DNA of 64,000 bases, taken from positions 248,001 through 312,000 of the forward strand of contig OY756144.1 of NCBI GenBank assembly GCA_963576785.1, given 5' to 3'. This DNA is from Chlorophyllum brunneum. Its lineage: Eukaryota > Basidiomycota > Agaricomycetes > Agaricales > Agaricaceae. The translations under genes were made by a program, and so were the position numbers. The notes below the pieces were generated by a model. It worked only from the letters and a program-made list of their open reading frames with translations, searched no databases and was not told the DNA's origin. Positions 1 through 64,000 of the stretch are shown in pieces. How positions within the stretch are numbered: the first letter of the stretch is position 1; every line of letters begins with the position of its first letter.

Positions 1-980
1 CCACTTCAGTCAGTTTTGGTAAAAAGTCACTTTGAGAGAGCTTTGATTAGCGGATGCCGGTCAGTAGACAGGTGGAGGAGGTACATACCTGACACAAGGT
101 ACGGAAAAACCTGACTTTGCCTTTACCGTTTTTCGATAATGGGTTGCGGTCCGAAGACTCTGGAGATGTTGCTACACTCCTATTCTCGTCCACATCGAAA
201 CAGATTGATTGAATCTGGTGTGTGTATAGGCCTGGGGTACGTAGCTAGTTTAGTAGTGGGTGTAATTTAGAGAAAGACATACGAACCTCATAAGAGATGC
301 GAATGACCAGATACCACTTTTTATTACGTCTTCGTGCGCCTCAGAACTCCGATGGAGCATCCCGCACTGCGGTGGCACTCGTTTGATATGAGCTTGTCGA
401 ACTAGTTCTTGCCATGAAAGATACCCCCAAATCCACGATGGTGTGCATCCATCACGCGATAAGAGTACACTATTCTGCAAATCGACCCATGACTGGAATG
501 TGGATCAGGAGTTCATGTATGAAAAACCGATTAAGCGTGTGTTGGGGAGTCAGGGAGCTGCGATACAATCAGGATATCCGTCGGCAGAGTAAACGGCTGT
601 TGATCGCTCACCAGAGGTAACCGATAGTTACCTGTAGAGAAGCGGGAGGACCTTCACGGACCACCCATGACGAGGGGACAAATTTTATCTCGTTCGCCAT
701 GAAGGGCACACCACATAAGGTCATTTAGATGAGAGGGAAGGCCTAAGCTACATCTTCAGTCGAGTACCTTACGCACCAAGCAGTATTGAGACTCACTTTC
801 ACGGCCATACCGTCCTGCTCGACCAGTGAGTGAAGTATCGTAGCACTTAGGATCTGGCCACGGAGGAATATCAATCCCCATGACTAGCCTGTCTCTACTG
901 ACACCCTCTTGGTCTCCTCCACCCTACCAGCCCCAGCAGCACGGTATCATATCGGTGAGGAAGTAATAAAAACTCTCTCC
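1..980. repeat. Duplicon segment, distal part (copy of 56668-57647)
   Basis: This stretch is almost base-for-base the same as 56668-57647, with only scattered substitutions. At about 980 the match stops: this copy runs directly into the sequence found near 58510, so about 860 bp present in the other copy is missing here. It holds the remnant of the beta gene (about 310-721). No intact gene is seen. The first base of the window lies inside the repeat, so the duplicon continues to the left. Confidence 0.85.
310..721 (+). pseudogene. Beta gene remnant (diverged copy)
   Basis: A reading frame here is conserved at protein level with the copies near 4.1, 27.1, 38.2 and 57.0 kb although the DNA is clearly diverged. 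Shared elements are HYSAN (near 470), an NQD followed by R/K-rich residues and LLIAH (near 570-610), and a C-terminal MKGTP (near 700). It is interrupted by stops, for example TGA where the 4.1 kb copy has TGG (W). Preservation of the frame across diverged copies argues for an ancestral protein-coding gene. I do not recognise the family; start and introns are unresolved. Confidence 0.4.
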
Positions 981-999
981 CTCTGACAGAAGCGAACCG

Positions 1000-2152
1000 G
1001 TGGACCTTAGTGGACAACTGTTTTTGTTTCATCCGTTTCTCAACGCCTATCCGATTTTACCGCAAGAAGTCAGGTCCTTACCATTGAGCCAGAAAAAGAA
1101 GCTGAACCACCAGGCGTTCCGCAAACCTGGTTCTTTCTATCTCGTGTTACATGAAGGTGCGTCGCCGGAGGCTGTTGTTAATTGTCCTGCCACTACAATG
1201 ATCGCTACCGCGTTGACATCTCTGCGAAGCTCGGGCGAAAGAAGACTGGGTTATCGGCTGGGAGGATGGGGGTAGGCGTTGACATGTGGCCAAGCCCTCC
1301 GCGACCAAGGCGCCCACCATCCTGGAGTTCGAGTCGTGGTGGAGCAACTTGCTATAGTGGCACAGGAAAGTGCTAGATATCTTGGGTGAGTGCCCAGCCA
1401 CTCCTCCGCCACGAGGGACTAACAGGACCAATAGTCCTCAGAAGCAACACTGTCAGCTATGCTCGCGTAGAACCTATCACTCTCATTACCCGTCGTCTGC
1501 CTATATCACCCTGTCAGGAGGTCTAGAAGACTGTTGTACGAGGTGCTGACAAGTTTCAGGGCCTAGTTAGGGCATTGGTTTTGCATTTGAAACGCCCACA
1601 TCCCGAGCTAGCCTTCACCCTAAACCTGCTGGTAGGGAGGCTTATCGCGATTACATGACACTTATTCAATCGAAAACAGAGCGGCGAAACTGGTCATAAA
1701 CGATACTAACTATTCACCCAGTTGGCAAGATGGTTCGTTCAGCATCCCGAGCCATGCCAAGCTTCCTTCCACAGGATGCAAGAGCAGGGAAAGGGGGGAA
1801 GAGAATCGGAATTCCACTCAATTACCCATTAGACGGCACAGGGCACGGGTTTCAGATGAGTCTTGAATTCTCGTCCACGAGAAAATGGGCTAATGACTCG
1901 ATCCAAATTTTCAAAAGGACTGCAGGCATTACGAGCACAAGCGCTAAACCTGACGGCGGCCAACGAAAACACTACGACGTCGCGATAACCAGTTTACCCC
2001 GCACCTGTACCATTCCCCTACTTCTCTTCCTACCCCATTCAAGATATCCGGAATCCTCCCGTCATATCCCATGTAATACTGCCCGATCTAATCCGTGTTA
2101 CCCTCCACTTCTTCAGTGACTCTTAACGTTCGATCCGGATTTGTTATGATAT
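1000..2152 (+). pseudogene. Alpha gene remnant (copy a)
   Basis: This is a broken copy of the four-exon gene that is intact at 54110-55017. The start ATG at 1198, the GTGAGT donor near 1386 and the acceptor near 1434 are recognisable. An internal deletion fuses upstream sequence in frame to the first exon, giving an open stretch at 1000-1275. A TAG in the third exon (near 1468) and a rearranged segment around 1500-1560 break the gene. The last exon ends near 2119. Function unknown. Confidence 0.5.
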
Positions 2153-3889
2153 AGCAGTTTGTTGCACACGGGCATCTCTACTGAGAACAATAAAACAAAC
2201 TGAATAATCGGTGAACCCGAGGAATAGGAAGAGCACACTGAATGTTGAAGTACGAATGAATTTTGCCAAACAATGAGTTACGCATGGAACCGGTAGTACA
2301 TCGTATCCCCTGAATAAACATCAACCGAAATACATCATGAGTAAGGTTATACCCCACTATTGTTCCGAAATCTCACTTTCCTTCCCATACATGTATTTTA
2401 ATTACTGAGAGGCCTTCCTTTCCTGGCATGTTCCGAACACACGGAAATAACGATGTTTTCCCTTAATCCTTTCGTGATTAGTACACAATTACTTTCTTTT
2501 GAACTTAACGAGGTGAAACATCTTCTACTAAATGAGGAATGACTCCAACCAGTTGTTATGCGAGACATGTCTCTTTGTCTTAATCTATCTACTTCACGTT
2601 TCATGATGTACGACTAAGGACAGCTTCGCCTACTTAAACGCGAACGGGATTCCCTGTAATACATGCTTCCCACGACAAGTCTGATCGTTTACCTCTCAAA
2701 CCGAATGATGTTCATCTCACTTGACAAAACAACCACAGCCCGCTGCGGCACGCCTTCACGCCCACTAACCCAAACAATTCAAAACTTTTGGAATCTTCGA
2801 TCCATGGAACCGAAAATAGTTAGTCACCCTCAGGGTTATTATTCGTGAATGATGAACCGGATCAACGCTGGCTTTTAAGGTCTCGTGTGTAATAGTCAGG
2901 GAAGGTGTGAGAACCTTTTTCAATGATACCGCCACCTCGTGGTGGAAGGACCAAGGGTTCTCCATTTATTGTACCTTGGTAAGGTTGAAGCGCTGAAGGT
3001 CAAGATATCCGAGTGTGTATCACTTGCCGGATGCAAGTCGGCTGGGGTCTGCGAGGAAGATGGTGGGCCTTTTATGATGATATCGTCAAGCCTCACATGG
3101 ATCATTTGACAGTATCTTCTCCCCAGTCAGTATATTTCATCACCTAGCGTCACGGAATAGTTTTCATGAATCCATGCTCATATGGTAGTCTAACCGGACC
3201 CTAAACATGGGCGGATATGAATGCTCAGGTTTGGTACAGAAGCCTAATCGGAAGTCTAGGGTAGTCAGCTCCGGAGATAGTTGGATCAAACTGTTTCGTA
3301 CCTATGAATGGATTCTGAACCCTCTATAGTCTCATCTTGCTAGTAACGCATGTCTAATGAACGTATTGATTTTGGACAGCAAGATGTGTGAAAGATCTGG
3401 TGAAAGCTTCAGATTAAAATATTTCAATATATTCAAAAGGCAGTGTTAGGCGAAGGACTCACGACGACGAAGCTATCCACAGGGAAAAAGTTCTCTATCA
3501 GCACCTGTCCTCCTTGAAAGTAGTGGCCACGTTGTCGCGACGGACGCAGGTATACTCAAGGTCATCACCAGCACGAAACAACCTCATACGCGGCCCTGAT
3601 AAGCGCCAACCATCGCGCACAGAATTCTCAAAAAGAACTCCTTGAGTGCCTTCGCGCCTCTCGGACCCGCCGGGGTAGGAAAATACAATATCGCGCATCG
3701 TTTTGCTTGTGTTTGTTTCCTACCATTGGGTCCTTCAGGACTTCCAGGACGTATATTGGGTTTTGATGGCGGTGACCCTGATTATCGGGCCTAAGGCAAT
3801 GCGCCCCACTGCAGTGAGTGAGTTTTGGTAAAGTCACTTTGAGGATTAGCGGATGTCGGTCAGTACACAGGTGAAGGAGATTCTCGATA

Positions 3890-4500
3890 ATGTGTCGCGA
3901 TCCGAAGCCTCTGGGGATGTTGCAGTCCTATCCTCTTCTGAACCGAAATAGATTAATCAAGGATCTAGCCCACGAGTTCCCTCTTCCGGCTACGCCAGTC
4001 GTCCTTAGAGAAGGGGATCTTGCATGTATAGGCCTGGAGTATGTGGCTACTTTAGTAGTGGGTGTAATTGAGAGAAAGACGTGCTAACCTCATAAGGGAT
4101 GCGACCAATGAAGATGCCCCCTTTGAGTGTTGGTGATACGCTTTCGTTACCCTCAGAACTCCAATGGGGCATACCGCACTGCGGTAACACTCATTTGGTA
4201 CGGGCTCGTCCAACTAGTTTTCGCCATGGAAGGTACCCCGAAATCAACGACGATGTGCGTCCGTTGCACAATACGAGAACACTATTCTGCAAATTCAGGA
4301 CACGAACTCGTGGCTGGAGCGTGGATCAGGAGTTCTACATACCGTCATGGATGAAAACCCGATTCTGCGCATGTTCGGAAGGTCAAGGGGCTGGGATGCA
4401 ATCAGGACAGGCAGAGGAAACAGTTACTCATCGCTCACCTGAGACAACTGAGGGTTATAGGCTTTGTTTGTAGAGACGCGAGGGCTTGCATGGAGTATCC
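3890..4500 (+). pseudogene. Beta gene remnant (copy a, longest open part 4099-4473)
   Basis: This copy keeps TGG (W) near 4197 where other copies read TGA, so the frame from 4127 stays open to 4354. The conserved HYSAN, NQD-RQRK and LLIAH elements follow. The upstream open frame 3890-4087 is conserved in the 26.8 and 37.9 kb copies. A candidate short intron with a CTAAC branch-like sequence lies between the two parts (near 4085-4098). No domain is recognisable, and the true start is not known. Confidence 0.4.
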
Positions 4501-4609
4501 ATGACGAAGAGGCTATTTTTCTCTCGCTCTCCATGAAGGGCACCCCAGAGAGGGCCACCCGGATGAAACCCCCCCGACCGGTGAGGAAGTAAAAAAAGAA
4601 AACCGGACA

Positions 4610-5240
4610 TGCCGTTTCTTTCGACGTCTTTATTATGTCCTCTGAGAGCGATGTAACGATGAGTTGCTTCTTCCTTGGTGTTCCTGTATTCGTGTCCGTT
4701 TTAGCTGTGGCAGTCTTGATTTCTTTGGGAAAGGGATAGGAAACAACGTGGGGCCAGGTGCACTCCCTGACTTGCGGAAAAGAGGTTGAAAAAGCCTTGC
4801 TCGGTGTCGTCTTCTACCTTGGTTCCATGCTGAATAGGATGTGGTGTTGTAGAGTGTTGGGAGGGAAGGCGAGTCTTAACAATGCTCTAGATGGTATAGG
4901 TGCGATGGAGTCCATGTCAGCCAAAGTCCCCTTCTCACGCACTTCTCAGGAAAAGCGCTAATCAAGGAAGAATTCAGGCTGTTCAAATTGGTAATGCTAC
5001 CCATGCATATACGCAAGGATGTTACGAGTTTTGAAAATATGCTCAAGGACCGATGGTCGCAAGTATGGTCTCCGGTGCCCGTCACGTCGTGTGAATTCCA
5101 GCAAGCACTGTGCTTCTACTGACAGGCATAAAGTCAGAGTACCCATGAAGGAAACAGTTGATGAGGTGAGGGAGGATGATACTAATTACCTCACCATTCT
5201 CGCCATAAGGCTTCGGGGGGGTACGAGGCCACGTAAATAA
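4610..5240 (+). pseudogene. Gamma gene remnant (membrane segment, copy a)
   Basis: An ATG at about 4649 opens a short frame whose residues CFFLGVPVFVSVLAVAV form one strongly hydrophobic, probably membrane-spanning segment. The same segment is recognisable in the copies near 27.6, 38.6 and 57.7 kb. The frame stops shortly after. Downstream 4758-4961 and 5019-5240 match the two exons seen at 27579-28204, but the GTATGT donor of that copy is altered here. Probably not functional. Confidence 0.4.
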
Positions 5241-5343
5241 TTCTGTTGAGGATGAAGAATTCATTATAACGTAGCATTGTCCAACAAGTCCATCGGAATA
5301 CAGAGATAGAGATTACAGTAAATAAAATCAAAATAAACTTCAA

Positions 5344-7216
5344 TTAGACTGTGCTGGAGCCAGTCTGCCTAACCAAAGCATCCAACCTGGTGATTTCGAC
5401 ATCGAGACTCTCCGACACCATAGCAACTGTCTCCTCTGATACTGTGGAACACTCGACATCCTCCTCTCCCAGGCTTCCTGGGCTCGAATTGTGTCCAGAC
5501 TGACTGCTATGTTGTTGGAAACTGGTCCCGAGTTCATCTGAGAGCTTCCACATAGCGTTGGTAATGTTATCCACCTTCTGCAAAATATCTCGAGCCTGGG
5601 AAACTGTAGCTAAAGGCCTATTCGTCCAGTCAGATGTTCCGCGCAGTTTGTCCCCCTCTTTCTGCTTTCTTTGTGCTTGTACACTTTTTATCTTGCTGGT
5701 TTGAGTGGTTAAGATAGTCCTGATATCGCCAATGAGGCCCCGGACACTGAGTTCAAACGGCTGTGTGTCACTCATTAACGTCGTGACCCCCGCAACGAAT
5801 GATATCGGATCGGTGGAGCCCCGCACGACATGCCTACTCCATAAAAGGAAGACCATCCTTATCTTGCTGAGGCGCTCGGAAAGAATCTGACTGAGTTTGC
5901 AGACTTTCGTGATAAAGGCTTTCTTGTAATCGTCGCAAAGGATTGCCTTTGCTGAGAGGAGCTGCGTAAGAATACCAGAAACATTCCTGGTAAGGTCATA
6001 GAATTCTTCAACCTTGAGGGTCATAATGTTCTGTGTGATAGATATTAATCTGACGTATTGGAGTACCATGGGAAGTCTTACTTACTTTATTGCCTTTAAT
6101 GTGAGACAACCCTTTCAGAAGTGCGTCCATCTACAATGAACCATATGAATGTCAGTCAACAGTCCTTAACGAAAACATGTAGAGAGACCTGGTCGTCGAG
6201 TCGTAGTTGGAGCCTTAAGGTATCTCCTAACTCTAGTTGCAGGTATCCCCGAACATCGGGAGTGAGGTCCCGTTCTTGGGTCGCCTTGCGGATACCCCTA
6301 GTTGCAGGATCCCAGATCACATTTTGTAGGTCGCTCCAAGTCAACCGAGACTCGCCGAAAGAAATCTGGGCTGTGGTCGCATTCTTTTCAAATTTCTCGA
6401 TCATTTCTAGTTCAGCTTCATGAGCTTCCGCTTGGCCTTGGACCATTATACTTGGTCAGCTGGATTTATGGGGCAGATGATGGACACGAACATTGTGATT
6501 CTCGTTCCAATTTCTCCAGCCTGGTGTTAAGAAACATCTTGAGGAATGGGATGGCAACAGCCGACCCAATTGTAAGAAAGCTATTTCCACTTCCCACTAG
6601 AACATCGACATTCTCGTCGAAAACTTGTCTGAGTTCCAGACGTTTCTGCTCAAGAGCCTTCCCGGTTATCTCCTCCTTTGCTGAGCGAATTACCTCATCA
6701 TGGAACTAAAATTCCTTTATTAGTTGATGACGCAGTGTGTTGACAGGGAGGTCTATACATCGACCAGCTTCTGCTGAAGACCGAGTAATTTCTGATCTCC
6801 GGTTTTTACAACCTTCTCGGCTATTTCATCAATTCCCTGTTTCACCTTTGTTCCCAGGGCCCAGGCCTCCGCGCTGTTGTTCAGGAGCAGTGCGCTTAAG
6901 GACTGAAGCTCGAGCACTCTACATGCAGCGGACGTATTCTCGTTGCGAATTGCATATATTTCCTGCATACAGTCCTTCTGTAAGGTCTTTGCTTTTTCGG
7001 AAATCCACTCAGCGCGGGGCATTCCTCTGTTGTTGGTCTTTCAGCAGGTAATAATGGGGGAAACAAGGACACTTGCGTTGGATCTTGATCTGAGTCAGGA
7101 GTGAGGGAGGTGACAGCCCTCCGCAAAGACCAAATGAAATGTTCCTCAGCCTCTTCAGGCGGGGTTGAAGCATTCTGTGCGTTCAAGGTCGTGGCGGAGT
7201 TGTCAGCGTGAGACAT
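5344..7216 (-). CDS. Pair 1 gene A: helical protein with central hydrophobic segment
   Basis: Spliced model with exons 7216-7077, 7026-6759, 6705-6492, 6436-6189 and 6030-5344 gives 518 aa, all phases matching the other four A genes (2,0,1,0). The start is the ATG of MSHADN, aligned with the starts of the other copies. Exon 3 carries the hydrophobic stretch FLTIGSAVAIPFLKMF; exon 5 encodes a long helical, coiled-coil-like region ending in GSSTV. Intron 1 uses a GC donor (GCAAGT). Intron 3 has a weak donor (GTTCGT) and its acceptor is displaced, and intron 4 has GTCTCT, so splicing may be impaired and this copy may be decaying. Function is not recognised; it faces gene B across a 324 bp gap. 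Not a named family; a pore-forming role is inference. Confidence 0.65.
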
Positions 7217-7540
7217 AGTAAATGTTTCGGTAGATAGTTGGGTGGGTGCTGAGATCCCTTGTGCGCCATGGTGGCCTTTTAAATTTTCTGGTCGGCCTCT
7301 TGACGCTGGAATATACAAGCCCAATGTTCCAACAAGGATACCTTATTGGGGGGGAAGATCAGAAATCGGTTCATTGACCATCGAGATCCATTACAGTTCG
7401 AGCTCAATCTACGTATGATTCGGACTGGTTTAACTACAAACAGCTGTCAACATGTTGCTGGATGCAGGGCGTGTGGCGTTGCCGTGACGCTCAACAGTTC
7501 TCGACCTCACCACCAGGCTTGTCCCCTTCACTGGTGTCCT
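7217..7540. promoter_or_regulatory. Shared divergent promoter, pair 1
   Basis: The 324 bp gap separates the two start codons of pair 1. It has a TTTTAAAT box near 7276, placed as a TATA-like element for gene A, and an AACAAGGA block near 7332 conserved before gene B in pairs 1-4. The TGGCGCCA palindrome found in pairs 2-4 is degraded here to a TGACGCTGG-like sequence. Confidence 0.5.
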
Positions 7541-8484
7541 ATGGCTGACCCCCAGCCTATTGTATGTGATTACCTCAAAGTATGCACGAGATTTACCACT
7601 GGGTGGTCAACACACTCTAACATATACGCCAGCTTCCGCCTGAACAACAACCCTTCTTTAAAATCCGCGATACACCTTTCATTTTCCTGGAGAAACTCGA
7701 TCGTCTCACTCTTGTTCTGGTCTCAGCTCATGAATCGCATCCATGCCCCGTGGCTCTTCAAATCATGCGTAACCTACGCGAAGCTGCCGGGGACCAAATA
7801 AATTACCTGGCGGGTGTCCTATTCTACGGCCACAGATTTGCGAATAGATATCTTGAACTATTAGGTGCCTTAACGCGGGTCTTTGTCGAGCAGGAGACCA
7901 TCATTAACGTTCTTCGCGTAAATAACAATGCCGGTCTTGCGGCGGAGGAAATGGAAGGGGCCCAAAAAGCGATGGCAAAATTCAGACAGGACGTTGTAGA
8001 TGCTGTTCGTCACATCACGGAAGCGTTGAATGACAGTAAGTTTTTACGTCCTCAAGTCTCCAAGGCTTAAGCAAATCTCCTAGACAAGAGCTCAGGTACC
8101 ACGGTCTTCACTGCGGATAATTCTCAAGTCGTGACGGAGTTCCTCGACGCGATTGATGAATGTGCCACCTTACTTCAGCAAAATCGCGAGTATTACAGGG
8201 AAATCGAAAAACAAACCGAAGATGAGCAGTCCATTAAATCCAGTCAACCGTCGGATGAGGAGATCAAAATGATGAAAGAAAGGTGGACTACTTTTTACAC
8301 CAGCGTAAAAGGCCTGAGAACCGGTTTTGCTGCCCTTCAAATTAAGCTCGTTGGGGACGGTGATGTTCAAAGAGTTGCCGGTTCGTATAACAACTCTCAG
8401 GCCTCCGCAAATGCGATTCCTACAGGTTCTTCCAGCCCAGCGGATGCCACAAACAGAACGAAAATCGATCTTGGATGCGAATAA
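7541..8484 (+). CDS. Pair 1 gene B: helical partner, C-terminal tail lost
   Basis: Exons 7541-7579, 7633-8035 and 8084-8484 give 280 aa. The 13-residue first exon (MADPQPIVCDYLK) and intron phases (0,1) are shared by all B genes; donors are GTATGC and GTAAGT. The body is helical, with a GHRFANRYLELL element in exon 2 and QPSDEEIK in exon 3. Relative to pair 3, one extra base near 8460 shifts the frame and stops the protein at 8484. About 40 bp coding for the conserved basic amphipathic tail is also deleted downstream (8510-8535). The gene is therefore C-terminally truncated and may be impaired. Function unknown; it is divergent from gene A. Confidence 0.6.
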
Positions 8485-8530
8485 TCCATCACCCTCAACC
8501 GAGCCGAAGACCCCGTTTAAGCATGTTAGC

Positions 8531-10176
8531 TAGAGTTGTGTTAGTTTCGAGTATCGGGTGCAGCTAGTCTTATCTAATGTATTTAGAGCATTGCTCGGCA
8601 CGATGTCATGCCCTAGCGAACAGAGTCATGGAACAACATATGAGCCAACGCAACGCCTGTCGTCGTTTGTCACGAGTATTCCCTGCCAAATGGGATCACT
8701 AGATCCAGAGCCCCAACAAGAAGTGCAACAAGAAGGAATCTGACGGCTAACTCCAAGTAGGTCACGAGGATACAGGGTCATACCGGGTCTCATCCATGTG
8801 ATCTTCTGCCTTGAACTGGGCGCAGGTTGACGGTCGAACCTTTGGAACGAACCGGTGCTTGTTCCCGAATATTACAAAACAAATAAAGACAAGCAGGATC
8901 TGATATCGACGCCGCTCTTCTCTTCGGAGGTATTCCTTCCAGGTTGCAAGATGTCTCTACGTCTACAAGAGTATACTCCAGGGGCTGGTTGCGATGGTAG
9001 CTAGACTTTTGCTTTGTTCTTTTCCCGCTTCTTGGACGTATTTGGTCTACAGAAACTCACGTACGCTATGGCGTCACAGTTCATCAATATCCCACTAGTC
9101 CCACGCAGTTCCTCACTCTGTACCGCCAGATCGACCCTGCGTCCATTCACAGTAAAGTTCTTTCCCCTTCCCGCGTTTAGAATTTATTGTTCTCTACACT
9201 TCTGAGAGTATCGAACCAGTGGACGCTGGTGTACCTCTGTTTTCTTCCGCTTCTTTTTCAACACCTACCCGATTTCGTCGCTTGAGACCAGGGGCTGTTC
9301 ATTCAGTCAGGAAGAAACAAAGCTCAAGCCGCCAGGCGTTCATGAAGCCAGATCCATTCTCTTGTTCTATCTCACGTCATATGAAGGAAGGTTTGTCGCC
9401 AGGAGTTGTTGATGGTTGTACTGCCACTGAATGGTCCCAAAGGACAGACAAGTCTAAAATATGATCAGAACTTTACGGATGTTCGACTTGATCATCAGAC
9501 GAAAAAAATGATCACTGTAGTGGCATCAATCCGAGGTCCCAGTGAAAGAGTGTATGGTTGGGCCCCGAGGATAGTGACACCGGTGGCGGCGGCGTGGTCC
9601 TTGAGGCTGGGGCATGAGGTATTGAGGAAGCCTGAGTGAGGGAGGCGATGCACGGTAACTGACAGTTGCCCGGGTGTTGAACTAGTCGGTTGGCGGCAGC
9701 GCTGGCTGGATGCAGCAAACCCTTGTGCACGCGCCGCGCAGTACGTTCTTTGTGGTCCATCCTTGTCCCCATCACCCATTATCCCACCGTCGATCGCAAC
9801 ACACTCGATACACAGTCAATATCTTTGGAACTTAACGATGTGAAGCTTCTTCCGTTAAGGAACAACTCCAACTGGCTGTCATGCGCTCGCGAGGCTTGTC
9901 TCCTTGTCCTAATCTACTTCATGTTTTATAATGTATGCCCAAGACAACTTTGTCTTTCTGATTAAAATGTGAGCGAGTAGTATATACTTAGTGTTGTGTA
10001 TAATGATTCTGACCATTTCCTCCCAAATTAAATAGTATTCATCTCAGTTGAAACAATCACGACGCCTCATTCCTCTACCAATGAGGAGCACGCTATGTCT
10101 TCGCATCCACAATTCCAAACAATTCCAAACTTCTGAAATCTCTGATCTATCAAATTGAAAATCATTAGTCACACTG
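8531..10176. repeat. Old, degenerate duplicon copy right of pair 1
   Basis: This stretch aligns in order with the flank that follows pairs 2-4, but with many substitutions and gaps. It includes a short alpha gene relic near 9219-9640, the segment near 9830-9960 matching 2490-2620, and the segment 10060-10175 matching 2720-2830. At about 10177 the host sequence stops and retrotransposon sequence begins. Its greater divergence shows that this copy predates the near-identical ones. Confidence 0.6.
9219..9640 (+). pseudogene. Alpha gene relic (most diverged copy)
   Basis: Protein-level similarity to the alpha gene persists despite DNA divergence: a QNFT-V-R element followed by TKK, then an ATG at 9509 opening MITVVASIRG where the intact gene reads MTSTVLASLRS. 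No later exons are recognisable. The relic helps to confirm the frame and the start of the intact gene at 54110. Confidence 0.4.
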
Positions 10177-11279
10177 ATTCAAATTCAATACAAAATCTTC
10201 TTTACACTTACATAAAGTAGATACTGGTTGTAGTATATAAACCAGTTGACACCACCATGTAGAAACATTGTTTCTACTTGGTTAGGTGGAGACTCAATAC
10301 AAGCCTTTATCTGAACAATATTGTGAACATAAGAACCTTAACTGTTAAGCTCTCCTTATTACTCTCTGAGTTTAATAAACTTACTTGTTAGAAGTATAGG
10401 CTCATTCAGAGTAACAACTCCAGTGTATACCAACATTAGAGTTGGGACTGAGAAGGAGTCCTTCTTTGGTATGATTTATAGGTTTGTCTATCAATATGTA
10501 CTGCCCCAGCTTAGGACTAGGCTGGGATCACTATAACAAGGTAAGCCAAATTCTCTTTGGAATTGTTTTGTTCCTTTCTCAGTTCCAGGCAATTGGGTCT
10601 CCAATGCTCTTTCCCTTCACAGTTGTGACAAGTATCATCAGACTTGGGCTTTTGCTTTCCTTGCCTTTTTTTTCTTTCTCCCATCTCTGCTACAGTCCAA
10701 CTTACTCCCACTACTTGTAGTATCTTCTTTTGATAAATCCCCTTTCAAGTCCAAAGCTAAGGTCTTGACTCCACTCATAGCATCTTTATGAACCATATAC
10801 TCATGTATGAAAATCAATTTGGTTGCAACAGATTTGAGGGTAAGTCTATCACCTTGATACAATAAGTTTTGCTTGACAACTTCCCATATAGGGAATTGTG
10901 GCAGTGAAAGGAGAAGAGCATGGATTATGGTCACATCATTAATATGATAACCAGCCTTGATAAAGTGATGGTGAATGTTCAGATAGAAACCAACATGGTC
11001 AGCCATGGAAGAAGATTTATCCTAATGTTTCATGTGGAGTTGTTGGTAATGATAATGAATATTAATTCTGCTTTGTTGGTCAATGTAGGTATGTTGGAGA
11101 TAATTTCACATGCTTTCAGAATTATTTATTTTGATTATCAACTCATGCTGAGAATACTCAATAGTATTACACATTAAGTCTATTGCTGCATCATTCTTGT
11201 TAAATCACTTCTTATACCTTTCCACTGCCATATCCTAGCTCTGATATCCCTTTGTTGAGATAACATCCAATGCAACCTT
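10177..11279 (-). mobile_element. Copia-2 fragment (gag, minus strand), cluster 1, left part
   Basis: On the minus strand, frames at 11006-10638 and 10711-10517 encode a Ty1/copia-type Gag. They contain a CCHC zinc knuckle (CHNCEGKEHWRPNC) near 10600, preceded by a lysine-rich stretch. The region matches 41048-41945. The rest of Gag continues at 18549-18783 beyond an inserted element. No protease, integrase or RT of this element is present, so it is truncated. 10177-10500 holds no recognisable gene. Confidence 0.75.
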
Positions 11280-11828
11280 TGTTGAAGTTTTGGACATATT
11301 CTAGAAATAGACTATGAAGTCATTATGATAATAATAGACTAATCCGTTACTTTCCAGTAACTTCAATCCATAGTAACTTCTTATGAGTTGCTCTGCATAT
11401 GGTACTTGATAGATTATTCCAATGACTGGTATAATATATTCTGCAGTACTCCACAGGCACTATGCCACAGTTAATAGGAGTCATAAGGAACATTCTATGT
11501 ATTCCTAGTATTTTATGTAGTATGACTCATCTATGTTCTAACATGTATATAAACCCCATATAGCAGACCTAGTTTTGCATCTTGTTCAATTGAACAACTT
11601 TTTTATCATTGCTTATCTTCTTGAGTACAACACAAGTCTCAATCTTCTCGACTTTGACCTATCTACCTCTGACACTGACTACTTCATAACTAATATCTGT
11701 CTATCTGAATTACCTTTCTATAGATATCAGATAGAAGCTTATTATCTTGGTGAGTAGACCCTATGTGCTCTCCTACTGCATTTACTGCTGCCCCTAGCAA
11801 ACAACTCATTACAGTTGTTTCCTTAACA
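11280..11828 (+). repeat. Copia-1 left LTR
   Basis: This 549 bp LTR begins TGTTGAAG and ends TTAACA. It is highly similar to 17988-18548, with a TATA-like TATATAAAC near 11544 as a likely promoter. An open 60-codon frame at 11575-11757 is identical in both LTRs but is probably incidental. Confidence 0.9.
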
Positions 11829-11987
11829 GGTTATGGGCCCTGGTAGCCTTACCAATGGTTAAACTATTATCATCCCCTCTAACCAAGATAGGATAATAGG
11901 GCTTTACCTGACAGAGTTATCCTTGCATTTGATCATTGCTAATATGAGGATTTTCTTCTAGAAAGAAATTTACTCAACAAAGATATT

Positions 11988-14900
11988 ATGGCTACTAATA
12001 ATATTATCTCTAGTTTGCCTAAGCTCAATGGGCTGAAGAACTATGCATTCTGGTCTAGAAGGCTTCAGAATGCTTTGACTCTCATATCTGTCACTGGTTC
12101 CAACTAGTCAGAATAGACTGTAACAGATTAGGATCTCTCCCCTGGAGATCCTCAAGTCTTAATGGAGAAGGATAAAAGGAGAGATCAACTCAGAGGTCAG
12201 GCATTGGCTGTCATAAATAGCACTTTACCTGATTTCCTATTACTCCATGGACATGACACTCCTAGATTTCTTTGGAGTGACTTGAAAACCCAATTTGGGA
12301 CATCTTTTCCCACTGTAGCATATTTAATCCTGCAAAGGATGCTGCAAAAGTGCATTTCTGGGAACCAAGATCCAGCAATGGATCTAGCTGAATTGAGAAC
12401 AATGGCTTCTCAATTAGAAACAGCTAAAGTAAAGTTGCCAGAAGTTCTTGGCACAATGATCACTTTGAATGCATTACCACCTAATTGGAATACTATGGCA
12501 CAAACAACATTGGCAAATAATAACAATGTTGTAGATATGACCTGGGAGGTAGTTTAGCAAGCTATAAATGCTGAGTGGTCAAGACATGAAGGATCTAGAC
12601 CCTCTATGTCTAACCAACAAGCTTCATATGCTGCTACTACTAACTACCAAGCTTGCCCTCAGGGCAACTTCCCCAGGACTTGCCCTGGACCACCTTAGAA
12701 TTGCTTCTATCCTGGAGGTGATACCAGGGCCCAGCCTGTGAGAGGACCTTACCACCCTGCCAATCCGAGTAGGCAGCTCCCTCAGTCTTCTCCACCTACT
12801 CCTACCTAGATTAACATCCAGAAGAAGAAGAAAAAGCCTAGGAAGGGTAAGGGTAAACCACAAGCCCATATGGCAGAAGCCATGGCAGACTTTGCCGCTG
12901 CCACAAAACTAGCAGTCCATCCCTTCACTGGTCCGGCAATAACCCCCTTTGACCTAATGAGGTGTATGGATGTACCTTAACCCACTCCCACTCCTCCAAC
13001 CACTCATGTCTTAGTGAGTGAGAGACCAAAACCTGTAACTTGGGTCAATCCCAAGAAGGTCCAGTAGGTGCATGAAAATGCTTATACTGAGCTTGAGAAA
13101 AAGGTGTATACTGAAGCACAAAACTTATGTTTCACTGCCCTACTCAAAAACTCACTGTGGATTCAACAGGTGATCATCTGGCATGACCGTGTCACTGGTC
13201 CTTTGCCCATGCAAATGGCAAAGAAGTATGCTTTCGATTGTTATGATTAGAGGATGCACAAGGTCTCTTACCCCTAAGCCCAACAAGGATAATTGGTGAC
13301 ACCTCCCAGTACATCTTCAGTTTCTTCTGGTTACCCCCCAGGTTGTACCTGTGAGGGACACACGAGAGTGAGTAAATGGTTCTCTAAATATCATAACTCC
13401 GATATTAATGCAACTCATGTCCATTTTGCTTTTCTCTTACCCATTGGTTTGCCATATTCCTTAATGGTTTCACCCAAATTTGGGACAAAAATCAATTTGA
13501 AATTACACTATGTGGTAAAGATCCCAAGCATAGACTTTGTTGCCCAGGGCAATTCTCTCAAACCTGGAGAAGTATGGCCATTCTACCTTTCTCCTCTGGA
13601 GAAAATAGTAGCTCTAGCTGTCAGGACTTATAACTAGGAGTTCCCTCCTCTTTCTCAGCCCTTCCCTCCTATGGAGCACTTTCAAAGTAAGAAATATTCT
13701 CTTACTCAGAAAGTTAAGACCACTTATAGGCAACCTGCTACACTTACAGTGTTGGTAGATGAGGCCTTCAAGTAGTGATAAGAAGGAGGTCGACAACCTC
13801 ATGGCACTAGCTCAGGATATTACCTATAACATCCATGACCCCAGAACCCTCTTCTGGGCCCCTTCCAAAGTCTCCCAAGTCTGAACCCTTTGCTTTGACA
13901 CCTTAATCTGAGGTGTCTCTTGGACTTTCATCAACTGACTATGGAAGTGACTTTAAGAAGAAGGGAAGAGCTGGGTACATGATCAATTTGATCTTAGATA
14001 CTCTTACTAACCCTAATATATAGTCCTGTTACCAACATACTAACTGGCCAACTTTGCAAGAAGAAGGGCAAGGGCAAGGGGAAGGAACATCGGGGGCTGG
14101 GCATATAATCACATAATTGGGATCTTTAGGATCCCATAATTATGTTAATACATGCAAATCTATAAATGAGAAGTATTTTAACACTTCTCAAATTTCTTAC
14201 TTCTCTACATGCATACCCAATCAATATTTAAGAGTACTGGATCAAATGAGATCTTGATCATTAAGCAATAATCAAATTATAATGCTACTAGAAGAATATA
14301 GTGATATATGGTTATTAGACTCAGGAGCATCATGTCATTATACCCCTTATGCGGAAGACTTTATCAACTTTGAAGAACTTGAAGTTTCAATCCCAATTAA
14401 AACTGTAGGAGCACAAGGTCTCTACCTTAATGCAGTTGGTCTTGGTACAGTTATGCTTAAGCATAGAGTCTGTAACAGGAAGATTGACAGCATTCAACTA
14501 ATGCAGATATTAATATATCCAATCTTCCTTCTAAAAGGAACTTATAAACAACTAATGTCAGTGGGACAGTTATACCAAGATGGCAAAACTATTAGAACAG
14601 ATGCCAATGATTCAGTAGTAGTTGATAGTGAAGAAAATGCTATTCTTCAAGCATACCCTTTAGCAAATCATAACACTACTTTACATTTTGTTAATACCGA
14701 AATTGTACATTTGGAACATACAGCTATAGCTGCAGATCCAATTGTTGGCTACAAAGTTGTATATGTGAGATTAGGATATCCCTCTAATTGTATCCTCAAT
14801 CATTTTGAGAAAAATATGATTGGGTTTACTCCAGTGCAGATGTAACAGTTGTGCCAAGGGAAAGATGCACCAGAAATCCTTTAGAAAAAACCCTACATGT

Positions 14901-17900
14901 ACAAAGTGTCCATTCAAAAGAATTCATTTGGATTTAGTTAAACTTCCGATTCTTTCTTACCATAAATTTAAATAGGTCATGACCATAATAGACAACTTTT
15001 CCTCTTATGGATGGATTTGCTTCCTCTATAAGAAATCAGAAGCAGCAGAAGAAATGAAAAATTTCATTGCATTAATTCAGACTCAATATGAGACTAAATT
15101 AAAATATCTCTGCACTGATAGAGGAGGAGAGTATGCAACTGATGAGTTACAATCTCACTTGCGCTCATTAGGAATTATACATGAGACTAGTGCACTGCAC
15201 ATACACCAACAAAATGGTCAAGCGAAACACTTGAACTGAACTCTAATGGATAAAGCAGAAGCCATGAAGTATCATACTTGTATTCTTGACAGTTGGTGGG
15301 AGTTTTCTATAGATCATGCAATACATATCTATAATAAAACACCAGTATCATAGCTCATGTGGAAAACACCTTATGAAGTATTGAATCAGAAGATTCCAGA
15401 CATCTCCAAAAAGAGAGTCTTTGGCTGTGGTACTTATGTCTTTCTCCCAAAAGAGATAAGAGACAATAAACTGACAGTAAAGTCAGAACTCATGATTTTC
15501 CTTAGTTGGACATCTGATAGGAAAAACTATTGTTTCATGAGACACTTAAATGGAAATGTAATCTATATATCTCCAACAGCCATATTCTCTAAAGAACATT
15601 TCTCTAAATGTATTAGGAAAAAGCAAGAAGAATGGATGAACCAACTATCATCTTCTACTTCTCGAAGTACACTTTCAGAAGTAATTGTCTTCCATACTCC
15701 AGATCCATCTACTGGTTTATCTTTTGATAAACTACTAAGCCTTCTACCCTAAACTTTTCCCAAAGGTTCTCTGGAAGATAGAACTTATAGATCTGTTCAT
15801 GGATGTATTCCAACTCCTTTCTCTGAACCTAAAAAGAATAAAGGAAAGGAAAAAGCACCAAATATCGATACAGATATTCAGGAGGAGTGGGATGGTATTG
15901 TACAAAACATTCTCTTTCCACCAAGAGAAACACAAACACCAGAAGATAATGACAGTGATGGGTTATCATATGCTGATCCACCTAATCACCCTAAAGGTTT
16001 GAACTATCTGCCTTCTCAAAGAGATGATCCAGATGAACAACCATTCATACCCTATACCCTTGTCAAAGATGATTGAGATGCTGGTCCTTCTGTACTACAA
16101 GGTCACTCGGATCAAATACTGGTTCCTGAAATACCTCAGAGACTGCAAAGAACCAGAAAAGTACCTGAACATCCAGGAAACTTCTATAGTTCTACCAAGC
16201 ATCCGACCAAAATTCTCCAGGACTATGAGATGTTCTAACCTCCTAAGTCAAAATTAACAAGTTCTATAAGTAGACTTGTTAGACAAATTTGATCAGAGGG
16301 TTCCAAAACTGGAATAATCGATAGATATTCTCAGTATAAAGCTTCTATAATAGAAGACTTATGCAGAGAAAGAGGAGTAGGGATGATTGATTATCTGTAT
16401 ACTCAAAAAGTTGAATCACCATTAGTTCCTATTTATTTCAAGGATCTAGATCAACTACCATCAGAAGAGAAATCTAAATGGTGGAAAGCGTGCTTAGAAG
16501 AGTTAAATTCACTCAAAGAAAGACATGACTTAGCTAAACTTCCGCCCAGAAAAAAAGCTGTCAAAAATAGATAGGTCTTTATACCCAAATCAGATGGTTG
16601 ATACCATGCTCAACTAGTAGCAAAAGGATTCTCTCAGATAGAGGGAATCAATTACGATGAATTATTTTCACCAGTAGTATGTTATGAGACAGCACAACTC
16701 ATATTTGCAGTCACTGCCCTCAATAATTGGGAAATGCTCAGTTTAGATGTTAAAACTGTTTATCTCTATAGAAAACTGGATGAAGAACTCTATATGGAAC
16801 TTCTAGAAGGTTTCAATACAGGTCATGGTAATATAGTTTGAAAATTAAACTGAGCTATTTATGGACTAAAGCAATCTGGACAACAATGGTGGAAGGAATT
16901 GACTAAGTTAATGACCAACCTAGGATTTGTCTAATCCAAACTAGATGCTGGAGTCTATTATTATTATGACTCTGAAACCAAAGAGCTTATTATAGCTCTA
17001 GTCTATGTAGATGACTCAATGTTCATTGGAATTAGAAGCTCTAGACTTCTACATAAGAAGCGAGTATTCTTATGAAGAAATAGGAATGCCAAGACCTTGG
17101 ACTAACCAAAGAGTTTCTTGGCATAAAAATTTCGTGAAATCCTATAAACCAATCAATTACCCTAGACCAAATAGATTATCTAGGAAAAGTTCTTGATTGA
17201 TTTAAAGTAATTGGAAAAGAAGAAATCCCATTACCAAATGGATTTATACTCAAATCCAATACAGGACAAGCAATACCTGACTTCATAAAGAGGTATCAAC
17301 AGTTAGTAGGATCAGTTATGTATCTGATAATAGGCAGTTGGTCTGACATAGCCTTTGCCACTGTTAAGTTATCACAACATATGACCAATCCTACTAAAGC
17401 ACATTATAATGCAGGCTTATATTTGCTAAAGTATCTTAATGCTACTCACAAATATAGAATTACCTATAATGGAAGTTCTATGCAAGGCCTTAATACCTTT
17501 TCTGACTCTGATTGGGCTGGTGATCCAATTAGTTGTAAATCTGTAACTGAATATTTCTGTTTATTAACTAGCGGAGCTATTGCTTGGTTAAGTAGAAAAC
17601 AGAAAACTGTTGCATTATCTTTTACCAAAGCTGAGTATATGGCTTTGTCAGATTGCAGTCAACAACTTGTTTGGACTGTCAATTTGTTAGAAGAAATTGG
17701 TATCCGATTATCAGCCCCTTATCTTTTTGGTGATAATGAGAGTTCAATATTTTGGACCAAAAATCCAGTAACAGAAAAACAATCAAAACATGTCAATGTC
17801 AAATACTATTATATTCGTGATTTGGTAGAAGAAGGAAAGATTGAAATATTCTCTGTGAAAGGCACAGAAAATCCTACTGATATTCTCACAAAGAATTTAG

Positions 17901-17953
17901 ACAAAATTAAATTCAATCTATTCCAACCTTGCCTTGGCTTGATGTTTGAGTGA
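11988..17953 (+). pseudogene. Copia-1 gag-pol remnant
   Basis: Order seen: Gag from ATG 11988 (KLNG-type N-terminus; main open part 12162-12557, stopped by a TAG at 12556 in the triplet before a Gln codon); protease with WLLDSGAS near 14310; GAG-pre-integrase; integrase with HLDLV (near 14930) and TDRGGEY (near 15115), but the third catalytic Glu is replaced in NGQAKHLN (near 15215); RT with YVDDS (near 17007); RNase H with SDSDWAGD and FTKAEYMAL (17500-17645); and the C-terminal KHVNVKYYYIRD. At least a dozen stops and frameshifts interrupt it. It is non-functional. Confidence 0.85.
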
Positions 17954-17987
17954 TTACAACTCTACATCAATACAGAGTAAGGAGGAG

Positions 17988-18548
17988 TGTTGAAGTTTCG
18001 GACATATTCTAGAAATAGACTATGAAGTCATTATAATAATAATAGACTGATCCGTTACTTTCAATCCATAGTAACTTCTTATGAGTTGCTCTGCATACAA
18101 TGAGAATCATAATGTTAATTGGTACTTGATAGATTATTCCAATGACTGGTATAATATGTTCCGCAGTACTCCACAGGCACTACACCGCAGTTAATGGGAG
18201 TCATAAGGAATATTCTATGTATTCCTAGTATTTTATGTAGTATGACTTGTCTATGCTCTAATATGTATATAAACTCCATGTAGCAGACCTAGTTTTGCAT
18301 CTTGTTCAATTGAACAACTTTTTTATCATTGCTTATCTTCTTGAGTACAACACAAGTCTCAATCTTCTCGACTTTGACCTATCTACCTCTGACACTGACT
18401 ACTTCATAACTAATATCTGTCTATCTGAATTACCTTTCTATAGATATCAGATAGAAGCTTATTATCTTGGTGAGTAGACCCTATGTTCTCTCCCACTGCA
18501 TTTACTGCTGCTCCCAGCAAACAACTTGTTACAGTCATTTCCTCAACA
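17988..18548 (+). repeat. Copia-1 right LTR
   Basis: This 561 bp LTR begins TGTTGAAG and ends CTCAACA, followed by the ACCTT duplication. Compared with the left LTR it carries small indels near 18055-18120, so insertion is not very recent. Confidence 0.9.
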
Positions 18549-19135
18549 ACCTTCTTCTCCTTGCCTTTTGCAGAAGATGAAGGTTCCTTTGAGACTGACT
18601 CTTCCAAAGCAGGTTCTTTCAGAGTGAGTTTAGGATATTCCCTGGGAGGTTCAGGGGGACATTGTTTGTGACCTGACACAACCCAGAGAGATTTTGCCTG
18701 AAGGGCAGCTTTCATGTTATTAGCCTACACATGATAGTTTGTACCATTGAGCTTTGGAAACTGTAAAGTTTCTGAACTCATTTTGCCAAGACTAGGGCCC
18801 ATAACCTAATGAGAGTGTAATGGTGCAGAGGTAGAGTTGGTAGACAATACAGGAGGGAGAAACTGAAGTCATGACATGAAAAGTTGTTAGATTAATCACA
18901 TATTACAGTACAATCAACTCACCTGAAGTCACAACACAAAAAGTCGGACTTCAGGGCTATAAGACAACATCTTTTTATACTACTAGACAAAGTAGAAGTT
19001 TCAGAACAGTATAATCTTGTGAAAGACATAAATTGGAGCTTTTCTAAATCATGAGGAGTTAAAGAAACAAACCAAGGGAAAGGAGAAGAAAATTGAGTTA
19101 TCATCAGTACGACGTCATAGCTCATCACTTTGACA
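18549..19135 (-). mobile_element. Copia-2 fragment, right part: Gag N-terminus and 5' LTR
   Basis: On the minus strand the Gag start lies near 18783 (MSSETLQFPKLNGTNYHV), followed by a stop where Trp is expected. The GGGCCC primer-site-like sequence is near 18791-18800. The LTR is 18810-19135, reading TGTCAAAG...TCTCA on the minus strand. Immediately to the right lies B-gene exon sequence, so copia-2 inserted into a B gene. The same junction recurs at 49214. Confidence 0.8.
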
Positions 19136-19500
19136 AAGCAGCGAATACTACCGAGAGATAGAAAGACAAACCGAAGATGAAGAGTCTATCAAATTTAATC
19201 ACCCCTTGGATGAGGAGATCAAAATAATGCAAAAAAGGTGGATCGCCGTTTTCTACGAGCATAAAAGACTTGAAAGATGGCTTTGGGGCCCTTCAAGTCA
19301 GGATACTTAGGGGCGGAAATATTCGAAAAATTGACAACTGGCAGGACAATGCTCAGACTTCCAGAAATGTAGCACTCGATGGTAGTTCCAACCCAACGAA
19401 TTTCCCGAACGGCCAAAAGGCCATTGTAGACGCGAGTGCATCTGATCCATCACCATCAACCGACCCAAAGACTTCGCACTGGAGGTCACTCTGGTCATGA
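19136..19500 (+). pseudogene. Truncated gene B last exon (upstream of pair 2)
   Basis: The sequence aligns with exon 3 of B genes from YYREIE to the end, with the QTEDEESIK and FGALQVRILRGG elements. A one-base insertion near 19250 splits the frame, and the C-terminal tail is shortened. The upstream exons are missing because copia-2 is joined at 19135. It is a non-functional relic of a sixth B gene and is repeated at 49215-49579. Confidence 0.8.
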
Positions 19501-19812
19501 ATTTTCTCCTACCTAACCTTTGGTTAGGGCGGTTCTAGTTTTGAGTATCAGACCGGGGCTAGTATTATCTGATGTATTTAGAGTATTCCTAATATGTCCT
19601 AACGAACAACAGAGTTATGGGGAATGATCAAATGTCATATGAGTCAGAGTCCTCGGACGCGCCCGTAACCGCCTGTCACCGGTTTCCTTTGTTCTACTCA
19701 AGGCTTTATCTGTAACAGGCAAAAAAGTCGGACTTTATATCTTGTAACCGGGATGCGAAGTGTTTCCACATTCGCATAGTATGTGTCAGGACCGGTTCTA
19801 GGGTAGAGAGTC
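19501..19812. repeat. Flank between B relic and pair 2 gene A
   Basis: About 310 bp with no gene. It resembles the 3' flank that follows B genes (a TATTTAGAGTA motif near 19574-19584 that also follows the other B genes) and is matched by 49580-49889. It includes the 3' end region of pair 2 gene A. Confidence 0.6.
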
Positions 19813-21719
19813 CTAGTTAGAGTTCGATCCCGCCAAAGCGTTCAACCTGATGATCTCGCTCGAGAGCTTCGTCGACACCATAGCAACTGTTCTCTCCGAT
19901 ACATTGAAAGGGTCCGCCGGGGGTTCCTGGGGTTCCGTCCCGCCTACGCTTCCCGAATTCGAATCCTGTCCGGCACGATTGTCATGATGCATGAGACCCA
20001 CCCCAAGTTCATTTGAGAGCTTCCACATAACGTTGACAACATTGTCCACCTTCTGCAAGGTATCCAGAGCCTCGGTAGCCGTAGCCAAAGGCCTCCCTAC
20101 CCAGTCGTGTGATCCATGTAATTTATCCCCCTCCTTCTGCTTTTCTTGCGCTCGTTTGCTCTTGCTCTTGCTTGTTTCAGCGGTTAAGATGGTCCTAATC
20201 TCTCCGGTAAGGGTGCGGGCATTGCGATCAAAGGGAACCATTTCGCGTGTCAACGCAGTAACCTCCGCAATGAGGGGAATCGGTCCGGTGTGGCCCCGTG
20301 TAACATACATAGTCCATGGAACGAAGACCTCCCGTATCTTGTTAAGGTGATCGGAAAGGACTTGGCACAGCTCGCAGACCTTCGCAATAAAGGTCTTCTC
20401 GTGATGGTCGCGAATAATATGTTTTGTCGAGAGGAGTTGGGTGAGAATACGAGAAATATTCTTGTTGTGATTGTAGAACTCTTCAACTTTGAGGGTCATA
20501 TCGCTCTACGTAATGAGAATCAACATCATCCGCTGAGATACAGATTACGGGAGTTACTCACTTCGATGGGGGACATTTCATTTAGAAATTCTTTCATCTA
20601 GAGTTATTTACGTCTATGTCAGCCAACGGCCCTACTGAAGATATATAAACCCACTTGAATTTCGAAGCTTAGCTGGAAGCTTAAGGCAGCGTCTAATTCC
20701 ACATCCACATACTCCTTGGTGAAAGGCTGTTGCCTCGTCGCCTTGCGGATTTCTTCCGCCACCGGATGCCACACCTCTCTTTGCGTCGAGCGCCATTGGA
20801 GACAGCAGTCCCCAAGAGCATTCTGAGCCTCGTTCGCTTTCCTTTCCATGTTTTCTATTCGCTTCAGCCCAGCTTTGTATGTTTCCTCTTGTTCCTGTGA
20901 TACTGGTACCAGTTCCCTCGGTCAGTTGTGTTTGGGTGAGTGAAACGTGGACACTAACGTTGTAGGGCTTGGTTAATCTTTTCTGATTTAATGTAGACAA
21001 ACATCTTGAGGAATGGGTTCACAACAGCCGACCCAATTGAGAGGAAGATGTTCCCTGATCCCTCTGGAACGTGAGTATTCTCGTAGCCAACCTGCTTGAT
21101 TCGCAGACGATTCTGTAGTTTTCCCTGCTCAAGGAGCTTCTGGCTTATTTTTTGCCGTGCTGGGCGAATTGCCTCGTCGACGAACTGGAGGTCTCTTGTT
21201 AACTAGTAGCGCAGAATCGAAACAGGAATGAAAGCAATACCTCGATCACTTTCTCCTGAAGGCTACTCAGCTTCTTCTCCCCAAGATCTCCAAGATTTCC
21301 GGCTACTTCTTCGAAGCGCTGTTTCACTTTCTTCCCCACAGCCCAGGCCTCTGCACCGTTGCTCGTGACCTGTATATTAATGGAGCGGAGTTCTTGTACT
21401 TTGCATGCCGTGGATGCATTCTCGTGGCAAATTGCTTCTACCTCTTGAACAATATCGTTTAGCAAAGTCTTTGCCCTCTCCGAAAGATCTTCGATGCATG
21501 GCATGTCTCTATTGTCGATTGTTCAGCAAGTGTTACGAGGAAGGACAAATAAGAGACTTGCATGGAATCTTCATCGACACCTTCGTCCAGAGCGAGACAG
21601 GCGACAGCCTTCCGCAAAAACCAAATGAATCTTTGGCCAACTTCTGTCGGGAGCGTTGAAGAATTTTGTGTGTTCAGCCTCTCTTCGGTGTTCAGCCTCT
21701 CTTCGACGTTGTTAGCCAT
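19813..21719 (-). CDS. Pair 2 gene A: helical protein with central hydrophobic segment
   Basis: Exons 21719-21562, 21508-21241, 21184-20959, 20902-20655 and 20505-19813 give 530 aa with no internal stop. Introns: GC-AG (GCAAGT), GTATTG, GTTAGT and GTGGGT donors with CAG/TAG acceptors. Residues 1-52 include a short in-frame duplication (TEERLN) absent from pair 4. Exon 2 carries SNGAEAWAVGKKVKQ. Exon 3 has IFLSIGSAVVNPFLKMFVYI at about residues 188-207, the only strongly hydrophobic stretch, with no signal peptide ahead of it. Exon 5 is long and helical with a Lys/Glu-rich patch (TSKSKSKRAQEKQKEGDK). It is nearly identical to pair 4 A. No named family is recognised; the architecture resembles alpha-helical pore-forming proteins, by inference. 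Confidence 0.8.
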
Positions 21720-22038
21720 GAAAGTAATAGATAATTAAGCAGTTGTTGAGGTAACATTCCACCCCGTAAGAGCCCTTTAAATATCCTGCCTTGGCGCCAT
21801 AGTACACAATAATCCAGGATGTACTAACAAGGAGAGCCTTGTCGAGTAAATCGGAAGATCGAACCGTTGAAGTTCGAGAGTTTGGACTTTGAGTTACGTA
21901 CGGCAGCTTGGCATGGTTCGGATTGGTGGTGGTTCGGAACAACACTCGGCCGCCGGCCCGGCTGTCACCATTGCTGGCGTGCGAAGGGGTTCGTTGCTTC
22001 CTCCTGGACGTTGAACAAGTGCGCGGCTGGGTTGTGCT
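21720..22038. promoter_or_regulatory. Shared divergent promoter, pair 2
   Basis: This 319 bp gap lies between the A and B start codons. It has a TTTAAATA box at 21776-21783, about 57 bp before the A start and placed as a TATA-like element. A perfect palindrome TGGCGCCA lies at 21792-21799 and an AACAAGGA block at 21825-21832. The same order is seen in pairs 3 and 4, suggesting a common control element for both genes. Confidence 0.55.
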
Positions 22039-23077
22039 ATGGCGGAACCACAACCTATCGTATGTGCTTACCTCAAAGTGAGTCTCAAATTTTTATCTGA
22101 CGTTGGTCGACTTCACCGATTCACTTGCCAGCTTCCGCCCGAGCAGCAAACCTTTTTCAGAATGCGAGAGATACCCCTTACTTTTTTGGAGAAGCTCGAT
22201 CGTTTAAGTCTTGTTCTGGCCGCATCTCATGATGAACACCCATGCCCCGCGGCTATCCAAATTATGCGTGATCTACGTAGGTCTGCTGGGGAGCAATGTG
22301 ACCAGCTTTCGGTGGTCATGTACTATGGCCATAGATTTGCGACCATATATCTTGAGCTGCTGCATGCCCTCCCTCCGGCCTCGGCCTGGAAGGAGACACT
22401 CCTCAAGGTTCATCGCGTGAATACTCACGCTATTCTCGCGGCGCGGGAGATGGGAGAGACACAGAAGGGGATGGTCAAGTTTAAGCAAGACATCACAGAT
22501 GCCGTTCGTCGAATCACAACAGCGTTGAACGACAGTGAGTGCCATTACTTCATGTCTCTCCAATACTTACGAAAGACCATCAGACAAGCGCACGGACGAT
22601 ACTGTATTTACCGCCGAGAACTCACAGGTTGTGACCGAATTTCTACATGCAGTGGATGAATGCAACAGGCTACTTCTGCAAAGTGGTGACTATTACAGAG
22701 CGATAGAACAACAAACCAAAGATGAAGAGTCCATCAAATCCAGTCAACCTTCGGATGAGGAGGCCGAAATGATGCGAGACCGATGGACCACATTCTCTGC
22801 GAGTGTAGCGGGTCTGAGGGACGGCTTTGGGGCCCTCCACAATATGGTACTTAGGGGCGGGGATATTCAAAAGGTTGATGGCTCGTACCACAATGCTCGA
22901 ACTCCCGGAGACACGGCGCCATCAGGTTCTCCCGACCCAACGGACGGCCAAAATGGACGAAAAGCGATTGTGGACGCCGTATCTGGTCCATCACCATCGA
23001 CCAAACCAAAGGCCTCACTTTGGAGATCTTCCTTACACCGCCTGTTCTCCTGCTTTACAACAAAACAGTTTAGCTAG
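22039..23077 (+). CDS. Pair 2 gene B: helical partner with amphipathic C-terminal tail
   Basis: Exons 22039-22077, 22132-22534 and 22584-23077 give 311 aa. Intron 1 is 54 nt, a multiple of three without a stop, but it is a real intron because the same interval contains stops in pairs 1, 3 and 5. Exon 2 carries GHRFATIYLELL. Exon 3 carries ENSQVVTEF, SSQPSDEEAE and a Pro/Ser/Asp-rich linker. The protein ends with SLWRSSLHRLFSCFTTKQFS, a basic amphipathic tail containing one Cys that is conserved in pairs 3, 4 and 5. It has no signal peptide or membrane helix. Near-identical to pair 4 B; function unknown. Confidence 0.8.
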
Positions 23078-24048
23078 ATTACCAGTTTCTGGGATTGGGA
23101 TGCAGCTAGCCTTATCTAATGTATTTAGAGTACTCCTACGTGCGCTATCATGCCTTAACGAACAGAGTTACGCAGAATGGAGAATATCATACTAGCCGAA
23201 GTAATTCTCGAACGCGCCAGTAGAATTCGTCGCCGGTTTTCTTAGGGAGGATCAATGACCCAAGGGTTTACCAACAAGGAATCTGACGGTTGATACAGGT
23301 CATATCCGGACTGAGGATACGAGCATCGACACTCAGGTCGCATGCATGCGGTCCCTTGTCTTGAACTGGGTACAGCTTGAGGGCCGAACCTCTCTAGTGA
23401 ACTGATGTTTGTTCTTCGATGTTACAAAAGGAACGGACAAGCGGGTTCCAATATCGGTGCTCCCTTCCCAGGAACGTTACATCTTGTAGCCAGGATGCAA
23501 GATGTCTTTCTACATTCACAGCAGTATACGCCAGAGACTGGTTGCGATGGCAGCTGGACTTTTTGCTGTTGTTTTCTGAGCCCTTAGATATATTTGGTTC
23601 GCAGGAGTTCACGTACACTATCGTGTCACTGCAACTCGGTCAAGTTTGGGGTCTCACGCAGCCTCCGCTACCGTGCGCCGTCAGCCAGATCCGATGATCC
23701 TGTCTCCCTCCATTGTACTATTTCCTCTCTATCCGCATTCAGCTTCTATTGTTCTCTCCCCTTCTGACAGAAGCGAACCAGTGGGCCCTAGTGGACCGCT
23801 GTTTTTGTTTCATCCGTTTCTCAACGCCTACCCGATTCCACCGCAAGAAGTCAGGTCCTTACCATTGAGCCAGAAAAAGAAGCTGAGCCACCAGACGTTC
23901 AGCAAATCCATCCCATGTTACATGAAGGCGTGTCGTTGGAAGCCGTTGTCAATTGTCCTGCCACTGAGGTATTTCCAAGGGGACATGATTGTCCAGATAT
24001 CGGACAGAACTTTACGGCTGTCCGGGTTAAGAGTCTGACGAAAAAACA

Positions 24049-25014
24049 ATGACCGCTACCGTGCTGGCATCCCTCCGAAGCTCAGGCGAAAGAAGACTGG
24101 GGCACCGACTCGGAGGATGGGGTAGGCGTTGACATGTGCCCAAAGTCCTCTGCGACCAAGGTGCCCACCGTCCTGGCTCAAATATGGAGCTCGAGTCGTG
24201 GTGGAGCAACTTATTATAGTGGCACAGGAGAGTGCTGGATATCTTGGGTGAGTGCCCAGCCACTCCTCCGCCACGGGGGACTAACAGGACCAATAGTCCT
24301 CAGAAGCAACACTGTCAGCTATGCTCGTTTAGAACCTATCACTCTCATTACCCGTCGTCCGCCTATATCACCCTGTCAGGAGGTCTAGAAGACTGTTGTA
24401 CGAGGTGCTGACAAGTTTCAGGGCCTAGTTAGGGCATTGGTTTTGCATTTGAAACGCCCACATCCCGAGCTAGCCTTCACCCTAAACCTGCTGGTAGGGG
24501 GGAGGCTGACCGCGATTACACGACACTTATTCGATCGAAAACAGAGCGGCGAAACTGGTCATAAACGATAATAACTATTCATCCAGTTGGCAAGATGGTT
24601 CGTTCAGCATCCCGAGCCATGCCAAGCTTCCTTCCACAGGAAACAAGAGCAGGGAAAGGGGGGAAGAGAATCGAAATTCTACTCAATTACCCATTAGACG
24701 GTACAGAGCACAGGTTGCAGATGAGTCTTGAATTCTCGTCCACGAGAAAATGGGCTAACGACTCGATCCAAATTTTCAAAAGGACTGCAGCCATTACGAG
24801 CACAAGCGCTAAACCTGACGGCGGCCAACGAAAACACTACGACGTCGCGATAACCAGTTTACCCCGCACCTGTACCATTCCCCTACTTCTCTTCCTACCC
24901 CATTCAAGATATGCGGAATCCTCCCGTCATATCCCATGTAATACTGCCCGATCTAATCCGTGTTACCCTCCACTTCTTCAGTTACTCTTAACGTTCGATC
25001 CGGATTTGTTATGA
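24049..25014 (+). pseudogene. Alpha gene remnant (copy b)
   Basis: The ATG at 24049, GTAGGC donor, GTGAGT donor near 24248 and downstream exons are all recognisable by alignment with 54110-55017. The third exon carries the same extra segment as copies a and c and ends in a premature TAG near 24386. Later exons survive as an open but disconnected frame (24595-25014). Not functional as it stands. Confidence 0.5.
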
Positions 25015-26775
25015 TATAGCAGTTTGTTGCACACGGGCATCTCTACTGAGAACAATAAAACAAACTGAATAATCGGTGAACCCAAGGAATAGGAAGAGCA
25101 CACTGAATGTTGAAGTACGAATGAATTTTGCCAAACAATGAGTTACGCATGGAACCGGTAGTACATCGTATCCCCTGAATAAACATCAACCGAAATACAT
25201 CATGAGTAAGGTTATGCCCCACTATTGTTCCGAAATCTCACTTTCCTTCCCATACATATATTTTAATTACTGAGAGGCCTTCCTCCTTCCTGGCATGTTC
25301 CGAACACACGGAAATAACGATGTTTTCCCTTAATCCTTTCGTGATTAGTACACAATTACTTTCTTCTGAACTTAACGAGGTGAAACATCTTCTACTAAAT
25401 GAGGAATGACTCCAACCAGTTGTTATGCGAGACATGTCTCTTTGTCTTAATCTATCTACTTCACGTTTCATGATGTACGACTAAGGACAGCTTCGCCTAC
25501 TTAAACGCAAACGGGATTCCCTGTAATACATGCTTCCCACGACAAGTCTGATCGTTTACCTCTCAAACCGAATGATGTTCATCTCACTTGACAAAACAAC
25601 CACAGCCCGCTGCGGCACGCCTTCACGCCCACTAACCCAAACAATTCAAAACTTTTGGAATCTTCGATCCATGGAACCGAAAATAGTTAGTCACCCTCAG
25701 GGTTATTATTCGTGAATGATGAACCGGATCAACGCTGGCTTTTAAGGTCTCGTGTGTAATAGTCAGGGAAGGTGTGAGAACCTTTTTCAATGATACCGCC
25801 ACCTCGTGGTGGAAGGACCAAGGGTTCTCCATTTATTGTACCTTGGTAAGGTTGAAGCGCTGAAGGTCAAGATATCCGAGTGTGTATCACTTGCCGGATG
25901 CAAGTCGGCTGGGGTCTGCGAGGAAGATGGTGGGCCTTTTATGATGATATCGTCAAGCCTCACATGGATCATTTGATAGTATCTTCTCCCTAGTCAGTAT
26001 ATTTCGTCACCTAGCGTCACGGAATAGTTTTCATGAATCCATGCTCATATGGTAGTCTAACCGGACCCTAAACATGGGCGGATATGAATGCTCAGGTTTG
26101 GTACAGAAGCCTAATCGGAAGTCTAGGGTAGTCAGCTCCGGAGATAGTTGGATCAAACTGTTTCGTACCTATGAATGGATTCTGAACCCTCTATAGTCTC
26201 ATCTTGCTAGTAACGCATGTCTAATGAACGTATTGATTTTGGACAGCAAGATGTGTGAAAGATCTGGTGAAAGCTTCAGATTAAAATATTTCAATATATT
26301 CAAAAGGCAGTGTTAGGCGAAGGACTCACGACGACGAAGCTATCCACAGGGAATAAGTTCTCTATCAGCACCCGTCCTCCTTGAAAGTAGTGGCCACGTC
26401 GTCGCGACAGACGCAGGTATACTCAAGGTCATCACCAGCACGAAACAACCTCATACGCGGCCCTGATAAGGGCCGACCATCTTGCACAGAATTCTCAAAA
26501 ACATCTCCTTGAGTGCCTTCGCGCCTCTCGGACCAGCCGGGGTAGGAAAATACAATATCGCGCATCGTTTTTCTTGTGTTTGTTTCCTACCATTGGGTCC
26601 TTCAGGACTTCCAGGACGTATATTGGGTTTTGATGGCGGTGACCCTGATCATCGGGCCTAAGGCAATGCGCCCCACTGCAGTGAGTGAGTTTTGGTAAAG
26701 TCGCTTTGAGGATTAGCGGATTGGTCAGTACACAGGTGAAGGAGATACATACCTTACACAAGATACGAAAAAATC

Positions 26776-27491
26776 TTGACGTGTCTTTACTGCTTTTCGA
26801 TAATGTGTCGCGATCCGAAGCCTCTGGGGATGTTGCTGCAGTCCTATCCTCTTCTGCACCGAAACAGATTATTCAAGGATCTAGCCCACGAGTTCCCTCC
26901 TCCGGCTACGCCAGTCGTCCTTAGAGAAGGGGATCTTGCATGTATAGGCCTGGAGTATGTGGCTACTTTAGTAGTGGGTGTAATTTAGAGAAAGACGTGC
27001 TAACCTCACAAGAGATGCGACCAATGACCGGATGCTGCCTTTTAGTGTTGGTGATACGCCTTCGTTACCCTCAGAACTCCAATGGGGCATACCGCACTGC
27101 GGTAACACTCATTTGATACGGGCTCGTCCAACTAGTTTTCGCCATGGAAGGTACCCCGAAATCAACGACGATGTGCGTCCGTTGCACATTACGAGAACAC
27201 TATTCTGCAAATTCAGGACACGAACTTGTGGCTGGAGCGTGGATCAGGAGTCCTACATACCGTCTTGGATGAAAAACCGATTATGCGCGTGTTGGGAAGC
27301 TCAAGGGGCTAGGATATAATCAGGACAGGCAGAGGAAACAGTTACTCATCGCTCACCGGAGGCAACTGAGGGCTATATATGGCTTTGTTTGTAGAGAAGC
27401 GCAAGGACTTTCATGGACCATCCATGACGAAGAGGCAAATTTTCTCCGGCTCTCCATGAAGGGCACACCAGAGAGGGCCCCACTCAGCTGA
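26776..27491 (+). pseudogene. Beta gene remnant (copy b, best-preserved C-terminus)
   Basis: Here the 3' part is clearest. After HYSAN near 27205, a continuous frame runs from NQDRQRKQLLIAHRRQLR through IYGFVCREAQ and FLRLSMKGTP to the TGA at 27489-27491. A TGA at the W position near 27115 and another near 27269 break the upstream part. The diverged copy at 310-721 preserves the same residues, so the frame was once under selection. Family unknown. Confidence 0.45.
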
Positions 27492-27578
27492 AACCTTCCA
27501 AATCGGTGAGGAAGTAAAAAAAGAAAGCTGGACATGTCGTTTCTTTCGACGCCTTGATTATGTCCGCGATGTAGTGAT

Positions 27579-28204
27579 GTGTTGATTCTTCCTTGGTGCT
27601 CCTATATTCGTGTTTGTTTTAGTGGTGGCAATCTTGAGGTTGGGGAAAGGGATAGGAATCAACATTGGGCCAGGTGCGTCCTTTGGCAAAAAGCCCTGCT
27701 CGGCGTTGTCTTCTACCCTAATTCCATGCTGAATAGGACGCGGTGTTGTAAAAAGTTGGGAGGGAAGGCGAGTCTTGACAATGCTCTAGGTGGTATAAGT
27801 GCGGTGGAGTCCATGCCAATCACCCGGCCTCGAGACCGGGTCAGAGAGTTGAGTGATATCCAAGAAGGGGAGGGTGAGGTTTTGATATTTTCAGTCCTAG
27901 AGAGGGTGTTGGGTCAAAGTCCCTTTCTCACGCACTTCTCAGAAAAACTGCGGGGGAGGGAATCCAAGCTATTCAAATTGCGTAATGCATATACGCAAGT
28001 ATGTTCCGGGTTCTGAAAAAAATGCTCAAGGACCTGGTGTTACAGCCACCACGGTCCCTACTCCCAATGGTCGAAAGTTTGGTCTCCGGTGCCCGTCACG
28101 TCGTACGAATTCCAACAAGACTCTACCGCAAATGTGCCTCTACTGACAGGCATAAAGTCAGAGTACCCATAAAGGAAATGAGGGAGGATGATATTAGGGA
28201 GTAG
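27579..28204 (+). CDS. Gamma gene, two-exon copy (unidentified)
   Basis: Two in-frame exons: an open frame from 27579 to 27998 and 28046-28204, joined by a 47-nt intron with a GTATGT donor and a TTACAG acceptor, phase 0. They give about 193 aa from the first ATG. The hydrophobic segment seen in other gamma copies (CFFL-VPVFVSVL) lies in a neighbouring frame near 27590, so the 5' end has shifted here and the true start is uncertain. The C-terminal exon is Arg/Lys-rich. No family is recognised. It may be a decaying gene; the intact intron is the main evidence that it was once real. Confidence 0.35.
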
Positions 28205-29030
28205 GGGCTAGATGGACGGAGGCGTAACGACTTGGGGTCCGCGAATATACTACGCGACATTATCAAAATCTACGAGAAATTTTGGGTAGTGGACTGTGCA
28301 TCAAAGCGCTGATGTGCTGGAATGAATCCAGTGACCCCATATCTCGTGTATGATATCTCTCATTGCACGTGAGCGGTGGGGTTGGGAGGATGACAGCTCT
28401 GGTTTGAATAGAGAAGATCATGATGACTGTAGATGCACGTCCTACTGTGAAACCACCAGCCCCCCTGCGGCCACGGGTGGTTTGACTAGCATATCGGGCC
28501 CTTTTTGGCGGTTAATTGTTCTGTCTCAAACGTTTGAACGTAACGTGTACGACAAATTCCCAGTTTCTTGCATCGTTTCGACCGAAACAATCCGAGTCCA
28601 AGTATTGGAGCTGTACAACCTAGTATAACAAAGTGTAAGTCTGGGACTTACGAAGCCAAACAAGAGACTATAAGAATTCGGATACATATATACAAACATG
28701 GACCTCGCTCCCCTTGACTTCATAATACCATCTCGAGTTCACTGTACTTTCCCGTCCCTTCTCTGTCTCCAGTGAGGCTGTAAAGAGACAGCCTTCCACA
28801 AAGTTACGTGCGACAGGGTGAAAAAAACCGTACAGCAAATGTGATCCAGTGGTTGTTTATTCCCTGCGTCTTCCAACAGGGCATAAAAGCCATTAAGATC
28901 ACCGCCTTGTCGGTTCTCTCGAGAAGCAGAATAAACAATCATTATGGGGACATACTGAAGTCTATCGAGAGAGATAGAAGAAAGAAGAAGGAAATTAAAA
29001 TAGCCCGAGAGTATATTATAATAGAGGTTC
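28205..29030. other. Spacer between duplicon b and pair 3
   Basis: About 825 bp not matched elsewhere in the window. An open frame at 28350-28628 has no conserved counterpart and no supported splice context, so I do not call a gene. The last part is the 3' flank of pair 3 gene A. Confidence 0.5.
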
Positions 29031-30930
29031 CTAATTAGGTTTCGATCCAGCCAAAGCGTCCAGCCTGATGATTTCGCTCGAAAGCTTCGATGACACCATA
29101 GCGACTGTCCTCTCTGATACGAGGAAAGGGTCCGTTGGCAAATCCTTAGAGTTTCCCTCTCCCACGTTAGCCGAGGTGGGATCCTGCCCATGACGGTTGT
29201 CATAATACATGAGACCCATCCCAAGTTCATTTGAGAGCTTCCACACAGCATCAGTAACGTCGTCGACTTTCTGCAAGGCGTCGCGAGCCTCAGCAACTGT
29301 AGCCAAGGGCCTCTCTATCCAGTCAGATGTTCCGTGTAATTTATCCCCTTCCTTTTGTTTTTCTTGCGCTCGTTTGCTTTTGCTCTTGCTGGTTTCAGCA
29401 GATAAGATGGTCCTAATCTCGCCCGTGAGAGCGCGGACATTGCGGTCAAAGGGGACTGCTTCGCGCTTCAACGCCGTGATTTCCGCAGTGAAGGATATTG
29501 GTTCGGTGGTGTCCTGCGCAAGATGCAACCTCCATGGAACGAAAACCTTCCTTATTTTGCTGAGGTGTTCGGAAAGGACCCGACAGAGTTCGTGGACCTT
29601 CGTGGCAACGGTTTTTCCGTTGTGGTCTCGAACAATCTCCTTTGTTGACAGGAGCTGCGTGAGGATGACAGAAGCATTCTTGGTATAATCATAAAACTTT
29701 TCAATCTCAAGGGTCATAGCGCTCTGCGTGTCATAAATTAACCTCCTATTCTTGAATTTCGATGGGGAGCGCTACTTGCCTTGGTGCTGTTGTTGGGGGA
29801 CATTTCTCCAAGAAATTCGTTCATCTGGGTATCCATATTAGTCGGCGATCCTTGGTGGAAATATAAGGGCTCACTTGAACGTCGAACCGTAGCTGGAAGT
29901 TTAATGTTTTCCCTAACACCAGGCTCATGTACTCCTGAGTACGATGAGTGACTGGCTGCTTCTCCGTCCTCTCAATTGCCTTCGTCGTCGTATCCCACAT
30001 CTCCTTTTGCACTCGGCCCCATTCAAAATGCCAACTGTCGAGAGCTTCCTCAGCTGCATTCCGAACGTTCCTTTCCATTTTCTCAACCAATTCTAATTCG
30101 GCCTTGTGCGCTTTCTCTTGGGCTTCGGTCACTGTCATGGGTGCCCTGGGTCAGCTGGGCCTGAATGGAGGGGGGAGAATGGCAGACACTAACCCTGTCT
30201 CTCTTCGTTCAGTTTTTCTGATCTAACGTGGATATACATCTTGAGGAAAGGTTTGGCAAAAGCTGACCCAATCGCAAGAAAGATGTTCCCTCCCCCCTCT
30301 GGAACATCGACATTATCATAGCCGACTTGCTTGGTTCGCAGGCGCTTCTGTGCTTTACCATGCTCATGGAGCTTCCGTTTTATCTCATCCTTTGCCAGGC
30401 GAATTGCCTCATCATGGAACTAAGTGCCCACTGTGAGTTAAGGATGGAGTGTATTGACGAGCGAGCGGATACCTCGATCAGTTTCCGCTGAATATCAGCT
30501 AGTTTTTCCTCTCCAACAAGGCCCAGCTTTCCAGCTGCTTCTGAAATCCCGCTTTTGACTTGGATTCCCAAGGCCCAAGCCTCCGCACTGTTACTCGAGA
30601 CCTGTACGCTGATGGATTGAAGCTTATGCACGTCGCATGCAGAAGATCTATTCGCATCTTGAATTGCACATAGATCCTGAATAATTTCCCTCAATAATGT
30701 TTCTGCCTTGTCTGAAAGCTGCTCAAAGTGTGGCATGCTCCTGTCATTGATCGCTCAGTAGGCAATACCAGAAAGAGTAAAAAAACCGATACTTACGTTG
30801 AGTCTTCGTCCAAGTCCGGCACGAGGTCGGTGATGACCTTTTGCAAAGACCAGATGAAATCTTTGTCGGTCTGTGTAGGGGCTGTTGATAGATGTTGTGC
30901 GTTCAATCTTTCTACGATATCGTCAGCCAT
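29031..30930 (-). CDS. Pair 3 gene A: helical protein with central hydrophobic segment
   Basis: Exons 30930-30797, 30740-30473, 30419-30194, 30131-29875 and 29723-29031 give 525 aa. The start is the ATG of MADDIVERLN, aligned with the MANNVEERLN starts of pairs 2 and 4. Unlike those copies, intron 1 has a standard GTAAGT donor. Introns 2-4 have GTATCC, GTTAGT and GTGAGC donors. The GTTAGT intron ends CATGACAG with a CTGAC branch-like sequence. Exon 2 has SNSAEAWALGIQVK; exon 5 has TSKSKSKRAQEKQKEGDK, identical to pairs 2 and 4. Splice sites here are the best of the near-duplicate copies, so this is a good candidate for an active gene. Function unknown. Confidence 0.8.
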
Positions 30931-31248
30931 GGTTTAAGAAATGATTGAGTGGGTGTTGCGAAGGTATTGCTCCGAGTGATCGCCTTTTAAACACCCGGGC
31001 AGGACTACTGGCGCCAAAGTACACAATAACATTGTGACACACGATATTCGATGGAATACGTCCTGGATGTTGCAACAAGGAGGCACTTATCGGGTAACGG
31101 GATCGGAGATGTTGCTGGTGAGCTTTATTACGTACAGGTGTGGTTTGGACAGGTAATATTCCGGGGTCCTGGTTTGGGTTGGTTCCTTCCTACTACCACG
31201 TGACCGCAGGTGGTTGCTCTCTCCCTCCACCAAGTTCGTCGGTGCTCT
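30931..31248. promoter_or_regulatory. Shared divergent promoter, pair 3
   Basis: This 318 bp gap has a CTTTTAAAC box near 30984-30992, the TGGCGCCA palindrome at 31009-31016 and an AACAAGGA block near 31073, in the same order as pairs 2 and 4. Outside these blocks the sequence differs more than the coding exons do, so conservation of the palindrome is notable. Confidence 0.55.
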
Positions 31249-32273
31249 ATGGCTAACCCACCGCCTATCGTATGCGCTTACCTCAAAGTGAGCCCAGAAA
31301 CTCTATCACTGGTTGACATACCCTGATCCATATTCCAGCTTCCACCTGAGCAGCACACTTTCTTTAGGATGCGAGAGATACCCCTGGTGTTTCTGGAGAA
31401 GCTTGACCGCCTTTCGCTTGTTCTCGCCGTACAACCCTCCCCGGTTGCTCTTCAAATTATGCGCGATCTACGTGAAATGGCCGGGGAGCAATGCAAAAAG
31501 CTGTCGGACGTCATGTTTTCTGGCCACAAATTCGCAACCATATACCTTGAATTCTTGCATGCCCTTTCTCCGGATTTGGTCGGGGAGGAGACATTCCTGA
31601 ACGTTCTCCTCGTAAACAACCACGCTTCGATTGCAGCAGATGACATGGAGGCGGCTTTGAAGGCCATGATCAAGTTCAGGCAGTATCTGACCGACGCTGC
31701 TGGCCGAATCGCAACATTGCTGAGTGACAGTGGGTTTCTCCGTACATTCTCATGTCTCTTTTCAAAATTCACGAAAAACTTTCAGACAAGAAAAGCACAG
31801 ATGACACCGTATTTACCGCAGAAAACTCTCAGGATGTGAGGGAATTCGTCAATGCGGTCGATGAATGCAATGCCTTACTTCGACAAAGTGGCGAGTACTA
31901 CCGAGAGATAGAAAAACAAACCGAAGATGAAGAATCCATCAGATCCAATCAACCCTCGGATGAGGAGATTAAAATAATGCAAGATCGGTGGACTGCATTT
32001 TCTATGAGTATAAAGGGCCTGAAAGATGGCTTTGGCCCCCTTCACCGCAGGATACTTAAGGGCGGAGACATTCATAGAGCCGATGCCTCGTACGACAACA
32101 GTAGGACTTCCGGGGACGCAGAGCGTGCTGGTTCTTCCAACCCAACGGACGCTCCAAACGGACGGAAAGCGATCTTGGATGCGAATGTATCTAATCCATC
32201 ACCAAAGACTTCGCGCTGGAGATCATTTTTGCAACGGATTTTCTCCTGCTTAACTTTGAAGCATTTAAGCTAG
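31249..32273 (+). CDS. Pair 3 gene B: helical partner with amphipathic C-terminal tail
   Basis: Exons 31249-31287, 31339-31729 and 31786-32273 give 305 aa. Intron 1 contains an in-frame TGA, proving it must be removed. Donors are GTGAGC and GTGGGT, acceptors CCAG and TCAG. Exon 2 is four codons shorter than in the other copies. Exon 3 has ENSQDVREF, QPSDEEIK and KDGFGPLHRRILKGG, then a Ser/Pro linker, and ends RWRSFLQRIFSCLTLKHLS. No signal peptide. The partner of A on the other strand. Confidence 0.8.
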
Positions 32274-34189
32274 AGTGGTATCATTCTCGGAATGCGACCA
32301 GCCTTATCTAATGTATTTAGAGTATCCTTACATGCTATATACCATTGTCTTAACGAGCAGAGTTATGCGGAACATTCGTCACCAGTTTACCTGACGGTAC
32401 ACTTGGATTGCATGCATGCGATCCCTTGCCTCGAACCGAGCACTCAAGCGAGCTGGTGTTTGCTCTGGAACAAAAAAATCCAGACAAGCGGGATCTGATA
32501 CCGCTCTTCTCTGGAATGTTACATGTTGTAATCGGGATGCAAGGTGGTTCTACATTGACAGTGGTACATGCCATGGGCTGGTTGCGATGGTAGCTAGGCT
32601 TTGTGCTGTTGTTTTTCTGGCTTCGTTGACATACTTGGTCCGTAGGAGTTCACATACATTGTCACAACTGGTTTGGGGTCTCACGCAGTCTCTGCTACCA
32701 CGCGCCGACAGCCAGATCTGATGATCCTGTGTCCCTCCATTGTACTATTCCCTCTCCACCCCGCGTTTAGCTTCATTTGTTCTCTCTCTTTCTGACAGAA
32801 GCAAACCGGTGGACCCTAGTGGACCACTGTATCTGTTTCATCCGTTTCTCAACGCCTACCCGATTTTACCGCAAGAAGTCAGGTCCTTACCATTGAGCCA
32901 GAAAAAGAAGCTGAACCACCAGGCGTTCCGCAAACCTGGTTCTTTCTATCTCGTGTTACATGAAGGTGCGCCGCCGGAGGCTGTTGTTAATTGTCCTGCC
33001 ACTACAATGATCGCTACCGCGTTGACATCTCTGCGAAGCTCGGGCGAAAGAAGACTGGGTTATCGGCTGGGAGGATGGGGGTAGGCGTTGACATGTGGCC
33101 AAGCCCTCCGCGACCAAGGCGCCCACCATCCTGGAGTTCGAGTCGTGGTGGAGCAACTTGGTATAGTGGCACAGGAAAGTGCTGGATATCTTGGGTGAGT
33201 GCCCAGCCACTCCTCCGCCACGGGGGACTAACAGGACCAATAGTCCTCAGAAGCAACACTGTCAGCTATGCTCGTTTAGAACCTATCACTCTCATTACCC
33301 GTCGTCTGCCTATATCACCCTGTCAGGAGGTCTAGAAGACTGTTGTACGAGGTGCTGACAAGTTTAAGGGCCTAGTTAGGGCATTGGTTTTGCATTTGAA
33401 ACGCCCACATCCCGAGCTAGCCTTCACCCTAATCCTGCTGGTAGGGAGGCTTATCGCGATTACACGACAGTTATTCGATCGAAAACAGAGCGGCGAAACT
33501 GGTCATAAACGATACTAACTATTCACCCAGTTGGCACGATGGTTCGTTCAGCATCCCGAGCCATGCCAAGCTTCCTTCCACAGGATGCAAGAGCAGGGAA
33601 AGGGGGGAAGAGAATCGGAATTCCACTCAATTACCCATTAGACGGCACAGGGCACGGGTTTCAGATGAGTCTTGAATTCTCGTCCACGAGAAAATGGGCT
33701 AACGACTCGATCCAAATTTTAAAAAGGACTGCAGGTATTACGAGCACAAGCGCTAAACCTGACGGCGGTCAACGAAAACACTACGACGTCGCGATAACCA
33801 GTTTACCCCGCACCTGTACCATTCCCCTACTTCTCTTCCTACCCCATTCAAGATATGCGGAATCCTCCCGTCATATCCCATGTAATACAGCCCGATCTAA
33901 TCCGTGTTACCCTCCACTTCTTCAGTTACTCTTAACGTTCGATCCGGATTTGTTATGATATAGCAGTTTGTTGCACACGGGCATCTCTACTGAGAACAAT
34001 AAAACAAACTGAATAATCGGTGAACCCGAGGAATAGGAAGAGCACACTGAATGTTGAAGTACGAATGAATTTTGCCAAACAATGAGTTACGCATGGAACC
34101 GGTAGTACATCGTATCCCCTGAATAAACATCAACGGAAATACATCATGAGTAAGGTTATACCCCACTATTGTTCCGAAATCTCACTTTC
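32274..34189. repeat. Duplicon copy c, left part
   Basis: The post-B flank (32274-32780), then the alpha remnant (33007-33958) and the following block up to the LINE insertion site. It is near-identical to 981-2386 from about 32810. It ends in GAAATCTCACTTTC (34176-34189), the left target-site copy of the LINE. Confidence 0.85.
33007..33958 (+). pseudogene. Alpha gene remnant (copy c)
   Basis: The start ATG (33007), the GTGAGT donor near 33195 and the acceptor near 33248 align with 54110-55017. The third exon stops at a TAG near 33333, and the downstream exons continue as a separate frame (33539-33958). An internal deletion joins upstream sequence to the first exon (open 32740-33084), exactly as in copy a, so copies a and c share a recent ancestor. 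Confidence 0.5.
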
Positions 34190-36324
34190 TTTTTTTTTTT
34201 TTTTTTTTTTTTAAAATCATCAATTTATATAGCGGTGCTCGATCGCAGTCCGCGCGTACATACATACAAATGCATACTCGTACAAAGTGTTCAGAGAGGG
34301 GGAAGTAAACTAACCCCGCGAGACTCGACGCCATCTAGCGCGCACACTAGAGCGATGTTTGGTACCAACGCTGGTCCGAGGAAAGTGAGAGAAAGAAGAG
34401 AGACAGAAAAGAGAACTATCTACTCGCAATCACAAGGGGGAACAGCGAACGGTACTAGCGTGTGGGGAGGCTCTCGGCCCCGCACCACGGGAATGATGAA
34501 GGTGGAAAGAAGACTAGATAAAAAGTATGCTAGCGAGGGAGGGGAGATAAAGAAATGGAGTGAAGTCCATAACCGTGAGAGCGAAAGGAAAAAGGAGAGA
34601 GAGAAAGGAATCAAACCGGAGCCGACCCAAACCTCTGACGGACTTGATGACGACGTGGCGGGGGGATTGAACCGGCACGGATACGAGGGCGCTCAACCTC
34701 GGGGGGGAAGGCGAACGCGGAGGGGTTGCGGCGCAAGAAGTTGGTGAACATCTTGACAGTATCGACGCCGAGGTGGTGGTCGAAACTCTGACACCGATAT
34801 AGGATGTGCGACCTGGTTTGAACCATCTGGTTGTCGCAGTGGTGGCATGCCAAGTCCTCATTGGGGAAGAACCGTAGGCGGTACTCCCCAATCGGGGCAT
34901 GGCAGAGTATGGCGCGACAAGCCCTCGCGAAGAGCTGTGGCTGGTGTCCGCATTCTCGTATCCAGGGACCGGACTTGATGTGCGACAGTAGGGCGGGGGC
35001 TCCATTCGCTCGGACCGGAAGGTGGAGGAAGGAATTCCCGCTGTAGGACTTGAACCCGAACATGGCCTGCCATGTGTGAATGGCGCGCTCGGCGGACTTT
35101 TTCCGGAGGTAGTCGATCGAGTTGGGGACCCGGTGACCACGACCTCGGTTGGGCCAGGCGACTGTTTGGATCCAGTCGTGAGTGGCCTTTTGTAACCCGT
35201 ACTTGCATTTGGATGGAGTGTGGTAAAACGAGAGGCGGCGCTGGTCAGATCCATTGAACCAGGCCAGGAGTGCCTTCGAGGTGAGGATGGACTGCCGCTG
35301 GCAAGAGTGTGGCGAGCAGTCGAGCAGTAGCCGGGAGGCTATGAGGGAGTCGGTGAACACATGGACGTGCTCAATCTGATCGAAGTCGGCGGAAGCGAGG
35401 ACCTTGGTGATAGCCAGGTACTGCGCAACCAACTCTGTGTCGGTGGAGGTGGTGCCTCCGAGCCTTTTCATGACAGACGTTCCTCCGTCCAGATGTCGAA
35501 TGGTGGCCGCCGCCGTGTACTGGCTGGCGAGCGGGTTGGGGTTGGGGTGGACCGATCCGTCCGTGCCAATGGTGATGGACTTGGGGTCCGTCGCCGCGTT
35601 CGTCGTCACGTCATCCCAGAGGGTCTTCGAGAGGTGGGGTTCGTCTCGGTTGAAACCTATGAATGATACATTAGTGGGAAACCGGTCAAGTAACCTACGT
35701 CCGGGCCAGAGAGTCTTTGAAACAGAGTTAAAAGATTCTATATAACGAGTCTCAGGGGTGGGGCGGGAAGCATCCATCACTGCTCCAAGCGTTTTCTTCT
35801 TCTGAATCTCAGTGAAATTCTTGATATGAAGTCAGTGGGGAGAAGAGTGGTATTCCCTGACCAGTCTTGCCAGGGCATGTTCGTCGTCCAAAGTGTGTAG
35901 CCTCGACATTTGTCGTTCGGCGAGCTTTCGGAGGTGGAGTTTGATAGGCATGAGCCCCGCAAGGGACTCAACGCCGCCAGAGGGGGACGTCCGGAAGGCA
36001 CCGGTAATCCAGAGAGCAGTGCAACGCTGCATTTTGTTGAGAATGTCGCAGGTCCCCTTTGTCCGGGACTTGTCGTGGAACCAGAGCCGGTACCCATAGG
36101 TTGCAACGGGTACGACGCACAAGCGATAAAGGAGCCTCTTGTTGCTCGGGGATAGCCCCCTAGCCGAGTTCCCCAGCATTTTCAATGCCTTGACCGTCGA
36201 GATGGCCTTGGCGGAGTAGTACCGTACATGCTCCTTGAACGTGAGCGTCCAGTCGAAGTAGAAGCCGAGGTATCGCCAGTGCGCCTTCGGTTTGAGTGGG
36301 GTGCGACCCGTGAATGGGGGGGAG
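34190..36324 (-). mobile_element. 5'-truncated LINE (non-LTR retrotransposon) insertion
   Basis: A 2.1 kb insertion in minus orientation: poly-T at 34190-34213 (poly-A tail on its own strand), and a 14-bp target duplication GAAATCTCACTTTC at 34176-34189 and 36325-36338. Uninterrupted host sequence across this point is seen near 2376, 25243 and 55244. The insert is visibly more GC-rich than the LTR elements. Its 5' end is missing, typical of target-primed reverse transcription. Confidence 0.93.
34611..36324 (-). pseudogene. LINE ORF2 C-terminal part: RT end and RNase H
   Basis: Reading 36324 to 34611 on the minus strand, the frame holds the C-terminal thumb/connection of a reverse transcriptase (HWRYLGFYFD, LSPSNKRLLYR, WITGAFRTSP). 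It then runs through a single in-frame TGA (near 35833) into an RNase H domain with TDGS (near 35566), TDTELVAQ and FTDS (near 35355), the expected acidic residues. A Cys/His-type C-terminal motif follows (ACHHCDNQ...RSHILYRC, near 34800-34860). The RT catalytic domain is absent. It is a dead fragment, apart from an otherwise open 1.2 kb frame. Confidence 0.88.
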
Positions 36325-37813
36325 GAAATCTCACTTTCCTTCCCATACATATATTTTAATTACTGAGAGGCCTTCCTCCTTCCTGGCATGTTCCGAACAC
36401 ACGGAAATAACGATGTTTTCCCTTAATCCTTTCGTGATTAGTACACAATTACTTTCTTCTGAACTTAACGAGGTGAAACATCTTCTACTAAATGAGGAAT
36501 GACTCCAATCAGTTGTTATGCGAGACACGTCTCCTTGTCTTAATCTATCTACTTCATGTTTCATGATGTACGGCTGAGGACAGCTTCACCTACTCAAACG
36601 CGAACGAGATTTCCTTGTAGTGCATGCTCCCTATGACAAATCTGATCGTTTATCTCTCAAACCGACTGATGTTCATCTCACTTGATAAAATAACCACAGC
36701 CCGCTGCGGGACGCCTTCACGCCCACTAACCCAAACAATTCAAAACTTTTGGAATCTTCGATCCATGGAACCGAAAATCGTTAGTCACGCTGATCCCATT
36801 CAGGGTTATCAGTTCGTGTCATGTGTGAATGGTGAACCGGATCAACGCTGGCTTTTAAAATAAGGTCTCGTGTAATATTCAGGGAAGGTGTGGGAAGTTC
36901 TCAATGATACGCGGTGGGAGGACCAAGGGTTCTCCATTTATTGTACCTTGGTTGAAGCGCTGAAGGTCGAGATATCCGGGTGTGTCTCACTTTCCGGATG
37001 CAAGTCAGCTGGGGCCTGCGAGGAAGATGGTGGGCCTTTTATGATGATATCGTCAAGCCTCACATGGATCATTTGACAGTATCTTCTCCCCAGTCAGTAT
37101 ATTTCGTCACCCAGCGTCACGGAATAGTTTTCATGAATCCATGCTCATATGGTAGTCTAACCGGACCCTAAACATGGGCAGATATGAATGCTCAGGCTTG
37201 GTACAGAAGCCTAATCGGAAGTCTAGGGTAGTCAGCTCCGGAGATAGTTGGATCAAACTGTTTCGTACCTATGAATGGATTCTGAAGCCTCTATAGTCTC
37301 ATCTTGCTAGTAACGCATGTCTAATGAACGTATTGATTTTGGACAGCAAGATGTGTGAAAGATCTGGTGAAAGCTTCAGATTAAAATATTTCAAAAGGCA
37401 GTGTTAGGCGAAGGACTCACGACGACGAAGCTATCCACAGGGAATAAGTTCTCTATCAGTACCCGTCCTCCTTGAAAGTAGTGGCCACCTCATCGCGACG
37501 GACGCAAGTATTCATCTTCCAATATGATCACCACCAAATCGCATCATACGCGGCCCTGATAAGCGCCAACTATCGCACAAAAGAATTCCTAAAAACATCC
37601 CCTTGAGCGCCTGAGAGCCTCTCGGACACACCGGGATAGGAAAGTAGAATACCGCGCATCGTTTTTCTTGTGTTTGTTCCCTGCCATTGGGTCCTTCAGG
37701 ACTTCCAGGACGTATATTGGGTTTTGATGGCGGTGACCCTGATTATCGGACCTGAGCCAATGCACCCCACTGCAGTGAGTGAGTTTTGGTAAAGTCACTT
37801 TGAGGTTTAGGGG

Positions 37814-38580
37814 ATGTCTGTCAGTACACAGGTGAAGGAGATACATACCTTACACAAGATACGAAAAAACTTGACGTGCCTTCACTGCTTCTCGATAATG
37901 TGTCGCGATCCGAAGCCTCTGGGGATGTTGCAGTCCTATCCTCTTCTGAACCGAAATAGATTAATCAAGGATCTAGCCCACGAGTTCCCTCTTCCGGCTA
38001 CGCCAGTCGTCCTTAGAGAAGGGGATCTTGCATGTATAGGCCTGGAGTATGTGGCTACTTTAGTAGTGGGTGTAATTTAGAGAAGGACGTGCTAACCTCA
38101 TAAGAGATGCGACCAATGACCGGATGCTGCCTTTTAGTGTTGGTGATATGCCTTCGTTACCCTCAGAACTCCAATGGGGCATACCGCACTGCAGTAACAC
38201 TCATTTGATACGGGCTCGTCCAACTAGTTTTCGCCATGGAAGGTACCCCGAAATCAACGACGATGTGCGTCCGTTGCACAATACGAGAACACTATTCTGC
38301 AAATTCAGGACACGAACTCGTGGCTGGAGCGTGGATCAGGAGTTCTACATACCGTCATGGATGAAAACCCGATTCTGCGCATGTTCGGAAGGTCAAGGGG
38401 CTGGGATGCAATCAGGACAGGCAGAGGAAACAGTTACTCATCGCTCACCTGAGACAACTGAGGGTTATAGGCTTTTTTTGTAGAGACGCGAAGGCTTGCA
38501 TGGAGTATCCATGACGAAGAGGCTATTTTTCTCTCGCTCTCCATGAAGGGCACCCCAGAGAGGGCCTCCCGGATGAAACC
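37814..38580 (+). pseudogene. Beta gene remnant (copy c)
   Basis: Upstream frame 37814-38080 and downstream conserved elements (HYSAN near 38305, NQD-RQRK and LLIAH near 38410-38445) match copies a and b. A TGA replaces the W codon near 38207, and a single-base change gives a further TGA near 38360. Non-functional. Confidence 0.45.
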
Positions 38581-38625
38581 CCCCAGACCGGTGAGGAAGT
38601 AAAAAAAGAAAACCGGACATGCCGT

Positions 38626-39250
38626 TTCTTTCGACGTCTTTATTACGCCCTCTGAGAGCGATGTAACGATGAGTTGCTTCTTCCTTGATGTTCCTGTATT
38701 AGTGTCCGTTTTAGCTGTGGCAGTCTTGATTTTTTTGGGAAAGGGATAGGAAACAACGTGGGGCCAGGTGCACTCCCCAACTTGCGGAAAAGAGGTTGAA
38801 AAAACCTTGCTCGGTGTCGTCTTCTACCTTGGTTCCATGCTGAATAGGATGTGGTGTTGTAGAGTGTTGGGAGGGAAGGCGAGTCTTAACAATGCTGTAG
38901 ATGGTATAGGTGCGATGGAGTCCATGTCAGCCAAAGTCCCTTTCTCACGCACTTCTCAGGAAAAGTGCTAATCAAGGAAGAATTCAGGCGTTCAAATTGG
39001 TAATGCTAACCCATGCATATACGCAAGGATGTTACGAGTTTTGAAAATATGCTCAAGGACCGATGGTCGCAAGTATGGTCTCCGGTGCCCGTCACGTCGT
39101 GCGAATTCCAGCAAGCACTGTGCTTCTACTGACAGGCATAAAGTCAGAGTACCCATGAAGGAAACAGTTGATGAGGTGAGGGAGGATGATACTAATTACC
39201 TCACCATTCTCGCCATAAGGCTTCGGGGGGGTACGAGGCCACGTAAATAA
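38626..39250 (+). pseudogene. Gamma gene remnant (copy c)
   Basis: It is almost identical to 4616-5240. The short hydrophobic frame and the downstream frames 38768-38971 and 39029-39250 are present, but the intron donor seen at 27999 is altered. No intact product is expected. Confidence 0.4.
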
Positions 39251-39353
39251 TTCTGTTGAGGATGAAGAATTCATTATAACGTAGCATTGTCCAACAAGTC
39301 CATCGGAATACAGAGATAGAGATTACAGTAAATAAAATCAAAATAAACTTCAA

Positions 39354-39475
39354 TTAGACTGTGCTGGAGCCAGTCTGCCTAACCAAAGCGTCCAACCTGG
39401 TGATTTCGACATCGAGACTCTCCGACACCATAGCAACTGTCTCCTCTGATACTGTGGAACACTCGACATCCTCCT
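39354..39475 (-). pseudogene. Stub of gene A (3' end only)
   Basis: This 122 bp is nearly identical to the last codons of pair 1 gene A (5344-5465), including the stop. At 39475 the match ends abruptly and gypsy gag sequence begins. The rest of this A gene and its promoter are gone, so a former pair here was destroyed by the retrotransposon cluster. Confidence 0.85.
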
Positions 39476-40363
39476 TTCATTCGAGCTAATATTCCAATTA
39501 TCTTTTGCTTGTTATCATTGATTTTGTTGAAGAGTGTCCATAAGGACATTGCTCTCCACCAATTGTCAAACTTGGTTCTATCTCCATTGAAATACCCTGG
39601 TTCTGGGGCTAGGTTCTTTGGGAAGTTGATTTCATTGGCCATCTCTGATTCTGTTTCTGGTTCACTATGTTCATTTTCATAGGTCTCAGTGACTTCTATG
39701 TCAGATGTGGCTTCAGCAATTTCTGTATCGAATGGGGTCTCGGCGACTTCTATGTCAAATGTGGTCTCGGCAACTTCTGTGTTGAATAGGGTCTCGAAAA
39801 GAGCTGTATCTTCTTCTATACTGTGGTCGGATTTCTGCCATTTAAGGCCTTCAGGGATTTCTGGTTCTGTTTGTTGTTTGGATCCAGTGGTTACTGGTGA
39901 TCCCTGGATATCTGTTGGTCTCGGAGCTCTTGGTCTTCTTGGTGTTCTCGATGAGCTACTACTGCTCATATACTGTCATCCTGGTCGGAGGCTATTATTC
40001 CAAGCCTAGCTACGAATAGTGGCATCTCTCTTGTAAGGTGAGTCGAATGACACTTTACCAAATGTTATGACCTTAGTCTAAGACTCAGGTTACAAGTCTT
40101 TGGATAAAGACAAGAGAGTAGAGAAGAGAGTAAGGGATGATATGATTGGTAAAGTGTAAGGAATACATCAAGTATTACTACACTTTATATACTAGTGGTA
40201 AGAACTAAGAATAAAGGAACAGGGTAAAGGAGTCATAGAGACAAATAAGATGAGTCAGAAGAGGTACAGCCATAAGGGATGAAACACATAGGTAAAACAG
40301 ATACATAGGAATGATGTGATGGGCACATGATAGGAATGTACTGTTTATCTATAGTTTATAACA
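39476..40363 (-). mobile_element. Truncated gypsy element: gag start plus LTR (minus strand)
   Basis: On the minus strand an LTR lies at 40063-40363 (TGTTATAAAC...CATAACA). It is followed by gag starting at 39969 (MSSSSSSRTPRRPRAPRPTD) with a run of imperfect acidic repeats (EVAET-type, near 39690-39800) and FDNWWRAMSLWTLFNKI. Gag is cut at 39476. It is the same family as the gypsy at 42074-48759 and is better preserved at the gag N-terminus. Confidence 0.85.
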
Positions 40364-40918
40364 ATATTCTAGAAATAGACTATGAAGTCATTATTCTAAT
40401 AATAGACTGATCCGTTACTTTCCAGTAACTTCATTCCGTAGTAACTTCCTATGAGTTGCTCTGCATACGATTAGAGTCATAAGTACTTGATAGATTATTC
40501 CACATAGTACCAATGACTAGATACTATGTTCCGCAGTACTCCGCAGGCACTATGCCACAGTTAAAGAGAGTTATAAGGAACATTCTATGTATTCCTAGTA
40601 TTTTATGTAGTATGACTCACCTATGTTACAATATGTATATAAACCCCATGTAGCAGACCTAGTTCTGCATCTTGTTCAATCAAACAACCTCTTCATCATT
40701 GCCTATCTCTTTGAGTACAACACTAGCATCGATTTACTCAACTTTGAACTCTACACTTCTGACACTGACTGCTTTATCAATAATATCTGTCTATCCGAAT
40801 TACCTTTCTACAGGTATCAGATAGAAGCATATTATCTTGGTGAGTAGACCCTACATTCTCTCCCACTGCATTTACTGCTGCCCCCAGCAAACAACTTGTT
40901 ACGGTCATTTCCTCAACA
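40364..40918 (+). repeat. Copia-1 family LTR, 5'-truncated solo copy
   Basis: It matches the copia-1 LTR from ATATTCTAGAAATAG to the terminal CTCAACA. The first ~17 bp are missing at the junction with the gypsy LTR (40363). It carries the LTR TATA-like TATATAAAC near 40635 and a variant of the LTR frame (40623-40847). Confidence 0.8.
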
Positions 40919-41047
40919 CTCTCATCATATGCAGAGCAACTCATAGGAAGTTACTATGGATTAAAGTTACTAGAAAGTAACGGATCAGTCTATTATTATC
41001 ATAATGACTTCATAGTCTATTTCTAGAATATGTCCGAAACTTCAACA
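40919..41047 (-). repeat. Copia-1 family LTR fragment in inverse orientation
   Basis: This 129 bp is the reverse complement of the first part of the copia-1 LTR and ends TTCAACA (TGTTGAA on its own strand). It is directly abutted to the plus-strand LTR at 40918, producing a head-to-head inverted arrangement. Confidence 0.8.
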
Positions 41048-42073
41048 ACTCACTCATTAGAAGTACAGCCTCATTCAAAGTAACAACTCCAGCACATACA
41101 CAACATTAGAGTTAGGACTGAGAAAGAGTCCTCCTTTGGTATGATTTATGGGTTTGTCTATCAATACATACTATCCCAGCTTAGGACTGGGCTGGGATCA
41201 CTATAACAAGATGAGCCAAATTCTCTTTGGAATTGTTTTGTTCCTTTTTCAGTTCCAGGCAATTGGGTCTCCAATACTCTTTCTCTCCACAGTTGTGACA
41301 AGTATCATTAGGCTTGGGCTTTTGCTTTCCCTTGTCTTTTTCTTCTTCCTCTCATCTCTGCTACAGCCTGACTTACTCCCACTACTTGTAGTAATATCTC
41401 CTTTTGATGAATCCTCTTTCGAGACCAAAGCTAAGGTTTTGACTTCACTCATAGCATCTTCATGAACCATATGCTCATATATGGAAATCAATTTGGTTGC
41501 AACAGATTTGAGAGTAAGTCCATCACCTCAATACGATAAGTTTTGCTTGACAACTTCCCATATAGGGAATTGTGGCAGTGAAAAGAGAAGAGCATAGATT
41601 ATGGTCACATCATTAACATGATGGCCAGTCTTGATAAAGTAATGGCAAATGTTCAGATAGAAACCAACATGGTCAGTCATGGAAGAAGATCTATTCCAAT
41701 GTTTTATGTAGAGTTGTTGGTAATGATAATGAATATTAATTCTGCTTTGTTAATCAATGTAGGCATATCAGAGATGATTCCACATGCTTTCAGAATTATT
41801 CATTTTGATTACCAATATACTTAATAGTATTACACATCAAGCCCATTACTGCATCATCCTTGTTTAACTACTTCTCATACCTTTCCACTGCCATCTTCCA
41901 GCTCTGATATCCCTTTGTTGAGATAATGTCCAATGTAACCTCCTTCTCCTTGCCTTTTGCAGAAGATGAAGGTTCTTTTGAGACTGACTCTTCCAAAGCA
42001 GGTTCTTTCAGAGTGAGTTTAGGATATTTCCTGGAAGGTTTAGGAAAACATTGTTTGTGACCTGACACAACAC
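41048..42073 (-). mobile_element. Copia-2 gag fragment, cluster 2, left part
   Basis: On the minus strand, Gag sequence matches 10385-11279. Here it is continuous at the point where copia-1 inserted in cluster 1: frame 42068-41868 reads through KGKEKEVTLDIISTKGYQS, giving the empty site for copia-1. The C-terminal knuckle region lies near 41250-41300. It is cut at 42073 by the gypsy insertion. Confidence 0.8.
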
Positions 42074-42378
42074 TGTTATGAACTATAGATAGACATTACA
42101 TTCCTATCATGTGCCCATAGTACTCATTATTCTCTTGTATCAGTTTCACCTCCTGTTTCACTCCATAAGGCTGTACTCTTTCTAACTTGTTCTACTTCTC
42201 TCCTCTGACTCCATTACTCTGTTTCTTTATTATTAAAGCTCACCACTAGTATATAAAGTGTAGTAATACTTGATGTATTCCTTACACTTTACCAATTATA
42301 TTATCTCTTTCTTTTTTCTCTACTTTCTTGTCTTTATCTAAAGACTTGCAACCTGAGTCCTAGACTAAGGTCGTAACA
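42074..42378 (+). repeat. Gypsy left LTR
   Basis: This 305 bp LTR begins TGTTATGAACTATAG and ends GTCGTAACA. Near 42250 is a TATATAAAG promoter-like box. It is highly similar to 48458-48759. Confidence 0.9.
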
Positions 42379-42471
42379 TTTGGTAAAGTGTCATTTGACT
42401 CACCTTGCAAAAGAGGTGCCACTATTCATAGCTAGGCTTGGAATAATAGCCTCTGACTAGGACAACAGTAT

Positions 42472-43735
42472 ATGAGCAGCAGCAGCTCATCAAGAACACC
42501 AAGAAAACCCAGAGCTCTGAGACTAACAAATATCCAAGGATCACCAGTAACCACTGGAACCAAACAATAAATAGAACCAGAAATTCCCAAAGGCCTTAAA
42601 TGGCAGAAATCTGAATACAGCATAGACAAAGATACAGCTCTCTTCAAGACCCTATTCAATACAGAAGTTGCCAAGACCACATTCAATATAGAAATCACCA
42701 AGACCCACAAGAACAAACACAGTAAAGCCAAGACCATGTTTGACATAGAAGTTGCCAAGACCCTATCCAATTTAGACATTGCCGAGACACATGAGAACAA
42801 ATACAGCAAATCAGAAAGAGATCAATTTCCCAAAGAACTTAGTCCTAGAGCCAGGATACTTCAATGGAGATAAAACCAAGTTTGATAATTGGTGGAAAGC
42901 AATGTTCTTATGGACACTCTTTAACAAGATTGACAATAATGAACAAAAAATAATTGGAGTATTAGCATGAATAAAAGGAGGACTAGCAGGTCCCTATGCC
43001 AATACCAAACTACAGGCAATCCAAGATAAGAAAACACCAGCATTCAATGATTTTGCAATGGAGATAGTGGCAACCTTCTCCTTGGGGAACAGAAAAGTGA
43101 TAGCAGAAGGAGAAATTGAGTTGTTCAAACAGGAAAAGAGGAATACCACAGACTTCTTAATCAAGTTTAAAGCATTGAAAACCAAAGCTGGAACAGATGA
43201 CACCTATGCCATATTCCTTCTCAAACAACACACCAGAGTAGACATTATCAGAACCATCATAGGCTACCTAACAGCCTCAATCCCAAACATATATGACAAA
43301 TGGAGAAATACAATTCTTGCAGTAGGACAAGGATATAAAACCACAGACATCACCTGCAGAGATGTCAGAACAAGCACAGGAGTCACATATAGAGGTGGAA
43401 GACAACCAATAGAGATTGGAAGACAAAGGGCAGACACTAATCAGAACAGCAAACTAAGATATTTCAACTATAACCTATATGGGCATATTGCCAAATACTA
43501 CTGCAAGAAAACAAAGATCACATATACCAAATTAATGTGCTACAATTGTGGCAAGCAAGGCCATATTTCAAAGAACTGCAAAGTACCAAAGAAAGTACTC
43601 ATCAGGGAGATTACCAAGAAGACTGAGCAAAAAGAAGAGACAAAGGAGGATTTTGCCAAAGGCTCCGAGCAGGCACAAACCTGCAAGCCAATAAACCTAG
43701 AATTCCTGTTACACTTCATAATAGACAATACATGA
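42472..43735 (+). pseudogene. Gypsy gag remnant with CCHC knuckle
   Basis: Starts at ATG 42472 (MSSSSSSRTPRKPRALRLTN). A stop near 42567, a frameshift near 42810 and a TGA near 42968 break it, but 43058-43735 is open. A zinc knuckle CYNCGKQGHISKNC (C-X2-C-X4-H-X4-C) lies near 43540-43582. It is preceded by a degenerate second knuckle (FNYNLYGHIAKYYC) that has lost its first two Cys. Capsid-like FDNWWKAMFLWTLFNKI is near 42880-42930. Confidence 0.85.
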
Positions 43736-46700
43736 TTCTGCAGAAACAAAACTCAATATGCAAACTTTTTCTTGACTCAACTATTAAAGAATCCAGATAA
43801 ATTACCACACCAGTAGACTCCAAATGCACCCACACTTGCATAGCCCAGAGAATAGTTGAAGAAAAGCAAATCCTGACCAGACCTCTCGAGATCCCAATAA
43901 GAGTAATCAATGCCAATGGAACCAAAAACAAGAAAGAAAAAATAACAAATACAGTATATCTGGTACTAAACAACAGAAAACACACAGAAGAAATTGAAAC
44001 AATGGTAACATAGCTAGAGAGTGCAGACCTATACCTTGGACATGACTGGCTTGTCAAACACAATCCCAAAATTGACTGGACAAACAACATAATATGTTTC
44101 ACTAGATATCCAAAAGATTGTATCACATACCACAATGACATATGGTTCAATGAAAGAATATGCATAGTAAAGGAACACATAGAGGAAAAGAAGACCAACC
44201 AGATAAACACAGAAGACCTACCAATATACCTACAGCAATATACATACCTATTCAACAAAAAGAACTTCAACAAACTACCAGAACACATGATATGGGACCA
44301 CAAGATAAACCTGTCAGAAGACGTACCACCAGTACTACAGTTCAAAGTCTACTCCATGATGATAACAGAATAACAAGAGCTACAAAAATTCCTCAACAAA
44401 AATATTGCCTTAGAACAATTTAGACTATCACAATCCTCCTATACCATCCCATGCTTCTTTATACCCAAAAAAAATGGAACCAAGTGATTGGTACAAGACT
44501 ACAAGAAGCTGAATGAACACATGATCAAGGACAAAACACTACTTCTGCTCATAAGCAAAGTCATCAATTGACTCAAGGATACAAAGGTGTTCAACAAACT
44601 TGACATCATTTGGGGATATAACAACATCTGAATAAGAGAAGGTGATGAATGGAAAGTAGCATTTGTAACAAACAACAGGTTATTTGAACCAATGGTCATG
44701 TTTTTTGAAATAAGCAACTCACCAGTGACATTCTAGAGGATAATAAACACTGTATTCTGAGAAATGTTACATGAAGGAGCAGTTGTCAACTATATGGGTG
44801 ACTTTGTTATCCCTGGAACTATGCAAAAGAAACTTAAGGAGAGAACAAAGTGATTCCTGGACATTGCAACTAAATCCCAGTTATACTTCAAGAGATTAAA
44901 GTACTTGTTCAATGCAAAAGAGATACCAATACTAGGATTTGTGGTTGAACAAGGCAGCATTAAAATAGAGGAAAAGAAAGTGAAAGCAGTAAAGGAATGG
45001 CCAATACCCAAATTCCTGAAAGATATTGAAAAATTTCTAGGATTTGCAAATTTCTACCAACAATTTATACATGACTTCAGTAACATAGCAGCCCCCTTAC
45101 ACAAGCTAAAGAAGAAAGACACTCAATGGACCTGGACAGAACAACAACAACAAGCCTTCAAAAGTCACAAGTGAACTGGTACTAGCAATACCACAGGACA
45201 AGGGACAATATAGGATAGAGGTAGACATATCAGGATATGGAGTAGGAGTGGTACTATCACAGAAGCAGAAAGAACACTGGCACCTGATTGCCTTCCACTC
45301 AAGAATGATGACATCCACAGAATGCAACTACCAAATCTATGACAAAGAACTACTAGTCATCCAGGAAGCAATCAAAATATAGAGACAATACCTACTTGAT
45401 ACTGATAAACCTTTCAAAATATAGACTGACTACAAAAACCTAGAATACTTCCAGAAACCACAACAACTTACAGGATAACAGATGAGGTGGTAGATGGAGC
45501 TACAAGAATACCATTACATGCTAAAACATATTCCCAGGAAAACCAACACAAAAGTAGACATATTATTGAGATTGGCAAAAACAGATACCACCTAAGACAA
45601 CACCAACATTACCTTATTACCTGGCCATCTATTTGATGACACAATCACCAAGATCTGACAAATCTGGGAAATATTAGAAGAAGAAGATCTAAAACACTGA
45701 CTATGAAAGGAAACAAAAAAGGAAACACAGTGGCTGAAAGAAAAGGAAAAATGACCAGAGGAGATATAGGAGATAGATGGAGTACCAATATTTGAAGGAA
45801 GAATATATGTTCCACCCAACAGTCAAATACAACAAGAGATACTCTGACAGCATCATGATGAAGCCGATGTAGGATACCCTGGACAACATTAAATGATTGA
45901 ACTACTCAAAAGGACTTATTGGTGGCCATAAATGTGTAATAATACTAAATGATATATCAAAGGATATGACACATGTTAACAAAACAAAATACTCTGGACA
46001 AAACCCACAACACACCTCCACCTACTACCAATACCAGCAGAACCTTGGGAAGAAATATCAATTGATATGATAGGACTGTTACCAGAGTCAGATGGATATG
46101 ATGCAATATTTGTCATAGTTGATCATTTCAGCAAAATAATCAGACTGTATGCAGTTAATACTACCTTGACATCCGAGGAGTTAGAAGATATATATTGAGA
46201 TAATATATAGAGAACACATGGAATATCCCACAGAATCATCAGCAACAGAGGCCTACAATTTGTGTCAAAATTTATGGCAGAGCTATGCCAAGCAACCAGC
46301 ATCCAAAGAAACTTATCCACAGCATATTACCCTCAAACCAACAGTCAAATGGAGTGCACCAACCAACAAGGTCGAAACATACCTCAGAAATGTATTAAAC
46401 CATGTGCAGGACAACTGGAAAAAATGGTTGACTATGGCAGAATTCCAATATAATGACAAAATCTACACTACTACTGGGTACTCCCTATTCCAGATAGTTT
46501 ACAGACAACATCCTTGAAAAGAAGATATAACAAACACTGCCAGAGCACCTGCAATTACAGAACAAATACAAGAGTTACAAAATATGCAATAGGAAACAAT
46601 CAAAATATTACAACACAGCCAGACTCAAATGGAGAAACATAACAGTACCAAACTAGAATATGAGTATAGTTCAGGAGAATGTGTATGGCTCAAAGCAAGC

Positions 46701-47128
46701 AACATCAGGACAATGAGACCAACCAAGAAGCTAGATCACAAATGCTATGGACTGTTCCAAATAAAAGCAAAAATAGGTGAAACAAGTTACCAACTGGAAT
46801 TACCTGAAATATAGACAATATATGATGTGTTTAACAGCCAATTCCTCTCCCCCTATCATGAACCCAAGTTTGACAGCCAGTGCACTCCACTACCACCAAT
46901 ACCCAAGATCATCAACAACAAAGAACAATATGAAGTAGAAGAGATCCAAGGACACCGCACAAAAGGATGAAGAAATCAATACTTAGTACACTGGAAAGGA
47001 TATACCTCCAAAGACAACATATGGGAAGATAAGTTAGAGTTGGAAAATGCTAAGGAGGCAGTTCAAGAATTTTTGGACAAGATTTCAAGGACAAAACCTA
47101 CAAAAAGGGGGGGTAAAAAGTAACAATT
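43736..47128 (+). pseudogene. Gypsy pol remnant (PR-RT-RH-IN-chromodomain)
   Basis: Order along the frame: protease remnant near 43810 with a VDSKCTHTC core; RT with IPKKNGTK (near 44460) and FNKLDI, but the catalytic YMDD-type box reads YMGD (near 44795); RNase H with WTWTEQQQQAF (near 45130); integrase with an HHDE zinc-finger start (near 45848), the core SNRG in place of SDRG (near 46243) and the third acidic residue kept in QMECTN (near 46350). A chromodomain-like YLVHWKGY (near 46980-47005) ends it. Numerous TAG/TGA stops also occur. The element cannot be autonomous. Confidence 0.85.
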
Positions 47129-48416
47129 ATGAACAACAGACCTCATATTACAAAAGATCACTATACTCAACACATCTCATGCTGTATCCATAGCACTCTA
47201 GACTTCACCAACTACCTTCACAACATACCATGCATGCTGAATGCAAACCTATTCCTTTCCCAGCCAATGACACAGAATTTGAGCAAGAACTTAACAACCT
47301 CCTTGATGTCCAATCTACCAAAGACCAAATTGAACACTATACCACCACAACCAAAGGACTCACATACATTACCCATGCCATCAACAACCTCCAAGTCCAA
47401 GCCAAAGCTCTAAGCTGTATTCTGCTCATCACTACCATCAGAGTCCTGCCAGCTGCCATGTTAACAGGGAAACATGAACTCATGAAGGAATTATTGGATA
47501 AAGTGGCCACCAATCTTAATGTATTGGTATACTCTGATACAAAGCAATGTATCCAGAGTGCCCTAGTCATGATAGGCAAAAGGCTCAACTATCTCACTGG
47601 CTCAAGCAACAACCTTATGTACAAGCTTATCTGATGATTAATGGACCTCGACTCATACATCCTAACTACCTTACCCAACAAACTACCATACCACAAAGAA
47701 AATGAACAAAAATGGCTAGATGAGGGAATAGAAGGAATCAAGAAATCAGTGGTAGAACAATTAATGGAACTGAATATGAGAGACAAAGTAGACTACCTCT
47801 TAATCCATATCTCTAACTTTGACCCACTGACCAAGCCTATCATATTCAATCTACCTTAATCCTATCTCACACTAAAAGAAGGAGGACAACTTGACAATAA
47901 CTATTGGCAAGAAATAGTTCACAACTTGGTTGTTGTTACGACCTTAGTCTCTGACTCAGGTTGCAAGCCTTTGGATAAAGGGAAGGAAGTAGAGAAAGGA
48001 AGAAGGGATGATACGATTGGTAAAGTGTAAGGAATACATCAAGTATTACTACACTTTATATACTAGTGGTAAGAGCTAAGAATAAGGGAGTCGAGTAAAG
48101 GAGTCATAGGAGACGAGTAGAAGGAGTCAGGTAGGAGGCATAGCCTCTAGGGGTGACACAGGAGGTGAAATGAGTATGAGGGTACACGAGGTAACGGGCG
48201 CATGATAGGAATGAACGGCCTATAGTTCATAATAGTTGTAGCAGAAACAAATGATACCACTACCTTCCAAGGACATACCATCACTCTCTTTAGAGAAGGA
48301 CAAGACCATGCTCCCTTCTGGATTGGATGTCAATGTTACTCAGGAACCCCAATGATCAGCCCCACCAAATGTCAACTCATCAACGCCTTACACAAAGAGA
48401 AGGATATCAAGTAATC
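47129..48416 (+). pseudogene. Extra gypsy ORF downstream of pol (function unknown)
   Basis: Between the chromodomain and the right LTR lies about 1.3 kb that standard gypsy elements lack. Open frames at 47230-47634 and 47641-47859 are in the sense direction, helical and Asn/Leu/Lys-rich. A last part at 48235-48416 (AETNDTTTFQGHTI...) follows the solo LTR inserted at 47934. There is no signal peptide, membrane helix or zinc motif, so it is not an obvious envelope gene. It is probably one broken accessory gene, interrupted by stops and by the solo LTR. Confidence 0.45.
47934..48234 (-). repeat. Solo gypsy LTR inserted in the gypsy extra ORF
   Basis: The LTR reads TGTTACGACC...TTCATAATA on the plus strand, i.e. 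inverted relative to the host element. It is bounded by the 5-bp duplication GTTGT (47929-47933 and 48235-48239). A full element must have inserted and then been lost by LTR-LTR recombination. Confidence 0.88.
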
Positions 48417-48457
48417 TACTATACTTCATAGGGTCATGAACATAAAAGGGGAGGTAT

Positions 48458-48759
48458 TGTTATAAACTATAGATAGATATTACATTCCTATCATGTGCCC
48501 ATAGTACTCATCATTCTCTTGTATCAGTTTCACCTCCTATTTCACTCCATAAGGCTGTACTCTTTCTGACTTGTTCTACTTCTCTCCTCTGACTCTATTA
48601 CTCTGTTCCTTTATTATTAGAGCTCACCACTATATAAAGTGTAGTAATACTTGATGTATTCCTTACACTTTACCAATTGTATCATCCCTTTTTCTTTTCT
48701 CTACTTCCTTGTCTTTATCCAAAGACTTGCAACCTGAGTCCTAGACTAAGGTTGTAACA
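48458..48759 (+). repeat. Gypsy right LTR
   Basis: This 302 bp LTR begins TGTTATAAACTATAG and ends GGTTGTAACA, after a purine-rich AAAAGGGGAGG tract at about 48444-48454 that could serve as plus-strand primer. It is followed by AACCC. Confidence 0.9.
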
Positions 48760-49214
48760 AACCCAGAGGGATTTTGCCTGAAGGGCAGCTTTCATGTTAT
48801 TAGCCTACACACAATAGTTTGTACCATTGAGCTTTGGAAACTATAAAGTTTCTGAACTCATTTTGCCAAGACTGGGGCCCATAACCTAATGAGAGTGTAA
48901 TGGTGCAGAGGTAGAGTTGGTAGACAATACAAGAGGGAGAAACTAAAGTCATGACATGAAAAGTTGTTAGATTAATCACATATTACAGCACAATCAACTC
49001 ACCTGAAGTTGCAACACAAAAAGTCGGACTTCAGGGCTATAAGACACATCTTTTTATACTACTAGACAAAGTAGAAGTTTCAGAACAGTATAATCTTGTG
49101 AAAGACATAAATTGGAGCTTTTCTAAATCATGAGGAGTTAAAGAAACAAACCAAAGGAAAGGAGAAGAAAATTGAGTTATCATCAGCACGACGCCATATC
49201 TCATCACTTTGACA
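48760..49214 (-). mobile_element. Copia-2 fragment, cluster 2, right part with 5' LTR
   Basis: It matches 18681-19135 almost base for base: the Gag start near 48863, the GGGCCC primer-like site and the LTR at 48890-49214. It abuts a B-gene exon at 49215, the same junction as at 19135/19136. Confidence 0.8.
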
Positions 49215-49579
49215 AAGCAGCAAATACTACCGAGAGATAGAAAGACAAACTGAAGATGAAGAGTCTATCAAATTTAATCACCCCTCGGATGAGGAGATTA
49301 AAATAATGCAAAAAAGGTGGATCGCCGTTTTCTACAAGCATAAAAGACTTGAAAGATGGCTTTGGGGCCCTTCAAGTCAGGATACTTAGGGGCGGAAATA
49401 TTCGAAGGATTGACGACTGGCAGGACAATGCTCAGACTTCCAGAAATGTAGTACTCGATGGTAGTTCCAACCCAACGAATTTCCCGAACGGCCAAAAGGC
49501 CATTGTAGACGCGAGTGCATCTGATCCATCACCATCAACCGACCCAAAGACTTCGCGCTGGAGGTCACTCTGGTCATGA
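49215..49579 (+). pseudogene. Truncated gene B last exon (upstream of pair 4)
   Basis: It is a near-identical copy of 19136-19500, with the same frameshift and the same 5' truncation by copia-2. It was therefore copied together with pair 2/pair 4 rather than broken independently. Confidence 0.8.
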
Positions 49580-49889
49580 ATTTTCTCCTGCCTAACCTTT
49601 GGTTAGGGCGGTTCTAGTTTTGAGTATCAGACCGGGGCTAGTATTATCTGATGTATTTAGAGTATTCCTAATATGTCCTAACGAACAACAGAGTTATGGG
49701 GAATGATCAAATGTCATATGAGTCAGAGTCCTCGGACGCGCCCGTAACCGCCTGTCACCGGTTTCCTTTGTTCTACTCAAGGCTTTATCTGTAACAGGCA
49801 AAAGTCGAACTTTATATCTTGTAACCGGGATGCAAAGTGTTTCCACATTCGCATAGTATGTGTCAGGACCGGTTCTAGGGTAGGAAGTC

Positions 49890-51778
49890 CTAGTTAGAGT
49901 TCGATCCCGCCAAAGCGTTCAACCTGATGATCTCGCTCGAGAGCTTCGTCGACACCATAGCAACTGTTCTCTCCGATACATTGAAAGGGTCCGCTGGGGG
50001 ATCCTGGGGTTCCGTCCCGCCTACGCTTCCCGAATTCGAATCCTGTCCGGCACGATTGTCATGATGCATGAGACCCACCCCAAGTTCATTTGAGAGCTTC
50101 CACATAACGTTGACAACATTGTCCACCTTCTGCAAGGTATCCAGAGCCTCGGTAGCCGTAGCCAAAGGCCTCCCTACCCAGTCGTGTGATCCATGTAATT
50201 TATCCCCCTCCTTCTGCTTTTCTTGCGCTCGTTTGCTCTTGCTCTTGCTTGTTTCAGCGGTTAAGATGGTCCTAATCTCTCCGGTAAGGGTGCGGGCATT
50301 GCGATCAAAGGGAACCATTTCGCGTGTCAACGCAGTAACCTCCGCAATGAGGGGAATCGGTCCGGTGTGGCCCCGTGTAACATACATAGTCCATGGAACG
50401 AAGACCTCCCGTATCTTGTTAAGGTGATCGGAAAGGACTTGGCACAGCTCGCAGACCTTCGCAATAAAGGTCTTCTCGTGATGGTCGCGAATAATATGTT
50501 TTGTCGAGAGGAGTTGGGTGAGAATACGAGAAATATTCTTGTTGTGATTGTAGAACTCTTCAACTTTGAGGGTCATATCGCTCTACGTAATGAGAATCAA
50601 CATCATCCGCTGAGATACAGATTACGGGAGTTACTCACTTCGATGGGGGACATTTCATTTAGAAATTCTTTCATCTAGAGTTATTTACGTCTATGTCAGC
50701 CAACGGCCCTACCGAAGACACATAAACCCACTTGAATTTCGAAACTTAGCTGGAAGCTTAAGGCAGCGTCTAATTCCACATCCACAATATTCTTGGCGAA
50801 AGGCTGTTGCTCCGTCGCCAGGCGGATTCCCTCCGCCACCGGATGCCACATCTCTCTTTGCGTCAAGCGCCATTCGAGACAGCAGTCCCCAAGAGCAGTC
50901 TGAGCTTCGTTCGCTTTCCTTTCCATGTTCTCTATTCGTTTCAGCCCAGCTTTGTATGTTTCCTCTTGTTCCCGTGATACTGGTACCAGTTCCCTCGGTT
51001 AGTTGGGTTTGGGTGAGGGGAACGTGGACACTAACGTTGTAGGGCTTGGTTAATCTTTTCTGATTTAATGTAGACAAACATCTTGAGGAATGGGTTCGCA
51101 ACAGCCGACCCAATTGAGAGGAAGATGTTCCCGGATCCCTCTGGAACGTGAGTATTCTCGTAGCCAACCTGCTTGATTCGCAAACGATTCTGTAGTTTGC
51201 CCTGCTCAAGGAGCTTCTGGCTTATTTTTTGCCGTGCTGGGCGAATTGCCTCATCGACAAACTGGAGGTCCCTTGTTAGCTAATAGCGCAGAATCGAAAC
51301 AGGAATAAATGCGATACCTCGATCACTTTCTCCTGAAGGCTACTCAGTTTCTTCTCCCCAACTTCTCCAAGATTTCCGGCTACTTCTTCGAAGCACTGTT
51401 TCACTTTCTTCCCCACAGCCCAGGCCTCTGCGCCGTTGCTCGTGACCTGTATACCAATGGAACGGAGTTCCTGTACTTTGCATGCCGTGGATGCATTCTC
51501 ATAGCAAATCGCTTCTACCTCTTGAGCAATTTCGTTTAGCAAAGTCTTTGCCCTCTCCGAAAGCTCTTCGATGCATGGCATGTCTCTATTGTCGATTGTT
51601 CAGCAGGTGTTACGTGGAAGAAAAAATAAGAGACTTGCATTGAATCTTCATCGACACCTTCGTCCAGAGCGAGACAGGCGACAGCCTTCCGCAAAAACCA
51701 AATGAATCTTTGGCCAATCTCTGTAGGGGGCGTTGAAGAATTTTGTGTGTTCAGCCTCTCTTCGACGTTGTTAGCCAT
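49890..51778 (-). CDS. Pair 4 gene A: helical protein with central hydrophobic segment
   Basis: Exons 51778-51639, 51585-51318, 51261-51036, 50979-50732 and 50582-49890 give 524 aa, fully open. It is almost identical to pair 2 A, lacking the six-residue TEERLN repeat in exon 1. Most differences cluster in exon 4 (ERKANEAQTALGD; residues around the KNIVDVELD site) rather than exon 5. Intron 1 has the GC donor GCAAGT. The hydrophobic stretch follows GSGN in exon 3, and no signal peptide is seen. Function not recognised; it pairs with the divergent gene B. Confidence 0.8.
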
Positions 51779-52098
51779 GAAAGTAGTAGATAATTAAGCA
51801 GTTGTTGAAGCAACATTCCACCCCATGAGAGCCCTTTAAATATCCTGCCTTGGCGCCATAGTACACAATAATCCAGGGTGTACTAACAAGGAGAGCCTTG
51901 TCGAGTAAATCGGAAGATCGAACCGTTGAAGTTCGAGGGTTTGGGCTTTGAGTTACGTACGGCAGCTTGGCATGGTTCGGATTGGTGGTGGTTCGGAACA
52001 ACACTCGGCCGCCGGCCCGGCTGTCACCCTTGCTGGCGTGTGAAGGGGTTTGTTGCTTCCTCCCTGGACGTTGAACAAGTGCGCGGCTGGGTTGTGCT
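51779..52098. promoter_or_regulatory. Shared divergent promoter, pair 4
   Basis: This 320 bp gap is nearly identical to that of pair 2: TTTAAATA near 51836-51843, the TGGCGCCA palindrome at 51851-51858 and an AACAAGGA block near 51885. Confidence 0.55.
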
Positions 52099-53137
52099 AT
52101 GGCGGAACCGCAACCTATCGTATGTGCTTACCTCAAAGTGAGTCTCAAATTTTTATCTGGCGTTGGTCGACTTCACCGATTCACTTGCCAGCTTCCGCCC
52201 GAGCAACAAACCTTTTTCAGAATGCGAGAGATACCCCTTACTTTTTTAGAGAAGCTCGATCGTTTGAGTCTTGTTCTGGCCGCATTTCATGATGAACACC
52301 CATGCCCCGCGGCTATCCAAATTATGCGTGATCTACGTAGGTCTGCTGGGGAGCAATGTGACCAGCTTTCGGTGGTCATGTACTATGGCCATAGATTTGC
52401 GACCATATATCTTGAGCTGCTGCATACCCTGCCTCCGGCCTCGGCCTGGGAGGAGACATTCGTCAAGCTTCGTCGCGTGAATATTCACGCTGTTCTCGCG
52501 GCGCGGGAGATGGGAGAGACACAGAAGGGGATGGTCAAGTTTAAGCAAGACATCACAGATGCTGTTCGTCGAATCACAACAGTGTTGAACGACAGTGAGT
52601 GCCATGATTTCATGTCTCTCCAATACGTATGAAAGACCATCAGACAAGCGCACGGACGATACTGTATTCACCACCGAGAACTCACAGGTTGTGACCGAAT
52701 TCCTACATGCAGTGGATGAATGCAACAGGCTACTTCTACAAAGTGGTGACTATTACAGAGCGATAGAACAACAAACCAAAGATGAAGAGTCCATCAAATC
52801 CAGTCAACCTTCGGATGAGGAGGCCGAAATGATGCGAGACCGATGGACCACATTCTCTGCGAGTGTAGCGGGTCTGAGGGACGGCTTTGGGGCCCTCCAC
52901 AATATGGTACTTAGGGGCGGGGATATTCAAAAGGTTGATGGCTCGTACCACAATGCTCGAACTCCCGGAGACACGGCGCCATCAGGTTCTCCCGACCCAA
53001 CGGACGGCCAAAATGGACGAAAAGCGATTGTGGACGCCGTATCTGGTCCATCACCATCGACCAAACCAAAGGCCTCACTTTGGAGATCTTCCTTACACCG
53101 CCTGTTCTCCTGCTTTACAACAAAACAGTTTAGCTAG
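52099..53137 (+). CDS. Pair 4 gene B: helical partner with amphipathic C-terminal tail
   Basis: Exons 52099-52137, 52192-52594 and 52644-53137 give 311 aa. Intron 2 contains a TGA (near 52629), which confirms splicing. The protein differs from pair 2 B at a handful of positions, several in exon 2 around EETFVKLRRVNIHAV; exon 3 is almost unchanged. It ends in the same SSLHRLFSCFTTKQFS tail. No signal peptide or membrane helix. Function unknown. Confidence 0.8.
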
Positions 53138-54109
53138 ATTACCAGTTTCTGGGATTGGGATGCAGCTAGCCTTATCTAATGTATTTAGAGTACTCCTACG
53201 TGCGCTATCATGCCTTAACGAACAGAGTTACGCAGAATGGAGAATATCATACTAGCCGAAGTAATTCTCGAACGCGCCAGTAGAATTCGTCGCCGGTTTT
53301 CTTAGGGAGGATCAATGACCCAAGGGTTTACCAACAAGGAATCTGACGGTTGATACAGGTCATATCCGGACTGAGGATACGAGCATCGACACTCAGGTCG
53401 CATGCATGCGGTCCCTTGTCTTGAACTGGGTACAGCTTGACGGCCGAACCTCTCTAGTGAACTGATGTTTGTTCTTCGATGTTACAAAAGGAACGGACAA
53501 GCGGGTTCCAATATCGGTGCTCCCTTCCCAGGAACGTTACATCTTGTAGCCAGGATGCAAGATGTCTTTCTACATTCACAGCAGTATACGCCAGAGACTG
53601 GTTGCGATGGCAGCTGGACTTTTTGCTGTTGTTTTCTGAGCCCTTAGATATATTTGGTTCGCAGGAGTTCACGTACACTATCGTGTCACTGCAACTCGGT
53701 CAAGTTTGGGGTCTCACGCAGCCTCCGCTACCGTGCGCCGTCACCTGGATCTGATGATCCTGTGTCCCTCCATTGTACTATTCCCTCTCCATCCCGCATT
53801 CAGCTTCTATTGTTCTCTCCCCTTCTGACAGAAGCGAACCAGTGGGCCCTAGTGGACCGCTGTTTTTGTTTCATCCGTTTCTCAACGCCTATCCGATTTT
53901 ACCGCAAGAAGTCAGGTCCTTACCATTGAGCCAGAAAAAGAAGCTGAGCCACCAGACGTTCAGCAAATCCATCCCATGTTACATGAAGGCGTGTCGTTGG
54001 AAGCCGTTGTCAATTGTCCTGCCACTGAGGTATTTCCAAGGGGACATGATTGTCCAGATATCGGACAGAACTTTACGGCTGTCCGGGTTAAGAGTCTGAC
54101 GAAAAAACA

Positions 54110-55017
54110 ATGACCTCTACCGTGCTGGCATCCCTCCGAAGCTCAGGCGAAAGAAGACTGGGGCACCGACTCGGAGGATGGGGTAGGCGTTGACATGTGC
54201 CCAAAGTCCTCTGCGACCAAGGTGCCCACCGTCCTGGCTCAAATATGGAGCTCGAGTCGTGGTGGAGCAACTTATTATAGTGGCACAGGAGAGTGCTGGA
54301 TATCTTGGGTGAGTGCCCAGCCACGCCTCCGCCTCGAGGGACTAATGGGACCAATTGTCCTCAGCAGCAACCTCACTGTCCGTGCTCGCTTGCCTATCAC
54401 TCCCCTTGCCCGTCGCCTGCCTGAGGACCTGGTTAGGACATTGGTTTTGCATTTGAAACGTCCACATCCCGAGCTAGCCTTCATCCTAAGCCTGCTAGTG
54501 GAGGGAGGCTTATCGCGATTACACGACAGTTATTCGATCAAAAACAGAGCGGGGAACCTGGTCGCAAACGATACGAATTATTCACCCAGTTGGCAAGATC
54601 GTTCATTCAGCATCCCGAGCCATGCCAAGCTTCCTTCCACAGGATGCAAGAGCAGGGAAAGGGGGGAAGAGAATCGAAATTCTACTCAATTACCCATTAG
54701 ACGGTACAGAGCAGAGGTTGCAGGTGAGTCTTGAATTCCCGTCCGCGAGAAAGTGGGCTAACGACTCGATCCAAAATTTCAAAAGGACTGCAGGCATTAC
54801 GAGCACAAGCGCTAAACCTGACGGCGGCCAACGAAAACACTACGACGTCGCGATAACCAGTTTACCCCGCACCTGTACCATTCCCCTACTTCTCTTCCTA
54901 CCCCATTCAAGATATGCGGAATCCTCCCGTCATATCCCATGTAATACAGCCCGATCTAATCCGTGTTACCCTCCACTTCTTCAGTTACTCTTAACGTTCG
55001 ATCCGGATTTGTTATGA
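54110..55017 (+). CDS. Alpha gene, only intact copy (unidentified, 237 aa)
   Basis: Exons 54110-54182, 54251-54308, 54365-54723 and 54794-55017 join in consistent phases (1,2,1) to 237 aa without stops. Introns are 68, 56 and 70 nt. The second has a GTGAGT donor, GACTAAT branch sequence and TCCTCAG acceptor; the third has GTGAGT and CTGCAG. The first, with GTAGGC and GGAG, is weaker. Exon 2 encodes VVVEQLIIVAQESAGYL; exon 3 has an amphipathic stretch LPEDLVRTLVLHLKR; the C-terminus is Leu-rich (LLLFLPHS). The start is supported by the diverged relic at 9509. No family recognised. The copies at 1.2, 24.0, 33.0 and 58.8 kb are broken. Confidence 0.5.
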
Positions 55018-56959
55018 TATAGCAGTTTGTTGCACACGGGCATCTCTACTGAGAACAATAAAACAAACTGAATAATCGGTGAACCCGAGGAATAGGAAGA
55101 GCACACTGAATGTTGAAGTACGAATGAATTTTGCCAAACAATGAGTTACGCATGGAACCGGTAGTACATCGTATCCCCTGAATAAACATCAACCGAAATA
55201 CATCATGAGTAAGGTTATACCCCACTATTGTTCCGAAATCTCACTTTCCTTCCCATACGTATATTTTAATTACTGAGAGGCCTTCCTCCTTCCTGGCATG
55301 TTCTGAACACACGGAAATAACGATGTTTTCCCTTAATCCTTTCGTGATAAGTACACAATTACTTTCTTCTGAACTTAACGAGGTGAAACATCTTCCACTG
55401 AGTGAGGAATGACTCCAACCAGTTGTTATGCGAGACATGTCTCCTTGTCTACTTCACGTTTCATGATGTACAACTAAGGACAGCTTCGCCTACTTAAACG
55501 CGAACGGGATTCCCTGTAATACATGCTTCCCACGACAAGTCTGATCGTTTACCTCTCAAACCGAATGATGTTCATCTCACTTGACAAAATAACCACAGCC
55601 CGCTGCGGCACGCCTTCACGCCCACTAACCCAAACAATTCAAAACTTTTGGAATCTTCGATCCATGGAACCGAAAATCGTTAGTCACCCTCAGGGTTATT
55701 ATTCGTGAATGATGAACCGGATCAACGCTGGCTTTTAAAATAAGGTCTCGTGTGTAATAGTCAGGGAAGGTGTGAGAACCTTTTATGTTCTCAATGATAC
55801 CGCCACCTCGTGGTGGCAGGACCAAGGGTTCTTCCATTTATTGTACCTTGGTAAGGTTGAAGCGCTGAAGGTCGAGATATCCGGATGTGTATCACTTTCG
55901 AGTCGCCCGGGGTCTAAGAAGAAGACGGTGGGCCTTTCATGATGATATCGTCAAGCCTCGCATGGATCGGTTCGACAGTATTTTCTCCCCAGTCAGTATA
56001 TTTCGTCACCCAGCATCACGGATTGGTTTTGATGAATGCATGTTCATATAGTAATCCAATTGGACCCTAAACATGAATAGGTGTGGGTGCTCGGGCTTGG
56101 TACAGAAGCCTGATTGGAAGTCCGGGCGGTTAGCTCCCGAGATAGTTGGATCGAATCGTTTCACACCTATGAATGGATTTTGAACCCTCTATAGCCTCAT
56201 CTTGCTAGTAACGCATGTCTGGATGAACGTATTGATTTTGGGCAGCAAGATGTGTGAAAGATCTGGTGAAGGCTTCAGATTAAAATATTTTAAAAGGCAG
56301 TGTTAGGCGAAGGACTCACGACGACGAAGCTATCCACAGGGTATAAGTCCTCTATCAGCACCCGTCCTCCTTGAAAGTAGTGGCCACCTCGTCGCGACGG
56401 ACGCAAGGATTCATCTTCCAATATGATCACCACCAAATCGCATCATACGCGGCCCTGATAAGCGCCGACTATCGCGCAAAGGATTCCTAAAAACATCCCC
56501 TTGAGCGCCTGAGAGCCTCTCGGACACACCGGGATAGGAAAATAGGATCCCGCGCATCGTTTTGCTTGCGTTCACTTGCTATCATTAGGTCCTTCAAGAC
56601 CTCCACGACGTATGTTTGGTTTTGATGGCGGTGACCCTGACTATCGGACCTGAGCCAATGTGCGCCCCACTTCAGTCAGTTTTGGTAAAAAGTCACTTTG
56701 AGAGAGCTTTGATTAGCGGATGCCGGTCAGTAGACAGGTGGAGGAGGTACATACCTGACACAAGGTACGGAAAAACCTGACTTTGCCTTTACCGTTTTTC
56801 GATAATGGGTTGCGGTCCGAAGACTCTGGAGATGTTGCTACAGTCCTATTCTCGTCCACATCGAAACAGATTGATTGAATCTGGTGTGTGTATAGGCCTG
56901 GGGTACGTAGCTAGTTTAGTAGTGGGTGTAATTTAGAGAAAGACATACGAACCTCATAA

Positions 56960-57395
56960 GAGATGCGAATGACCAGATACCACTTTTTATTACGTCTTCG
57001 TGCGCCTCAGAACTCCGATGGAGCATCCCGCACTGCGGTGGCACTCGTTTGATATGAGCTTGTCGAACTAGTTCTTGCCATGAAAGATACCCCCAAATCC
57101 ACGATGGTGTGCATCCATCACGCGATAAGAGTACACTATTCTGCAAATCGACCCATGACTGGAATGTGGATCAGGAGTTCATGTATGAAAAACCGATTAA
57201 GCGTGTGTTGGGGAGTCAGGGAGCTGCGATACAATCAGGACATCCGTCGGCAGAGTAAACGGCTGTTGATCGCTCACCAGAGGTAACCGAGAGTTACCTG
57301 TAGAGAAGCGGGAGGACCTTCACGAACTACCCATGACGAGGGGACAAATTTTATCTCGTTCGCCATGAAGGGCACACCACATAAGGTCATTTAGA
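56960..57395 (+). pseudogene. Beta gene remnant (copy d, twin of 310-721)
   Basis: It is nearly identical to the diverged beta copy at the window start, including the TGA at the W position and the frame 57080-57286 with HYSAN and LLIAH. The conserved MKGTP end lies near 57365. Non-functional. Confidence 0.4.
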
Positions 57396-57652
57396 TGAGA
57401 GGGAAGGCCTAAGCTACATCTTCAGTCGAGTACCTTACGCACCAAGTAGTATTGAGACTCACTTTCACGTCACGGCCATACCGCCCTGCTCGACCAGTGA
57501 GTGAAGTATCGTAGCACTTAGGATCTGGCCAGGGAGGAATATCAATCCCCATGACTAGCCCGTCTCTACTGACACCCTCTTGGTCTCCTCCACCCTACCA
57601 GCCCCAGCAGCACGGTATCACATCGGTGAGGAAGTAATAAAAAAAATAAGAC

Positions 57653-57784
57653 ATGTCGTTTGTTTTCGACACCACGGCTATGCTCTCGGAGAGGGAAGCG
57701 GCGATACGTTGGTACTGGTATTGCTTCTTCCTTTGCGTTCCCGTATTCGTGTCCGTTCTAGTGGTGGCGTCTTGGGGTTGGTGA
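57653..57784 (+). CDS. Small membrane-segment ORF (gamma N-terminus, diverged)
   Basis: The 43-codon frame starts MSFVFDTTAMLSEREAAIRW and continues into a strongly hydrophobic run (YCFFLCVPVFVSVLVVASWG). It looks like a short cytosolic head followed by one membrane helix. The hydrophobic run is conserved in the copies near 4.7, 27.6 and 38.7 kb. It may continue by splicing, since a GGTGAAA donor-like sequence overlaps the stop and 57960-58078 matches the next gamma exon (VRVLGPNLFLT against ERVLGQSPFLT). Either a micro-gene or the first exon of a decayed one. Confidence 0.35.
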   Translation: MSFVFDTTAMLSEREAAIRWYWYCFFLCVPVFVSVLVVASWGW

Positions 57785-58079
57785 AAGGGATATGAAAGAA
57801 CATTGGATTGGGTGCGCATCCTGACTTGCGGCGAGAGGTTGAAAAGCCTCGATCGTCGTGGTCCCATGCTGACTAGGGCGGGCCTTGACAATGCTGCAAA
57901 TCGTGTAGGTGCGGTGTCTCTACGTCAATAACCCAGCTTCGAGGGCGGGTCAGAGAGCTGGGATGAGGGTTTTGATATGTTGCGGTTGGCTGTGTTTCTG
58001 GTGAGGGTGCTTGGTCCAAATCTCTTTCTCACGGCGTATCTCCTCTGTGGCCTCTCAGGAAAACTGCGAATGGAGGCTT

Positions 58080-59575
58080 AACATTCGGCACCAGTTTTCC
58101 TAAAAGTAGGTCAGGTCGCATGTGCGCAGTCTCTTGCCTCAAACTGCATACCCTAAAGAGCTGATGTTTGTTCTGGAAATTTACAAAAAAAAATGCAGAC
58201 AAGCGGGGTCTGATATCGATACTGCCCTTCTCTGGAATGTTACGTCTTGTAGTTAGGATGCAGGATGTCTCTCATAGTAGTATATACCAGGGACCGGTTG
58301 CAATGGTAGCTGGACTTTTTCCTGTTGTTTTCTGGCTCGTTGACATATTTGGTCCGTCAGAGTTCACGTACACCATCGTGTCACATTTCATTAACATTCA
58401 TTTGGGGTCTCACGCAGTCGCCGCTACCACGCGCCGTCAGCCAGATCCGATGATCCTGTCTCCCTCCATTGTACTATTTCCTCTCTATCCGCGTTTAGCT
58501 TCTTTTGTTCTCTCTCCGTCTGACGGAAGCGACCAGTGGACCTTAGTGGACAACTGTTTTTGTTTCATCCGTTTCTCAACGCCTACCAGATTTTATCGCA
58601 AGAAGTCAGGTCCTTACCATTGAGCCAGAAAAAGAAGCTGAACCACCAGGCGTTCCGCAAACCTGGTTCTTTCTATCTCGTGTTACATGAAGGTGCGCCG
58701 CCGGAGGCTGTTGTTAATTGTCCTCCCACTGAGGGATTTCCAAGGGGACACAAGTGTCCCGAAGTTGAACCTCGAAATTTAGGGCCGTCCGGGTTAAGAG
58801 TCTGACGGAACAACAATGATCGCTACCGCGTTGACATCTCTGCGAAGCTCGGGTGAAAGAAGACTGGGGCACCGACTCGGAGGATGGGGTAGGCGTTGAC
58901 ATGTGCCCAAAGTCCTCTGCGACCAACCGTCCTGGCTCAAATCTGGAGTTCGAGTCGTGGTGGAGCAACTTATTTTAGTGGCACAGGAGAGTGCTGGATA
59001 TCTTGGGTGAGTGCCCAGCCACGCCTCTGCCTGGAGGGACTAATGGGGTCAATTGTCCTCAGCAGCAACCTCACTGTCCGTGCTCGCTTGCTTATCACTC
59101 TCCTTGCCCGTCGCCTACCTGGACCTAGTTAGGACATTGGTTTTGCATTTGAAACGTCCACATCCCGAGCTAGCCTTCATCCTAAGCCTGCTGGTGGAGG
59201 GAGGCTTATCGCGATTACATGACACTTATTCGATCGAAAACAGAGCGGTGAAACCGGTCGTAAACGATACGAACTATCCACCCAGTTGGCAGGATGGTTC
59301 GTTCAGCATCCCGAGCCATGCCAAGCTTCCTTCCACAGGATGCAAGAGCAGGGAAAAGGGGGGAGAGAATCTGAATTCTACTCAATTACCCATTAGACGG
59401 TGCAGAGCACAGGTTTCAGGTAAGTATGGAATTCTCGTCCACGAGAACGTGGGCTAACGACTCGATCCAAAATTTTAAAAGGACTGCAGGTATTACGAGC
59501 ACCAGCGCTAAATCTGACGGCAGCCAAAGAAAACACTACGTCGCGACAACCAGTTTACCCCGCACCTATACCCGA
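58080..59575. repeat. Duplicon copy e: post-B flank and alpha remnant without a pair
   Basis: Sequence normally found downstream of a B gene (58080-58500) directly follows gamma sequence, so the A/B pair expected between them is absent. The alpha remnant (58816-59575) follows. Homology to the other copies ends near 59575. Confidence 0.75.
58816..59575 (+). pseudogene. Alpha gene remnant (copy e)
   Basis: The ATG at 58816, the GTAGGC, GTGAGT (near 59005) and GTAAGT (near 59418) donors and the CTGCAG acceptor (near 59489) are all kept. A short deletion near 59120 shifts the frame and gives a TAG at about 59128. The GTAAGT donor here is stronger than in copy d and supports the intron model. The C-terminal exon diverges after 59575. 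Confidence 0.5.
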
Positions 59576-60598
59576 CGACTTCCACAACCTTTATTGCATC
59601 TCCCGACAGTAACGGCGGCGGCTGCGATACGGCCACTCAAGCCTCCAGGCCTCAAGAAAACAGTGAAGGATGGGATGCACGTGACTTTCAGAACCAATCT
59701 CTGGTCAAGCAACGTCAATCAACGGCAGCTGGATGGGTTCAGCAGAAGGGTCCCAGCAAGGACCCCACCGTCTACGGACGTAACCTCATCGGCGATAAAT
59801 GTTCTACCAACCCTCAACCGACATTTTTGATAATTTCTTCAGAGACTTTTGTTCCTTCAGCGATGTCATGTGTCAGTACGTAGAAGTGCGGTGGTATCAT
59901 GCATCATGATTCAGCATGTTATCAGCAAAGAGCATTCCACTGATTCTTTATTAATCGTCAATCATTGCTCGTTGGTCCTGATTCCGTCTCAATGAACTAT
60001 ACACGCGAGTCGGAGGACCGAATGGAAGGACCGAGGCGAATCTAAAGCAAATTGAACTGGAGGCGTCCGACCGAGCTCGATTTCTGGGATCTTATGCATC
60101 TCAAATCTCCATTTCAAAATTCGGGCTAGTGTCAATCTTGTTCACTGTCTATTGAGCTTTCTGGAACAGAGATCCAGAGGCTGAAAGACGGTAGAACATC
60201 AAGTGAAGGGAGATACTCAAGGCTAGTAATGCTAATTTGTTCTGTCGCCTTTGCGTACTATATTAGTAGCTGGACCACATAAGGTCGCGCTAGAACCCAT
60301 CCTAGCACATCTTCGCTCTCCATATCCCTGCGTACAGCCCAGTGCCGCTCACTGAGAATGAGAACAAAAGGATACACAGACACTTTGCTGGCTTGGGTAC
60401 CGGATCTCAGCTGTCAATCAACATTGACCTATATGCCCACTTCATCATCGTATACAACTCCAACTAGCGCTTCAGGCTGCAAGGGAGCAATAACAATCGA
60501 TTATAAAAGAATTATATAAAAGAATGTCCGTTGGAGGATATCGACAACAAAAGCTGTAGATAGTTCGATAGAGTAATAATGCAACCACGAGTTTCTGA
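59576..60598. other. Unique DNA between the duplicon array and pair 5
   Basis: About 1 kb with no match elsewhere in the window. The frame 59426-59830 runs out of the alpha remnant into it but has no support. I see no RNA gene, repeat or conserved frame. The last ~60 bp is the 3' flank of pair 5 gene A. Confidence 0.6.
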
Positions 60599-62491
60599 TC
60601 ATGCAGAGCATTCGACGGTCAACCTAGTAATTTCGGTAGCGAGTTTGATGGAAATTTCACTCGCCAGCCTTTCGGAAACGAGGAAAAAATCTGCGGGAAA
60701 GAGTTCTGGCTCTGTTTCTTCCCTCTCGTCACTTCTTCTGGTCCGGCGGCTGTCGTGGTGGAACAAGCTCATCTGGAGCTCCCTGGAAAAACTCAATATC
60801 ACGTCGATAGCATCCTCCAGCGCCTGTAGCGTATCCAGACCTTGGCCTAGCGTGGCTATAGAAAACTTCCCCAACCGAATAGTGGTTCCGTTCCTGTCCT
60901 CCTCTTTCTGCCTTTCTCGTGCCTCCTTGCTCTTGTGCTTGCTGATCTCGGTGGTAAAGGTGGCCTTGATTTCGCTAATGAGGGCACGAGCGAGCTTTTC
61001 GAAGGGTGCAGTGTCGCGTGTCACAGTCGTGATTTCGGGGATGAAGGTCAGGGGTCCCGTTAAACTGCGTTTTAGATAAATTGTCCACGGAACGAAGACC
61101 GCCTGTATTTTGCTGAGGTATTCGCTGAAATGTCTGCCGAGTTCGCGGGCCTTCTGGATAAATTTGGCCTCATGGCGATCGCGGATGATCTGCTTTGCGG
61201 AAAGCAGCTGGGAAAATATGGCAGAAATATCCTTAATTTGTTCATGGAAGGCTTTTACTTTGCTGGTCATAACGCTCTGCAAGGTCATTAGTCTTGTCCC
61301 AGGAAAGAGCGGAAAACAGGTCTCCTACCGCAGGACCGTAATACGGTGAGAACCTTTCTAATAGTTCGCCACACTATGACCGATGCCATCGATATCAACC
61401 CGGCGGTCACGCGAGGGAGGAACCTTCGACTCACCTGAGTATCGAACTGTTCCAAATGCATCAGAGACGCGTCTAATTGCGTTTTCATCTGCGGTTTCAT
61501 TTGGGGTGGGATCGACCGGGTCCTCACTATCATGGATATTTCATATTCGACATCGCCAAATATTGCGGTTTGCACCTCCTTCCACAAGCTACCGCACTCA
61601 GCGAGTTCATCGTGGGCCGCGACTGTCTTCTGCTCGATCTTATTGATGACACGCAGTTCAGCCTCGGACAATTTCGCCCTTTGTTGCATCGCTGCAGTCT
61701 TGGTCAGCTACCGGTATGGGATGGTGGAAGAGCAAATCAAACACCGACCCACGAGCGCCTCCTCCGGGTCTTCTGTGTTTTTACGGGAAAAAAATCTAGC
61801 CAAGGACTTGGTGACCACTGCCACTACACCGGCCAAGCCTGTGGGATCCAGTGATGACAATGGTTCAATAGCTTCGATGCCACCTTCAAAGTCGAATTGG
61901 TAATTCTGCGAGGGTCTCTGCTCCCCTCTTGACTCAAGAAGCTTCGAGTTCACCGCTGCCTTTGCGGGCCGGATTTTCTGATTTTGGAACTACATGGTTC
62001 GTCAGTAAGTGATAGAATCATATGGAATGGATATAACTCAATACCTCGATGAACCTGCATCTAGTACCTTCGAGTATGTTTTCTCCCGTATCGTCAAGAT
62101 CCCGGGATGTGGCGTTGAATTGTCCCTGGAGCTGTAAACCCAAAGCCCAGGCCGTCCGGCGATTGCTCGTAACACATATATCAATTGTTTGGAGACTTTG
62201 CACGATACCCGCAGAGGACCTCGCCTTCTGACGAATCTCGCGTATTTTTTGGTAGAGTTTCCTCAGTGGATCCTGCGCATCTTCTAAGAGTCGTCCTGTG
62301 CGTGGTGTGCTGTCGTCCATCATTCAATGGCGCATTTACAGAAGGCCAGCAGGAATTAACACTCACTGATTCTCGTCCTCGGCTCCAATGAAGGATTCAA
62401 AAACTTTCTGTAAGGACTCCTGAAGGTCTGCCAAGGGACTTGTCTGGGTTGACTCGGCGAGCTGAGTATTCAATGAATCATTTGTAGCCAT
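60599..62491 (-). CDS. Pair 5 gene A: diverged family member
   Basis: Exons 62491-62367, 62309-62045, 61989-61749, 61691-61435 and 61276-60599 give 521 aa with the same four intron phases as the other A genes. Donors are GTGAGT, GTATTG, GTCGGT (weak) and GTGAGTCG. Sequence identity to the others is modest but the architecture is kept: SNRRTAWALGLQLQ in exon 2, a hydrophobic stretch (GLAGVVAVVTKSLARFF) in exon 3 at the place of the GSAVV stretch, a Glu/Lys-rich helix in exon 4, and in exon 5 MTSKVKAFHEQIKDISAIFS and ISKHKSKEARERQKEEDR. Conservation of layout over sequence implies purifying selection. Function unknown. Confidence 0.78.
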
Positions 62492-62781
62492 GTGAGGCAG
62501 ATGATTGAATATTGAAAGTTCGCAGGGTTGTGGGGGATTGAAATGTTTATGCTGAGGTCGGGTCTGTAGCCTCTTTATACATTCCTGAACAACCGCGCCA
62601 GCGCTGTAATGAGGTCGACTACAACAACATAAAGGTTGGATCAATGATCGCCGTGATCGGGGTGCTATCTTGATTACATAACAATGCGAGCTGGTTCGAT
62701 GCAATGTTCAGCCGTTCCGGCTGTCAACGGCAGCACCTCGTTTGTTCTCGCTTTTCCTTGACGCACTTTCTGTCTGCCACC
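62492..62781. promoter_or_regulatory. Shared divergent promoter, pair 5
   Basis: This 290 bp gap has a CTTTATAC TATA-like box near 62573 toward gene A, followed by a GCGCCAGCGC sequence near 62596 at the place of the TGGCGCCA palindrome. The AACAAGGA block is not evident. The two start codons remain head to head. Confidence 0.45.
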
Positions 62782-63831
62782 ATGACCGAGTCACAACCCA
62801 TCGTGTGTGCTTTCCTCAGAGTAAGCCAGGAAACTTGACATACAAATGGTATGCTGACTTTGCTTAATGCATTAGCTGCCTCCTGAGCAACAACCATTCT
62901 TTCGCATGAAAGAGCTGTCCTACGTGTTCCTGCAGAAACTCAATCACTTAAGCCTAGCCTTGGCTGTATCTGAGGACCCTCATACCCTCACAGAAGCCAA
63001 ACAGACTCTGCATGATCTGCGCGAAGTTGCTGGGGATCAATGCAATAATCTTGCAGCGGTCATGTATTTCGGCCTCAGATTCGCTAATAAATGTCTTGAA
63101 CTGCTGGGATCACTCATAAAAGGGGCCCCTGAGGAGGAGACTGTTCTCAACTTCACCGGTATTCACAGTAACGCTGGCTACGCGGCAGGCAAGATGGAGG
63201 AAACTCAGAAGGGAATGATTCAGTTTGGGCAGGAGGTTGGAAATGCTGTTCGTCGTATTACAACTACACTAAACGGCGGTGAGTCTCTACATTTTTCACC
63301 CGTCGCTGCTCAAAGCATATAATAGACAAGAAGAACCTCGAGATGTTTACGGCGGAGAACTCTCAGGCCGTCACTGACCTCCTCCAAGCTGTGGACGAAT
63401 GCAGTACGTTACTTCAACAGATTATCGACTACTATAGAGAGATGGAAGTGCTTTTCGCGGACCACGGGTTGATCAAATCCACCCCACCTTCGGAAGAAGA
63501 GATAAAATTCATGCAAGAGAGATGGAAGGCGTTTGCAAAAAGCGTAGCAGATATCAAAGGTGGTTTTGGCATTCTTCGGAGTCGGTTACTTGCAGGCCCG
63601 GATATCGGTACCTCCTATGACTCCCCGGATCCAAGAACAGCTCAAAGCACAACGTCTATGAATGCCCCTGGCCGGCCGGAAAACGAAGCGAGGCCGAAGG
63701 CCATTCTAGATGCGACTGCCTCGGGCACTACACCTCCCGATCCTTCTTCACCCAGAAAACCAAAATCCTCATTCTTTATATCGTCTTTGCATCGTCTTCT
63801 TTCTTGCCTAAGACTGAAGCAGATTGACTAG
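62782..63831 (+). CDS. Pair 5 gene B: diverged family member, full-length tail
   Basis: Exons 62782-62820, 62876-63278 and 63326-63831 give 315 aa. Exon 1 (MTESQPIVCAFLR) and exon 2 length (403 nt) match the other B genes exactly. Donors GTAAGC and GTGAGT; acceptors TTAG and ATAG. Elements kept: LPPEQQPFF at the exon 2 start, FGLRFANKCLELL, ENSQAVTDLL, PPSEEEIKFMQERW. The linker is longer and rich in Pro/Ser/Thr, and the protein ends FISSLHRLLSCLRLKQID. The tail is thus conserved even in the most diverged pair. Function unknown. Confidence 0.78.
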
Positions 63832-64000
63832 AAGAGAGTTGGTTTTTGTGGAGTACAATTACATGAATATCTAATACCCTTTAGTACTGCGGAGTCATAT
63901 GTCGCTACGGTAGCCTTATTTGCCAGCCCACCCAGGTAGCAAGATTACTCTGATTCTTATATTTCCGTTAACCTCAAGTTGGCTGGAGGGTAGTAGTCCA
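63832..64000. other. 3' flank of pair 5 gene B
   Basis: 169 bp to the end of the window with no gene. A TTTAGTACT sequence near 63880 may correspond to the TTTAGAGTA motif downstream of the other B genes, possibly part of the 3' UTR. Confidence 0.4.

Follow-up and report, generated by a model that had tools for sequence, protein, structure and literature searches.

Five head-to-head gene pairs lie in the analysed window, a 64,000-nucleotide stretch of Chlorophyllum brunneum DNA (C6:248001-312000 in a 38.9-Mb genome of 14 contigs); each consists of a gene for a larger protein, A, on the minus strand and a gene for a smaller protein, B, on the plus strand. The ten genes were rebuilt from conserved exons and cross-checked with a spliced aligner written for the analysis, and all five pairs delimited by the earlier, sequence-only reading were recovered with ends exactly at the coordinates it had given. 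The first pair comprises A1 (5344..7216; six exons, 7216-7077, 7026-6759, 6705-6492, 6436-6189, 6130-6086 and 6030-5344; 533 aa) and B1 (7541..8484; three exons, 7541-7579, 7633-8035 and 8084-8484; 280 aa), separated by a 324-nt intergenic region (7217..7540, assigned to neither strand) that is the 5' flank common to both genes. It is followed by A2 (19813..21719, 542 aa) with B2 (22039..23077, 311 aa), A3 (29031..30930, 540 aa) with B3 (31249..32273, 305 aa), A4 (49890..51778, 536 aa) with B4 (52099..53137, 311 aa), and A5 (60599..62491, 536 aa) with B5 (62782..63831, 315 aa), these A genes having six exons, in A5 by its best model, and these B genes three. Pairs 2 and 4 are 95-96% alike, A4 being a recent copy of A2 (95% amino acid identity) and B4 of B2 (96%).

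Intron positions and phases, said earlier to be fixed across the five pairs, were indeed the same in the rebuilt models. A1 to A4 share six exons with intron phases of 2,0,1,0,0; the B genes have three exons with phases 0,1, exon 1 measures 39 nt wherever a B model extends to the start codon, and exon 2 has the claimed 403 nt in four of the five copies and 391 nt in pair 3. A5 fits this arrangement with an exon 5 of 45 nt (exons 62491-62367, 62309-62045, 61989-61749, 61691-61435, 61373-61329 and 61276-60599); this short exon is uncertain, because it was missing from the first model, 20 nt long in an earlier aligner run and 45 nt in a later one, of which the 45-nt version fits the other copies. 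Two models also differ by 6 nt at the end of A1 exon 3. Four of the 35 modelled window introns have GC donors (intron 1 of A1, A2 and A4, and intron 5 of A3), the others GT. The distance from ATG to ATG within pairs is 290-324 nt, and a TTTAAA element lies close to the A side in six of eight aligned intergenic regions. The stated B length of about 310 aa holds for B2 to B5 (305-315 aa) but not for B1, whose shorter product results from a reading frame that diverges from the related copies close to its end, so that their C-terminal tail is absent.

Own-genome searches (one with DNA, five with protein), whose match counts are lower bounds, placed every match within C6:229-495 kb. The five window copies described earlier are real, but the family is larger: 16 head-to-head A/B pairs, made up of 11 types plus segmental copies, were found in C6:200-462 kb. 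These are a degraded pair at 229/230 kb; seven pairs at 233-312 kb; a divergent type in three copies (331/330, 359/361 and 397/396 kb); a second divergent type, also in three copies (336/335, 353/356 and 402/401 kb); and a third type in two copies (422/424 and 442/440 kb), in which only the later part of A was modelled. The segmental duplicates are 98-99.8% identical, several of them inverted, and could in part be assembly effects; a run of N lies at 380603-380802. Throughout C6:200-462 kb, neighbouring full-length A and B genes were seen head-to-head and in no other orientation. Some A genes do have B fragments behind them or in tail-to-tail position (267, 297, 334 and 339 kb, plus copies), and the spliced aligner resolved two of these fragments in the window as degraded plus-strand pieces tail-to-tail with A2 (18898..19518; C6:266898-267518) and with A4 (49213..49597; C6:297213-297597).

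Unpaired copies are also present. Lone B genes were located at C6:432223, whose frame is intact in one model and has one skip in the other, and at C6:450157, which has lost the tail; a search for A beside them gave aligner scores of 19 and 23, against a background of 22-32 over 14 stretches. A damaged lone B recurs at 325, 367 and 390 kb, and further unpaired B sequences occur as fragments. Of three distant B-like genes, at 416, 445 and 494 kb, two share the phase-1 intron of B. Unpaired A sequences comprise a copy of exon 6 (349 kb) that has a transposon-like ORF immediately upstream, a damaged piece at 445 kb, and a duplicated A 3' end in the window (39357..39473, minus strand; C6 287 kb), which encodes 39 aa identical to A1 and lies within a copy of 3881-5465.

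Comparison of distance matrices for A and B gave a Mantel r of 0.986 (10 pairs, 5000 permutations, p 0.0002), and the six close pairs by themselves gave r = 0.953 (p 0.009). The A and B trees recovered the same small groups, with an order among groups that is not fully alike. Since joint duplication alone could yield such agreement, these values show co-inheritance and not contact. The sequence-only reading had held that co-retention implies joint action; the two genes are indeed inherited together, but retention is not absolute, and the existence of lone B genes disfavours strict co-dependence.

Protein identity among the five window copies is 29-96%, and A5 is 29-36% identical to six other A genes. 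When the proposed dN/dS comparison was carried out, pairwise values were 0.19-0.45 among eight A copies, with the 331-kb copy excluded for a frame skip in its model, and 0.14-0.39 among nine B copies, with B1 cut before its departure from the others. Every computable value was below 1; three comparisons among A copies and one among B copies yielded none. The ratios of distant copies are rough, since dS is above 1 in many comparisons. Both A and B are, on average, under purifying selection. With identities of 29-96%, fixed intron phases and dN/dS below 1 in every computable comparison, the five-pair pattern is far from chance.

The sequence-only reading could not assign the pairs to a named family, and the Pfam and NCBIfam copies used agree with this. 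Scanned against Pfam to E 10, subject to HMMER's filters, 5 A and 10 B sequences returned nothing convincing, an NCBIfam scan of 7 A and 1 B sequences gave no relevant match up to E 10 under the same filters, and neither PADLOC (7 A and 9 B) nor sequence searches of solved structures produced a convincing match. Pfam near-misses, such as Syntaxin in one A sequence (E 0.00024, below the cut-off), were taken as coiled-coil bias, and single-member PADLOC matches (E 0.002-0.25) as chance; profile comparison gave no homology between A and B, and a sigma-70 promoter scan of the A1-B1 gap is not meaningful in a fungus. A word-based rather than sequence-based search of open-licence literature returned no description of such a fungal pair, which leaves its absence unproven. 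Among 5.8 billion proteins, B2 retrieved a single match (P0001, E 5e-57) and full-length A3 none (about 8000 candidates scored), while a profile built on 11 copies of A exon 6 retrieved four (P0002-P0005, E 4e-50 to 2e-88; about 8000 candidates scored). All the retrieved proteins are of exon size and come from metagenome contigs. The 422-kb A type shares 52% identity with P0005, and A3 shares 63% with P0002, so at least two A lineages are represented in such contigs. Spliced fungal genes are probably poorly covered in this collection.

The predicted model of B suggests a five-helix-bundle frame, and its fold matches point to alpha-pore-forming toxins. In ClyA-type toxins, helices 1, 2, 3, 6 and 7 make up the common bundle, and helices 4-5, which follow helix 3 and precede helix 6, are the membrane-active region. 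By our own helix assignment, the corresponding interval of B is a short, mostly polar loop once intron-coded residues are excluded, and the region is lacking. Neither YaxA nor XaxA appears among the 50 VIA matches listed for B, a result without bearing on A, and a viral fold library gave nothing coherent among the 50 listed of 405 matches. What B does carry is a C-terminal tail of the kind RSFLRRVFSCLSIKKF. Each of the 10 distinct full-length types free of a frame skip or stop retains this tail and its cysteine, whereas B1 and the 450-kb copy have lost the tail. It may be a lipid-modified membrane anchor. When B starts were inspected by eye, no signal peptide was apparent.

For A, the top hydropathy window (KD 1.1-1.9) begins at residues 174-189 in seven of eight copies; in the eighth, the corresponding window, at 176, is second best. 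We read the exons flanking this hydrophobic stretch as candidate stalk helices; in YaxA, the coiled-coil stalk is described as ending in a hydrophobic foot (PMC5935710). A exon 6 folded alone reached a pLDDT of 45, and its VIA list, which mixes designed bundles, chemoreceptor domains and others, was set aside as a guide to A and offers a weak contrast to B only.

NACHT-type matches occur near the locus, 13 of the 150 scored (225 candidates) lying at C6:28-209 kb and one inside the A/B locus at 447 kb. Within 50 kb of the left edge of the locus there are four, a density that, roughly counted, about 3% of the genome reaches, but within 25 kb there is only one, which holds for about 11% of the genome; both distance windows were picked after the fact, so this proximity is only suggestive. 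The Pfam-scanned A and B sequences (5 and 10) lack a NACHT or NB-ARC domain, and the NACHT genes are separate neighbours.

Among known systems, the bacterial binary ClyA-type alpha-pore-forming toxins XaxAB, YaxAB and PaxAB are encoded by two adjacent genes and act jointly; for A and B, adjacency and co-inheritance were both seen. In contrast to these toxins, the present genes are fungal, intron-bearing, divergently transcribed and present as many pairs; B has a tail and no foot insert, A is about 540 aa long, and no sequence similarity was detected. The five-helix-bundle frame of ClyA, Hbl, Nhe, Ahl, Smh, Mak and Cry6A is one that the predicted B model suggests, but B is without the membrane-active region between helices 3 and 6. 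Aegerolysin and MACPF folds are beta-rich, and Pfam matched neither family in the 5 A and 10 B sequences scanned; ostreolysin A6 and pleurotolysin B, an aegerolysin and a MACPF protein, are reported as a two-protein fungal pore former. A eukaryotic precedent for duplicated ClyA-like proteins in a filamentous organism is Saprolegnia parasitica, for which PMC3681718 describes nine HlyE-like genes; unlike A/B, these belong to an oomycete, are of one gene kind, have recognisable HlyE similarity and are thought to be bacterial in origin. The HeLo, Goodbye-like and basidiomycete MLKL-like domains are helical, as A and B are, and HeLo is membrane-directed and found with NLR genes (PMC9815663); their membrane-type element is N-terminal, a pore helix before a four-helix bundle, whereas the conserved one of B is C-terminal, and no HeLo, Goodbye or MLKL match appeared when 5 A and 10 B sequences were scanned against Pfam to E 10, subject to HMMER's filters.

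A and B are best read as a co-inherited, membrane-acting pair that would work like a binary ClyA-type module. Because of the B tail, the A hydrophobic stretch and the B fold, we propose that two helical, apparently cytosolic proteins would be made from one shared 5' region and, inherited as partners, would act jointly at the membrane. B would be a five-helix bundle on a ClyA-type frame, held at the membrane by its amphipathic, cysteine-bearing tail; A would be the larger partner, whose internal hydrophobic stretch would suit a YaxA-like hairpin foot flanked by two stalk helices. The two would then assemble on the membrane and permeabilise it, as a repertoire of defence or self/non-self effectors near NLR genes. 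As a whole this mechanism is tentative, possible rather than probable. Membership in the ClyA-type family is not established, because the membrane region is missing from B and A is unmodelled. The putative defensive, competitive or self/non-self role suggested earlier is helped by the resemblance of the predicted B fold to alpha-pore-forming toxins and by the nearby NACHT genes. The fuller picture of a fungal two-component ClyA-type system, in which a single locus would hold a co-evolving repertoire of matched partners, with the B tail fixing them to membranes of the fungus itself, and serving as NLR-linked cell-death or allorecognition effectors, we regard as unlikely.

The conserved tail, the many divergent co-inherited pairs, the NACHT genes nearby and the missing membrane insert of B would suit a non-lytic recognition or scaffold module, in which B would sit at the inner membrane via its tail and A would bind its cognate B, the copies being specificity variants for allorecognition or NLR signalling, with no pores; this is somewhat unlikely, given that the fold matches of the B model point to pore formers and that selection is, on average, purifying and not positive. 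If the tail anchors B, it would suggest action inside the fungus, which argues against a cytosolic toxin freed on hyphal or fruit-body damage to act on grazers or competitors, in the manner of the two-part aegerolysin/MACPF toxins; such a toxin, consistent with B starts that by eye have no signal peptide, with the Saprolegnia HlyE-like set and with a multi-copy arsenal, seems quite improbable. We give little credence to the idea that B is a helical bundle for ligand binding, of the type of the Pleurotus pink-coloured protein (PDB 8ii8), and that A serves it as carrier or regulator: identity to B is only 10-11%, B-profile sequence searches of solved structures did not find this protein, and neither A nor the B tail would have a role. 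Equally doubtful is the view that the copies have no function for the organism and spread neutrally or selfishly in an unstable part of the chromosome, to which the segmental duplications of 98-99.8% identity, the transposon-like ORFs and the degraded copies would lend themselves; dN/dS of 0.14-0.45 across both genes, and the presence of two A lineages in metagenome contigs as well, speak against it.

Should B prove to be a bundle of the ClyA type, with A as its partner at the membrane, the range of binary alpha-pore formation would include fungi, as a tandem, co-inherited repertoire near immune receptors, and the pairs would offer a testable effector for basidiomycete-type NLRs, which PMC9815663 describes as still insufficiently characterised. 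Even without the pore mechanism, the locus holds a gene family without a model in the Pfam and NCBIfam copies used, whose divergent pairing has been kept over deep divergence; partner specificity is therefore directly testable by mixing A and B across pairs.

HD1/HD2 mating-type pairs of mushrooms combine a divergent two-gene layout with a short shared promoter and strong divergence. Because the A/B layout is also divergent, the homeodomain mating-type locus was considered and rejected: Pfam showed no homeodomain in the 5 A and 10 B sequences scanned, and PF05920 matches lie far from the cluster, at C6:1904679 and C2:911493. STE3 matches fall on C10 and C1, and the layout of NACHT, STE3 and homeodomain matches suggests a tetrapolar basidiomycete.

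Within the window, a 5.7-kb unit was found twice at 96.7% identity (window positions 18676-24364 and 48757-54422), its content being an A/B pair (head-to-head A and B genes; pair 2 and pair 4, respectively), the flanks of the pair and one degraded B fragment. To the right of the window, A/B pairs are carried on large segmental duplications at C6:324-405 kb and C6:421-444 kb (coordinates of contig OY756144.1), several of which are inverted; they can be as long as 24 kb with 99% identity. Intron 1 of the A genes is recurrently of the GC-AG type at a conserved position (pairs 1, 2 and 4, plus two pairs left of the window).

A stretch of about 82-98% identity recurs between the A/B pairs (window positions 1195-3881, 24046-26746, 33004-34189, 36325-37842, 54107-56746 and 58810-59572); all 14 genome matches listed for its 1300-2400 part fall in C6:237-393 kb, and two of its ORFs matched no Pfam family at E 0.01. 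Also sited between pairs are ORFs resembling retrotransposon pieces (12132-17950, 34614-36359 and 42971-48000), which, labelled by their motifs, we take to be putative Copia, LINE and Gypsy pieces.

NACHT/NPHP3_N (NLR) genes form a run near the A/B locus (C6:28-209 kb), and another lies inside it (C6:447654), upstream of a B gene with no A beside it. Very distant B-like genes were located at C6:416218-416895, 445234-445458 and 494822-495533; the open frame of the first terminates in a cysteine-bearing tail similar to the C-terminal stretch common to full-length B types.
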